Below are positions 1 to 64,000 of a stretch of DNA of 64,000 bases, in pieces. The notes below the pieces were generated by a model. It saw only the letters and a program-made list of their open reading frames with translations. It was not told the DNA's origin and did no database searches. Both the position numbers and the translations under genes were made by a program. The stretch's first letter is position 1. Each line of letters opens with the position of its first letter. Source of the stretch: Neoconidiobolus thromboides FSU 785 (taxonomy: Eukaryota > Entomophthoromycota > Entomophthoromycetes > Entomophthorales > Neoconidiobolaceae); the NCBI GenBank assembly GCA_025603075.1, contig MU626304.1, positions 3,031 to 67,030 of the forward strand, given 5' to 3'.

Positions 1-1356
1 ATAGATGCAATGATAACAGATAATAAAGAAGGAGTGAAAAATTTCATTGTTTAGATTGTTGTTTGTATAATATAATTGTAATTCTAGTTTGATAATAAAA
101 GACTGTGGTTCTTATGCATGTATTTATAGTGTTTTCGTTTGAATAACAGTTGTCCTTCTCCACTTAGTTTGTTTAATATTGTATCAAAATACCCGATGAT
201 CTTATGTAATGACATTATAATCCCATTATATCATTAAGTAATGACTTCACTTATGGATTTTACTCAAGTAGATGACATCTAGCTTAACGATAATCTTTAG
301 TTTTGAGTATTGAACATTTATAATTTTTGTTATATTAATTGATTTACTTTATCGTTAGAAACTAAATGGGCATGCTTTTAAGAATTTTATTAACTTATCC
401 ACCCACTAGCGCTTTGATAATGACTAAATAAATGAAACTTAAAGAGACCTTCAGATTATTGGGCAAATTAACATAAAATTTAATTAAAATGGGCAGTTAA
501 TATTATTAAATAATTTAATTGTGCAATGTTATTGATCAAACTAATAAATTAAATTAGTGATTTCATTTAATCATAAACTATATTAGCTTTAAATTTATAT
601 ATTTCATATTGTTTATCTAATGATATCTTCAAATAACTAATTAAAAATCAAAGACAACAACATTGTTAATAAATTACATAATAGTTGACGAAAAGTGTTG
701 AACTTTAATAACTTATTTATAATGGTTTGCTATATTTTTGCTGTTCTGACTTTTTTAAATACAAATAGAGTGTTTTAAAATATTGAATAAAATAATTTTA
801 ATTTGAAATAAGCTTGTATGGTATAATTAACTTAAGTTATCATTAAATGATACATCAAACTATTGAAGGTTTAGACAATAGACAAAGTCTTTATTAGCGA
901 TATTGTAATCTAAAACTAGGTTAGATAGTTTGAGCTTTGATTTTATCAGTTGTATTTTTGATATATATTTAAGGTAATTCTAAACTCATTTATATTATTA
1001 TATCTGTATTTAGCTATCCCATTTTAAGAGATATAATACCCAATAGGCTTTAGTGTGTTACATTTTTAATAGCATAAGTCAGCTTTTTTTATTTTCATTG
1101 GCCTTTTCTTTAATATCTGGAAGGAATTATACTCTAAAGTAGTTTGAGTGTTTTGTCAACCATTAATAAATTAAGAAATAATTGATTATATCGAAAAAAA
1201 TCAGCATGTCGACTGTTATCATGTTTAATAAAAGCCAAGGATATTACAAATGTCTATAGTCAAGTTATAAGGCAAAATAATAAAATTATAGATAATGAGT
1301 TGGCGAATTTAATACTTTATATATTAATTATTTTATTTACAAAAATAAATACAATA
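1..1356. other. gene-free AT-rich stretch
   Basis: No reading frame with coding character, tRNA-like fold or recognisable repeat was found here on either strand. It ends at the first MITE copy. Confidence 0.5.
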
Positions 1357-1457
1357 TGAGGATGATTTTTTTGATTTTATTACTTTTTCCACCTTTTAAG
1401 CGCTATTTGAGCGGAAAATTTGTTAGTAAAATTCTTAAACACAAAAATACATCCCCA
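1357..1457 (+). mobile_element. MITE copy 1, forward, 101 bp
   Basis: Starts TGAGGATG and ends CATCCCCA, with TA on both sides as a 2-bp target duplication. 'Forward' here means the orientation with the T-run followed by GATTTCATTA and the core AAGCGCTATTTGAG. The copy lies 17 bp downstream of the stop codon of the neighbouring inhibitor gene. Confidence 0.9.
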
Positions 1458-1474
1458 TATATTGAATGAATTAT

Positions 1475-1975
1475 TTAGCCATAATATGTTTTTGTTATAA
1501 TAAAATCCTTATCAACAATAACATTTAATCTATCTTCAATATAATCCAAAGTCACAAAAGGAGTATTTGGAGTAATAATACGATTGGGTTTTGGTAAGTC
1601 TGTTCTAAAAACCTAGAATGTAAAAATTAAAACCAATGCCACGAATAAAAATACACTTACAATTTCAATACTAGGATCAGTTTGAGAGCCGCCTTCTTGG
1701 ATTAATTTTTTACCAATATAAGAAGTACCTACACCTTTCTTGTCAGCTTCAGTTACTCTTTTAAGATTGTCAGTGAATTCAAGGCCACTAGATCGATTTA
1801 TCATGATATTCCTAAAATGGTTACGCATCCTATCATCCATTTTAAATTTAGTGTCCTTAATTTTAATATCATTGTTGTTAACTTCTGATGAAGATATAAC
1901 GTTGTCTACTGGCAATTTTGCACTTGAAATAGTAACACTGAGGAAAAGTAAAAATATAGTGCTGAAAAATTTCAT
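1475..1975 (-). CDS. secreted eglin/potato-inhibitor-I-like protease inhibitor, copy 1
   Basis: Two exons, complement(join(1475..1612,1661..1975)), encode 150 residues; the intron (1613-1660) has a GTAAGT donor and CTAG acceptor in phase 0. Residues 1-19 form a signal peptide. The C-terminal ~65 residues match the fold of eglin c/potato inhibitor I (I13) and I78 inhibitors: SYIGKKL near 85-91, then RIITP and the binding loop FVTL-DY (L127-D128), then EDRLNVIVD and a terminal YYG. In eglin c the scissile bond is the Leu-Asp of the same loop, so P1 is predicted to be Leu127, suiting subtilisin- or chymotrypsin-like proteases. That specificity is inference. The long linker between signal and inhibitor domain is unlike the small classical members. 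Two relatives lie at 6.5 and 11.9 kb. Confidence 0.8.
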
Positions 1976-2333
1976 TATTTTAATATTTCAATTTTAGCCT
2001 TCTTTTGTTTTTTATGCTTTTATATTTCATTGAAATTTGTATTCTAAACTTCATTTTGATATGATTTTATTGCAAATTAGTTGATCGTTGTTTGAAGCTG
2101 TTGATAGTCAAATACTATCTTTGTATATCAAATTTGACTTTAAATTTTTATTACTATAGATCACAAAGCCAGATAGCGTTATTGAGAATTACAATTTAGC
2201 AACTATCATCACGTTGAATTTATTATAGTCACAGAAGTTTATAGCGCTAAAACTGTTATACAAAGATTTCAATTTCTCCACTACCAGTATACACATAATA
2301 TCCTTTATAAATAATGAAGTTTGTGACAATAAA

Positions 2334-2432
2334 TGGGATGTATTTTTGTGTTTAAGGATTTTACTAACAATTTTTCTGCTCAAATAGCATTTAAAAAATG
2401 GAAAAAGTAATGAAGCTAAAAAAATATCCTCA
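2334..2432 (-). mobile_element. MITE copy 2, reverse, 99 bp
   Basis: TGGGATG at the left end, ATCCTCA at the right end, with AA flanking both sides: a 2-bp duplication that is not TA. Confidence 0.88.
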
Positions 2433-2670
2433 AATATTATTTTTATAATAAACCTATTTTCATACTATTTAATATAAACATAGATAGATGTGGGAGAACA
2501 CATACATCCAAGTATCATAGGATTCAATTAACAAAAGTAACTTCGCAAGTATATTTTGTTCTTTAGATACGACACATTAACCTATGTGAGACTACATTTC
2601 AAAAATAAGGTTTCCTGACCTATTATTATTGCAAATGATAAGTAAAACTTAATTTGCTTTAAGATATATA

Positions 2671-2766
2671 AGGATGTTTTTTTTGATTTCACTTTTTTCA
2701 TTTTTTAAGCACTGTTCGAGTAGAAAGATTGTTAATAAAATTCTTAAACAAAAAAATATATCACCA
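2671..2766 (+). mobile_element. MITE copy 3, forward, 96 bp, worn ends
   Basis: The internal core (T-run, GATTTCA, TTTTTTAAGCACT, GTTAATAAAATTC) is intact. The end repeats are eroded (AGGATG left, TCACCA right); TA flanks both sides. Confidence 0.85.
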
Positions 2767-3416
2767 TAGTCATAATAAAGTTTAATTTGTGATATAATAT
2801 TTTGATAGAGCATTTACTATTAGTAGCCAGAATTTGACTTTACTCTTAGAATATTTTTTTAGTTATAGTACTTTGATGGATGTGTTAAATCCATAGAAAC
2901 TGTATTTAAAGGAAATGATAATTCTGATATTAAAAAGTTTTAACATGATAACTTTATATAAAAAATAAAGTGTTGAGCTTTCCTTCATAAGTATTATAAA
3001 ACATAATAACATGCTATAGAATAATAATCAAGAATTTACATTAATGGCTTGAAGTATTAATGTCATAAATATAAATTCAGTTGCCCAATAATTGAGTTTT
3101 ATCTAAATAGACACCCTAATCAAAAAGTGACTAACATATAATGTTTCAAGTTTTGAGCACAATCTATATAAAGGAGACACTCAAAATAAATATGGTTTTA
3201 TGGGGCAATAAGTTTAGCCTATAAATTGAACTCTTAAAATTAGCATCTTTCTTCTTTAGACCAACAGTCTTTATTTTTACATATATATATTGTCACGTAT
3301 AAGGATATCACACTAAAAATAAACTACATATTTATGACAAAATAGTAAATGCATCTTGAAATTCAAAAGTTTATAAACAATATATAAGGAAACAATAAAA
3401 GCATAACTTTTAATCA
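2767..3416. other. intergenic region upstream of the P450 gene
   Basis: AT-rich with no supported reading frame. It should hold the promoter of the P450 gene starting at 3417, but no defined element stands out. Confidence 0.4.
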
Positions 3417-5357
3417 ATGGAAACGATAAGTGGATATTATATATTCATTATTGCTCTATGTTATTGGAGCTATAAAGTAAACCTATTTTATTCTATTCAA
3501 ATATAAATAATCAATCGCTAGGTCATATACAATTTATTTTTTAGTCCATTAAGAAAAATCCCTGGGCCATTAATAAATCAATTTTTTCCCTTTTTACTTA
3601 GATATTATCTATTTAATGGTACTATACACTTATATGTGACAAAACTTCATGAAAAATATGGTAAAACTATTAGACTAAGTAAATATTATCCTTATTTTGT
3701 AAATACGTTTAAGTGAATTACTTATAGACTGGGATAATGTATCATTTTCTTCAGACGAAGCTGCAAACCAAATCTACTCAACTTATACATTTCCAAAAAG
3801 CAAACGTACCAATGGGTTTCAGATTATTGGTGAAACGATTCTTAGTACAAGGTAATCATAGTTTCAGTTTAACTTATAATATAATTTATAATCTTTTAGA
3901 GATAGGGAGTTTCATCGCCAAAGAGTAAATCATTTAATGAATTTAACAACTTCTATTAACTTTAATTTTTAGAAGAAAATCCTTGCTTTCAGTTTTTCAG
4001 ATAAAACTATATCAAACATCGAATACCTAGTGAAAAGGAATGTTGATATTCTAGTCAATAAGATAGAGAAAATGGCTTTAGAAGAAAAAGACTTCAATAT
4101 CGGTCTTTTTTTTCATTACTTTTCATTTGTAAAATCAAAATTATGTATTAAATATCACTAATTTATACACTATTAGGATGTAATTGGGGATGTAGCGTAT
4201 GGTAAATCCTTTGATATGTTAAAGAATGGCTATCACCCAGTTATTGGATGGATCAAAAATTTCTTTTTTTTGGCTGTTCTAGTAATCTTTTATTATAATT
4301 TAGTATTACTAAATAGTAATTAAAATTCAGGTTAGCTCCTTTTCATTTTTAAAACATTTTAAATTTGAAAGTGTAACTCAACTCTATAAGGTAATATACA
4401 AGCTTTATCATTATTAAATCATTCATAATATATTAGTTCTCATATGAAGCTGTTAAGAATGCAAAGGAGCATTCAGATAGAGTTACTATATTAAGTACTT
4501 TAATAAACGCCTCTAATCCAGATACCGGAAAAACACTCAGTGAAAAAGAAATTGTAGAAGAATCGATTATTCAACTGTAATACATTAACTATACCTTAAG
4601 TTCATCCTAATTAATTTATAGTGTCGCTGGTTCAGATACAACTTCTAATTCATTAATTTGGTACTTAAATTATATTTTATAACCAACTTTTTAAATTCAA
4701 CAATAAATTAGGACTTTTTATCTTTTATCAAAGTACCCTGAAACTTACAATAGGCTTAAAGAAGAATTAATAGATAAATTTCCAAACAAAGAAGAGATAA
4801 CTTTTGATAAATGTAAAGAAAGTGTTTACCTTCGAGCAGTGATTTATGAGAGCTTAAGAATTCTTCCAGTCGTTGCAGGTAATTTAATAAGAAATGTTCC
4901 AAAAGGTGGAAAAGTAATTGAAGGCTATTTTGTTCCTGAAAATGTAATTTAATTAAATTTATAATTGATTATATTGAATTACTTTATTGTAGACTACAAT
5001 CTCAATAAGTATAAATGCACTTCATAATTCTAATAGTAATTGGGATAATCCTCATTCATTTGATCCAGGACGATGGATTGATGAAGATGGCCAGTTCCAA
5101 TCTAACAATAATTTCTCACCCTTTTCTATTGGCCCAAGAGCATGTTTGGGTAGAAAGTATTATATATTAAAATTATATAATTAAAATGCTCATTTGTTTC
5201 TAGTTTAGCTTGGATGGAGCTATATTTAGTCACTGCTTCTTTAGTTAGAAATTTTAGTTTTAAGCTAAAAACAGAAGTTGAAGTTGGGTCTAAGTTGTAC
5301 GTCGTTAATTCACCAGAAAGAGACATAAATGTTTTCGCATTTAAACATGATAAATAA
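3417..5357 (+). CDS. cytochrome P450 monooxygenase, 12 exons
   Basis: Exons 3417-3476, 3522-3678, 3728-3851, 3900-3924, 3973-4128, 4177-4281, 4331-4390, 4437-4576, 4622-4660, 4712-4943, 4993-5156 and 5204-5357 join in frame to 471 residues. The N-terminus is a membrane anchor (METISGYYIFIIALCYW) followed by the proline hinge SPLRKIPGP. The I-helix oxygen-activation motif AGSDTTS is at 278-284, the K-helix ExxR (ESLR) at 335-338, FDPGRW upstream of the heme loop, and the heme-ligating Cys417 sits in FSIGPRACLG. Length and motifs are those of a microsomal (ER-anchored) fungal P450. A CYP family cannot be assigned by eye and the substrate is unknown. All eleven introns are 45-60 nt; exon 4 is a 25-nt micro-exon. 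The neighbours are secreted inhibitor genes and a Zn2Cys6 factor, which does not point to a pathway. Confidence 0.93.
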
Positions 5358-6507
5358 AGTTTTTTCAATTAAAAACAATGTCGGAGCGTTTTTTTTAATT
5401 CTCATATTTAACACAACCTAATATTAGAAAATTATCACCATTTTGGTGAAGCAGAAAACATATCCTCACACACATGATAGCGCTGGATCAAGTTGGGAGC
5501 CAAAGACTAATTTTTGGTAGTATTAGTAGACGATGTAGATAACTAAGATAACAATTAATGGTAGTTAAAAGTCAAAATGAAGGAATTATCGGGCTTAATA
5601 GAGAGACCATAATTTCACCATATCCCCAATAGAAATTGAGTTGTTAAAACAAGAGAAATATAAACTATAAACAATTTAAGTATAAAAATAGAAATAAACT
5701 TATGATAATGATATTTAGATTTATAGGACAAAAAGGACAGAAGGAGAGCGCTTTTTGATTATAAAAGTTACACTTTAATAAAAAAACAACATACATTTTT
5801 ATCAACCTATAAAAGTAGATTCAATTAAATAAACAGGCTTAATTAATTGAATATTGTTAAACAAGGAAAAATCAATGCAATTATAGTCATAAATGTTATT
5901 AATAAAAAGTTATACTTAAAATTATTAAGCCCATTTTATATACTAAAAAATTATAAAAGTATACAAAATAACCATTGAAAATTTGTTAATAATAAAATTG
6001 CCCCTAAATTGATAAAAACATCAAAGCTTTCTAAAGATCATACAGTCAAGTACTCCTAATCGATATTTGGAGATATTAGATAAATAATAAAATAATTGAA
6101 TATTAATAGCAAAAGCTATCGAAAATGAGATAAGGGATTTTGAGTTACTAATCATCATTAAAAATATTAATTTATATAATAAATGATGAAAACTACCTCT
6201 TTAAAATAATTGATACCCTATGCTAAAGAATATTAGAATTTTCTTCATATGAAAAAAAGAATAAAAGTATCCTTTTTGAATTAAAATTTCCAATAAATTA
6301 ACTAAAATAGTAAGATTGTATTGCCTTAAAATATCTTAAGAGAATACTTGATGCAACACATAAGTAGCTTGAATTTTGTATTTAAATTAATCTTAAACTT
6401 AGGCTTTAGTTTTTAAGATCATTTGAATTATTTACTGTATAAGTTTTTGTTATAGGTAAATGTAATAAATTAATACTATAATAATATTTTTTATTGCTAT
6501 AGTATAC
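5358..6507. other. intergenic stretch, no gene seen
   Basis: About 1.15 kb between the P450 stop and the second inhibitor gene's stop. It is AT-rich with no coding signal and no MITE copy. Confidence 0.45.
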
Positions 6508-7028
6508 CTAACCATAGTAAGCTCTAGTAACAATGTTGTCTTCGTCAACAACAATATTTAACCTATCTTGACGATAGTCTAAAGTAACAGCTGGGTTATC
6601 GGGAGTAATGATACGATAAGGTTCAGGTAAACGGGCTTCATAGACCTAAAGAACGGTTAGTTACTTTACAATCACTAATAAACAACTCAGCTTACATTTT
6701 TGCTGTTAACGTAATATTGATAGCCCCCCTTTTTAACCAATTTTTTGCCGATATAAGAACCGAGATCATTTTCTTTATCTTTTTTAGTTTTTTCAACTAG
6801 ATTTTTGATGTAATCAAAAAAACCAGTATCATAAAAATACGAGGGTAAAACAGGATTAGGATAGTCGAAGGCTTTATTTGTGATTTTGTTATCACTGTTT
6901 GTGGCTGAAGGAGGACTTGTGCTGTCATTGTTCACTTCTAATTGTCCAACTGCATTTTCTGTTGGTATGGTGGCACTTAAAACAACGACGCCAAATGAGA
7001 GTAAACTTAAAAGACTAAGTAATTTCAT
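6508..7028 (-). CDS. secreted eglin/potato-inhibitor-I-like protease inhibitor, copy 2
   Basis: Exons complement(join(6508..6645,6696..7028)) give 156 residues; the intron (6646-6695) falls at exactly the same codon boundary as in copy 1, and exon 2 is again 138 nt. A signal peptide (MKLLSLLSLLSFGVVVLSA) is followed by a variable, Asn/Ser-rich linker. The inhibitor domain then runs from GSYIGKKL through RIITPDNPAVTL-DYRQDRLN (putative scissile Leu133-Asp134) to a terminal YYG. It is close to the I78 consensus (VTxDYRxDRLN). The shared architecture shows a paralogue of the 1.5-kb gene in the same orientation. It probably acts outside the cell or in the vacuole on serine proteases; the target is unknown. 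Confidence 0.83.
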
Positions 7029-7415
7029 GATATTATTTTTTACTTTAATTAAGCTGTTATTTTATTCTGTTTATATATATTCCTATTTTTCAGATTATTT
7101 TGCTATTCTATAAGATTGATTGAGGCTTTAAATCTGCTTAAATACACCTTATTATAAATATCAAATTAATAAACATTTTCTTGGAAAACTTTATTTTAAT
7201 GTGATACATAGTAAGCCTTTGTTATTAAGTAATAAAAAGTGATTTAATATACCTTTGTTTAATTTTAGTTACTAGCATTACTACAATTAAACATTATTAT
7301 TTTTTTAAAATAGTAAAATACTAAACCAAGTTCTAAAGCAAAGTAAATGTTTATTATTATTATAAATTAATATTTCATTATGTAATTAGTACTATGTTAT
7401 CGCTATCTTATTAGA

Positions 7416-9233
7416 CTATTTATTCGTCGACTCGATTTCCACTACAACCTTGGTAAGGTCCATAGTTGCATCAATTACCCACGTATAATTTGGGACCTTC
7501 TTCAAACCTTCTAAGAAAGAAAATCCATCTTTAATAACCTGAATGCCCTCTTCATGAATAGATATATATACTTGAATTGTACGTAGACAATAAATTAAAC
7601 CAATAATACGCGTACTTGCATAAGGCTCAAACCCTAAACTTTTATTATAGCTGATGATACGCTTACCATAATTAATGAGACAGCTTAACTCTTTTTCATT
7701 TACATTTTCCAGAACGGGTTTGTTAATAAACAAAGTATCAGGAGGACATAATTTAGCTCGGCTCATGTTTTCATATGAATTCATAATTACTGTGTTACTT
7801 TCAATTAAAATCAATTTAATTTGTATATCGTTATATTCTTTAATCTGTTGATTAATTTTAAATGTGACTTCCAACTCATACAACTTAATCATTGATTTAT
7901 GAGTAATCGAGTTAATTAAATCAAAGAGTTGTTTGGCTTCTGTATACACTTGACTCGCTTTCAACTCCAATTTACTAACTTTATTTAATAAGATATACGT
8001 CTCTCTTAAATACTTTGATAGATTGATACGGTATTTGGCTATAATCAAGTAGTTTTTAATGAAATAACCATCCCTCAATTCATTGATACTTTCTAGATTT
8101 AACATTTCTTCCCAATCGTCCTCATTATTCGCTTCATTATTGATATTTTCGTTACGTTCGTTGTTAATTATCGTTTCATATTTATTGTTAGCATTACTTA
8201 ATATATCGGAAATATAATCTAAGTCAGGATCCATCGTAAGCATATTTGAATTTGTGTCTAAATAAATGGCCGCAGAAAAGGCCAATTTGCGCTCAAAAAT
8301 CGTGTTAAAGCCAATTTTAAAAGGGGATTTAAGATGTAAACCAATTGACAAACATTTTGATATCAAATCGGAGTAAAAGTAAGAGGGTAAAGCATAGGTA
8401 TGTGCTCTTAATCCATGTTTTAAAACAATTAGTGTTTGTATATAACTTAAGCTTAACTTAATTTTGGATGGTTTTAATTCTTTCATTAATGAATTTTTGA
8501 TAAACTTTGCTAATTGGTTTGTACTATCTGTTTCTTTCAGTAACGACAGTCCACTTAATATAACAGCACATTGAAGTATCATTTCTCTTTTGTATGTCAT
8601 AAACCCATAGTAAGTAAATAAAGGTACTTCTAAATTAATATATTTAAAATAAGCATCAATAGCTTCATAGATTAAATGGTTGTTATCGTTAAATGGGTCA
8701 TAGTGATAATCATCGATCTTTTTACATAACTTCTTTCTACTTTGAAACTTATCGTAACTTTTTAATGCTAAATAAACCCTTAGCTCAGGGTTACTTTGAT
8801 AAATATGAGAAAACGCTTTATCAAAAAATTCATCGATATGAAATAATTTAAATGGATAAATACTTAGTTGCGAGGTATTAATATTAAATATTGTCGCTTT
8901 GAATGTTTTAATATCGTCTTTTAATATCAAAAATGGCTTGTTGAATGATAATGATGGGCTACTATTGACTCTACTTTCATTATTTATCCCTTTCTGTTTA
9001 CAATGTTTCCCAATAATCGTCATACTTTGTGCATATTTAAGTTTAATACTCTGTCTCGCACTATCCGTTGTTTGTTGCAGTTTGATATGCCTTGTACAAT
9101 CAATTTTTCGCTTAACACAGTTGCTACACTTTGGTAATGCCCTATCGCATCTCTTTTTTAATAATTTGCAATTATCACACACTTGTCGAAATTTATCTGC
9201 AACAGATAACACTCTAGTAGTATCTAAATCCAT
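7416..9233 (-). CDS. Zn2Cys6 fungal transcription factor
   Basis: An intronless gene of 605 residues. The N-terminus carries a binuclear zinc cluster with six cysteines at 19, 22, 29, 36, 39 and 46 (C-x2-C-x6-C-x6-C-x2-C-x6-C), rich in Lys/Arg between the second and third cysteine (KLLKKR), as in Gal4-type DNA-binding domains. The middle (about 150-350) is mainly alpha-helical and fits the fungal-specific transcription factor domain, with the usual acidic stretch near 355-375 (NENINNEANNEDDWEE). Start at 9233 is the first ATG of the frame and places the cluster close to the N-terminus, as is typical. Nuclear DNA-binding regulator; targets unknown. Lack of introns contrasts with most of the other long genes here. 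Confidence 0.93.
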   Translation of the reverse strand: MDLDTTRVLSVADKFRQVCDNCKLLKKRCDRALPKCSNCVKRKIDCTRHIKLQQTTDSARQSIKLKYAQSMTIIGKHCKQKGINNESRVNSSPSLSFNKPFLILKDDIKTFKATIFNINTSQLSIYPFKLFHIDEFFDKAFSHIYQSNPELRVYLALKSYDKFQSRKKLCKKIDDYHYDPFNDNNHLIYEAIDAYFKYINLEVPLFTYYGFMTYKREMILQCAVILSGLSLLKETDSTNQLAKFIKNSLMKELKPSKIKLSLSYIQTLIVLKHGLRAHTYALPSYFYSDLISKCLSIGLHLKSPFKIGFNTIFERKLAFSAAIYLDTNSNMLTMDPDLDYISDILSNANNKYETIINNERNENINNEANNEDDWEEMLNLESINELRDGYFIKNYLIIAKYRINLSKYLRETYILLNKVSKLELKASQVYTEAKQLFDLINSITHKSMIKLYELEVTFKINQQIKEYNDIQIKLILIESNTVIMNSYENMSRAKLCPPDTLFINKPVLENVNEKELSCLINYGKRIISYNKSLGFEPYASTRIIGLIYCLRTIQVYISIHEEGIQVIKDGFSFLEGLKKVPNYTWVIDATMDLTKVVVEIESTNK

Positions 9234-10483
9234 TTGAAAAGAAGAGTAAGAAATAAACTTTTATTAAAGTGGTTTAGAGCTTAAATGGTGTCATTTCACC
9301 CAACCAAATGACTCAATAGAATAATGCCGATATTGAGCAAAATAAATCCAGCTTAAGCTCAAAAATGACCAATTATATATAGGCATTTATTACTGTACAA
9401 TATACTATTGGCTTCTTTTATTATCTTTCACCCATTTTTTTAATTATCGTTTTAAAGTGACCGTTTTATGTGGATTCTATTATTCTTAAAAAACTTAGAT
9501 TTTTTAACCAAAAGGGGCTTATGGACAAATCTCTAAAGTAACACTATGTAAAATGATAGGTACCCTTAGGCTATTTTCAATTAAGTAATGTGGACTGAAT
9601 ATACTTACAATGTATAAATTATAAACCCTAAGCAAAGCACTTTGTTTCAAAACCAAGATGCTCGACCCTTCCTATTATTAATTTAAAACGACCCACTATT
9701 TGCTGCATCTCCCTGAAAGTTTTATTTTATTTTTTTTGCTTCCCCTTACTTTTATCGTATTAAATTAGAAACCTATACTTATTTTATCCTTTTACTATTT
9801 CATTACCCAACTAGATTTTATAGAAAAGCAAAACAACATTGTAAAATATTATGTGTTGTTTACTATATTTGTAGATTTTAAATTTAAACCTGATTTGTTT
9901 CATCTAAAATTTAATTTAATTTATCCCTTAGCTGAAATGGGAAATTTGTTAGTTTTTCATGGTACTGGTGGAGTAGTACCTCTAACGTGGAAAATCGATA
10001 TACGAGGGTCATAATACCGTACCTTATATGCCTCAATAAACAATTCATACGATTAATTTCAATTTAGGCTTGTTATTGTTTAGATAAGCAAAATGCTATT
10101 TGAAATAACACAAGTAAATACTTTGTCTGGTGATACTAAAACTTAGAATAAGATGATTCAACTGAATTCTTTATTGAAAAATAGTAGTACGTCTTAATCA
10201 TCACATTATTATTATTGTAAAGCTACATATTGTTGTTTGTATATTTCTTTCGACTGTTATTTACTATATTCCTATTACCATATAAATGTATATTATTTTA
10301 AAATTCACATAAAATTAATGCCCTCGATCTTACCAAATAAATCCAATATAAATGTTCTTGATAATAAATAATAATTAATTTATGATTTAATAAAGTAATT
10401 ATTTTTCAGCCGTGGTTCTATCGTTTTATTTTGTTTACTGTATTTTGTTCTTTATTTTTAACGATTTAAAAAAATTTCAACCT
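9234..10483. other. intergenic region, divergent promoters
   Basis: About 1.25 kb between the divergent Zn2Cys6 gene and the first ten-cysteine gene. The only local structure seen is a short hairpin at 9961-9980 (GGTACT/AGTACC stem, 8-base loop). No tRNA, MITE or reading frame. Confidence 0.4.
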
Positions 10484-10762
10484 ATGTATTCCCCTTTGCC
10501 ATTTTTCCTCATCCTGCTTGGTCCAATTTTAACTAACGATATTTCTGAAGGGCGCTGCCATAATCATGATGGTAGAGTTACTACAGCATGTAACTTCTGT
10601 TGTTACTCCAAGTGGATCACATACCAAAAAGAGTGTGATAATTTCAATAGCGTCAAAGAGATTAAGGCATGCATTAAGTTAGGAGTTAGTAAATTTAATT
10701 TCTGTCAAGTATGTTGTAATAAAAGAGGGATGTTCTGTGATAATTTTAAAAATAAAAGTTAA
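10484..10762 (+). CDS. secreted ten-cysteine protein, paralogue A
   Basis: 92 residues from the ATG at 10484; an upstream extension of the frame to 10412 lacks an ATG and is ignored. Residues 1-18 are a signal peptide (MYSPLPFFLILLGPILTN). The mature part has ten cysteines in the order C, C-x2-CC, C, C, C-x2-CC, C, with two C-x2-CC knots about 45 residues apart, suggesting a disulfide-bonded two-lobe fold. Shared with the convergent neighbour at 10882-11151: DGxVTxAC, CCYxKW and the spacing of all cysteines. The family is not recognised; the profile is that of small secreted cysteine-rich (effector-like) proteins, and no activity is claimed. One exon. Confidence 0.75.
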   Translation: MYSPLPFFLILLGPILTNDISEGRCHNHDGRVTTACNFCCYSKWITYQKECDNFNSVKEIKACIKLGVSKFNFCQVCCNKRGMFCDNFKNKS

Positions 10763-10881
10763 AGCTTTTAAGATAACCATCTCTTTTTATCTGTTTATTC
10801 ATTCTTTTCTATTTGTAATTAAAATTAAAAAATAAATGCTCACTTTGCTTCATTAAATCAGACTTTATTATTAAGCTCTCC

Positions 10882-11151
10882 TTATAAATATTTCTTTTCA
10901 CACTTCTCCTGCTTATCATTACAACATTTTTGACATTTGTCGAGTGAATCAAAAGACTTCTTATGGCATTGTTTGTATGTTTCAATTTTCTGAGTATTAT
11001 CGTCACAGTCGAGGTAAGCTTCACTCCATTTTTGATAACAACAATAGATACATGCCGAAGTTACACTACCATCTCCGTTTGAGCAGTTTTCATAGTCCGA
11101 GTATGCAGCTGTTAAGGCACAAAATAAAAGGACGGGATAAAGATATTTCAT
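10882..11151 (-). CDS. secreted ten-cysteine protein, paralogue B
   Basis: 89 residues. The signal peptide (MKYLYPVLLFCALTAAYS) precedes DYENC and a mature domain with the same ten-cysteine order as the neighbour at 10484-10762: C, C-x2-CC (CIYCC), C, C, C-x2-CC (CQKCC), C. The two genes converge with 119 bp between stops, so they arose by an inverted duplication. Residue identity outside the cysteines is modest, indicating an old or fast-diverging pair. Function unknown. Confidence 0.78.
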   Translation of the reverse strand: MKYLYPVLLFCALTAAYSDYENCSNGDGSVTSACIYCCYQKWSEAYLDCDDNTQKIETYKQCHKKSFDSLDKCQKCCNDKQEKCEKKYL

Positions 11152-11924
11152 TAGTTAGATTTATTAAATGGAAAAATGAGAGAGAAAATTTCTTTGAATT
11201 TTTGACTTAAGAACATTGAGTAGAGTAGTGAATTTTTTTAGGAAACTTGAAAACGAAGTAAATTCTTTTTGAAGGGAGTTTTTAAAGGATAAATTACAAG
11301 TAACTTATAGTCTGTAGTGTAAAAATGAACAACATAAAATCAAGATTCAAATAACTTTTATTAGATTTAATATTTAGTTGTTATTTGGAGCTTGATAGCA
11401 TCTTATCAACTTGCACTATCCCAAATTATTTGTTATTTCAACAAAATAAAATTGATATAAAAAAGTAAATAAAAGATTACAAAGTAGACTTGAATATAAT
11501 ACAAAAATCAACACTGTTAAATCAAGAAATAATCTTAAGAGAAGATCAAAATAACATTAAAACCATGAGCTTAATTGCTTTCTACTTTGATCCGTTTTAT
11601 TACCTCATTGCAGCCACTACTTCATTTGCAAACAATATATATATTGATTATAATATATTAATTGTAATATTAATATTTAAAACAAATCAGTTAATCTCAA
11701 CTGCAAAAATAAAATCTACAATCACCCAAAAATGATTATACCAAAGCCAAATGAGAAGAAACCATATATGCATTTATCAGGGGAAACAACTAAGAACACT
11801 TCATTGTATGTTGATAAAAATTAGTTAAAAATAAGGATAGTGAGTCTGATGTGGATGGTAATATTGTAAATTCATTCAATTGGTTATATATAAATGGATT
11901 ATTTAGTTAGTTGTTTGTTTTTAG
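11152..11924. other. region upstream of the third inhibitor exon
   Basis: It should hold exon 1 of the inhibitor relative whose exon 2 is at 11925. A short frame from the ATG near 11564 begins hydrophobically and another starts at 11732 (MIIPKPNEKKPYMHLSG), but no clean signal peptide, linker and donor can be joined to the acceptor at 11924. I regard exon 1 as decayed or unresolved. Confidence 0.35.
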
Positions 11925-12062
11925 GTTTATGAAGCTGAGTTGTCAAGTCCTTATCGCATTATTTCTTCGAATAGTTCAGCTATATTTATGAGTCATTGTA
12001 ACAGTAAACTAAATCCTGTTGTTGCTAATGACTATATTATCGCTAAGCCTCCTTATAGTTGA
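11925..12062 (+). pseudogene. protease-inhibitor copy 3, exon 2 only, eroded
   Basis: After a TTTTTAG acceptor, a 138-nt exon encodes 45 residues plus stop, the same length as exon 2 of the inhibitors at 1475 and 6508. It begins VYEAELSSPYRII and ends LNPVVANDYIIAKPPYS, aligning without gaps to VYEARLPEPYRII...LNIVVDEDNIVTRAYYG. The binding loop is altered: VTL-DY has become IFM-SH and DRLN has become SKLN. No convincing exon 1 was found upstream. Either a pseudogene or a much-diverged inhibitor with a different specificity; opposite strand to the other two. Confidence 0.65.
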
Positions 12063-12422
12063 TTAAGTTCTAACAATAGATACAACTATTAGTATTTTAG
12101 TTTATTTTCATAGTTTGTCCTATTATTTATTAGCAATCTTTATAAGTTCATAGTATTAAAACTAAAATTTAACGAATATAATATTTTTATGTATAAAAGT
12201 ATAACAACTATAGTTTTAAATTATATAATTAATAAAAAATCGTTTCTAAAATCTTTAACTGTGATAAAAATAAAGACATTAGACTAATCCCAAGTCATCA
12301 TAACAACACACCACTATTTAAAAAAATTGTCAACTTAAAACTCTAAGTTAAAATAAACGCCAAAATTCAAAAACTTAATTCTTATTCTTAAATACTAACA
12401 AAACATTACTTTCGAAAAAAGA
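12063..12422. other. intergenic, upstream of CDC123
   Basis: 360 bp, AT-rich. Nothing identifiable beyond its position as the CDC123 promoter region. Confidence 0.4.
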
Positions 12423-13792
12423 ATGGAATCCAAGGAGCTTATCACAGACTTAAAAAAGTTTAGCTATAGAGAAGTGTTACAGTGCTCTTATACCGAATGG
12501 TATCAATTATTTGAACCTTATTTGATAAAAAGTCAAGTTATTCCATTAAACAACAAATTAATTGAATACCTAAAAAGTGACTCGATGAAGATACCAAGCA
12601 AGTTTTTGTTAGGATTAGATAAAAGGTAATTTTAAGAGTGAGAAAGCAATTGTTTGAATACTAATATTACTAGTCAGTTATCAGACGATGATGAAGAGGA
12701 AGAAGAAAGTGAAGAGGAAGAAAGTGAAGAAGAAGAAGAAAATGAAGAACAAAAAGTAAGTCAACAAATTACTAAACAAAGCCAACTTATTTATATCAAA
12801 AGGAACCAGAACTAAATAAACTAGAAGTGATGGAGTTACTAGAAGAATTGAATATAATTGTTAGTAAATCTATTGAAGAATTACAAGGTTCAGTTATACC
12901 AAAGTTAAATTGGTCAGCACCAAAGGTAATGAATATTTGTAGCTTTGTTTATAAAATAGTTAACAAAAACAGGATGCCATTTGGATATCAGCAAGTAAAA
13001 ATTTACAGTGTAAAAATTTGGGGGATATTTTATTGTTATTAAAGTCCAGTGATGATATTGAATATGATTTAAATAGGGCATTTGAATTATGCTATGATAA
13101 AGAACGAGTTGATTTAAGTACAGTAAATTATAATTTGATTTTAAAAACTTGGTTTAATATGGATCATGGATTTGAATTTCGTTGCTTTATATTGAACGGG
13201 AAGTTAGTTGGTAAGTATTGTATTCTATATACGTTGTATATGTAGTTTACTTATATTCATTAGGTATTTCTCAAAGGGATAGCAATTATTATTCATATTT
13301 AAAACAAGAAAAAGAGTGGGTCATTAAATTAATTATTAATTTTTTTAATCATGTTATAAAAGAGAAGTTTCCATTAACTAACTGTAAGTATATTATGTTA
13401 TTTATGTTATTTATGTTGTTTATGTATTTATAATACTATTAGATACAGTAGACATTTATGTTGTTAAATTAACTAAAAGTATTAAAATCCTTGATTTTAA
13501 TCCAGTATCAACTGCAACCCATCCCTTATTATTTGAATGGAGTGAACTATTAGAATTAAGTAATTTATTATTTATTTAATATAGTAATAATATATTAATA
13601 TTAATACCAATAATTTGTTTAGATAATGATGATAAATTACCAATATTTAGATTTATAGAAAGTGAAGTAGATAGTCAATATAATAGATCTATAAGATCTG
13701 GATTAAATTCATATCCAATAGATTTAGTTCATAGTAATTCAAATGAAGTTGATCAATTATTAAATCAAATTAAAATAGAAGATAAACAATAA
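12423..13792 (+). CDS. CDC123: Cdc123/D123 eIF2 assembly factor
   Basis: Exons 12423-12625, 12674-12755, 12803-12925, 12973-13210, 13264-13383, 13443-13559 and 13623-13792 join to 350 residues, close to the ~360 of yeast Cdc123. Family signatures are clear: CSYTEWY near the N-terminus, an acidic insert encoded by exon 2, PKLNWSAPKDAIWIS across the exon 3/4 junction, DILLLLKSSDDI, and EFRCFILNGKLVGISQRD of the ATP-grasp-like core. Cdc123 helps assemble the translation factor eIF2 (binding the gamma subunit) in the cytoplasm and is essential in yeast. Introns are 45-63 nt. The gene converges on the sugar transporter with only 54 bp between stop codons. Confidence 0.93.
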
Positions 13793-13846
13793 ATATATAT
13801 TAATTTTATCATCATATTATATTATGTAACATGAACATTCTCTATT

Positions 13847-15061
13847 TTATTTAGTTTTGTCTTTTAAATTCTTACTGTTATTTTGCTTTTCATAATAACG
13901 TATCAGCGAATAACAACCGGAACCTATTATAACTATACTTATTCCAACCCCATTCTAATAAAAATTTAATTATAAGTATAAAAGGAAAAAGATGGGAATA
14001 GACTTACAACAAGATTAATAGGATTCTTAAATATATAAGCAGCTAATAATGTTTGTACAGCAGCCTAGTTGGATTATTAGTAACCTTATAAGAATCATGA
14101 GTATAAATACAGGTATATAGCTTACTTTAGCAGTACCAGAGATACAATTAGACAAAGGGGAAGTAAATTTGATTTGCAAAAAGATAGCATAATTAATTAA
14201 AAACCCAAAGATAGCAGTAACTGACATAATCAACCAAAAATTAGTGTTATGAATATACTCAAATTGAAGGATTTGGTTGTATTCCCCACTAATAAAAATC
14301 GTCGGTAATAATAACGTTATAGATATTAATGTGTTGTAGAATAATAATAACCTAAATAAACAGTATTAATATTTAAGGTCTATTATTAGCTAAATGCAAA
14401 TTAAATAGCATTACCATTCATCCCCTTGAACAACTACTAATACTTTTTTAACCATAATAGAATAAGTAGATACAAATATAGAAGAAAGAATGCCAGCAAT
14501 TAAACCAATCCAAGAAAATTTAATTTCACTTACACTACCTAAAACAAAACCAGCAAATACAAAGATGCAAGAATAAATGATTTTTGAATTGATCTTTTCA
14601 TTTAAAAATAAAAAGGAGAATAACAAATTAAATATAATTGTCAGAGAACGTGCTACCTATAAAACAATAGTTAATTAGTGTTTTTTCCATATATCGATCT
14701 CCTTTACTTGATAGAAAGTAACCTCAACATAGTTTAAGCATAAGTTATTAAATAACAACATCCCGAGGTAAATCAATGATAAGGGCAAGATCTTTTTTAA
14801 AATATTCCATTGAAACTCAAATTTTATACTGTTTAGATTATTATGTAAATTAAGTTATAATAACGCGAATGGAAATTACCTTCTATTCCTTAAAACTAAA
14901 CATATTAATGCCAAACTTATGATCAATTGAAACCAAGTTACAAATAAAATGTATGGAAATAAATATTTCCCATTAAATATAAACTTATTTAAAAATACTA
15001 AAGATAATGAAGTAATCCAATAAAAACTTATTATGCCCAACGTCTTTGTCTCTAACGCCAT
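13847..15061 (-). CDS. GDP-fucose-type nucleotide-sugar transporter (SLC35C family)
   Basis: Six exons, complement(join(13847..13954,14008..14064,14126..14351,14415..14656,14708..14828,14880..15061)), give 311 residues. The protein is a string of hydrophobic helices of the triose-phosphate-transporter/DMT fold. Family marks: SLVFLNKFIF in helix 1, FVTWFQ in helix 2, and VEVTFYQVARSLTIIFN in the middle, which is close to the SLC35C1 (Golgi GDP-fucose transporter) signature. The C-terminal helix ends in a lysine-rich tail (KNLKDKTK) where some Golgi transporters have a retention signal. It likely exchanges a nucleotide sugar for nucleoside monophosphate across the Golgi membrane; GDP-fucose is the best guess and other sugars remain possible. 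Confidence 0.85.
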
Positions 15062-15355
15062 CCTTTTATTATATTATGCAAGTAACAAAATAAATTTTAA
15101 TTTTTTAGATTTTTTTAATCTTAAATTCACTTTTTAACCAATCATTTTGACTTCTGTTGACTAATTTTTGAGTTTTCTCTTAAGATTAAACTAACTTTTA
15201 ATTATTTTTGATAAAATTATCTCCATCAACTCAAATTGATCCTTTCATGTTAACAAATATTGTTAAAGACTTTTAATAACTCTTACCAGTAATCCTTATA
15301 AATTTCTATTAATTATTTATATAAGTTTTTATTATTGAATGTTAATAATAATATA

Positions 15356-15456
15356 TGGGAGTGTTTTTTTTGACTTCATTATTTTTTCCATTTTTTAAGC
15401 ACTATTTGAGTGGAAAATTTGTTAGTAAAATTGTTAAACACAAAAATACATCCCTA
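15356..15456 (+). mobile_element. MITE copy 4, forward, 101 bp
   Basis: TGGGAGTG left end, CATCCCTA right end, TA on both sides. Confidence 0.9.
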
Positions 15457-15619
15457 TATTTAAAAAATTATATAACAATAGCTAGCTAGCTTGCTAGCTT
15501 GCAAGGTCACTATAAGTTTCATGAAACTAATATTATGATAGTTTAAAGAGAAATTATTAAAAAAACAATAAAGCAGTATAAATAATTGTAAATTTTTAGT
15601 TTTTTAGTTTTCTAAAATA

Positions 15620-15720
15620 TGAGGATGTTTTTTTTGGTTTCATTACTTTTTCCACCTTTTAAGCGCCATTTGAGCAGAAAAATTATTAGCAAAATCCTTA
15701 AACACAAAAATGTATCCCCA
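15620..15720 (+). mobile_element. MITE copy 5, forward, 101 bp
   Basis: TGAGGATG left end, TATCCCCA right end, TA on both sides. It sits 53 bp from the oppositely oriented copy 6, making a large inverted pair. Confidence 0.9.
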
Positions 15721-15773
15721 TATTTTAGTGAAAAAACTCTATAAAAGTAATATGTTCTTTATTAAAAAATATA

Positions 15774-15875
15774 TGGGGATGTATTTTTGTGTTTAACAAT
15801 TTTACTAACAAATTTTCCACTCAAATAGTGCTTAAAAAATGGAAAAAATAATGAAGTCAAAAAAAAACACTCCCA
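15774..15875 (-). mobile_element. MITE copy 6, reverse, 102 bp
   Basis: TGGGGATG left end, CACTCCCA right end, TA on both sides; inverted partner of copy 5. Confidence 0.9.
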
Positions 15876-16104
15876 TATATATTATCAGTTAAAATTGTAT
15901 ATAATTGTGAAACATCACTTTTCCAGCCCCATGGTTAATTATAATATAACAATCACCTAAGCTGCTGTGTTCTCGAGTTCAGAGACAATCAATCCCATGT
16001 TCTTGTTTTGATTCGCTATGAGAATTTTTATCTTCGTCTCAAAGGATACTATCCCCTCATTTTGATATTTGTACTTGTCAGAATATAAAAGAGCTTTTAG
16101 AATA

Positions 16105-16205
16105 TGGGGATGTATTTTTGTATTTAAGAATCTTACTAACAAATTTTCCGCTTAAATAGCACTTAAAAAATGGAAAAAATAATGAAGTCAAAAAAGACAC
16201 TCCCA
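16105..16205 (-). mobile_element. MITE copy 7, reverse, 101 bp
   Basis: TGGGGATG left end, CACTCCCA right end, TA on both sides. A 61-residue open frame over its left end (16142 leftward) is fortuitous. Confidence 0.9.
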
Positions 16206-16255
16206 TATAGTAACTCGGGGTTTTTTAACTTAATTATTCCCTGATATCTCGTACA

Positions 16256-16431
16256 TTTAATAAAGCCACTAAGTTTTCTTAATGGTATTTTGCGTACATT
16301 TCATATTAATGTTGTCTATTATATTTGTCTTACATAGTTCATAGCCTATTACATGCTATTCTTCATAACCCAAGTCTATCTTAGTCACATAAACTAAGAC
16401 CTTTCGACTTATAACATAGTCAACTAGGCAA
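16256..16431. repeat. direct repeat unit A, less decayed copy
   Basis: About 175 bp lying just right of MITE copy 7, similar to 16770-16916 just right of MITE copy 8. Matching blocks include TTTAATAAAGC, TAGTTCATAG/TAGTTTATAG and ATAAACTAAGA. Where the two differ, this copy mostly has C (or G) and the other T (or A). Confidence 0.7.
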
Positions 16432-16594
16432 TAGCTGTTTTTGGCTCCAATCATTGAGTACCAGGTTTCACAGTGCTTACTTTTTTAAATTAAATTTGAA
16501 ACTATAATACTAAATATAAATATTAAAATATACAGAGCTTTTTACTAATCGTTATAATAAAAAACAGCTATTATTATATTTTGTTGTATACAAC

Positions 16595-16694
16595 TGAGGA
16601 TGTATTTTTGTATTTAAGAGTTTCATTAGCAATTTTTTCACTCAAATAGTGCTTAAAAAATGGGAAAAGTAATAAAGCCAAAAAAACATCCTCA
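16595..16694 (-). mobile_element. MITE copy 8, reverse, 100 bp
   Basis: TGAGGATG left end, CATCCTCA right end; flanks AC and AT, so no perfect target duplication. It may have been copied together with repeat unit B instead of inserting independently. Confidence 0.88.
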
Positions 16695-16769
16695 ATTGTT
16701 TAATTAAAGTATTAAAAAAAGTTTGACATAATGATTTAAAGCTTTTCAAATTATTTTTTAATATTAGCT

Positions 16770-16916
16770 TTTAATAAAGCTATTAAGTTTCATAGTATCT
16801 TTTATTTTACTTACTTTATGTAGTTTATAGTTTATTGCAAACTATATTTATTGCTTTAAGTTTATATTAGTTATATAAACTAAGAGTTTTTAACTTATAA
16901 CCAGTTAATTAAGCAA
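16770..16916. repeat. direct repeat unit B, AT-decayed copy
   Basis: Second member of the repeat described at 16256-16431, offset about 500 bp. Most substitutions relative to unit A are C-to-T or G-to-A. Confidence 0.7.
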
Positions 16917-17122
16917 AAATTCCTTTTGACTTTAATTATTAATTATCGATTTTTATATTTGTTAGCTCTTTTTACACTTGGTTTAATGTATAAAGTAAAA
17001 CATTAGTTGTTTATTATTAACTATTTTTTTAAAACTAGGTTAAATAAATTATGAATACTTTTTTATTTATAAGTTTTACTTTGTTTTTTGTTTTAAAATA
17101 TTATTGATAGCAAGTTAAAATA

Positions 17123-17170
17123 TATATTTGTTTAAAAAATTTACTGACAGCTTTTCTGCTTAAATAGTGT
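17123..17170 (-). mobile_element. MITE internal fragment
   Basis: About 45 bp matching only the reverse-orientation MITE interior (GTTTAAAAAATTTACTGAC, TTTTCTGCTTAAATAGTG); both terminal repeats are missing. Confidence 0.6.
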
Positions 17171-17201
17171 ATCAGCAATAGAAGTAGTAACTGGAAAATA
17201 A

Positions 17202-17414
17202 TTAATGATTGCCTCGAAAAACAGCATTACTATTTTGTTTTCTACTATCATCGACTAATTTTATATCATTTGAATCTAACAAACATATTGGGATTAATGA
17301 TCTTATACCGCAATCCTTACTAATAACAGGAGTAGTTGACTCATTATTATTTTGGATTATGGTTGGCGCAGCAAAAATAATAGGTATAAAAAAAGCAGTC
17401 AGTTTAGTATTCAT
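17202..17414 (-). CDS. small secreted peptide, MNxKL family, intact copy
   Basis: 70 residues, one exon. Residues 1-16 (MNTKLTAFFIPIIFAA) form a signal peptide. The mature part is short and polar with two cysteines (DCGIRSLIPICLLDSND) and ends FRGNH. The family is not recognised. Two damaged relatives are at 33093-33272 and 42774-42982, sharing the first residues and, for the latter, the C-terminal layout. The intact frame and signal peptide favour a real gene, but it is short and has no known homologue. Confidence 0.5.
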   Translation of the reverse strand: MNTKLTAFFIPIIFAAPTIIQNNNESTTPVISKDCGIRSLIPICLLDSNDIKLVDDSRKQNSNAVFRGNH

Positions 17415-17628
17415 TATTAACTAGTAAGTAATAGTTAAAAGAGTGAGATTTTTGATTCAAGATTTTATTTTGTTATCTTTTTTATATTCTATATCCTTTG
17501 TTGCATCACTTTGATAAGATTATGTTTTTTAATATCCTCAAGATCTAAGTTCTCCTTGCACAACAACTATTTCATAATCAATTTCAAATATAAAGTTGGA
17601 ACTGTTGTTAACTGATTATTTTAGCATT

Positions 17629-17702
17629 TGGGGATGTGTTTTTGTAATAATTCTACTAATAATTTTTCCACAAAAAAAAGATGAAACCAACAAACACCCT
17701 CA
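17629..17702 (-). mobile_element. MITE copy 9, reverse, 74 bp, internally deleted
   Basis: TGGGGATG left end, CACCCTCA right end, TT on both sides. Roughly 27 bp of the interior is missing, including the AAGCGCT core. Confidence 0.82.
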
Positions 17703-19174
17703 TTTCCTAATAATTTGTGGCTGTTAGTATGCTTTGATATTCTAATTAAGTTAGAATTTGTAACAAGTTTAATATTTGACAAAAAATAAACTTTGAGTTG
17801 AATTTATTAGGAATTCCATAAGTAATGGTGCAAAAAGTGGAGAAATTTGTAGACTCTTTCAATGAGGGTAATAGGTTGCAAAAGTGTAAGCTACTTTTTG
17901 CAAAGTTGGTACTGTTTTTCAGAAAAACATAAATCAGCCGAAAAAATATTAATTAGATGATTGATTGTGTTACAAAAAAATTGATTTTGTCAAAAATTAG
18001 CTCTTTAAAAAGTTCAGAAATTGAATTTACTGTTTTAGCTAAAAGCAATGCTTTTTAGCTGAAATTTTGCATGATTACTTATGAAGTTATCTAATGTATT
18101 AAAATTTCCACCATCTATAGTAAAGCGTTTTTCTAGTTTGAAAATTGCTTCTATTTTATTTAATATAAAATTCAAAAATTTTAAATTAATGTTAAAACTT
18201 TTTTCAAATTGAAATTTAATACAACTTTTGTTTCAGTTAAATTTACCATATAAAAAAATAAACAATTTGTTACCAATTAATAGTAAATAACGTGATTGGT
18301 TGGATTCAGCTGCTAAAAATGAAAAAAACGAATGACAATTTTTGAAACATTAAATTTACTTTAATTAAGTTGAAGCTTAAATTGAAATTCTATTTTTTGA
18401 ACAATATTTGACTTCATAAAACTAGAATATTGTGTTGTTTTATAAATAATAACATTTATTAGTAATAATAGAGATCAATATTACAAAAAAATTACACTTA
18501 TTATAACATAATAACCTAATATTTTAATGAATTACTTATAATTTATTAAATTATAAAATGACATTATGTTTGATCATTAGAACGGATATTTAATTTATTT
18601 ATTTTACATATTAAAAAAGATTATTGGTTAATTAAAAAACATTGTCGGTTTTGAAAGTAAAATAGGCTTAAGCTTCAATTAAAATATTCCACTAGAAGCA
18701 ATTTATTTCATTTATTAATAGCAATTTTAGAACTTCATAGAATAATTTGGTCACTTTACTTCCTTCATTAGAAGAAGAGCCAATGATTTTTTTCCATTAA
18801 ATTGGATTTCTTTATCAATTTCTAAGTTGAGAGTTATTTTGCACTTCATTGGTTAAAATGGTTCAATTTACACAATAACTTTAACTTTAATTGGTTAAAT
18901 CAATCAGGTGGTTTATCAATTTAATTTGATTTGATCCTCAAAGTTTATCTTGAACAATAAAATAGAGTGGTGTTTGTTAGAGCGTGGGAATATTAAATTA
19001 GTTGGTAAAATTTAATAAAATGAAACGTATAAATAAAGTATTGAAACAATATCAAATCCAGTTTTATTTTTTCAAATCTAATTATTTAATATTCAAAAAT
19101 CATCTTTGTATCTATCAACTTTTTTATTTCAATTTTTATCTATCCTTTTTATTTCAATACTTCATCTTCTCAAT
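17703..19174. other. long gene-free interval
   Basis: About 1.5 kb with no supported gene. A 35-codon frame at 17825-17932 has no recognisable relative. The promoter of the lipase gene should lie at the right end. Confidence 0.4.
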
Positions 19175-20254
19175 ATGGCGACCATCAGTCTTAATTTTAA
19201 AGCTACTGCAACTAATTTCATTAACAATTTTACTTTATTAAAAAAACAAAGTATTAGTAAACTCAATTCTTTACTCGAGCAAAAATACAAACGAGTTGTG
19301 ACTAGCATCAGTAACAATACTCCCGCCTTTAATCACAATCATTTACAGCAACAAAACAATTTCGAAGAATATAATTTCCTTCCCATCAATAAAGCATGCA
19401 AAGGAGCGATTGTATTATGTCATGGATTATATGGCTATGATGTTAAAGGACCTAAGAATTATCCACGATTACAAACCCATTATTGGCCAGGAATTAAAGA
19501 AAGTTTAGAGAAAATGGGAAATGAAGTGATTATTACAAAAGTAAATGAAATTGGTACTATTAAAGAAAGAGCTTATCAATTAAATGAACAATTAAATAAG
19601 TTGTGCAAAGATAAACAAGTTAATTTAATTGGTCATTCTATGGGCGGTTTAGATTCTAGATATTTAATTACTCATATTCAAGAGAAAAAGTATAATGTAT
19701 TATCATTAACTACAATCTCCACTCCACATAGAGGGTCATACTTAATTGATTATTTTTTGAAAATATTAAATGAAATGAAGAGTAATACTAATAACAATAA
19801 CAAAAGTGAACAAGAAACAATGTTAAGTGTATTAACTAAATTATACAATACTAACATCTATATGTATAATTTATTAAAATATTTGTTAAATAAGCCAGCT
19901 TATTTTAATTTAAATTGTAATTATATGAAAAATTATTTTAATCCTAATACTCCCAACAATCCCAATATCAAATATTATTCTTATTCAACAAAGGTAGATA
20001 CGGCTCCATTAAGCAACCCATCTCTTCTATTTCCTTATTATGTTATTAATAAATATGAAGGTATTAATGATGGCGTAGTTTCTGTTAATTCAGCTAAATG
20101 GGGAAAACATCTGGATACTATTAATTCATCTCATTTGATGGTGTTAGATGAAACGGATAAAAATTTATTTACTGCTGATAGGCCTGATGTTAAATTTAAC
20201 TCCAAGGATCTTTTTGCTAATATTTCTACCAATTTATACAATAATAACTGTTAA
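19175..20254 (+). CDS. triacylglycerol lipase-like alpha/beta hydrolase
   Basis: 359 residues from the ATG at 19175, no intron; an upstream extension of the frame begins at a TTG and is not used. The core starts with GAIVLCHGLYGYD (oxyanion-hole HG motif), continues with HYWPGIKESLE, and the nucleophile elbow is GHSMGG. It is followed by TTISTPHRGS, typical of intracellular fungal and bacterial triacylglycerol lipases. The Asp and His of the triad are probably in EGINDGVVSVNSAKWG and NSSHLMV. There is no signal peptide, so a cytosolic or lipid-droplet role is likely. A short Asn-rich insert lies near residue 205. Substrate (neutral lipid esters) is inferred from the family. Confidence 0.88.
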   Translation: MATISLNFKATATNFINNFTLLKKQSISKLNSLLEQKYKRVVTSISNNTPAFNHNHLQQQNNFEEYNFLPINKACKGAIVLCHGLYGYDVKGPKNYPRLQTHYWPGIKESLEKMGNEVIITKVNEIGTIKERAYQLNEQLNKLCKDKQVNLIGHSMGGLDSRYLITHIQEKKYNVLSLTTISTPHRGSYLIDYFLKILNEMKSNTNNNNKSEQETMLSVLTKLYNTNIYMYNLLKYLLNKPAYFNLNCNYMKNYFNPNTPNNPNIKYYSYSTKVDTAPLSNPSLLFPYYVINKYEGINDGVVSVNSAKWGKHLDTINSSHLMVLDETDKNLFTADRPDVKFNSKDLFANISTNLYNNNC

Positions 20255-20416
20255 AGATTATTATTGATTATCTCTTATGCTACCTTCTATGATTTCTTCT
20301 CTTTTCTTCTCTTCATTCTTTGCTTTCGTTGTTACTAATAAATAACTTAATAAATTTCAAATTGATTTGTACGTTTTAATTATTAAAAGCTTATAATTTT
20401 TTTTCCTAAAAACATT

Positions 20417-20512
20417 TGGGGATGTTTTTTTTGATTTCATTACTTTTCCATTTTTAAGCGCTATTTGAGTGAAAAAGCTAGTAAAATTCTTAAACAGAAA
20501 AACACATCCTTA
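20417..20512 (+). mobile_element. MITE copy 10, forward, 96 bp
   Basis: TGGGGATG left end, CATCCTTA right end, TT on both sides. It lies between the convergent lipase and WD40 genes. Confidence 0.87.
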
Positions 20513-20649
20513 TTTTTTGTTTTTAAGCTTAAAATACAAATTCTTAGCCAATCTAATAACAATAAAAATCAGTCATAATCAAAAACAAAGCAAATATTGA
20601 TTTTTTAATAATTTCTTTTAATTATAATAGAATTCATCTAACAATGTGT

Positions 20650-22840
20650 TTAATTTAAATCAATAAATCCATTCTCATCATCTTGACCATAGACAATTAC
20701 TTTACCATCTATATAAAAAAGTTATTAACTTATAAGTCCCAAATAAATTAATTATAAAATTTACCTTCAGAGCAAGTAAAAAAATATTTTTCATTAGGAT
20801 GAAATATCAAATCTCGGATTTCTATATCTAATTAATAATAAACAATTAAATCATACTACTTAGTTCATTTGAATATGAAATTTTAAAACTTACCACCATG
20901 ATCTTTTAAAACTCCTTTCACATTTCCAGTAATTAAACAAAATATAAATACTTCTCCATTGACTGTTGGTGCCATTATGTATCTTCCATTACTTGTAATA
21001 TTAATATACCAAGAATTAGAGGCGTACCTAAATAAGTAGAAAATCGACACTTTAATTTATTATTATATCATTCTTATAAACCTTACCTTTCATCTTTAAA
21101 ACACTTTAAATTTTTAATTTTAAATGTATCACCACTAAATTTCGGATAGCATAATATATGTAAATTCACTGTATTTTCAGTATCTGTTAACATATTTCCA
21201 TCATCATCTAATAATTCTACTCCTCGACTAATGAAATAAGCATGATTTCTTTCATTATCATTATCTTCTATTTGATCTTCATATAAGTTATCAAGTTGTT
21301 CTTTAACATCTGGGAATAAATTTAAAAATTTGATGTTATCACAATAAGAACTATAAGGCGATTCAAATTTTTGAACTGGCTAAAAAAATAAATAACAAAT
21401 TACTTATACAAAAATATAAAGAACTTCCTACCTTTGCATGTTCAAAATCAAATAACTTGATCATATTATCACATGCCCCCAAAAAATATTTATTCCCTGT
21501 ATTAGGTAAAAATGATACATTAAAGGCCATACAAGTATCATTATCTTGTATCCTTGTTGAACTTATAATTTCTTTATGATCCTTTGATAATAACCATTTA
21601 TAAATATAACCATCTTGAGAAGTAGATAAATAATAATTTTGACTTTTAAAATAAACCTGTTTGATAGACAAGATTTCTTCTGTATGTGCTTTTAATAAAT
21701 TGATCACTTTTCCAGTTAGTAAATCAAAGACCTAATAATAGCTAATTAGTCAATTTAAACTCTTAACTACAATTAATATCCTAATACAACCTACTTTAAT
21801 ATAACAATCGATTATTTTATTATCATTGTCTTGTTCAGACCAAATTGTACGATCCTTTCTTTTTCCTCCGGTTACAAAGTATTGTTGTGTGGGTGAAAAT
21901 TGGCCTTTATAAAATTCATCTATTTCTGTTTCTTCATTATCTCTTAAAGTTGCTAATAATTTAAAACTTCCAATTTCCCATAATTTTATATGACCTAAGG
22001 AACTCATTGTTGCCAATAATTTGTTATCTTTAGAGAGTTGTAAACCTAAGATAGGACCTATGTGAAGGGAAATATTAGCTTTTATTAAAAAATATAGACT
22101 ATAATTAATTTATTACCTTGATCTTGTATATTATATTCTAATGGTATAAACGATCCGTCATTAAGGTTATTTATAGCACTTTTTTCGTCTATTGGAGAGT
22201 ATGTATCCATAAACATGTACGATAGTTTGGTGATTAATTTGGGATCTAATTTATCTTTCTAATATTAAAATGAATAAATATAAATAATTAAAAATAATGT
22301 TAAAGGAAATGATATTAATAACTACCTTTTCTTTTACTTCTTCCTTTTTCTTTGTACTCTTAACCATTTTTTTACTCTTTCCTTTAACGTATCATAAGCA
22401 CTTAATTTCATTAAAGATAAAGTAATCTAAATTCTTACCTTTAATAGTTTTTTTTTTTACCTCCGTTACTCTATATTAAAAAAAGTAAATCTTCGAACTT
22501 CTACCAAATACTTTAATCAAAAACTTACTTCTTATAGCCTATCTTTGTTTTATTTTTTTTTTTTGAAACAACAAAATCTTCATCATCATCTATCTCTTTT
22601 TCAAGTTCCGATAAATCTAAAGATAAATATGATTAATAAATATGATCAATAAATATAATATAAAAAAAATGTTTTCAATAGTAAAAAGAAGGAACTCAAG
22701 TATGATACTTGATTGTAAAGATATAATAAAATCAAATAATTTTAATATAATTAATGAATCAAACGCTTTTATTTCTCGATCTTCTCTATACAATATATAA
22801 AAATAAATAGCTTACTGAAATCCACATCTGACACATCCAT
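20650..22840 (-). CDS. conserved WD40-repeat protein, 11 exons
   Basis: complement(join(20650..20708,20765..20827,20894..21027,21087..21379,21432..21731,21795..22057,22117..22258,22326..22381,22439..22470,22529..22616,22816..22840)) encodes 484 residues in frame. The first ~75 residues are acidic then very lysine-rich, a likely nuclear or nucleolar signal. The rest folds as WD40 repeats; striking segments are FYKGQFSP, TGGKRKDRTIWSE, NYYLSTSQDGYIYKW, SFLPNTGNKYFLGACDN and PYSSYCDNIKF. I recall this combination from otherwise unnamed conserved eukaryotic WD40 proteins, but I cannot attach a gene name. Expected role: scaffold in a nuclear complex (inference). The second shortest exon is only 32 nt. 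Confidence 0.82.
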
Positions 22841-23844
22841 ATTTTCAACCTTTCTTAATTCAAAGTCAAAAATTATCCAATCCCTAATCCTTCTTTATCT
22901 TTTATAAAAATTCTTCTTCCATCACAACTTTGAATGATTCAAACTTCCAATTTCTTTGGTTCAAAATTAGTGCAGTTTCGTAATTGATTCGTTCATTTTT
23001 TCTAAGATTGAGATTTGCCTTTTAAATTTAAAAATTGCTTTTTTTTAGAATGATTGAGGAATTTAAGGATGGGTTGCAGAATTTAGTGAATAAATTTCAG
23101 ATTTTGGGTTGAAATGCCTAAATTTTTGCAGTCAAAAAAGGAATAACATGAATTTGTGACTAGGTTTGTTAGAACAAAAAGTAAACATTAAGTAATAATA
23201 TGCTATTGCTCGTTTTGATTAAAAATATATTGAAACATTCTTTATGTAATTAGATATAATATATTTTGTTTAATAAATCATGGCTACTAAACGATTACTA
23301 ATTATTTGAACTTACAACTCAGCTTTTTTGTAGTTTAAATGCTCTTTTTTTATAAAAAATATCAGGATGTCTCTTTTTGTTAAAGAATTTTACTAACTTT
23401 TCTATTCAAATAATACTTTCAAGATGGAAAAAATGAAATCAAAAAAAAAATCCCCTCAAATAATTTATCAGTAATTAAAATACAAACATTACTGAGTTTA
23501 AAAATGTAGTCCAAGATATAAAAAAGATCAATCAAACAATAATGATAATAACAAAACGCATTAAAATAGCTTTTATATAAAACCCTTTCAATGTAAATAC
23601 TTTCATTTATTATTAAATATTTCTGTTTTTAACATCAAAAAACTAACGATTTTGATGGAAAAAAACCAAACCTTTGAAGCCTTAAACTCCAACCAATCAA
23701 AGCACACTATCGTCATAAGGTTAAAGTTCAAGCAATTGACCAAGCAGGACAGTAGACTCTTTTATAATTCAATATGCCTACCTCATTATAAACAAAACAA
23801 ATAAATAAAACAAGAAAAACAAACTATAGAAAACAAATACAAAA
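22841..23844. other. divergent promoter region with one MITE
   Basis: 1 kb between the divergent WD40 and HECT genes; apart from MITE copy 11 nothing identifiable. Confidence 0.4.
23362..23458 (-). mobile_element. MITE copy 11, reverse, about 97 bp, worn
   Basis: TCAGGATG left end, CCCCTCA right end; TA left and AA right. The interior (AAGAATTTTACTAAC, GGAAAAAATGAAATC) is recognisable. Confidence 0.8.
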
Positions 23845-26800
23845 ATGTGGAATTTTGAAGGAAAAACTACTCAACGTAAGGCAATAAACCTTGGAGGCAA
23901 AACGGCAAGTTTAAGCAAGCAAGAGATATTAAATCATAACAGAGAAGAAAGGAAAAAGAGAGAGGAAACTAGGATTAGAAATAAATCAGCTAGTATTATT
24001 CAGGTAAGGCTTTGATTATAGTCAAGCTAATTGTGAGTATTTTTTAATTCTTTTATATAGACAAGTTCAAGAAAATTTCTTTACAAGTTACAAATTGCTC
24101 AAGAAAAAAGAGTAGAATTTGATCGACTTATCTCCAATTTAAAGTCAAATACTGGGGAAATAGCGGATCATTATGATACTTTTTATCAATTAATCTGCTT
24201 AATATCTTCTTTTTATGATAAAAAAAAAGATATTGAACGAGTTGTCTTTTTACTTGATACAGGTAGTAAACAAGTCCAACTGAATGGCTCTGATGTTCAA
24301 AGTAATAGTAGTTTTAATATTGTTGTAGTTTTTGATTTTAATGAATGTTTTGATTAGTTCCTTTTATTCTCAGCCCATTATATAGTACTCTATTTCCTAG
24401 CTGTTGGCCATATGTGATCAATTCTCTGGCTAAATTAGGAATCAAAGCGTTCAAAGATACTAGGCAAGTCGATTTTATCTATCTTAAATGATAACTAACT
24501 TTGATATTTAAAACAGTTCCGCAACATTGAATTTTATACTTGCAATAACGGAGAAATCATATTTTAATAATTTAAGGTGAATTAAATTTAGTTATTTTAT
24601 GTATCGGGTTTTAATTGTTTTGTAGTATTAAAGTAGAAAACACTTCCATTTATCGATTAATTCAGATTAGTTTGGCTAATAATGGTATATATAAAGCATT
24701 TCAAAAAGCAATTACCTCGGGTTATGTAAGTCAATCGTATTTTCTATGTAGAAAATTAATAATTATATTCAAATAGACTAGAAATAGCATTTTCATTATT
24801 ATAGGAAGAATATTAAAGCCAGAAACATTACGAATACCATTCGACATTAAAACAATACAAATCTATAAACCCTTTATAGTGGAGTTTTTACCACTATTAT
24901 CTTTAGTAGATATACTTTCAAATCAACTATTCAATCAATTAAGCAAACAATTGAATTTTATGCTGTTAATTATGACTTTAGAAGAACTGATTGCTCAGAA
25001 TGTTTTATTGAAGTTAATAAATGTCAACACATTTACATTATTGTGTAATGTATTGGATTGTACTCCGAATTTGAAACTAATGAAATCCAAAGATTTAGTA
25101 AGTTATATTAATATATATACATATATATAATATTTTGTTTAGTTAATTTATATCAACGTGTTAAGTTATCTAGTTTCTGTTTCTTATAAGCAAAAAGATT
25201 TTGAATCGGAAGATTCAGATGGTAAGATTCATCTAGTATTGTTTTTATATAAATAAATTACCAATACGAAATAAATAGATAGTGATAATGAACTTGAGGT
25301 CAATAAACAACAAACTGAGGAGCCATCATATAAGAAAGCAAATATTGAAAATATCACTGCGAGTACGAAACAAATGCAGTCAATTGAAAAATTAGCGAGT
25401 ATTGACTTATTAAGAGGAATGTTCAAAAACATAACTACTCAAAATGATCCCAATTTAAAATTATTAGCATTATACTTATTCAACATAATAACTCAATGGC
25501 CAAATACTAAATTTAGAATTTCTGCTTTAATTAATCGTACTTTTCCAACCGATAAAATTAATCGTTCTTTTGTACCAATACTGTGGGAGTTAGTTTGTCA
25601 ATCTGAATTTATTAGAAGAATTCAAAATATTGATGTAAACTTGTTAAAAGGTAAATATTATTTGTTATATTTTATTATGATATTTTTATTTATACTTGTT
25701 TCATAGATCCAATATACAAAGATGATTGGTCCATATTTTATTTATTTTTATTTTCAAATGATCAACATTTATCTGTTTTAGGTGATGATAAAATCGATGA
25801 CAATAATGGTATCACTTCCTTGACATCTACGGAATTTGAAAATTTAATTAATATATTATCATCTTGTTTGGTAAAATTAATATTGAATAGAGATACATAT
25901 AAATTAGATAAAAATATTTCTAATACAACAATAACGTTGGAAGAATTTAAAAGTTTAGCCATTTCTTTATTACGTAAAATTCATGCTAAAAATTCAAGAC
26001 AACAATTTTTATCTGATAATGTTTGGTTGAATAATTGGCATTTAATCCAAAATTCCAATTTTGCTAATCAAGCTGCAACAGAATTTTTTGATTTACAAAT
26101 CGCATTAGAAAATCAACAAGATGATGAGAATTTTAATTTATCAACAGTTCCTTCTCCTTTATGTGATATATTACAAAATATTCCATTTGTGGTGCCTTTT
26201 AATCAGAGAGTTGAGATTTTCTCTCAATTATTGTTTTTAGAAAGGCAAAGGTAAAATTTAATTTATTGTTTAATATATTAATATAAATAATAATTTTACA
26301 TTATTATAGAGTTGAAGTTAATGCTCCCTTAATATTTGCTAGAGGAGCAGAACAACCAGTAACAATAAGGAGAAGCTCTATTTTTGAAGATGGATTTGAA
26401 TTATTAAATCCTCGAGGAAGTAAATTAAAAGGAAGAATCAGTATATCTTTAGTGAATCAATTAGGAATGGCTGAAGCGGGTATTGATGGTGGAGGAGTAT
26501 TCAAAGAATTTTTAGAAGAATTAATGAATCAAGCCTTTTCAATTGAAATGCAATTATTTTCAACAACAAATGACCATTTATTATATCCCAATCCATCTAT
26601 ATTTAATAGGAATTCCAACAGATTAAAATATTATGAATTTTTAGGTAGGATGGTAGGTAAAGCATTATATGAAGGTATATTAATTGAAGCTTCATTTGCT
26701 AAATTTTTTTTATCAAATTGGTTAAATAAAAAGTCATATATTGATGATTTACCATCCTTAGATAATGAATTATATTCAGGATTAATGATTTTAAAAAAAT

Positions 26801-27486
26801 ATACTGGAGATGTAGAAAAAGATTTTGGCTTAAATTTTACATTAATTGATAAAGATTCAACAGGAAATAGAGCAATTGAATTAATACCAAATGGTGAAAA
26901 GATAGCAGTAACTTCAATGAATAAAATTGAATATATTTATTATGTAGCCAATTATCGATTAAATAAACAAATTCAAAAACAATCAACAGCCTTTTTAAAT
27001 GGAGTTAATGAAATCTTACCTTTACATTGGTTAAAAATGTTTAATGAAAAAGAATTACAAATGGTAATAAGCGGAACCGAACAAGCCATTCAAATCTCTG
27101 ACTTCCAAGAAAACACTGTATACTCTGGAGTATATGATCAAAATCATCCATTAATTATTGCTTTTTGGGAAATTGTTAAAGAAATGAATCATGATACAGT
27201 AGCTAGATTATTAAAATTTATTACTTCTTGTCAAAGACCTCCATTACAAGGTTTTAAAGCATTAAACCCACCACTTTGTATTAGAGATTCTGGCAGATCA
27301 GATGAGTGGCTTCCAACCGCTTCTACTTGTGTTAATTTATTAAAGCTACCAATTTATTCTTCTAAAGCGATATTAAAAAAGTAAAATTTCGAGTTATAAA
27401 ATGTTAGCATGAGTTATTAATTTATTGTTTTTTTTAGGAAGTTATTGTATGCTATCAATTCAGAATCTGGGTTTGAATTGTCTTAA
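23845..27486 (+). CDS. HUL5: HECT E3 ubiquitin ligase, UBE3C/Hul5 type
   Basis: Exons 23845-24003, 24061-24301, 24358-24463, 24517-24576, 24626-24725, 24777-25097, 25143-25221, 25279-25650, 25707-26250, 26310-27380 and 27438-27486 give 1033 residues. The N-terminus (MWNFEGKTTQRKAINLGG, then a basic NREERKKREE stretch and an IQ-like segment) matches UBE3C/Hul5, proteasome-associated ligases that extend ubiquitin chains on hard-to-degrade proteins. The HECT domain fills the last ~370 residues: GIDGGGVFKEF, GRMVGKALYEG, and the catalytic Cys1001 in LPTASTCVNLLKLP, followed by the usual ending KLLYAINSESGFELS encoded by the last exon. Intron 3 has a GC-AG boundary (AG/GCAAGT). Cytosolic/nuclear with the proteasome. 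Confidence 0.95.
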
Positions 27487-28412
27487 GGTGGAAAGAAGGG
27501 GCTATAATAAGATAACGTGATTTGACTGTAGTTTAAATATGAAGGATGAATAGGGTTTATGTTTGTTTTTAAGATTAATAAAATGGGGATTCTATTTTTG
27601 TAGTTGTGACATAATTTATAACTAGTTTAATAGTTCATTATATTATGTTATAATATCATCATGAATTACTATTAAATGCATTTGTATTATACTGTCCGTT
27701 CATTACCGTTGATTATAATATTATCAATTATTATAATCATCTCAACTAATATAAGTAAGCTAAGAATTTATTATTTAATGAATAATTTTATTATTAAAGT
27801 TTATATCAAGTTAGTTCATAAATAATAAAAACCCCTTTTTAAAAAAATTAAGAACACTAGTTATATTTATATAAGGGGAGTGTTTTTTTGAGTATTTTTA
27901 ATAAAGTCTATTAGTCAGAGTTTACTATACTTAAAAAGGTAAATTTATATTATAGAAAATTACTACCATTACAACTATTCACCCCTAAGATTTTAGATTT
28001 TCCCAAAAAAAAAATAAGCATTTATAAAGCTATCTAATGCCAAAGCAAAGAGATGGGTACTTTTTTTTAAATTCAGAAAACCTGTTGTGTATTCCTACCA
28101 CTTTTAAAATTGAACGTTACTGTCTAAATAAATAAGGGCATTCAAAGCGTAACCTTGCTGAGATCATTTTCCCACGCAAATTTAGAATAGAATCATTGTT
28201 TTGAAAATTTTCTAAATGGAGGAATTTGATTGGTAAAAAATTTAGACTAAAATTATTCTGAATTCAAAAGGTCAAAATCAAGCATAATTTCAAAGTATTA
28301 TAAAAATTAATCTTTTTAACTCTCCAAATTACTTCTTATTTGTTATTGAACTTTCAACCTATATTTTCCTCAATAAACTTACACATAAACATAGCAATAG
28401 AAAAACCAAAAA
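27487..28412. other. intergenic, HUL5 3' side to two-TM gene
   Basis: AT-rich, no gene. Contains one orphan MITE end (27874). The last ~90 bp resemble the sequence upstream of the paralogous gene at 30698. Confidence 0.4.
27874..27891 (+). mobile_element. possible solo MITE left end
   Basis: AGGGGAGTGTTTTTTTGA after TA matches the forward left terminus; no interior or right end follows. Confidence 0.4.
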
Positions 28413-28772
28413 ATGGATAATATTCCCCTTGAAAACATCAAACAATTCATTGTCCAAAATGAGATTAACATACGTCCATTTTATCAAAAATTGCTTGAAT
28501 CCAAAGACAGCCTCCTGAATACTTTCAACTCTCTAGATACTTTAACCGCGTTAATTCTTATCTTTTCAACTTCTTTAGTCTTATTACTCAGTGTTAAAAC
28601 AATTCAATTTTTACTACGCGGGTTTGCCTTGATGTTATTTGTATTAACGATGGGTAGCTTTTCATTGTTGATATTGGTGTTAATGCAAAAACATGTAGTA
28701 GATTTATTTTCAGGAGGAGGGTGGTCAAGGGCAACAGGAAACGAAAGAGTGAAATGGAAGGAGCAAGTATAA
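28413..28772 (+). CDS. two-TM membrane protein, tandem paralogue 1
   Basis: 119 residues, single exon. An amphipathic N-terminus (MDNIPLENIKQFIVQ) is followed by two hydrophobic segments, about residues 43-62 (TALILIFSTSLVLLLSVKTI) and 69-93 (FALMLFVLTMGSF...), then a short basic tail. The paralogue at 30698-31051 shares nearly every residue from SVKTIQFLLRGFALM to SLLILVL, while the N-terminal third and the tail vary. The family is not recognised. Conservation is concentrated in the membrane region, so the function probably lies in or at the membrane (inference). Confidence 0.7.
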   Translation: MDNIPLENIKQFIVQNEINIRPFYQKLLESKDSLLNTFNSLDTLTALILIFSTSLVLLLSVKTIQFLLRGFALMLFVLTMGSFSLLILVLMQKHVVDLFSGGGWSRATGNERVKWKEQV

Positions 28773-29034
28773 GGTTATGTTTAATTGTAGTATTTTTTGT
28801 AGAAATATAATTATGGAGATTGTAGAAATTATTAAAATTGAAATAAAGTTTTTTGGCTGAGATATTTTTTTATTAGATTTTAGGTATAATAGCGTTTTTG
28901 TTGTCTTTCTATTGTTACTTTACTTGCTTTTGGTATAGTTATCTTGATGTTATTTTTGATTTGATTTTATGAATTTTCAATAAAACTCGGCTTATTCTTT
29001 GAAGCTCGCTTTCGTATTAGAAATTTTGTAAAAT

Positions 29035-29132
29035 TGCGGATGTATTTTTTTGTTTAAGAATTTTACTGATAGCTTATCCATTCAAGTAGTGCTTAAAAAT
29101 GGAAAAAGTAATGAAATCAAGAAATACCCCCA
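29035..29132 (-). mobile_element. MITE copy 12, reverse, 98 bp
   Basis: TGCGGATG left end, TACCCCCA right end, AT on both sides. Confidence 0.87.
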
Positions 29133-29306
29133 ATTGTTTCTTTTTGACAAAAGGCAAAGACAAAAGAAGTTACTAAAAAATAAGAGAAGGAAAAGGAAAG
29201 TCTAAATGGTAACAATGTAACTACTATCTTAATAAAAAGAACTTACCAAACAAAGTATTTAAAATTAGCTACAAGATTTCACTGTCCTACCAAGTTTGTT
29301 AGTAAA

Positions 29307-29407
29307 TGGGGATGTTTTTTTTGGCTTCATTATTTTTTCCATCTTTTAAGTGCTATTTAAATGGAAAATTTGTTAGTAAAATTCTCAAATACAAAAATAC
29401 ATCCCCA
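29307..29407 (+). mobile_element. MITE copy 13, forward, 101 bp
   Basis: TGGGGATG left end, CATCCCCA right end, AA on both sides: a near-perfect copy with a non-TA duplication. Confidence 0.92.
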
Positions 29408-29616
29408 AATCCTAGTAAAAAAAACACTTTTTATACATAAATATTATAAAAACAGTAGGTCAGGAAAAAACTTTAATCAATAGCAAAACAAATATGTATT
29501 GAAAAAATCTACTATATTAACGAGAGTTGGGTTATGTATTTATAAAGTAGTATTATAAAATTATTCGGAAAAACTTAGCTTATTTCATTTTAGCTATAAA
29601 ACTAGATTCAATGGTA

Positions 29617-29717
29617 TGAGGGTGTTTTTTTTGGTTTTATCACTTTTTCTATCTTTTAAGCGCTATTTGAGTGGAAAAATTATTAGTAAAAGTCTTAAAC
29701 ATAAAAATACATCCCCA
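29617..29717 (+). mobile_element. MITE copy 14, forward, 101 bp
   Basis: TGAGGGTG left end, CATCCCCA right end, TA on both sides. Confidence 0.92.
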
Positions 29718-29976
29718 TATATTTTATAACTTGTTAAGATCTAAGCTTAAGTTAATTTAAGTTTTGACTTGTAATAGTAGTTTTTGCTTAATTAAACATT
29801 TTTTTAAAAACATTATTAATTTGTATATAATTTATAATATAAAAAAATCAATACTAAGTTTTACAAGATTGATAAATGTTTTAAAAAATTTTCAGCTTTA
29901 ATCATTAGCTTATTCAGTATTACTGAAATCTAATTTTTAAATTGAACACTTTTTGCAATATCTTTTAACAAAAACC

Positions 29977-30063
29977 CTAAATTAATTTAGGCATAATTAA
30001 AACAAAGATTAGTAGTATTAAAATAGCAATACCAAAAAATGTTGTTTTAGAGTTTTTTTGCAT
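29977..30063 (-). CDS. possible tiny tail-anchored peptide or last exon
   Basis: An ATG-started frame of 28 residues (MQKNSKTTFFGIAILILL, then IFVLIMPKLI) is a single transmembrane segment ending at the C-terminus. The frame stays open about 40 nt further upstream (FRAVSPQLYP), so it could be the last exon of a tail-anchored protein whose other exons I could not find. Chance occurrence in AT-rich DNA is possible, since such DNA readily encodes Ile/Leu/Phe runs. Confidence 0.2.
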   Translation of the reverse strand: MQKNSKTTFFGIAILILLIFVLIMPKLI

Positions 30064-30697
30064 TGGATATAATTGAGGTGAGACTGCTCTGAAAACTTCA
30101 AAAAATCAATTGGGACTTTCCATATTAATTAAGGAAAGTTCTTTTATAAGTATCATTACAAATAGGAAAAGGAAATATTCAACTAAAAACAAAAGTTTCA
30201 AATTTAATTTTATATTTGAAAAGATATTGTTTATTAAAGAATGATATTTGAATTTATAGCATTTAGAAAAATAGTCCAGATCTTTGAATGCGGCCAAATC
30301 GAGTTAGATATATCATCATAAAGTAAGTCATAATATTACAATCAATATAAAATTTATAAAGTTTTCATAATCAGAACTTCTGGAGTGAATTACGGTTTTG
30401 AGCTTTGAGCTTATTAGAATTTGATGACTTTCAAAGCTTGGAATTTAAATAATTTCATGTTCAAAATTAAAAACTAATCATAATAACAATCGACTTGATT
30501 TCAACTGTTCTTATTGGTCAATTTATTTTTTGATAAATACTTTTATTAAAATAGTTGCAATATAACTATTTAGACACTCCCTATAAAGAAATTTAACTTT
30601 TTTAATTCACTAAATTACTTTTTATTTTAGTTGTTCAACTTTTAACTTATATTTTCCCATTAAACTAACATAGTATACAAATACTAACTTTTAAAAC

Positions 30698-31051
30698 ATG
30701 GATAATATCCCCCTTGAGAATATTAAACAACTTATTGTTCAATTTGAGAATAATATTCGTCCCTTTTGTATTAAACTCATTGAATCTAAAGGCATTCTTT
30801 ATAATACTTTCAATTCTCTAGACATGTTAAACGGTTTAATTATAATATTTATCACCTCTTTACTTTTACTTCTCAGTGTTAAAACAATTCAATTTCTACT
30901 AAGAGGATTTGCATTGATGTTATTTGTACTAACAATGGGTAGCTTTTCTTTATTGATATTAGTATTGTTGGAAAAACATGTAGCGGGTTTGATTAATGGT
31001 GCAGGAGGAGCAACAAGAGGTGAAAGAGTTAGATGGAGGGAACAGACGTAA
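30698..31051 (+). CDS. two-TM membrane protein, tandem paralogue 2
   Basis: 117 residues, single exon, direct tandem paralogue of 28413-28772. It shares MDNIPLENIKQ, the conserved SVKTIQFLLRGFALM block and the second hydrophobic segment. It differs in the first transmembrane stretch (LNGLIIIFITSLLLLLS) and in a Gly-rich tail (LINGAGGATRGERVRWREQT). Similarity extends into about 90 bp upstream DNA, so promoter and gene were duplicated together. Three MITEs lie between the two copies. Function unknown. Confidence 0.7.
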   Translation: MDNIPLENIKQLIVQFENNIRPFCIKLIESKGILYNTFNSLDMLNGLIIIFITSLLLLLSVKTIQFLLRGFALMLFVLTMGSFSLLILVLLEKHVAGLINGAGGATRGERVRWREQT

Positions 31052-31608
31052 TAATAAATTGAATAACTTTATGATTGGTAGAAGTATGTTTAAAACATTT
31101 TGAAATCCAAAGTAAAAATTTATTTATAGCTGGGAAATTTATTCTATTTTTATATTTATTTTTATATTTATTTTTGTTACTTTATTCGCTTATTTAGTTT
31201 ATGATTTATGGTCATTTATCATCACTGTTTTTTATCTGATATTATGAATTTCAGTGAAACTCAAGTTGTTTTAAAGTCTACTTGGAAGTTTTGAAAACTT
31301 ATTTTTCGAAAACTCTTGGACTTAAAGAGGTAAATAGATAATGATTATTTAACTAAATACAAAAAAGGGAAAGTGTACTCTAAATGAGTTTGCTGTCATT
31401 AGAGTTACAACAGAGCGTTTTAGTAACTAGATGGGGGCCATTATATTGGCCGATTGTGTAAAATGTACAAAAAGAGAATAAAAGCAACGGTCATTTAAAC
31501 AGATTCAAAAGCTGAACACTGACACTGATAAATGTAAGTCCATCCAAAAATACACAGTATCCTCCCAACAAACAAAACATAGTTTCATAAAATTTATTAT
31601 TATTTCTC

Positions 31609-31754
31609 AAATATCTAAGCCGTACAAAGTTAATAACTCATTTTAATTTTATAAGCATTAACAAAAAAAAACTTAGGTTGATTTATCGTCCATCCCTTCA
31701 ATTAACAACCATTGAAAAAATAGTAATAATTGTACACATAAAAATGGCGATAAA
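31609..31754. repeat. direct repeat, left copy
   Basis: 146 bp, repeated 284 bp downstream. Shared blocks include AAATATCTAAG, TTTATCG, CATCCCTTCAATTAA, TAGTAATAATTGTACAC and AAAATGGCGATAA. No open reading frame covers it on either strand. Confidence 0.75.
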
Positions 31755-31892
31755 ATAATATATTATAAGAATTAAGGTTTTATTTTTTTATAATCAATAG
31801 AATATTGTGGGAAAGAAGAAAATGAGAAAGAGTATTTATTCTTTATTTTTAGAGTTCTTTGATTGCATTTTTTTAGCATTTTTTATAATTTT

Positions 31893-32037
31893 AAATATCT
31901 AAGTCGTAAAAGTCGATAATTGACTAAACTCAATTATCAATAAAAAATAAACTTAAATTAATTTATCGCACATCCCTTCAATTAAGAACCACTGTTTTTA
32001 AAAAATAGTAATAATTGTACACTAAAAATGGCGATAA
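31893..32037. repeat. direct repeat, right copy
   Basis: 145 bp, partner of 31609-31754. The preserved blocks are separated by poorly conserved A-rich stretches, which would suit either a regulatory or an RNA role, or plain decay of a duplicated segment. Confidence 0.75.
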
Positions 32038-32459
32038 CAGTTTCATTCAATAAATATTCTTTGCTTTTGTACTTTATTAGCTGGAAAGTCATTGTGGGAA
32101 TAGTGGAATTTAGATGCATTAAATTTTAACTCATAATTTTCATAATTTTCATAATTTTTTAATATTCTATTGTTATTTTCTATTTTTTATTTTTATTATA
32201 AATACTTGACAATTTATTGAAGCTTAAACACAAGAATCTCACAACATCATGTTCATCTTTTCAGAAAATTAGAACAAATTGTATTCAAATTTTTTTAATA
32301 ATTTTAATTAAAAACCAAGTATCAAAATTCAAACCCATTCTATCTCTTCTCACTACTGCTTCTTTCTTTTAAACAGTTTAATGTATCTAAAAAAAAGTAT
32401 CAATTTACTTAATAAATTATTTGTTTTAAGTTTCAATAATTATTCTATTAAAAATCATA

Positions 32460-32560
32460 TGGGCATGTATTTTTATGTTTAAGAATTTTAATAACAATTT
32501 TTCCACTTAAATAACGCTTAAAAAATGGGAAAAGTAATGAAACTAAAAAAAATACCCCCA
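32460..32560 (-). mobile_element. MITE copy 15, reverse, 101 bp
   Basis: TGGGCATG left end, TACCCCCA right end, TA on both sides. Confidence 0.9.
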
Positions 32561-32729
32561 TATAGAAAAGAACGTTGAGTGTCACTTCCTCCTCCTCTAT
32601 CGTTATTCTTATTACCCTTATTATTTTTAGTGGATAAGACACTTTCACTATCACTCTGGTAGGTAATATTATCATTTTTTGCGTTTTTAGCATAAAACAC
32701 CAACACTTACTTTTTCAAGAGCTTCTATA

Positions 32730-32830
32730 TGGGGATACGTCTTTTTATTTAATAATTTTATTAATAATTTTTCCTCTCAAATTGTATTTAAAAACCGAAA
32801 AGAGATAATAAAATTAAAAAAACATTATCA
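32730..32830 (-). mobile_element. MITE copy 16, reverse, about 101 bp, degenerate right end
   Basis: TGGGGATACGT left end after TA; the interior is recognisable but the right terminus has decayed (ACATTATCA). Confidence 0.75.
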
Positions 32831-33092
32831 CATTACCTACCCTCTTTCTGATACTTAACTTTTAATCTTTTATTTTATTAATTTTACTTTTAAATTACAT
32901 TGATTATTAAGTTTATAGACTACTATAAATCAAAGTAATTATCGTATATAAAATAGTTTGTGAATATAATAAAAAGTAAAGTATAAGTAAAATTAATTAA
33001 AATGTTTATCACAAATAATGATATATGAACAGCAACAAGGAATTTAATATATTTAAGTATAGTGATAAGTGATATAACAGAAATAACTATCT

Positions 33093-33272
33093 TTAGAGAA
33101 GCCCATCAAAGATAGATAAGTCTTCTTCTAAAACCCCAAGTTCTCGTTTTACAAGCGTATTAGATACAACATTAGAATTAGGATTAGAAGTGTTTAATTT
33201 TTCTTCGCTTTGAATGTTGGTTGACAAAGCAAAAACGGTAACTATAAACAGAGTAATTAATTGAGTATTATT
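33093..33272 (-). pseudogene. relic of the MNxKL small secreted peptide family
   Basis: 59 open codons starting NNTQLITLFIVTVFALS, matching the signal peptide MNTKLTAFFIPIIFAA of the gene at 17202-17414, but the initiator ATG is replaced by AAT and no other ATG precedes it in frame. The remainder contains a dibasic site (LVKR) before ELGVLEEDLSIFDGLL, of the kind cut by Kex2. It is either a dead copy or, less likely, a gene with an undetected upstream exon. Confidence 0.5.
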
Positions 33273-33475
33273 GTTAAATAATATAATAAAAAAGAATATA
33301 TATTTTATATATTAAATTGTTTTATTTGTTACCTTTATATGCTTTGTATTTTATATTATCTGTTGATTAATTTTAATGATATTATAGTTCTTTAAAACAG
33401 TTAAATCTGCTAATTTATTTTCCTTAATACTACTGTTATATCATTAAAGATATCCAGTTATTTTCAATGTATATA

Positions 33476-33575
33476 TGGGGATGTTTTTTTTTGTTTCATT
33501 CCTTTTCCACCTTCTAAGCGCTATTTGAGTGGAAAAATTGCTAGTAAAATTCTTAAATACAAAAACACATCCCCA
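33476..33575 (+). mobile_element. MITE copy 17, forward, 100 bp
   Basis: TGGGGATG left end, CATCCCCA right end, TA on both sides. Confidence 0.92.
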
Positions 33576-33939
33576 TATAATAATTACTTGACTATTGTTC
33601 CTTTACAATACTAAATTATGATTTTTAAGCAAAATCAAATAATGAAAAAGATTATATTTACAGTTTAAGTAAATCAATCTTTTTAGTATTAAATTTTTTT
33701 TAACATTGTTTAATTGATATCAAATTAACTCTAAATTAAAATTCAATTAAATGCCATCTTTTGAGATAACTGATACTCAAAGGGTTAATTTCATTGTTTC
33801 ATTGTTTCATTGTACACTTTCTATGAGTTAATTTCAAAGCTTATTTCAATTTTTATTTTATGTTGATATTAGTAACAACTGAGGAGTTAAGTGTTATGCG
33901 CTATAAAAATAACTTGTACGAAAATATGTTTTTATCTTA

Positions 33940-34039
33940 TAGGGATGTATTTTTGTGTTTAAGAATTTTAATAACAACCTTTCTACTTAAATAGCGCTTA
34001 AAAAATGGAGAAGTAATCAAATCAAAAAAAACATCCCCT
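33940..34039 (-). mobile_element. MITE copy 18, reverse, about 100 bp
   Basis: TAGGGATG left end after TA; CATCCCCT right end with imperfect flank. Confidence 0.85.
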
Positions 34040-34587
34040 TGTATTTAGTTATTATTTTTTTCAATTTATACTACAGAAAAATAAACTAAAACAAAACTAA
34101 TTGCAAAATTGAATATTGAATTTTAACTAAGATCCTTAAACTTATCTAAATTGACTGTATTTATTTAACTGAGATTTTATTATTTTTATAATATTTTAAA
34201 TGAAATTTTTTATTATTAACTTGATAAACTAAGATACATTTATTTTAATATAAAAAGATAGTTTGTTACTATGTTCTTGTTGAAAATATCCTTATCAAAA
34301 GTAAATCTTTTATATTTAAATAAATCGAATTACTTTATTAGTATTATAAACACACTCAATAGTGCTTAATTTAAAATAAAATCAATAAAGTCTTTATTAT
34401 AAATATCAAAGTTGAACATTATCATCAATTCTACATTTTATTAATAATATTGTAATTTACTATATTTATCTTGTAAAAAATTATGGGACTTAATATACTA
34501 TTATGACAACTCTACTTGATAGAATTTTAGTTTTTATGAATTTTTAACTTTAATTTTTAGTTAATTTTTAAACATTTAGAAAAAAAA

Positions 34588-37500
34588 ATGATTGGAAATA
34601 GGCTTTTGAAGGTCTTACCTAAAGTTAACAAAAGTTTTAGAAAGTATTCCAATGTTCAAGGTAATTAGAAAGATAAATAGGAGTAAAGATATACATGAAG
34701 ATAACGATAAGATAAGTGATGTTAATTATTAAATTTTATTTTTTAGATATTAAATTAGATACTCGAGTGCATGGATTTAAAATTGAAGAAGTAAATAATT
34801 AAACGATGTTTTTCAATAAAGGAATGAAAGAAAAGATTAATAACATTATTATTATTTAGATAAGAGAAATTAAAGATTTAAATTTAAAAGCAATAAGATT
34901 TCAACATGAAAAAACAGGAGCTCAACACTTACATATTGATAAAAAAGACAAAAATAATGTATTTAGGTAAATTTAGTATTTAACTTATTAACTTATTATT
35001 TTTATTAAATAATAATAATAAACAATAAATAGTATTGGATTTAAAACTATACCTAATTCATCAAATGGAGTGGCTCATATTTTGGTAATTTATTTTAATA
35101 ATAATAATAATACATGTATTTAATATTATTTAATAGGAACATACCACATTATGTGGTAGTCAAAGATATCCAATTAGAGATCCCTTTTTTAAAATGTTAA
35201 ATCGTAGTTTAGCTACTTATATGAATGCATGGACAGGTAAATAGAACTACATTTATAATCTTGATTTTTTTATACTTTCTTTTAGCACATGATTTTACTA
35301 ATTATCCGTTTGCTACTATGAATGAAAAAGATTATTATAATTTATTAAATATTTATTTGGACGCTACTTTATTTCCAAATTTAAATTTAATGGATTTTTA
35401 TCAAGAAGGGTGGAGATTAGAAAAAGAAGATATTAACGGTAAATTTTATTTTTTAATTAACTATAATTATAATTATAACTATAATTAGATGAAAACAGTG
35501 AATGGAAAATTAAAGGAGTAGTTTATAATGAAATGAAAGGAGCAATTGTAAGATTAAATATTTTAAAATAGAACTAATAATAATAATATTTAATATTTAT
35601 AAATAATTTAATTAGTCGGATATTAATAGCTTATATTATTATAAACATCAAGAAGAGTTATATAGTGGTACTATGTTCTCTTATAATTCTGGTGGTAATC
35701 CAATGAATATACCTGAATTAAGTTATGAACAATTAAAGCAATTCCATTTAAAAAATTATTCACCTTCACAGTGTAAAACATATTCATATGGTAAGCAAGA
35801 ATTTATTTTTTATTTATTTTTTATTAGTAAAAATAATTGAAAGTATAAAAAAAGAGATAGGATTATTGATATCAAATTGAAAAGAATTGATTTATTTTAT
35901 CTTATATCTTATTATTTTAGGTGATATGAATTTTAAAAATCATTTAAAAGTATTAAATTCAACATTTGAAAATGTAATGAATCAAAGAGAAATTTCAAAA
36001 ATGAATAAAGTAGAAAATATTAATATAATTCCTAATTGGAAGGGACCAAAAAGAGTAATTGTTGATGGTCCATATGATTCAAGTAAATTTAATTACGATT
36101 TAATAATTATATAATTTAACTTGTTATTATTTTACAATAGGAATTCCATCCGATCAACAATATAAAATTAGTATTAGTTATTTAACTAATGAAAAAACAG
36201 TAACTTATTTTATAATAATAATAATAATAATAATAATAATTTAACTTATTATCATTATCATTATTAAATTTAGGATTTAATAGAGACCATTAGTATGAAT
36301 TTATTATCAAATTTATTATTAAATGGAGCCTCTTCACCTATGCAACAAGCTTTATTAGATAGTAATTTAGGAGCAGAATATTCAGCTACAACAGGTTATC
36401 AAAGTCATATCAAGTATGTTTTGTATTATTTAATATTATTTATTAAAAATAACATAATATTTTTTAATTTTTAGAAAAACCAATTTTAGTATTGGATTAC
36501 AAGGAGTCAAAGAAAAAGATTTACAGTTAGTAAGAAATAACAATAATAGTTTTAATTAATTTTTTTAATTTGACTATTTTTTTAATATCAGGTTGAAGAT
36601 ACTATTTATAAAGTATTGTTGAAAGTATCTAAAGAAGGATTTAGTAAAAAACAAATTGAAGCTTCTTTATTACCTATTGAATTAGGTTTAAAACATGTAA
36701 GTATTATCATATATTATTATATATTATTATATATTATAATTTATTTATTAATTATTATTAAATTTAATTAGCGTACTGCTAATTTTGGTATTGGATTAGT
36801 TCAAGGATTATATAGTAATTGGATGGATGAGCATAATCCAATTGAAGGATTAGAATACTCAAAAGTAAAAATATTTAATTTATAATAATAATAATATATT
36901 TAATATTATTTAGATTTTAAAAACATTAAGAAATAATATAGAAAAAGGAGGATATTTTGAAAATTTAATTATTAAATATATGTTAAATAATTCACAGAAA
37001 ATGATATTTATAATGAAGCCTGATCAAGAATATAGTCTCAAACAAGAACAAATAGAAAATGAATTAATTAAAATTAAAGTGAATGAAATGATAAAAACAG
37101 ATAAAGATCATAAAAAATATATAGAAAATGGAAAACAATTAAATTTATTACAAGATCGAAAAGAAGATTTAAGTTGTTTACCAAGTTTGAATTTATCAGA
37201 TATTCAATTAAAGCCTAATTTTTTTGAGGTTGAAAAGAGAAATAACAATAATTTCAGAATTACAGATACAAATGGAATTTCTTATTTAAAATTCAAATTT
37301 ACTACTGAATTACCAACAGAATTAAGAGCTTATCTCCCTTTATTTTGTGAAGTAAGAGAATATTAATAATATTAATATATTAAATTAACATATTAATTTT
37401 AATTATTTAATTTAGTGTTTAACTTTCTTAGGTACTAAAGATAAATCAATGTCGGACTTAGAATTAGATATTTTAATTAATTCTGGTGGTATTGGGTTTT

Positions 37501-37976
37501 CACCAATTATTAAAAAATCTTTAAATGATATTAATACCTTTGAAGAAGGTATTATAATTACAGCAAATGCATTTCATTATAAAATTGATATTGTTTATGA
37601 TTTATTAAAACAATTAATATTTAAAACAAATTTTGATGATTTAAAACGATTAAAAACATTAATTATGGGGGTAAGTTTTAAGATTTATTAATTAAATTAA
37701 AGTATTAATAATTTATTTATTTATTTTAGTCTGCTTCATCAGCAAGTAACTCAATTGCTGAATCTGGTCATATTTATGCTAGAAATTATTCCAATTCTTT
37801 ATTAAGTTTACCAGGTGTAAGTGAAATTTATTATGATTTTTATTGTTGAAACTTTTAATTTATTTATAATTAAGTCCATTAATGAAACTTATTTTGGTAT
37901 TACACAAACAAGATTTTTAAATGAATTAGATCAATTACAAGATTTATCAATAGTTGCTGAGAAATTAAAGGTAATT

Positions 37977-38036
<60 letters not shown>

Positions 38037-39021
38037 TCATTTTATTTAGCAAATTCAAACTATTTTATTTAATCAAAAAAATGTTAATACATTAATTGTA
38101 ACTGAAAAAGAACAAATTCAATCACATGAAATTAAAATTCATCAATTCATTCAAACACTATCTAATGAAAAATTAAAACAAGTAAGATATTTATTATATT
38201 TATTAATTAAAATAATTGATTTAAAATTTAATTATTTAGATTAATAATTCTAATTGGACTCCAAGTACTCAATTAAATACCTGGTTTCAACAACCATTTA
38301 ATTCCAATTATTCTGCTTTATCTATTCAATCTGTACCTTTTTTACATTCAGATAATGCAAAATACCAAGTAAGTATTAATACTTCTTCCTTTCTTTTTAA
38401 CAACTAACATACTAATTGCTATGTCTCTCTATATAGGTGTTAAGTTCCTTATTAACTAATTTATATTTACATAAAGAAATACGAGAAAAAGGAGGAGCAT
38501 ATGGAGGTGGTAGTACCTTTAATAGTTTTAATGGACAATTTAGTTTCTATTCTTATAGAGATCCTAAACCATTAAATCATATTAATAATACTTTCTTAAA
38601 TAGTTTATTATGGGCAAAAGAATATGAGTTTAATGAAAGGGTAAGTTGAATATTGAATTATTATTAAACAATTTGATTAATAATTTAATTAGGAATTAAA
38701 AGAAGCCAAACTTTCAATCTTTCAAAGTATAGATAAACCAATATCAGCTAATGAAGAGGGTAATAATGTATTTTATTATGGATTAACAAAGGAAATATTG
38801 TTAAAGTAAGTTTTTTAATTTAATCTAATTTAATTATAATTATAATTATTTACTTTTATTTTTATTTTTATTTTAGTCGTCGTCAAGCTATTTTAAATTG
38901 TACTATTAATGATGTTCATCAATTAGCTATTAATTTATTAGAAAGTAAAAATTTAGCAAAAACAGTAATTGGAGATTCAAATGGGCAAAATTTAAATGAA
39001 TTTCAAGTAATTAAAAATTAA
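34588..39021 (+). CDS. CYM1: mitochondrial presequence protease Cym1/PreP (M16C)
   Basis: 23 exons (34588-34660, 34747-34790, 34860-34966, 35033-35084, 35137-35236, 35286-35438, 35489-35547, 35616-35790, 35921-36082, 36141-36199, 36274-36413, 36475-36529, 36592-36696, 36772-36864, 36914-37351, 37416-37670, 37730-37816, 37875-37970, 38050-38181, 38240-38368, 38437-38640, 38693-38805, 38877-39021) join to 991 residues, the usual length. The start is a basic mitochondrial targeting sequence ([20 protein letters not shown]). The inverted zinc motif HILEH (H90, E93, H94) is split by an intron after Leu92, then [21 protein letters not shown]. The C-terminal half has [10 protein letters not shown]. 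The enzyme degrades cleaved presequences in the mitochondrial matrix. It converges on FRS1 with 165 bp between stops. Confidence 0.96.
37977..38034. repeat. AAT microsatellite in a CYM1 intron
   Basis: About nineteen tandem ATA/AAT units fill most of the intron between 37970 and 38050. Length changes here would not touch the coding sequence, but would alter intron length. Confidence 0.9.
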
Positions 39022-39186
39022 ATTTAAATTGGTACAATATACACATTTTAGATTATTTTTAACATAATAATAATAAATAAAATTTTAATTTTAATTTCAA
39101 ATTTTCTCTAATTTATTTATTATATTTATTATTTATTTTTACTTTCTTAATAAAAATAAAATAAAATAAAATTGAATTTTTATTTA

Positions 39187-41367
39187 TTAAACCATTGGTT
39201 CTAAATTAAATTCCAAAGCTGAAGCTACATAACTAATATCAAAATTCTTTAAAACTTGAGGATGAAGAATGCCAAAAGAACCAATTTTTAAAGCTTGATT
39301 ATTTGCTATTTTACGATAATAGATATTAGCACTACGTCCTGAAAAATAAGTTGGATCTAATAAATAGAAATTCAATATTAATTTATATTCAATTTAAAAA
39401 TATAAATAAAACTTACCTTCAGAAGCTTCAATATAATAACCTACTAAAGAAGTATCAAATTTTCCTTGATTTAAAGATAATAAAGGAATATTTAACATTT
39501 GCATAATACGATTTAAAGTACCATGAACAACCTAATATATATAAATAAAAAAATTCATTAGTTCTCTCATTTTAACTCGTATTTGATTTAAACTAAATAA
39601 CTTACCTCAAATCCTGAAGTTTTATTACAATAAACTAATCCTACATGACGTTCATTTCTAGATCTACGTTCTTCATTTTCATCTTTAAATGCCACATCTT
39701 GAACTTCAAAAATACTCAAAGGTAATGGTTGTTTTCTATTATGATGAATTGTTTTTAATAAACCTGGAAGTAAACTTGTACGAACTACTTGATATTCTGC
39801 TGTTTTTGGATTTGCTAATTTAACTGCTGTAGCGTTATCATCAACTCTATTAAGGAAAGCAAAATTTTCATCATGAGAGCATAAAATTAAAGATAATACT
39901 TCAGTCCATCCAGAGAAAGCTAATTCTCGACGTACTAAATCAGTTAACATGTTGACAGGTAAGGGGGCACCAATAGTACTACATTTTGGTATTGTTTTTT
40001 TTAAATTATTGTAACCATAAGCAATAGCCACATCTTCCATAATATCGCATTCATGTAAAATATCAGAACGAGTGGGTGGAATAGATACAGTAATAATGTT
40101 TGATGTATTTTCTTTTGGTACTGCTTTTAAAGACATACGTTCTAAATAACTAATAACTTGATCAGTGGATAATTCTACACCAGCAGCAGAAGTAATATAA
40201 TCAACACTAGCATCTAAAGTACGATCTTCCAATTGAGGAAAGATCTCCTTAGTATTATCCGAATGAATCACTTCAATAGGTTCTACAGTATATGGTTGTT
40301 TACAATATTGAGAAAACATAGCAATGATGGTATTTAATACAATTTTTCCTTTAGTGATATCAGTACAAGTAATATCAATAAATACATTACGTGTGTTTAA
40401 TGTAATCTTTGAATGATTTCCATTGATGATTGGCGGTAAAGAGCATACTACTCTATTACTATCATAGATTACTGGATAAACTGGAGAATCTTTTATAATG
40501 GGTAAAAATTTACTAATATGACGATCTTTCTATTAAATATTAAGCTAAACCAATATATAAAATTATTATTATTATTATTTTACCTCATAAAACTCCATCA
40601 ATTCAACACCATCCATAACCTTTTCTTGATTAAGTGGGGCAAATTGAATATTTTTTGGGGCTAATGCTTCATAAGTAAAAGGGGGTTGAATAGTATCTAA
40701 ATCATGAGTTCCAATAGCAACTAAAGTACGTTTACGACCGATATTATGATGTAATTTATCTTGTAAATCAATAAAAGAATCATAAACTTGTTGAGTAAAA
40801 GTGATATCTCTTAATACTGCTCCAAGTACATAAGGTCGAATTTGAGCTGTTTCTGGATGATTTTTGAGTTGAATCATAGGTCCTGATGGTGGTACTAGTT
40901 TGTATTCTGGGAGCTTAGAGCGCCCTAAAAAAATCGATAATGCTCGAGAGATACCTTCAATACATAATAAGTCGTATCTTTTGATTCATGTTTAGTTTAG
41001 TTAAATCTTAAGTTATTTTATTTTCATCATTTTACCTATTAGCAGGGATATCAATTTTTAATAATGGTCTTTCAGATAAACCTTCCGCTTTTAAAGTACT
41101 ACCTTTTTCTTTAGCTGCCATTTCAAATAAGGAAGTCTATTATTTTAAAGATAGATAATTTATTAATGATATTATATTGAAACTATTTTAAATAGTAAAT
41201 TACATCTTCTTCCAATTCAATACCAAATTCAAAACATAATTCTTCGAATTCTTTAGAGGCTAGATAAAAGTTAATTACTTTGATAATATGAAATAAAAAA
41301 ATTAATTACTATATTCTTTTCCTAGAATTTGATATAAATCTTGTTTATCAACATTAACGGTTGGCAT
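39187..41367 (-). CDS. FRS1: cytosolic phenylalanyl-tRNA synthetase, beta subunit
   Basis: complement(join(39187..39356,39417..39531,39606..40529,40584..40977,41036..41136,41204..41259,41310..41367)) encodes 605 residues, near yeast Frs1 (595). The N-terminus [20 protein letters not shown] and the [21 protein letters not shown] segment are signatures of the eukaryotic/archaeal beta chain. The B3/B4 region (residues ~110-260) and the B5 region ([16 protein letters not shown]...) follow, then the class II-like core with [14 protein letters not shown] and FEVQDVA, ending with [18 protein letters not shown]. With the alpha subunit it charges tRNA-Phe in the cytosol. No mitochondrial presequence is visible. 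Expression is expected to be constitutive. Confidence 0.96.
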
Positions 41368-42505
41368 TGTTCTATAAAGAAATTATTGTTAAATTTAATT
41401 TATTATTTTAAATCGGATACTTTCTATCCTTTTACCTTTTATTCTTCTTGATAATAAAATTTTATAAAATTTTATAAAGCTCCAATTATTGATTTCAATC
41501 CCATTTTTTAAAATCTTTAAATTCCTCATTTTTTAGTGAGTTTCTTTTCGAATGAAGTTACTTGTTTAATTTTGGCTTCATTTGATAGGCTTAAAGTTAC
41601 ATTTGAGATTTAATTGCAAAGTTTCAAGAAATGAGTCAGAATAATTCAATTAATTTAATTAGGTTTTTACTCAAGTTCATTTTTTCAAATCTAATTTGAA
41701 TACAAAAATCAAACTTTTAGAACTTAATAGTTAAATAAAGAGTAAACAAAACTAATCATCAAATTTTTAATAATGTTAATTTCAAACTAGTTTGAAATTT
41801 ATTATATTTTAAATTATATAAAATAATATAATATTCCAAATATCTCCTTATTTCTAAAATAAATCTATATGAAAGTAGTTTCTAGTATTATTGTTTTTTG
41901 CATTTTTTTAAGCACTATTAAATAAAAAAATTATTAGTAAAATTCTCAAATAAAATAAGAGATACTTGAATAATTCACTATTTACTTCTAATCCTTTGAG
42001 TATCAAACATTTCAAAAAAAAACTTGATTCAATTGAAATGGAATTCTAGATATTATTTTAACATAATATTCTATACTCCTTATAAAATTATTCGATCATA
42101 ATCAACTAACATTATCCCCACCTTTTGGGTGCTTTTCTTTCATATACATTATAGCTAAACATTAATGTCCTTTATATTTGATGCTTTTGATATTTGTTTG
42201 ACTTTATATTAAATTATAAAATATTAAGATTATAAGTATTATCTTTATATCATGAGACTTTATAAAGTTAAACTCAAGTAGCTATTACTAAATTTTATTG
42301 GACATTTTCATTAGAGTTTCTTTGCTTTTTTACTCAAAAAATCAGTTATTGACTATAATAGTAAAAAAGTAAAATTGTTATTTAAATATTAGTAATATGA
42401 AATTTAAATGCATAAGAGCTGTAAAAGTATTAATAAAATAAAATAATACTTATTTAGAGTAATCAATAAATTCTATTTAACAACTTAAAAAAATCAATCA
42501 TGATA
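41368..42505. other. intergenic region upstream of FRS1
   Basis: AT-rich, no gene. Contains a decayed MITE at 41868-41975. Confidence 0.4.
41868..41975 (+). mobile_element. decayed MITE copy 19, forward
   Basis: Only the interior is recognisable (TTTTTTTAAGCACTATT, then AAAAAATTATTAGTAAAATTC). Both terminal repeats are gone or unrecognisable, so the ends are approximate. Confidence 0.65.
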
Positions 42506-42606
42506 TGGGGATGTTTTTTTTGATTTCATTACTTTTCCATTTTTAAGCGCTATTTAAGTAGAAAGAGATTGTTAGTAAAATTCTTAAACAAAAAAATATA
42601 TCCCCA
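42506..42606 (+). mobile_element. MITE copy 20, forward, 101 bp
   Basis: TGGGGATG left end, ATCCCCA right end, TA on both sides. Confidence 0.92.
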
Positions 42607-42773
42607 TATAAAAGTTAGAGAAATAGAATATCAAATTAAATCAATCCAAAAGAGTGTAACTCTGTCAAATATTAAATATTAAATATATAAAAGGGAAGCG
42701 ATAAAGTCATTGTTTTTAAATTATTAAACTAATATTGTTACTTATTTATCACTATCTGTTAAATTAACTAACA

Positions 42774-42982
42774 ATGAATATCAAATTACTTGTTCTTTTT
42801 ATCACTACTCTGCTATATTTGGTGCATCAGTCATAACTCAAAACGATAGAAGATATGTAATTATTGATATATATGTAAGTTGTGGCGATGAAGTATTAAT
42901 CATATTATTTATACTGTCAGGAAATGATATGTGTTTAGTTGACAGTAGTGTAAAGATATTTAGTAGTGGTTTTCGTAATTAA
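42774..42982 (+). pseudogene. frameshifted MNxKL small secreted peptide relic
   Basis: The ATG at 42774 starts a signal-like MNIKLLVLFITTL that stops after 20 codons. Shifting frame near 42811 continues with IFGASVITQNDRR and an open frame to TAA at 42980-42982 containing GNDMCLVDSSVK and ending GFRN, echoing LLDSNDIKLVDD and FRGNH of the intact copy at 17202-17414. A single-base indel in a short gene could also be a sequencing error. Confidence 0.45.
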
Positions 42983-43055
42983 CAAGCTGATGCTTCTTCT
43001 GTTATCCCTTTTATTGCTAAACTTTAATCAAATCAATATTTTATTATTATGTATA

Positions 43056-43156
43056 TGGGGATGTATTTTTGTGTTTAAGAATTTTACCAACAAATTTTCC
43101 ACTCAAATAGCGCTTAAAAAGTGGAAAAAATAATGAAGTCAAAAAAAACACTCCCA
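43056..43156 (-). mobile_element. MITE copy 21, reverse, 101 bp
   Basis: TGGGGATG left end, CACTCCCA right end, TA on both sides; very similar to copy 6 at 15774. Confidence 0.92.
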
Positions 43157-43655
43157 TATATTGATTGTAAGAATTTCATTTGTGTAATGTTTTTCACTTA
43201 TTATTACTTAGGATTCAAATTTATCATCTAATTTAATATATTATAAACTAATTGATTACTTATTATAATTTACAAATAAACAATTATTTTTATTAAATTT
43301 AAAAATTGATTAAAATCAAAAATAAAAGCTCAAAACTTAAACAAGTGAAGAAGTAAAAACTAATGTGTCAGTTGGTGTTCAAATAATTAATAGTTTATTA
43401 TCTAGTGGTGACTTAGAAATAGTAGGTTATCAAGTGAAAACAGTGAGATGATGTGAAAAGTAGTGAAAGGAAAGGAAAGAAAATAACAATTTTTTTTATG
43501 TTTTGGAATTCCTTTTCTTAACAAATATGATTTTAGATTTTTAAAATCTGAAATCTAATATTTTAAGTTTTAAATTTTAAATTTGAATAAATTAATAATG
43601 AGTTTTTAAAACAAAATTTATTAGTAGATCTCATTCATTATTTTACTTTATTTAT
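43157..43655. other. intergenic, 3' of the acyl-CoA synthetase
   Basis: About 500 bp with no supported feature. Confidence 0.4.
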
Positions 43656-45630
43656 TTATAATTTAAAATGATTAATTGCCCATTCTCTTAAAGTATGTTT
43701 TTGAATTTTACCATTAGCAGTAGTAGGAAACTGTTCAAGGTTCCAAAAATAAAAGGGGACTTTAAAATGAGCCAATTTTTGTTTACAAAACAATTTCAAT
43801 TCTTTTTCCAATTCATTCCTGTCTTCATTTAAATAAGCTTCATTTAAAGTATAACAAGCACATAATTGTTCACCAAATTTTTCATCTGGTACTCCAACAA
43901 TTGATATATTTTGTATTTTAGGATGTTGAAATAATAGATTTTCAACTTCAATTGGGTATATATTTTCTCCCCCTCGAATTACCATATCTTTTACTCTACC
44001 TACTATTTTAGCATATCCATTCTCATCTATTATAGCTAAATCACCTAATTTATCATATCAATATTCGCATTACAAAATAGTATTTACTATTAATAATTAC
44101 CTGTATCTAACCATCCCTCTTGATTCAAAATTTGGTTAGTCGCTTCAGAGTTATTCCAATATCCTTTCATGACCAAATATCCTTTAACTAGCAACTTACC
44201 TTTTTGATTTGGTGGTAAAACAAAATTTGGATCTTGAACATCGACTACTTTAGCTTGTACATGAGGCAGTATTTTACCCACAGTTTCCACTCTTAACTTT
44301 ATATGGTCATTTGATAGCGATTGAAATGAAACTGGACTTGTCTCTGTCATGCCATAACAAATAGTTACCTCTTTCATTCCCATTTCTGAAATCACCTTCT
44401 CCATAATCTTTTCAGGACATGAACTACCAGCCATAATACCCGTCCTATATTATTTTATTAATACATTATTTAAAGTAAATTATTAAATCACCTTAAACTA
44501 CTCAAATCAAACGTTTTAAAATTAGGATGAGACAGCATTGAGATAAACATGGTTGGTACCCCATACATAGCATCTGCCTTGTACTTTTCAGCAGCTTTTA
44601 AAGTCATGACAGGATCAAATGAAGGCGAAGGATATAAAACAGAAGAAGCATGGTTGAGAACAGCCATATTACCTAATACTAAACCAAAGCAATGATACAA
44701 TGGTACAGGGATACAGACCACGCTATTTTCTGTCAAGTTTTGATTTTTACCAATATAATACCCATTATTTAATATGTTATGGTGCGTTAGAGCTACTCCT
44801 TTTGGTAAACCAGTAGTACCAGAAGTAAATTGAATATTGATAACATCATTCGTATTTAAATTGGTTTGTAATAAATTGATGTAATTATCTAATTCAGCGT
44901 CTTTCTTTAATAACAAATCTTTATATTTTATGATATTCTTTGGTAACTTAACCTTATTTTCTTGTGGAATTAAATCATCAACCATAATAAGTCTTTTCAA
45001 ATAAGGAAAATAACTCGAATTAATCTCTTTATCATTTCCTTCCTCTTCTATTTCCGGTATTATTTCTCTTATTAAATCGAGATAATTGGTAGTTTTGTAC
45101 TCTGGTATAGTAACAATGGCATTAACTTGGATCAATTTCAATGCTTGTTTTAATTCATGTGACCTATAAGCTGGGTTCAAAGTAACCAAAATAATTCCCA
45201 ACTTAGCGGTTGCATATTGTAATGTTATCCAAGCGGATGAGTTCGGCATATAAACTGCTAATCGATCCCCCTTGTTTAAGTTTAAATTGACTAAGCCTCG
45301 CATCAGCTCATTTACTTTTTCGTCTAATTCTTGATAACTCCATTTTATATCCTCAAAATAAGAGATCATAGCTAAATTATTAGGGTATTGCTTCACTTTT
45401 TCATCCCATAATTGGCCAATAGTTATGTTTCTTAGTGATGGCGAACTTTCTCCTTTAACATATGATTCTTTTAGAGGATATTGGTTGTCCACATTTGATA
45501 AAAAATTAAAGTCCTTGTTTATACCCTTATTTGCTGTTGTAGTTGTAGTTGTATATCTTATGCTTAAGTTCGATCTTAAGATGTATTTTGAATTGAACAA
45601 AGGTCTTGATAAATTGAATAATTTTGACAT
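43656..45630 (-). CDS. mitochondrial medium-chain acyl-CoA synthetase (ACSF2-like)
   Basis: Three exons, complement(join(43656..44044,44101..44444,44492..45630)), give 623 residues. The first ~30 residues are Ser/Arg/Lys-rich without acids, a probable mitochondrial presequence. The adenylate-forming domain follows: FTSGTTGLPKG (ATP-binding P-loop), YGMTETSPV, TGDLA and GRVKDMVIRGGENIYPIE, and the C-terminal domain has the catalytic lysine in NGKIQK. There is no peroxisomal PTS1 at the end (HFKL). The layout matches ACSF2, which activates medium-chain fatty acids with ATP and CoA for beta-oxidation. Chain-length preference is inference from the family. Confidence 0.92.
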
Positions 45631-46947
45631 TTTAAGAGTTAATCTTTAAAAAAGAAATAAAAACAAGTTGCTTTTTGTTTTAATGCATCAATTTTCATAT
45701 TTGGATTTTAATGCATTTAGTGTCATTTGATTTGTAATTCTAAAATTTGATTGGCTGCCGATTTGTCCTAGTTTGTCAATAAATGCTTGTTTCATAATTT
45801 GGTTGTCCAATGATCATATTTTATTGGACCAATTTTAAACAATTTAAAAACAAAACTATTCAGGGATGTAAATTGTTTGTTATAAAACTTTACTACATTT
45901 TGTGAATATTAAATAGCTTACAGATATAATTTTGTTAATCAAAAATATACTGTTTTGCATTAAGCCATATTAATTATTACATTTAATAGAGATATATTAC
46001 TTTGTTTTATAAAGATTTAAATAATTAACTACATGATAATAGTCAAACTTTCTTAGAACAATCAATATTGAAAACAATAAACAAGCACAAAAAGCGATGA
46101 TATAAGAGACTTTAAGGTGATTGAAGCAGATAAAAGCTATAAATCACATTTCCTGATCAAAGAAAATGACGCAAAAGGCTTTTTAACTTAGTAGATCTCT
46201 TCAATCTATAAGGAAATAACGATTATTCTTTAGATATTGAACTTTATCATTATATAATGGCACTTAAAATTGAAAAAGCTAGGAACACTAGATTATAAGT
46301 TACTTCATCAAAAGTTCAATTGATGTTTCACACAATCAACATGGTTTCTAAATAAAGAGTATCACTATATGGGGATGTTTTTTTGATTTCATTACTTTCC
46401 CATTTTTTAAGCGCTATTCGAGCGGAAAGATTGTTAGTAAAATTCTTGAACAAAAAAATACATCCCCCTATATTGTATAAAAAAGGCTCAAAGCTAAGGA
46501 AAAGAATGAAGGCTATTCAATGCAATAAAGCAGTTTGTAGCTCTTAAAAGCTAGATAGTTTTTGGTTTCTTGAAATTCCTTTTTGACGTTTGGTGCTATT
46601 GAAATAGTATTTATGTTTCAAAAATAATTTACATTAAGCTGTTTTTTTTGAACTATCAAAAATTTTATTGTTACTACACTTTAAAAAGTATTTAGTTACT
46701 ACTATTTATTACATGGAACATTAAATGCAAAAGCTAAATTCAAAAAACACAATGTAAATTTTCGATTTCTTTGATACTAATTTAAAGAAATTATTTGATA
46801 TCAAATTAAAATATGACATATGTAGTGTTTTTACATGGTAGCAATTTAATTACTATAAGAACATAACAAGAGAAAAGGCAAGTACAATATTACTCCTTTA
46901 TTTTTAGGTTACTTTAACATTATTAAATACAAGTTAAATTAAAATAA
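45631..46947. other. intergenic interval with one MITE
   Basis: 1.3 kb between the divergent acyl-CoA synthetase and the kelch gene; only MITE copy 22 was identified. Confidence 0.4.
46370..46470 (+). mobile_element. MITE copy 22, forward, 101 bp
   Basis: TGGGGATG left end, CATCCCCCTA right end, TA on both sides. Confidence 0.9.
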
Positions 46948-48326
46948 ATGAGGTCTTTAATTTTTACTGCAATTTTATTTTCATTAATAAGTTATTTGAC
47001 TTCAGTAAATTCAATTTCAGTCACTTTTGCTGGGACTGGAGTTATATTAGACAATAAATTATTTTATTTTGGTGGTCTTAAAATATCACTGAGGGAACAA
47101 TTGAACAAAAATATTTAAATAAACAAGTATTTTATATAGATTTAAAAGAAGGATTGGAATTAAATGAAAGCGGTGAAGCAAATTGGAAGGTTATAGACTC
47201 AAAGCATCGTCCCTTAGATACATTAATGAGTGCACAAACAATTACTAAGAATGGTAATTTAAGAGAAATCATGGTTGTTGGTGGATCATTTACTCCAATT
47301 AACGAATCAATTAAGACCTTTAATGTAAAATATAATATTTGGGAGGTCGATCAAGCTGGTAGTAATTATGTCAAAAATTTGTTCATCTCAGAAGCTAAAA
47401 AAGAGTATAACTTTCATGGCCCATCATACGCAACTATAACTTAAAACGATGTAAACCCAGATGAAGTAATACTGTTTGGTGGCACCTGTGCGCTTACTAG
47501 TAGCGTAAACTCAACTATAGTAGAATCTTTACGAAACTTAGTAGTTTATAATACTAAAGAGAATAATTGGAAAACCGTAAAGGAAAAAGCCTATGATTAT
47601 GCCATAGATCATACTTCTATTATTTATAAAGGTGTATTGATGACATTAAACCGAAGAGTCTTTGCAACTGTTGACGTTACTGGTTTTAAGGATATCCTTT
47701 GCTTTGACTTAAAAAATGAAAAATGGTTTAATAAAACAACAAATGGAGAAATACCTGAAGCACTTTATGGCTCTAGTTCCATAAGGGTTAACAATCAGCT
47801 TTATATTGTAGGAGGAGTGATAGACTATAATCAGACTATTTATCAAAGTAGCTTGATTTATTCGCTTGATTTAAATCACTTTATTTGGAAAAAACATACG
47901 GTACTTGAGTTGATTAGTGCTGTGTTTGGTTTTCTAGTGCATTATAATGGTTATTTGATTTATAGCTTTGGAGGACGCATGGGGCCATCTCTTAGTAAAA
48001 CACACATAATAGACCTTAAAAAATTTACTTTGGTCAATAGAATTCCTTCACAAAGCGAATTAGAAAGCTTGAAGCCAAAAAGTAAAGTAGCCATGATTGT
48101 CAGAAGTACAATTGGGGGACTCGCTGGGTTAATGTTATTAACTATAATAACTTACTTTGTTATAAAGAGGATAAAAGGAGCTATCGTTTTAAGAAGAATA
48201 CCGGATTATATCCCAGAACCCACATCGAATGGCCAAGAGTTTAATATTGATGATCCTATGTTTATTTTTGATGACTCTCAATCTGATATTAAACTTACTA
48301 AAATTTATTCAATAAATAGAATATAG
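46948..48326 (+). pseudogene. type I membrane kelch-repeat protein, broken
   Basis: The gene starts with a signal peptide (MRSLIFTAILFSLISYLTSV) and encodes kelch blades (LFYFGG, IMVVGGSF, VILFGGTC, LYIVGGV, YSFGGRMGP). A transmembrane helix (IGGLAGLMLLTIITYFVIK) and a ~60-residue cytosolic tail close it. Two lesions interrupt it: a one-base deletion in an A-run near 47080 and an in-frame TAA at 47442-47444 where CAA (Gln) would fit. Apart from these the frame is open for about 450 codons and blade spacing is normal. It is either a young pseudogene or an intact gene with sequence errors. Proteins of this kind are thought to act at the fungal cell surface. Confidence 0.7.
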
Positions 48327-48480
48327 ACATTTCTATAACCAAGATAGTTCAATAAATGCAAGTGATTATGATATATAAATTTTAATTTGTTTTTAGTTTA
48401 AAAGATGTGTAACAATTTAAAAATAGCACTTTAAAGTAATCAGTTTGACATTATCAAATTATTTGTTTATAAAAATTATA

Positions 48481-48577
48481 TAGGTATGCTTTTTTTGGCT
48501 TCATTTTTTTCCATTTTTTGAGCGCTATTTGAGTAGAAAAGCTATTTAATAAAATTCTTAAAAAAAATACATCCTCA
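48481..48577 (+). mobile_element. MITE copy 23, forward, 97 bp
   Basis: TAGGTATG left end, CATCCTCA-like right end (ATCCTCA), TA on both sides. Confidence 0.85.
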
Positions 48578-48781
48578 TATAATCAACTTATAGTTTATAT
48601 TTAGAATGTTTGATTAGTTAAAGTAGTCAAGTGTTTGCCATCACTATTATATTTGTACTTTTTTACTAATTATCAGTACAAACATTGATAAAGTTAAGTT
48701 ATGTGGATAGGTCAAAAAGTCTGTGGAAAAACTGAAATAAAAGTATCCAAAGGTAAGATTAATTTACACGAATGTATCATA

Positions 48782-48879
48782 TGGGGCTGTTTTTTTAGTT
48801 TGATTATTTTTCCATTTTTTAAGTGCTATTTGAGTGGAAAGATTATAGTAAAATTCTTAAACAAAAAAACACATCCCCA
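48782..48879 (+). mobile_element. MITE copy 24, forward, 98 bp
   Basis: TGGGGCTGTTTTTTTAGTTT left end, CATCCCCA right end, TA on both sides. It shares the variant GCTG/AGTTT with copy 25, so the two are sister copies. Confidence 0.9.
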
Positions 48880-49062
48880 TATGTTATTGACAGTTTTGAA
48901 AAATTTAGTTAATTGAATTATTACTTTTTGAAATATAAAAGAAAAGGAACACAGTGAGATAAGGTGCTTTCTGCTCAAATCTACCAAAGTTATTACAAAA
49001 TAGTGAAATTTTTAACATGTAAAAAAATTGCAAATTTATTTTGTAGCTCATAAATACTAATA

Positions 49063-49160
49063 TAAAGCTGTTTTTTAGTTTCATCATTTTTCTATTTTTT
49101 AAGCGTTATTTGAGCGGAAAAAGTGTTAGTAAAACTCTCAAATAATAAAATACATCCCCA
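49063..49160 (+). mobile_element. MITE copy 25, forward, 98 bp
   Basis: TAAAGCTG left end, CATCCCCA right end, TA on both sides; sister of copy 24. Confidence 0.87.
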
Positions 49161-49676
49161 TATGTTTTATCATTGTAAGGTCTATTGATGATGCTAATAA
49201 TGTTTTATATATTTTGTTAGTTTATTTCACTAAATTTAATATAATTTTTTTAATGTCTATATTAACAACAGTATAAATATTATCAAAAAAATAGTTATTG
49301 CTATTAAATATGAATTAGGGTTTAAAATTATTAATTGTTAAAATCAATTTTAATACTAATTTAATAAAATAAGGCATTTAGTAATATTGTTTTTTATTTA
49401 AAATATATAATTATTAAATCATTCTATTCTATTTTATTTATAACTTTTTATCACTATAAGTTTTAGAAATCAAGCAACAGAACAAGAGAAATGAGTAATT
49501 TTCTTATAAAGGATCCGAGTTTAGAAAACAACAAGTTAAAACTCCCCATTTAATTTTTTTCATAATTTTTCCATGATCTAATTTTAACTGGAACCCAGCA
49601 AAAATTCAAGAATTTCCTACAATTCCATTTTTAACGGAACCCATCATATCTTTTTTAAATTTTATCAAAAAAAGCA
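49161..49676. other. intergenic, upstream of the four-TM gene
   Basis: AT-rich; nothing identifiable. Confidence 0.4.
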
Positions 49677-50325
49677 ATGCCATATATACCACAGTCTCCA
49701 TTGGCTCCTTCTGGGATGACGCACTCACCTAATATTTTAGGTCGTTTAACAGCTGAAAATTTAAAAGCTTCCGTTTCAAGGATACCTAATGTTTTAAGGT
49801 TAATTTTAAGATGCATTCAAGGTATTGCTTCATTGACTGCTTTCATTTTTAGTTTATCAGCTAATGCAGTAAGTCATAAAATTAAACGATAAATTTGATT
49901 TAATTTATTATTTTAATTAGAGAGGAGCCGATCTTGAAAACCCATATAAAGATTTGAGTAGTGTTAAATTTTTATATTTTACTTCAGCAGCTTCAGTAGC
50001 AACATCAATATTTTTTATTATTGACTATTATCGTAGAAGAATGCAATACAAAGTTAAAATAAAAAGAGTTTATTTAGTTGGGATAGATTCCGTTATAGTT
50101 GTATTTTGGTTATCGGATATTATATCTATTTTTACACAATTCCGTTGTGCTATTGGTACTTTAGATGGTTGGTAATATTCTATAACAAATCAATTTAAAT
50201 TATATTTCTAATGTTATCTTAGGTGTGATCTTTTTAATACAAGTCTATTCTTCTCAATTCTGTCCATGTTAGTTTGTTTTATTTGTTTATGTTGGGATAT
50301 CTTCGGTACCTGGTTTCAAAGCTAA
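49677..50325 (+). CDS. four-TM membrane protein, MARVEL-like topology
   Basis: Exons 49677-49868, 49921-50171 and 50223-50325 give 181 residues. A ~38-residue cytosolic N-terminus (MPYIPQSPLAPSGM) precedes four hydrophobic segments near 40-60, 78-100, 113-135 and 150-175; the second ends in a basic loop (YYRRRMQYKVKIKRVY). The four-helix arrangement with both ends cytosolic is like MARVEL/Nce102-type proteins of the plasma membrane, but no diagnostic motif was seen, so this is topology only. It converges on CET1 with 151 bp between stops. Confidence 0.72.
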
Positions 50326-50476
50326 TTAATGCTAAAATAAAATTGTATTATTATCTAAAAGGATATCAGTATTAAATCAAAACAAATAAATACATAATAG
50401 TGAGGCGATAAAAAAAGAAAATGATAGAGTTAAATTATATAGTAATATATATTTCAAAAAGGAGATATAGAGCTTA

Positions 50477-51804
50477 TTAAAACTTATTTGAACTTCTAGC
50501 CAAAAGACGTATGTTTGTTAAAAATATTTGAAGGATAGAATAGTATTGATTGGGTAATCCTTTTAAATGTAATTTATACTCTTCAAATATTGGTTTTAAA
50601 TCTATAATTTCCACTTCTAGTTCGTGACTAACTTTAGCTTTCTCCCATCCTTGTCCCCTATCTTGTGAGTGTGAATTCTATATTTATTTAATTTATTTAA
50701 TTTGGAAAGAAAGATTCAAAAAAATATTACTTGAGATTTAACTTGTGTTAGATCAATTCGAAATAACTCATGTCTATAAGAAAGGCGGTCTTTTTCACGC
50801 TCATGCTCAGGACTAGTCGTTGGTTTAGAAACTAATTAACTTAGTTATTTATGAGGCTAATAACAAATTGCAGTTTTACCTTTTTTTTCTTCATTAATAG
50901 ACACACGAAAATCCATTCTAGTTTGTGGCGAAAATATATCAAGCTGATCTAACTTTACTTTTGTAATAATACCATTTTCAACGATCTGTTTATTTAAATA
51001 AAATTCATTATTATTATATTATAATATATTGTAATTACCTCATTTGTTTTAGTATTGATTGTAACTCGAACTTTATTTCCATTTTTTTCATTATAAAAAA
51101 CATCTTTTTCGTACAAATGTTCATAGTTAATTACTGTTCCTTTATAATCACTTGCTTTTGTTTTAAGTAACTCTTTGTTTAAGAGTTGATTAAATTTTGA
51201 ATGTTGATCCTTAATTATTGAGAATTAACTTTAAGTTCAACTATAACTATTTTAGTACTTACTATTGTCATATCTGAAGCAAACCGATAAAATGGGGCAT
51301 TAGCTAAAACTAAGCAAAATAATTATAGATGCATGTAATAAAAAATGATAAATATATATACCAGTCTCTGATAAAACAGGTAAGTTGATTCTTTTACTTG
51401 TATTCTTATCAATAAGTATTCCTAACTTGGCTTCAATCTAATCATTTTTATTTGATTTGCTATTATTAAACAAAACGTTTCCCTTACTTCAATATTAGGT
51501 CTTCCTAAATATCTACCAATAAAGTCGCCAATGATCCTAAGACTACAATCTAGTCCATGTTTATTAAAATAACTAGGTTCGTAAACTCTTTTAACCAAAG
51601 CAGTGTTAATAGGCTAAAAAAAGGTAAATTAAGTGTAGCTAAAAAAATAATTACTTTTACTCTAGCTTCAACTTTTTCTCTAGTATCAACTTTTTCTCTA
51701 GTATCAACTTTTTCTCTAGTATCAACTATATCCCTTGCTTCATTCCTTTCCTCTTCATATCGAATTCTTTTTTTGACGGTACCGTTTTCTGTCATTTGAT
51801 CCAT
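50477..51804 (-). CDS. CET1: mRNA 5'-triphosphatase (capping enzyme beta subunit)
   Basis: Eight exons, complement(join(50477..50677,50731..50831,50880..50985,51039..51209,51263..51309,51362..51437,51488..51613,51655..51804)), encode 325 residues. The catalytic tunnel fold of Cet1 is visible: VEIEAK-like motif IEAKLGILIDK, LPVLSETVL, KVRVTIN, DFRVSINEE, RLSYRHELFRIDLTQVK and the metal-binding HELEVEI near the C-terminus. This metal-dependent phosphatase removes the gamma phosphate of nascent Pol II transcripts, the first capping step, in the nucleus. Fungi use this family where animals use an unrelated cysteine phosphatase. The N-terminal 50 residues are charged and contain a triplicated DTREKV unit, and lack a clear guanylyltransferase-binding WAQKW motif. 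Confidence 0.93.
51667..51722. repeat. 18-bp tandem triplication in CET1 exon 1
   Basis: Three consecutive near-identical 18-bp units on the minus strand encode repeats of VDTREK. The first two are identical; the third carries a change giving VEAR. Confidence 0.85.
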
Positions 51805-52333
51805 TATTACTTGTATTATATTATTCTTTCAATTATTATAATGCTTATTGCTAATTTAAAAAAGAATTTTAGAGAAAATTTCAAGTTAAGCACTGCGTAG
51901 ATGTTATTTACACATTTTTCATATAAAAATTATTTCATAAAATTTATTAAAAGCAAAGTTGACTAATTAAATTATTGATATGATATTATATACTAACTTT
52001 GATATTATTTTTAATATAAACAGAACTATTTAATCTACTTTTGTAGATAAATAGCTACTTTATATATATAATGGTCCTTAAATCATTAAATATGCTTGAG
52101 CTTTAAAGTTTTCATAATAAATTTTATCTTTAACTTATGTTTAACAAATAGTTGATTTTAGATATAATACAGTCTTTCAATGAAAATAACTAAGTGTTTA
52201 ATATCATTTAATATTTAAAAATATACAAGTAGTAAAAATATAAAAAACTGATTAAATTTTATTAATAAAAATAAACATCAAAAGTGATAGTAATAAATTA
52301 TTTTAAGTATGCATTAAAGTAACTAATAAACTT
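51805..52333. other. intergenic, CET1 promoter and CENP-B-like 3' side
   Basis: Both flanking genes run leftward, so this holds the CET1 promoter and the 3' end of the CENP-B-like gene. No further feature. Confidence 0.4.
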
Positions 52334-53502
52334 TTAATTTTCTAATTCACCATTATTCATCTCTGCTTCTTCTAATAAATTATTTAACATAGTCAAACTC
52401 TCTTTCTTTAAATTCTTTCCTTTTGCCCATTCAATAATGGTATTAATTGAGTTTATTATCATTTCTTTATTATTATTACCATTTATTACTGTTTCACTTA
52501 AAGGTTGCTCATTATCATTACCTACTGCTGCTTCATCCAGGATTCGTTTATTATTATCATTTATTGTCACTTCATCTAAAGGTCGTTTATTCCCATTGTT
52601 TGGTACTACTTCGCTCAAAGGATGCGTAATACTCCCTATAGCATTTTCCACTTCTTTATTATTATTAATCATCACTTCGTTCACTATATTATTATTACTT
52701 GTGACCACATTTGACATTTCATTAAAGCTGTTATCAATACCATTTATTCCATTTAATAACTCACTATCAATTGAGATTCCAGTAATATCAAAATCTTCCA
52801 CATCAATAGAATTCAGTTTATTGCTATTATTGGTAAAGTCATTGATGATTACATATAAGCCATTCAAACTTTTGAGTAAGCTTTCATTACTCAACTCATT
52901 CCAACATTCATTTAACAACTCCTCTTTTTTTAAATTGTTATTATTATCTGCTAACCTAAGTTTGAAATTCTGTTTTAAAACAGAATTGATATCACTTTCA
53001 TTGTCAATGTTAACAGGTAAGTAAAATAACAATATGTTTGAATTATAATAAATTAACTTTTGCCTTTTCCTTATTTTAAGTTTACTCTTAACTATTATTA
53101 ATATCTTACTATTATCTTCTATTTTATTACTTGTTTGTTTAATGAATTCCTTTTCAACCCATTCTTTAATTAACTCTTCTTTACTTTCTTCGATTTCTTT
53201 GGTTTTGGCCTTGCTATTATTACTAATGCTATCATTGTTATCATTGATGCTATTATCGTTGTTATTAGTATTATTATCTTTATTATTTATATTGATAAAA
53301 CTACTGTTATTAATGTCCGTGATATTGCTATCAATGGTAATGTTAGTTAGGATACTATCGTTATGATCATTAACGTTGCTAAGAGTACCATTAAAAGTAT
53401 TTGTACTATTATCATCATTAATAGTATTGTATATGATGCTATTAATTTTGTTGATTTCATCATTATCTACATTACCATCATTACTGCTATTCGCATTATT
53501 GA

Positions 53503-53535
<33 letters not shown>

Positions 53536-54190
53536 CGATATTGCCATTAGTAATATTGATATTTTTTGCCTCTTTTTTTAATTTAGTTGGCATGTTTTTC
53601 CTACTTAAACATAATTTGTGACTACCAGTTAAATTAACACAGGTTATAATTAAGTTATCATCATCAAAAACATCTCTATAATCCTCATCTGAATATATGT
53701 ATATATTTTCAATCATCAAATTAAGCTGCTTGAATTCTTCTCTATATTTACTTAACATCAACTTTAATGTTGTTTCATTATTGCTATTAATTGAAATCCC
53801 ATTTCTTGCTTTAAATTTACCTAACCAACCGTCACTAGCTTTGAACGGAGTATCATACCCCATCTGTTTATGAAACTCAATAGCTTTAGCTTGAATTTGC
53901 CAATTTTTAATTATACTTCCATTGTTAAGTTCACTTTGAATCCAAGCGACCAACTGATCTTCAATTTCGGTGAATAAACCAAACTGTACCGTTTTTTTAT
54001 TGATGAAGCTTGAGTTTTTGGAAACAAACGATTCAATTTTTTCTTTTTTCTTTTTAATACGCGTTATAATGCTCTTATCAATGTTAAACTCTAAACATAG
54101 TTGTTTCGCTTTTTCTCCATTTTCTATTCTTCTTAATATCTCCAACTTTGTCTCTATACTTATTGGTCTACGTTTGCTTTTTTCACTCAT
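52334..54190 (-). CDS. CENP-B-like domesticated pogo/Tigger transposase
   Basis: 618 residues, no intron; the start is the ATG at 54190 (the open frame continues to a TTG at 54256). Residues 8-58 form a psq-type helix-turn-helix (PISIETKLEILRRIENG...) and 72-134 the CENP-B second helix-turn-helix (EDQLVAWIQSELNNG, AIEFHKQMGYD, FKASDGWLGKFKARNG). A DDE-domain remnant follows (TCVNLTGSHKL near 183-193), then an Asn/Asp-rich insert (~211-340), then a C-terminal remnant (ILIIVKSK, NILLFYLPVN, KQNFKLRL). Canonical catalytic VDNAPSH and QPLDQG have lost their aspartates; only SDED near 167-170 may keep the first. An intact ORF with a dead catalytic site fits a host DNA-binding protein like fission yeast Abp1/Cbh1. 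Confidence 0.85.
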
Positions 54191-54337
54191 TTTTGATTTT
54201 AAATTATAGAAATTAATTTTTTGATAAAATGTAGTTTTTATTTTTACTTCCACCAATTAAAAATTACTGCCCAAAATCAAAAATTATTCAATTTGAATTA
54301 AAATATTTTATTTGATTTTCAATAATATTTTCTAAAA
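54191..54337. promoter_or_regulatory. shared divergent promoter, CENP-B-like gene and LCP5
   Basis: Only 147 bp separate the two start codons, so both promoters must overlap here. No TATA box or named element can be singled out in the AT-rich DNA. Confidence 0.55.
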
Positions 54338-55678
54338 ATGAGTGAAATTAAAAATGAGAATGAACAGTACAAGACAGTAATAAACCAAATGAACACCTTG
54401 ATAAATCAAGTGAATGATAAAGCTAATTCCACTTTCAACGAGTAAGTTCATAGTAATAATTCAAACACTAAACTTATAAATTTATAGACAAAGTCATAAC
54501 GTTTTATTTGAAGGTGAAGGAATAAGTTTATTAGATATCAAGAATGGTAATTTAACTATGTGTCCCCATAATTTATAACTAAAGGTGTTTTTAGAGTTGA
54601 TACTAGATTATATAACTAACTTAGCTTTTTTTACTTTGTTAAAATTAAATGGAGAGCAAATTGATGAACATCCATGTTTATTAAATTTAGTAAAAGCAAG
54701 AACTTATCTTGAAAAAATAAAGCCACTAGAACTGAAATTGAAATATCAAATCGACAAGTTAATAAGAGCTTTCACTTTGGGTACTGATAACGATCAAGAA
54801 GAAACGAACCTAGTTAAAGACCCATTGAAATATAAACCAAATCCAGAAAATTTAATTGCAGCAAAGGACAATGATGAAGAAGATAAAGGTAAATTAATGT
54901 AACTACAATTATTTTAAAAATTCCTAATGATCAAATAGATAATGAAGATGGTGTATATAAAGCACCAAAGATTGCACCCGTGCCATTTGATGATAGACCA
55001 AGTAAACTATCTTTTTATACTATTAAACTATAAACTAACGAATAAATTAGTGTCATCTAAAGCAGAGAGAGAACAAAATAGAATGAAAGAAAGGGCAGCT
55101 AGGTCTAGACTTATGCAAGATTTAGCTAATGACTTTGACGATAGACCAGAAGAACAGAAGATTATCGGAAGTTACATTGAAAAGGATTTGGATCCAGAAT
55201 TAGCAGAAAGAGCTAATTATGAAGAAGAAAACTTTGTACGTTTACAAACGTCAAAGAAACATGAAAGAAAATTAAAGAATTTGCAAAAAGGTTTAATCCA
55301 GAACGAATTATTGGTAATAATTTTTATGTACTATTTAGTATTAGTATTTATTATTATTAGGATTTAGACGATTTTCACGGTGTTTCTTCTCTTCAAAAAT
55401 TGGATGAGCAGAGTACATCAAATAATATCCTTAGTAGAATCAAGAACAAGCGCAATAATGAAGAAAACGATGAATCAATGAACCAGGTAATACCATAGGT
55501 ATTGGTATGATAAATTATCATTAATATTTTATTTTATTAGAAATTTCAAAACAATGTTGCTAGTGCAGATAAAAGAACCAAACATTTATTCAATTCCCTT
55601 GATAACTCAGGTGCCTCAACTAAATTATCCAATTTTAAGAAAGCCAAAAAAGCTTTTAAGAAAAAAAATAGAAAATAA
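54338..55678 (+). CDS. LCP5: Sas10/C1D-family rRNA processing factor Lcp5/neuroguidin
   Basis: Exons 54338-54441, 54488-54546, 54595-54888, 54939-55001, 55051-55313, 55361-55486 and 55541-55678 join to 348 residues. The N-terminal Sas10/C1D domain shows GEGISLLDIKN, then YITNLAFFTLLKLNG and LEKIKPLELKLKYQIDKL. The middle holds KIAPVPFDDRPSK, a hallmark of Lcp5/neuroguidin, followed by a helical basic region, and the C-terminus is very Lys-rich (FKKAKKAFKKKNRK), a nucleolar signal. Lcp5 joins the U3 snoRNP/SSU processome and is needed for 18S rRNA maturation. The gene converges on SPT2 with 182 bp between stops. Confidence 0.92.
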
Positions 55679-55860
55679 TCTTAAACTCCCTTTTCCCCTT
55701 ATCCAAATACTCTTTTTTATAGATTTTATAAACTTATTTAGTTATATTCTTTATCAGTTTTTTTTATTCTATTAGTATAAAAGATAGTAAATACAATATA
55801 AAATTAAGTAAAAGAAATAATCAAATTTTATTAAAACACTTAAAATCAATCATCCTATTA

Positions 55861-57479
55861 TTATTTTTTACCACTTTTCTTTTTCTTAAGTCTTTCTAAT
55901 CTTTGTCTTTCTAGTTCTTCTTCCATTTCATCTTCTTCACGAGCAATACGAGCACTTTCAAGAATTATGTTAGTTATAAACAAAAATAAAATACTAAAAT
56001 TTACCTTCTTGATTCTTCAGCTCTTAATCTTGAAGCAGAAACTTCCATATCATCATCTGAAAAATCATTCCTATATCTAATAACATTATAAGTATATAAC
56101 TTAAATATCTATAATAAGGTTTACTTATTGCGATTATATCCAAAAAGAGAGCCAATAATGGAGGAGATATTTTTCTTTGCATACTCTTCATCTAATAAGT
56201 CATCATCAATAAATCCTCTTCGAGTACCGCTTTTTTCACTATTCACTTTTCTTTTGCCTTCGCTACTGACTACTCTTCTTGCACCTTCATTGTTCGTTAC
56301 TTTGGGTCTTAGTTCATTATTCATTATCTTGGGTCTTATTTCATTATTAACTACCCTTGATCTTATTTCATTACCTATTATTTTTGATCTTACTACATTT
56401 TCATTCTGGTTTATTGAGCTCTTCTTTTTAATTACTGTAGTAGTGCTTGAAGTCGCTCTTTTCCTTTCATTTATTTCAAAATTATTCCTACTTTGACTAA
56501 TATTATTGCTGCTACTACCCGATTTGGACTTTGTATTGAGAGTCGGCATCTCATTGTCAATTGGTCCTAATTTAGCAAATCGACTCCCAGTAAGTACACA
56601 TGTTTTCTTTTTAGCAATTATATTGGTATTTGAGTTATCGTTAGACTTTGTAATTCTTTTGGGCCCATTCGCGATAGGGCTTGGTCTACTACTATTCATC
56701 TTTGTTGGTGCAAATTGAGGTGGTATAGAACGAATGGGATTGGGAGCTAAAAAGATAAATATGAACAAAAACATTTGCTATTTAATAAAAGTATTACTCT
56801 TCCTTTTAATGACATCTCTTCTAATCTAAAGTTAAGGTTAAAATTTAATTCATACTATGTTTAAAGAAATTACATTATCATTAGTTATACTACTCTTTTT
56901 TTTTACTCTCATACTATTTGGTGAATCTAGCTCCGTTTGTTTAGTTGGCATAGTTGGTGGCTTTGGCTTGTTATTTTCCTCAGCATATTTCAATATCTCT
57001 TCATATGTCATTAAATGGGGTGGCTAGATTAAAAAAGCATAAATATTAAATTATTAATAAGTACAAAAAATATTTACCTTTTCACCATTACCATAATTAC
57101 GTTGTCCTTGGCCTTTAGCTTTATTTTGGTTTTCATTTTTAGAAGAACTACCACCATTAATCTTTTCTTTTTCCTCAACTTTAATTTTCTGATCATTATT
57201 TCTAGGAATCGGAGTTGGCTTTTTTGTACCCATTTGAGGCTCCACCCTCGCCTTCATTGCCATTTCCATCATCTTTTGCTGCCTAAATTTTGAAATCTCT
57301 TCCTGCTTTTCTTTTTCTCTTTTTAGCCGTGCTTCATGTAACTCTCTTTTCTTTTTCTTTTCTTGAATTAGCCTTTGTGCCTCCCGGCTATTCTCTTCAG
57401 CCAACTTTAACAACTCGTCATACTAGATCTGAAATTAATACATATTTCCAAATAACTTATATTTTATTACTGATGACAT
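55861..57479 (-). CDS. SPT2: SPT2-type histone chaperone
   Basis: complement(join(55861..55954,56005..56076,56125..56746,56915..57023,57078..57422,57471..57479)) gives 416 residues. Exon 1 is a 9-nt micro-exon coding only MSS; the first real segment is YDELLKLAEENSREAQRLI, as in fungal Spt2. A basic coiled region (REKEKQEEISKFRQQKM) and a long Ser/Asn/Arg-rich middle follow, with a degenerate repeat of NEIRxRV/NELRPKV units. The conserved SPT2 motif forms the C-terminus (SIIGSLFGYNRNKYRND...DMEVSASRLRAEE...EEELERQRLERLKKKKSGKK), which binds H3-H4 in animal Spt2. Nuclear, acting with transcription elongation to restore nucleosomes. Confidence 0.92.
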
Positions 57480-58490
57480 TATATTTTTTTAACAAACAAA
57501 ACTATGATCAGTTTTTACCTTTTTATAGATGCGCTTGAAGCATCACAAAGAAGCATCATTGATTGGTCATTATCTTTATTTTTGAGCCAATGAATTATAG
57601 CCATATTTGAGGATCAAAATTATGGGGTAAATTACTATATTTAGTTTAACTATTGATTAAAAAAACTACATTGAGAATTAACAGTATGTTCTAAAGTTAA
57701 GCTAAAATATCAAATCTAAATGTACATCCTTGTCAGTATCTAAAAATCAGAAAAGCAGATTTATCCATCTAATACGCTTTCTATGATAATAAGTCTTTTC
57801 ATTTCTTTTGTTCATAAAAAATATTTAATAATTGATTAGTTTCTTTAAGTTTTTTAAAAGTTGAATTTTATAAATTGGGATTTTTTAGGCAAATTAGAAG
57901 AAAAATATAATAAAATTTACTTTAAATAATCAATACTATATTTTTTATTTAATCACCTTTAGTTGTTAAAGAGAGAATCCTTACTATTGGCCATGTTTCT
58001 ACTTTTTGACATTTTCAATTAGAGATTATTAGTCATTCAATACAAGTACATTTCTAAACTAGAAACTTCTCAAAGTCAATGTAAAAGCTTTGATTACAAT
58101 CACAAATACTAAATAAAATAATACTTTCATATCAGAAATTGACTATATTAAATTAAATATACATACAATAAACAATCTCATTTTATAAAAAGCAACATAG
58201 TATTTTAAAGTTTTTAAGTATATTTTTTAATATTTACAATTAATTATTTGGGGTATTTTTATACAAAAATAATTCACTTAGTGTTTTTGAGTTCATGTAC
58301 AATTGTGGTATAATATTCCAATTTTAATAATAATCTGATAAAGATAAGCAATTTAGAGAAAAATAGTTGATTGAATAACATCAATAATTCTATGATTAAA
58401 AAACTCAATAGCAAATATTAATACAAAGTGCAAAAGTACAAAAGTACAAAAGTATAAAAGATAAACGAAATAAAATACTTTCACTGAAAA
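57480..58490. other. intergenic between divergent SPT2 and F-box genes
   Basis: 1 kb, no gene. A short tandem run of AAAGTAC units is at 58430-58457, just before the F-box gene. Confidence 0.45.
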
Positions 58491-59819
58491 ATGGAATTAA
58501 AATTAGAGTATCTACCTTTAGTTGTATTAGATGAAATTTTTAAGTTAGTATCTCCAAAAGAATTGTTTAAGTTACGCTTTTTAAATAAATATTTATTTAA
58601 TACTATAAATGATACTATTAAATATAATTTGACTTATTCAATATATAGTCATTATGAAATTAAGGAGTATAATAAATGTCAGGAGGATTTTATTAAAAAA
58701 AATGGACTAATGATGAGGCATTTGAGTATAAATGATAACAATGTGGAATATTTGAATTATTGTCCTAACATCTTAACTCTAAGCTATAGCAATAATATAC
58801 GAAAATTTAACAACAGTATTGTCGATAAATCAAACAATAAGATGGACGTCAACCTGGTGAAATTAAGGAAGATTATTATTAATACATCAAGTAATGATGA
58901 CTGCTGTCAACTATTTGAACAATTTAAGGCCTCCTTATACCAACTTGAAATGATTGAAATCAACAGCTATTGTGGAGATTTAGAAAATATAATTAAATAT
59001 TTAAATCCTAATAAATTAAAGATATTTAAATTGTACTCTGATGATTATTTAAATATTAATGGATTGGCTACAATCAAAACTAAATTCTACAACCTAAAGG
59101 TGCTACATTTGAAGTTTAATAGACATATTATTACACCGAAGGAGTATAGATACAATATAAATTTTAGCTCAAATTTGGAATTAATAGTTGAAGGTGACTT
59201 TTATTTGAATTTCAACATCAATTGTCTTGGAAGTCTAAGTAACTTAAAAAGCGTGAAACTAATAGATACTTCCGGTTCTTTATTTAATGCAGATAGCAAT
59301 GATATAAAATCAATTGAAAGTGGCAATATAATCAGTCTAGGCTATCTTGATATAGTCAATTCAATCAAATATCATTTAGTCAATTTACCAACATTAAGAG
59401 AAGTATATTTTAATGAGTTAACAATGGAAAAGCTAAAATTAATTTCTATGCTATCTAACATTGAAGTTATTCATATCAATTATTTAAACTTTGATAGCAA
59501 GAGCATTATTCAAATCCCTAGCTCAAGCAGTAGTGATAATCGTAAAACAGAGTCTCGATTATATAAATGTAACTTCATAAAACAAATTACAATTGATTTT
59601 TACCATCCTTCATATGAGCAGTTTATTTCTTTTTTGCTTTTATTTCCAAAACTTAACGCAGTTAAAATTAATAATTTTGATTTAATAGCTAAACACAAAA
59701 CTATTGATTTTAAACTAAATACCCCTTTGTTACTTACCACTCCTGCCATATCTTATACCAATATAAGCGCTTTCAATGAATTGGCTAATACTCCAATGCT
59801 AAATTGGATTAGAATATAA
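58491..59819 (+). CDS. F-box protein with leucine-rich-repeat-like region
   Basis: 442 residues, one exon. An F-box occupies about residues 4-42 (LEYLPLVVLDEIFKLVSPKELFKLRFLNKYLFNTIN), with the usual Leu-Pro and Leu/Phe positions. The rest is a succession of irregular leucine/isoleucine-rich units (LKVLHLKFN, LKSVKLIDT, IEVIHINYLNF, LNAVKINNFD) compatible with a leucine-rich-repeat substrate receptor. It should pair with Skp1 in an SCF ubiquitin ligase; the substrate is unknown. Such single-exon F-box/LRR genes form large families in several early-diverging fungi. Confidence 0.8.
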   Translation: MELKLEYLPLVVLDEIFKLVSPKELFKLRFLNKYLFNTINDTIKYNLTYSIYSHYEIKEYNKCQEDFIKKNGLMMRHLSINDNNVEYLNYCPNILTLSYSNNIRKFNNSIVDKSNNKMDVNLVKLRKIIINTSSNDDCCQLFEQFKASLYQLEMIEINSYCGDLENIIKYLNPNKLKIFKLYSDDYLNINGLATIKTKFYNLKVLHLKFNRHIITPKEYRYNINFSSNLELIVEGDFYLNFNINCLGSLSNLKSVKLIDTSGSLFNADSNDIKSIESGNIISLGYLDIVNSIKYHLVNLPTLREVYFNELTMEKLKLISMLSNIEVIHINYLNFDSKSIIQIPSSSSSDNRKTESRLYKCNFIKQITIDFYHPSYEQFISFLLLFPKLNAVKINNFDLIAKHKTIDFKLNTPLLLTTPAISYTNISAFNELANTPMLNWIRI

Positions 59820-60051
59820 TGATTTGATATTCGAATTATATAGCAGTATCAATGATATCAAAAGCTTTCTTAACGGCTGATATATATGTCCTTGTTTGTA
59901 CTATTGCTTAAATAAGCCCTCAATTCATTGGTAGCTATTAATACCATCATCTACTTTTTACATTTCAATTTTGTTTATTTGTGAAATTTACTTCATTCAC
60001 AATAAAAAACTGCTAATTTATGTAAATTATCATTAAATTAAATAAAAGATT

Positions 60052-60150
60052 TGGGGGTGTTTTTTTTGGCTTCATTACTTTTTCTATCTTTTAAGTGTTA
60101 TTTAAATGGAAAAACTATCACTGAAATTCTTACATAAAAATACATCCCCA
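60052..60150 (+). mobile_element. MITE copy 26, forward, 99 bp
   Basis: TGGGGGTG left end, CATCCCCA right end, TT on both sides. Confidence 0.88.
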
Positions 60151-60471
60151 TTTATTAAGTACAAAATTTAAAAATAAGATAAAAAGGTATTTTAGTTCAA
60201 AATTTTATTGAAGACCAATACTTAATCATAAAGAATGAGTCTTTTGTTTTATTTTTTATTTCATATTGTCATTAAAATATTTATAGAATCTGGTCGAGCT
60301 AGCTTGTTTTAAAAAAATAAAGACTCAAAAATAATCACAAATGTTTCTAAAAATGGTATATTAGAAAATATGTTCACTATATATAACGCTAAAGTTCAAC
60401 ATTATATTAAAAAATTGTTATAACTAAAACATTGTTTTTATAGCGTATTTATCAATAATCTATTTAATATA

Positions 60472-60572
60472 TGGGGATGTTTTTTTTGACTTCATTATTT
60501 TTTCCATCTTTTAAGCACTATTTGAATGGAAAATTTGTTAGTAAAATTCTCAAATACAAAAATACATCTCCA
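60472..60572 (+). mobile_element. MITE copy 27, forward, 101 bp
   Basis: TGGGGATG left end, CATCTCCA right end, TA on both sides. Confidence 0.92.
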
Positions 60573-60837
60573 TATATAAAAAGACCATTGTTCTGAATAG
60601 GTTTAAAATTTATAGCATAAATTTAATAACAATAATAAATTATAAGTAATCATGAAAAATAAGTTGTTTTGATTTAGCAATATCATTAATACGAACTACC
60701 CTTTGACATTATATACATCTATGGTATTTATTATAAGTCAAATAGACGAAATAGATAATTCGAACAAACTTTTAAGCTACATAATCCCCACAAATTAAAC
60801 ACTAATATATGTATACTCAATTTTCTGATTAAATTAA

Positions 60838-61937
60838 TCATTTATGGTATTTTGCCTAAAATAAATTAAACAATATAAAAGCTGAAATCAAAAAAGTTAC
60901 TTGATACAATCCAGAGTAATAACCTGCAAAATACCATGAAGATAACAGGTTTTCCAAATCAACGTCTTGTTGTGACCCTAATCAATAGTTATAAGCTGAT
61001 CATAAAATCTTTTTTATAATTATACTTTGACCATTTAGCACTGGAAACGAAACAGGAGGAAAAACGGGCTAAAAATTTTAATAAAGGTTAAACCGTTTTT
61101 CAAAGAAATTTTTACCACAGTTGTACTAGCTCCTTGGCTTTCAGTGTTATCTATTTTATTCTAAAAATAGAATTAAACAAATTTAATAATAAAAACTAAC
61201 TATTTACATTTTCATTTTTTTTCACTTTTTTTTTTGCCCCTGTTTCAATATCTCCTGTTATCTTTTTACTAAAAGTAGCTTTACGACCTACCTTATGTTA
61301 GTTTATATTCCAATAATTGAATTATGTTACCTTTATTGTTAGTTTCCTCGATTTTCTATATAAAGTGCTTATTCAATTATATAATATTTAATTTAACTTA
61401 ATTAATACCTCACTAAATTGTTAATATAAATTACAAATAAAATAAAATCTTAACTTTATACCTTTCAATTTCGATTTCAATCTGATTACTAGAATTCCTA
61501 TTATTTTTCATCTCCTAAAATAAAATCACCGTAAGAATTAGAAATTATAGCATATATCGAATAAAACTTACGTCTCTTTGTCTAACCCCTTCGTCCCAAG
61601 CTGCAATTAATGCCGAGTCATCCCAAAAGTCTTTATTATGAAGTTGTATATCAAAAGATTGGAAGGCTGGCTGTTCTCTTTGTTCCAATTGAATTTCCTC
61701 TTCATTATCATTATAACCTTGCTCATCTTGATTTGTTTCTTGTTCGATTTCTTCTTCATAATATTCTTCGTTTTTAGCTACCTCTACTTGATCATAGTTT
61801 GTTTTAGTTTCAGGTTCTAAGTTATCATTTTCAATAGTATCCTTTAAATGTTATATTATATCGTATTTATTAATTTTAATTGTTACTTCATTCATTTCCT
61901 TTAATAACTGCTCTTCTAAGTCTTCGATATCTCCCAT
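60838..61937 (-). CDS. SMN1: survival motor neuron (SMN) protein, Tudor-less
   Basis: Nine small exons, complement(join(60838..60855,60901..60977,61026..61068,61116..61160,61208..61291,61331..61355,61462..61514,61572..61841,61887..61937)), give 221 residues; no exon but one exceeds 84 nt. Residues 87-107 (KDFWDDSALIAAWDEG) match the Gemin2-binding helix of SMN (WDDTALIKAYD). The C-terminus has the YG box, LENLLSSWYFAGYYSGLYQ (198-216), which drives SMN oligomerisation. Between them lie an acidic stretch, a basic stretch and a proline segment (PVFPPVSFP), but no Tudor domain, as in fission yeast Smn1. SMN loads Sm rings on snRNAs, which suits an intron-rich genome. The exact joins of the 25-nt exon 4 are the least certain. 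Confidence 0.82.
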
Positions 61938-61999
61938 ATTCAAATAATTTAAAACTGCTTAAATGTGTAAAAAGAGAACTAGAATAAAAATTGGATTTT
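61938..61999. promoter_or_regulatory. 62-bp divergent promoter, SMN and Nudix genes
   Basis: The two start codons are separated by only 62 bp, so promoter elements and both 5' leaders must overlap or lie within the genes. Confidence 0.5.
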
Positions 62000-62818
62000 A
62001 TGTTTTTTAACAAATTATTATTAGGTAGGACTAAAAGTATTAGCAAAATGCAAGAAATATCAATACAATTTAATCAACAGATAAAGAAAGAGGAATACCC
62101 ATTGATTCAAAAGTTTAAACCTTTTCAAGAACTTTATAGCAAATTAAGTCAAATGAATCCTTCAGCTGTAAAGATCAATAAAATTATGATTGAAGCAATC
62201 GATAAATTTAAAAGTGATAAAATTGGTTTTATTAAACTAAAAGTAGATTCCGTAAGTTTAGAAAATGATGCTAAAATTCCTGGGATCATTTTATTGGTAA
62301 TTCAATACAAGTTAATAATATTTATTAATTATTATTTATAATAGCGAGGAAACTCAGTCAGCACATTAATATTATTAACTTGCGAAGAAGATATAAGCAT
62401 AGGTAAAGAAGAGTATGTTTTATTAACCAGTCAGCCAAGATTAGCAGCTGGAGAAGAAAGCTTATTAGAATTACCAGCTGGGATGCTTGATGAAGAAGAT
62501 AACTTACATGTAAAAGCAATTCAAGAAGTCGAAGAAGAAACTGGACTCAAAATCAAAAATGAGGAGCTAAAACTATTAAATAAGCAAGGCCATCATACTT
62601 CCCCAGGATTATTAGATGAAAAGGTTTATTTCTTTTTTACAAAATTAATCTTAAAAAGAAAAGAATTGAACGCTATTAATAACAAACTCACTGGTTTACG
62701 AAAAGAAGGGGAACTAATTACGTTAAAACTAATGCCTATTTCTGAAGCTTTAAATCAAACAAATGATATCAAAATCCTTTCTGCTTATACTTTGTATCAA
62801 ATGCGTGCAAAAGAATAG
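62000..62818 (+). CDS. Nudix hydrolase, ADP-sugar pyrophosphatase type
   Basis: Exons 62000-62296 and 62345-62818 give 256 residues from the ATG at 62000. The Nudix fold begins after an N-terminal domain; LLELPAGMLDEED precedes the Nudix box, which reads AIQEVEEETGL where the consensus has REUxEExGU. The metal-binding EExEE glutamates are present, but the helix-capping Arg is Gln. The PAGMLDE segment and overall length recall plant NUDX14-type ADP-glucose/ADP-ribose pyrophosphatases. It likely hydrolyses a nucleoside diphosphate sugar; substrate is uncertain. A hydrophobic, basic start (MFFNKLLLGRTKSISK) could be a weak mitochondrial signal. Confidence 0.85.
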
Positions 62819-62883
62819 CTTAAATATTTATTGTATTTATTAAATAAAAATTATGCTTTATTTCATTTATTTTACTTAATAGC

Positions 62884-63582
62884 TTATTCTTTAATTATAT
62901 AATCCCAGCCATATGTAGTATTTACCCGGCTATCCTTATTTACTCCTTTCTTTATCAAACCACTTAGTAGCATACTCTCTTCATAAAACATGAATATCTC
63001 ATCTAAATCTGAATCAAGATTATTAAACTAATAAATATGTATTAGTGAATATGTTATCTTATATATTTGTTTACCTGTAAATTATCTTCATTAGGATTAA
63101 ATTTATCTTTAATTATATTTTGTAATTTTATCAGTTTTTTAATCTTTGAAGAAAGAAAATCAATACTAAATTAAAGCAAGGTTATAAATAATAATAATAA
63201 TGGTTCTTTGCATACCTCTTAATGTAATTTAAATAGTTTGAATCTCTTTTTTGACTATATTCTATTTGAACTTTTTCAAACTGATTTTTAAGTTCAGTAA
63301 ATTTTTCATTGCAGGATACTAGTTCATCCTGTATTGTGTCAACTAACTTTTCTATTTTTGCCATGTTCCTTGCTGTTTTATTGATTCCTTCCATGCATTC
63401 TGCAATCTAAAAATAAACATAAACTAAGAAAATCTTAAGAAAAGAATGCTTACTTTCTCTTCTGATTTGTCAAACTTATCTTCAGTTAATTTATTATCTT
63501 TAATAAATTCGTTGCTTTCTTCTCCCATACGATCAATCTCTTCTTCCCATACTTTTAACTTTTGCTGATAAAACTCCTCCAT
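62884..63582 (-). CDS. coiled-coil protein of unknown function
   Basis: Four exons, complement(join(62884..63027,63075..63165,63216..63406,63454..63582)), encode 184 residues. The first ~125 residues are predicted coiled coil rich in Glu/Lys (MEEFYQQKLKVWEEEIDRM, EKLVDTIQDELVSCNEKF). The rest is a helical tail ending TYGWDYIIKE. Size and layout would suit a small subunit of a kinetochore, tethering or nuclear complex, but no family is recognised. Its stop is 65 bp from the Nudix stop (convergent) and its start 134 bp from RPC11 (divergent). Confidence 0.75.
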
Positions 63583-63716
63583 TTTAAACCCTTTGATAAT
63601 GAACTAAATTATTCATAAAATATAAATTTTAATTTTTATCCAAAATAAAATGTCTTTAATTGGTCATTTAAGTTTTAAAGCTTTCGAAATCAAATTTACT
63701 TTGATTTAACATTAAA
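63583..63716. promoter_or_regulatory. 134-bp divergent promoter, coiled-coil gene and RPC11
   Basis: Shared upstream DNA of two divergent genes; no specific element identified. Confidence 0.45.
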
Positions 63717-64000
63717 ATGTTGTTTTGTCCATTATGTGGGAATATGCTAATTATTAGTCAGAGTGAAACACAAACTTTTTCATGTCAAACATGTCCATAT
63801 CAATTTTTAATTCAAAAGACAGTAATCAGCTATTTTAAATTATCATATGCATTTATTCATTTATTTAGCACGTTTCGCGATATGTATTAAAGAGAAAGGA
63901 GGTGGATGATGTTTTGGGTGGTGCAGAATCCTGGGAAAATGTGGACCAAACAGATGGTAATCTAGATATTATTGTGTAAATTTGGGATTAACCGTTTAAT
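63717..64000 (+). CDS. RPC11: RNA polymerase III subunit RPC11 (partial)
   Basis: Exons 63717-63821 and 63869-63956 are seen; an intron starts at 63957 and the rest is beyond the window. Exon 1 encodes the N-terminal zinc ribbon, MLFCPLCGNMLIIS then CQTCPYQF (C-x2-C...C-x2-C), and exon 2 the linker with KEVDDVLGGAESWENVDQTD, an unmistakable RPC11 signature. The missing C-terminal TFIIS-like ribbon carries the acidic residues for RNA cleavage. RPC11 gives RNA polymerase III its 3'-cleavage activity and is needed for termination and reinitiation in the nucleus. Confidence 0.92.

Follow-up and report, generated by a model that had tools for sequence, protein, structure and literature searches.

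The window (the whole 64,000-nucleotide stretch analysed here) harbours 29 copies of one MITE family, a unit of about 98 bp with the form GGGG...CCCC that has very probably spread by cut-and-paste transposition, with a DDE transposase acting in trans. The copies span positions 375–60571, 16 on the forward and 13 on the reverse strand (nhmmer profile, Table 1); the preliminary description, with its roughly 26 recognisable copies plus fragments in both orientations, had thus picked out a real family. Exact occurrences of TGGGGATGT number 18 in the window against 0.1 expected, and an interior 20-mer is found 20 times at ≤3 mismatches (0.03 expected). The same 20-mer gave 3,547 matches genome-wide at ≤2 mismatches and none in the reversed control, which rules out a repeat confined to this window. 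The density first put at one copy per 2.4 kb is one per 2.2 kb here, above the mean of one per 3.3 kb in a 200-kb genome sample (61 profile matches). Extrapolation from that sample gives a high-copy, dispersed family of ~7,000 copies, or ~0.65 Mb and 2.8% of the 23.1-Mb assembly, so that a single 98-bp element would make up about one fifth of the 13.5% repeat content stated for this species in the accessible text of PMC10515909. For an early-diverging fungus, the swarm would be a compact, countable example of how a MITE amplifies; a literature search, with most subscription journals outside its coverage, found no paper on it.

Table 1. MITE copies in the window
Feature	Position	Strand	Basis
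MITE copy, partial	375..450	-	nhmmer E 4e-05
MITE copy, ATAT both flanks	1358..1456	+	nhmmer E 2e-27
MITE copy	2335..2431	-	nhmmer E 2e-23
MITE copy, decayed left end	2672..2765	+	nhmmer E 1e-19
MITE copy, ATAT both flanks	15357..15454	+	nhmmer profile, flank analysis
MITE copy, ATAT both flanks	15621..15719	+	nhmmer profile
MITE copy, ATAT both flanks	15774..15874	-	nhmmer profile
MITE copy, TSD ATAT; empty site in paralogous repeat copy L006	16105..16204	-	nhmmer profile, empty-site comparison
MITE copy, flanks AATT/AGTT	16596..16693	-	nhmmer profile
MITE fragment	17127..17189	-	nhmmer E 3e-06
MITE copy (~72 bp) with internal deletion, AAAT both flanks	17629..17701	-	nhmmer profile
MITE copy	20417..20509	+	nhmmer profile
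MITE copy, decayed ends	23364..23455	-	nhmmer profile
MITE copy, AATT both flanks	29036..29131	-	nhmmer profile
MITE copy, AAAT both flanks; = G000:C47:32334-32440	29308..29407	+	nhmmer profile, genome-wide AAAT pairing
MITE copy, flanks GTAT/ATAT	29618..29717	+	nhmmer profile
MITE copy, ATAT both flanks	32461..32559	-	nhmmer profile
MITE copy, decayed left end	32731..32823	-	nhmmer profile
MITE copy, ATAT both flanks	33476..33574	+	nhmmer profile
MITE copy	33942..34038	-	nhmmer profile
MITE fragment	41880..41962	+	nhmmer E 3e-06
MITE copy, ATAT both flanks	42506..42606	+	nhmmer profile
MITE copy, ATAT both flanks	43056..43155	-	nhmmer profile
MITE copy, flanks ATAT/CTAT	46371..46467	+	nhmmer profile
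MITE copy, decayed left end	48483..48576	+	nhmmer profile
MITE copy, ATAT both flanks	48783..48879	+	nhmmer profile
MITE copy, decayed left end	49069..49159	+	nhmmer profile
MITE copy, ATTT both flanks	60053..60150	+	nhmmer profile
MITE copy, ATAT both flanks	60472..60571	+	nhmmer profile

The unit is near-palindromic, with termini GGGGATGT...ACATCCCC, and hairpin-forming (fold z -4.6). The inverted ends noted earlier are confirmed, except that the outermost T and A of TGGGG...CCCCA are best read as part of a 4-bp target duplication. Length is fairly uniform (93–101 bp in 109 of 117 copies), as had been claimed, but around a median of 98 rather than 101 bp and with shortened copies such as 17629–17701. 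That no copy encodes a protein holds: none of 90 matches in the window and the 200-kb sample lay more than half inside a stop-to-stop frame of ≥100 aa, against 30 expected (minimum 15) under random placement. The copies are, however, not near-identical as first described. Mean divergence from the consensus is 12.4% (19.6% pairwise, 73 copies), or 12.7% over 118 rows, subfamilies are present and near-identical pairs are only occasional, which does not support a low-divergence, recent burst; amplification occurred in several waves.

Insertion duplicates four A/T bases, mostly ATAT. Among 71 exact duplications we counted ATAT 57 times, AAAT six, ATTT five, and AATT, ATTA and TTAT once each, the last two being the only exceptions to an AWWT pattern. 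Since exact empty sites were found, some of them ATTT, and flanks pair concordantly (genome-wide AAAT/AAAT 56 versus AAAT/ATAT 3; TTAT/TTAT 8 versus TTAT/ATAT 2), the duplication comprises all four positions rather than a central TA. The preferred insertion context is ANNATATNNT; as nested copies supply exact empty sites, target choice can be measured without guesswork.

A candidate source lies in long elements of ~2.4 kb, present in ~100 genomic places, which have ATAT-flanked GGGG-TGT ends and carry a DDE-type transposase (132 transposase stretches in the genome). A wider pattern, AWWTGRGGNTGTNNVNV, which hit 186 places versus 89 in the reversed control, led to them. Aligned in register with the MITE left end, their outermost 42 bp agree at 29–31 positions (six copies), including an inner TTCATTA..TTTT.TCCA.TTTTT, each score being one lower with the majority consensus (GAC for GGC at positions 16–18). 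In local alignments, where AT-rich runs raise the null, the MITE left end beat all 200 shuffles in one of four long copies; the right end, a weak match, likewise beat shuffles against the long-element left end in one of four. Long elements have an imperfect terminal repeat of ~22 bp, GGGGTTGTCYGAATTR, and their flanks are mismatched in two of five copies (L035, ATTT/ATAT, adjoining a MITE; L039, ATAT/AATA). Because the outermost bases are GGGGATGTTTTTTTTG in the MITE and GGGGTTGTCYGAATTR in most long elements, the search did not arrive at the precise partner subfamily; a 1.6-kb derivative, L049, begins GGGGATGTC. A pattern for long elements with exactly the MITE ends hit 42 places, most of which looked by eye like MITEs carrying indels. 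Two were pursued further, L031 proving to be a solitary end and L032 a set of MITE variants, and no intact coding element with ends identical to the MITE was obtained. Four diverged transposase loci (50–64% identity to the query) contain 2–7 MITE matches each, with no clear termini of their own. At least 11 of the 100 long-type ends listed out of the 186 are no more than 800 bases from where a contig starts; full-length copies may therefore be collapsed in the assembly. The earlier proposal to look for a full-length element yielded a related coding element with partly matching ends. Taken with the target duplications and empty sites, this element supports well the earlier view of a non-autonomous element with inverted repeats whose transposase is supplied in trans from another locus.

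The transposase is predicted to contain an RNase H-like core with D, D and E in order (D282, D365 and E398 of P0125); across 43 sequences D365 is invariant and the other two are ≥90% conserved. Foldseek alone returned no match below E 0.001 (top rows Argonaute and Mos1), and there was no sequence link to the PDB. The integrase-like strand/helix order and the integrase and Mos1 structural matches of the predicted core come from a VIA-align re-examination of Foldseek's list. These features place the protein in the DDE/RNase H-fold type, with catalysis predicted. No Pfam transposase model recognised the family, which therefore deserves a model of its own. Within alignment A4 only DUF7869 recurs (2 of 43 members, one shown below the cut-off); Intein_splicing, Flu_C_NS1 and Emr1 hit single members at E 0.0003–0.005 and were taken as stray. 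Outside A4, the homologue P0194 has a Myb domain above the cut-off and P0190 a ribosomal L32 domain. Homologues of ~470–650 aa in profile searches were fungal and metagenomic proteins, none named transposase. Sola2 is described in amoebae now called Cavenderia and Heterostelium; no protein from either was among the 96 homologues listed (7,990 candidates scored).

None of the long-element copies read had an open frame across the whole coding region, though introns are possible, so the transposase family may now be inactive; an intact copy may exist elsewhere. Nested MITEs are one cause of the interruptions: one ATAT, situated between catalytic blocks two and three, holds a MITE in four of nine readable copies, inserted in either orientation. 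With the presumed mobiliser gene hit repeatedly at a single position, it becomes possible to test directly whether MITEs extinguish the transposase that moves them. A bolder version, to which we give limited credence, is that the partner belongs to a DDE lineage of early-diverging fungi without a Pfam model, maybe not Sola2, and that MITEs land preferentially in its gene, above all at this ATAT, so that the swarm switched off its own engine.

We propose that a DDE transposase acting in trans would bind the MITE ends, excise the element and insert it at a 4-bp A/T target within ANNATATNNT, duplicating those four bases, in several waves. Its source would very likely be the ~2.4-kb family with GGGGTTGTC-type ends, or a close relative. 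The MITEs might instead owe their movement to a different, possibly extinct family, the long elements sharing only target preference and terminal G's. The first 17 bases do differ except for GGGG-TGT, the other pair of ends is weakly alike and the search for exact ends found no protein-coding element; we consider this improbable given the in-register left end, the ATAT flanks of the long elements and the abundance of transposase stretches in the same genome.

Movement of a Stowaway-type MITE by a Tc1/mariner or pogo transposase at TA is very improbable. In its favour, ATAT, the commonest target, is centred on TA, the genome has two pogo DDE_1 matches and the window an HTH_Tnp_Tc5 protein (52334–54256); a strict TA target is nevertheless excluded by the AAAT, ATTT and AATT duplications, the ATTT empty sites and the AAAT pairing counts, and neither DDE_1 locus (~3.4 kb each) has a MITE-like end at ≤2 mismatches, so pogo was rejected as partner. 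Least credible of all is that intergenic DNA bearing a conserved noncoding signal, such as a transcription terminator or regulatory hairpin, was multiplied by segmental or tandem duplication. The hairpin and the position of copies outside long frames would suit it, but among 174 masked flanks there were only four short matching pairs and none of the long flanking homology that, according to the preliminary description, would have refuted a MITE family; together with the empty sites, the target duplications and the occupation of one site in either orientation, this refutes duplication as the way the copies spread. Some copies may later have been put to regulatory use. An introner idea, raised by a TACTAAC-like word on the reverse strand, was dropped in view of the 4-bp duplication and the two orientations at one site.

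Among known systems, assignment of the MITE and its presumed transposase to Sola2 stands at about even chances. The accessible text of PMC3627910 gives AWWT as the Sola2 duplication of Dictyostelium fasciculatum, lists ATAT, AAAT and ATTT for Polysphondylium pallidum, and puts the terminal inverted repeats at 12–21 bp. The AT-rich 4-bp duplication (AWWT in 69 of 71 here) and the short repeats of the long elements agree with that description. It also gives a common 7-kb 5' part for the P. pallidum families and an 888-aa D. fasciculatum transposase, unlike the ~2.4-kb element and shorter homologues here. The piggyBac and Kolobok families use TTAA, a sequence absent from the 71 exact duplications, and the Fanzor-type PF07282 had no match in this genome. 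Stowaway-like (Tc1/mariner) MITEs are similarly short, AT-rich, hairpin-forming and high-copy, but duplicate TA, as PMC4405373 lists for those of microsporidia, and Tourist-like (PIF/Harbinger) MITEs duplicate 3 bp according to the same paper; neither fits a 4-bp duplication concordant at all positions. The accessible text of PMC4522978 reports 13 MITE families in Mycosphaerella graminicola, likewise fungal and some under 200 bp; the duplications given for 12 of them are 2 bp in nine, 5–6 bp in two and 8–9 bp in one, never 4 bp, and the families together occupy 98,726 bp compared with the ~0.65 Mb extrapolated here.

MITE copies are abundant both in the window and beyond it. The word TGGGGATGT occurs exactly 18 times in the window against 0.1 expected, the conserved interior 20-mer 20 times at up to three mismatches against 0.03, and an nhmmer profile trained on MITE copies finds 29 copies there. 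The same profile gives 61 hits (two being the parts of a single copy with an N run between them) in a 200-kb sample of the genome, comprising bases 20001-30000 of each of contigs C1-C20, where MITEs occupy 2.8% of the sequence. Genome-wide, 3,547 places match the 20-mer with at most two mismatches; since half of the 90 hits in window and sample keep it to that degree, about 7,094 copies are expected, while sample density extrapolates to about 7,055, an estimate not fully independent of the other as both use the same sample. The genome-wide count proposed in a preliminary description of this DNA thus comes to ~7,000 copies by extrapolation, and its view of the copies as non-coding holds, with 0 of 90 hits in frames of at least 100 aa, compared to 30 by chance. 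A published survey gives 13.5% repeated sequence for N. thromboides, and the word 'MITE' is absent from its main text (PMC10515909).

Recent amplification with low divergence, as that description had it, is not what the alignments indicate. Mean distance from consensus is 12.4% in 73 aligned copies (19.6% pairwise) and 12.7% in 118 alignment rows (range 5-25%). The median nearest-neighbour distance in the latter set is 10.3%, and copies at loci L033, L007 and L017 include pairs that show no difference or differ by 1%. The family is the product of several waves of amplification and not of a single recent burst.

The profile gave 149 hits across 351,521 bp, and flanks were analysed for the 117 that remained once duplicates, a single double count and copies that had unreadable ends or lay near the end of a locus had been removed. 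Identical 4-bp flanks are found in 71 copies, compared to 40.8 when flanks are randomly re-paired (maximum 49, 1000 trials). Lengths of 1, 2, 5 and 7 bp stay inside the shuffle range, and 3 and 6 bp (9 and 8 copies) slightly exceed the shuffle maxima of 8 and 7. Left-flank deviations from ATAT are repeated by the same letter on the right in 6/19, 13/22, 12/23 and 4/11 cases at positions 1-4, against 1.6, 3.1, 3.2 and 0.7 expected. Among copies with perfect 8-bp ends genome-wide, for which five flank combinations were counted, ATAT/ATAT occurs at 208 places, AAAT/AAAT at 56 versus 3 for AAAT/ATAT, and TTAT/TTAT at 8 versus 2 for TTAT/ATAT. The wider target context in 73 copies is ANNATATNNT, the third base before the MITE being A in 68% and the third after it T in 66%.

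Sola2 elements of amoebozoa are described with AWWT duplications, ATAT, AAAT and ATTT being named (PMC3627910); similarly, 69 of the 71 exact MITE duplications are AWWT, making the family Sola2-like by target alone, and not a proven Sola2 member. The duplications exclude the Tc1/mariner (TA), Harbinger (3-bp), piggyBac and Kolobok (both TTAA) types.

MITEs nested in the long element were compared with paralogues lacking them, and several have an exact empty-site counterpart. Matches at 3-4 mismatches were left out, as many are likely due to chance in AT-rich DNA.

Empty sites of MITEs nested in copies of the long element
MITE (locus:position)	TSD	Empty in	Match
L037:1057	ATTT	L033, L038, L039	exact, 24 bases
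L040:2935	ATAT	L037, L039, L042, L043	exact, 24 bases
L040:1150	ATAT	L037, L038, L039	exact, 24 bases

The window MITE at 16105-16204 sits within another repeat, which is also present at locus L006 (82% identity over 469 bp), where the position of the MITE shows just one ATAT. This host repeat (15905-16494, ~470 bp, interrupted by the MITE) starts TGTGAAAY and ends TTTCACA, ends that resemble those of a solo LTR or hAT-like element, and matches at 75-83% identity are present in L006, L031, L040, L041, L043, L046, L047, L048 and L049.

Ends of the form GRGGNTGT, flanked by A/T and lacking a T-run, were sought and gave 186 places versus 89 in a reversed control; among the 100 places listed, at least 11 are no more than 800 bases from where a contig begins, as long collapsed repeats would be. 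Ends paired ~2.5 kb apart led to long elements L033 and L034 and a shorter copy, L035. These elements start GGGGTTGTCYRAATTRGTTTCA or a near-variant, and among five long copies read at both ends L033, L034 and L044 are flanked by ATAT at either end, L039 has ATAT/AATA, and L035 has ATTT/ATAT with a MITE adjoining. In register, the MITE left end and the right end of the long element agree at 31 of 42 positions in L033, L034, L039, L044 and L049 (the last by its one clear end) and at 29 in L035, each score dropping by one with the majority MITE consensus. Over positions 10-42 the match is 22-25 of 33, and 24 is reached at 2 of 167,501 MITE-masked positions. The search for a full-length MITE partner has thus yielded related coding elements alike to the MITE at one end, the opposite pair of ends being only weakly alike. 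A transposase piece used as query gave 132 matching stretches (~100 separate places by eye), many with stops; the longest N-free frames read are 415 aa (L042) and 381 aa (L043), and L044, a locus containing 490 N, has one of 566 aa. No coding remnant of the long element was found by tblastn of the window.

The MITE, which retains little beyond its end regions and forms a hairpin, far outnumbers the coding long element. We suggest that it was mobilised in trans by the long-element transposase family. In the most likely course of events, a member of this DDE transposase family bound to the GGGG-TGT ends and inner block, excised the MITE and inserted it at an A/T 4-mer, with 4-bp duplications as the result. 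Decay and MITE insertion would have abolished transposase activity.

Across fifteen transposase loci, which with their flanks make up 44,016 bp, there are 35 MITE hits, or one per 1.3 kb compared with a sample average of one per 3.3 kb. The excess is smaller against non-coding DNA alone because MITEs appear to avoid genes; L043 and L044 have no hits. One site between the second and third catalytic blocks (L043 position 1843), locatable in 9 of 14 loci, is filled in L033, L034, L040 and L041 and empty in L037, L038, L039, L043 and the diverged L047. The four MITEs, two per orientation, are 7-14% apart, so at least two of the insertions are independent; identity of the L033 copy to one elsewhere (L007) suggests more than two. 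Four further positions apparently common to two loci each (1138, ~1216, 2067 and 2377) may reflect common descent or mapping error. At L033 2633-2641 and L035 1217-1225 a MITE directly adjoins the long-element end with ATAT in common, giving the appearance of an insertion within the target duplication.

L049 34-1603 is a derivative of the long element shortened by deletion to 1.6 kb. It has an end GGGGATGTCTAAATTGG that is part-way between the MITE and long-element forms, a single MITE is nested in it, and it contains no frame of 60 aa that opens with ATG, GTG or TTG. L031 (G000 C8:150928) has a solitary ATAT-flanked GGGGATGTTTTTTTG end followed by unrelated sequence, with no clear partner end in the 5.5 kb read.

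The window corresponds to C47:3031-67030 of an assembly (G000) of 23,116,642 bp in 392 contigs, with a GC content of ~25%. Its reading frames are fungal (Zn2Cys6 factor, HECT ligase, PheRS beta, AMP-binding, F-box). A 640-aa frame at 52334-54256 (minus strand) combines a DNA-binding domain of the HTH_Tnp_Tc5 (CENP-B-like) type with long Asn-rich runs and may represent a pogo-type protein that was domesticated or has decayed; the two DDE_1 matches in the genome are located away from it. The lipase frame at 19172-20251 points to N. thromboides as the source species, being equal to a protein of strain FSU 785 apart from one stretch of 22 residues, which are open in the genome and missing from the deposited gene model (19082-20254; 236 aa covered).
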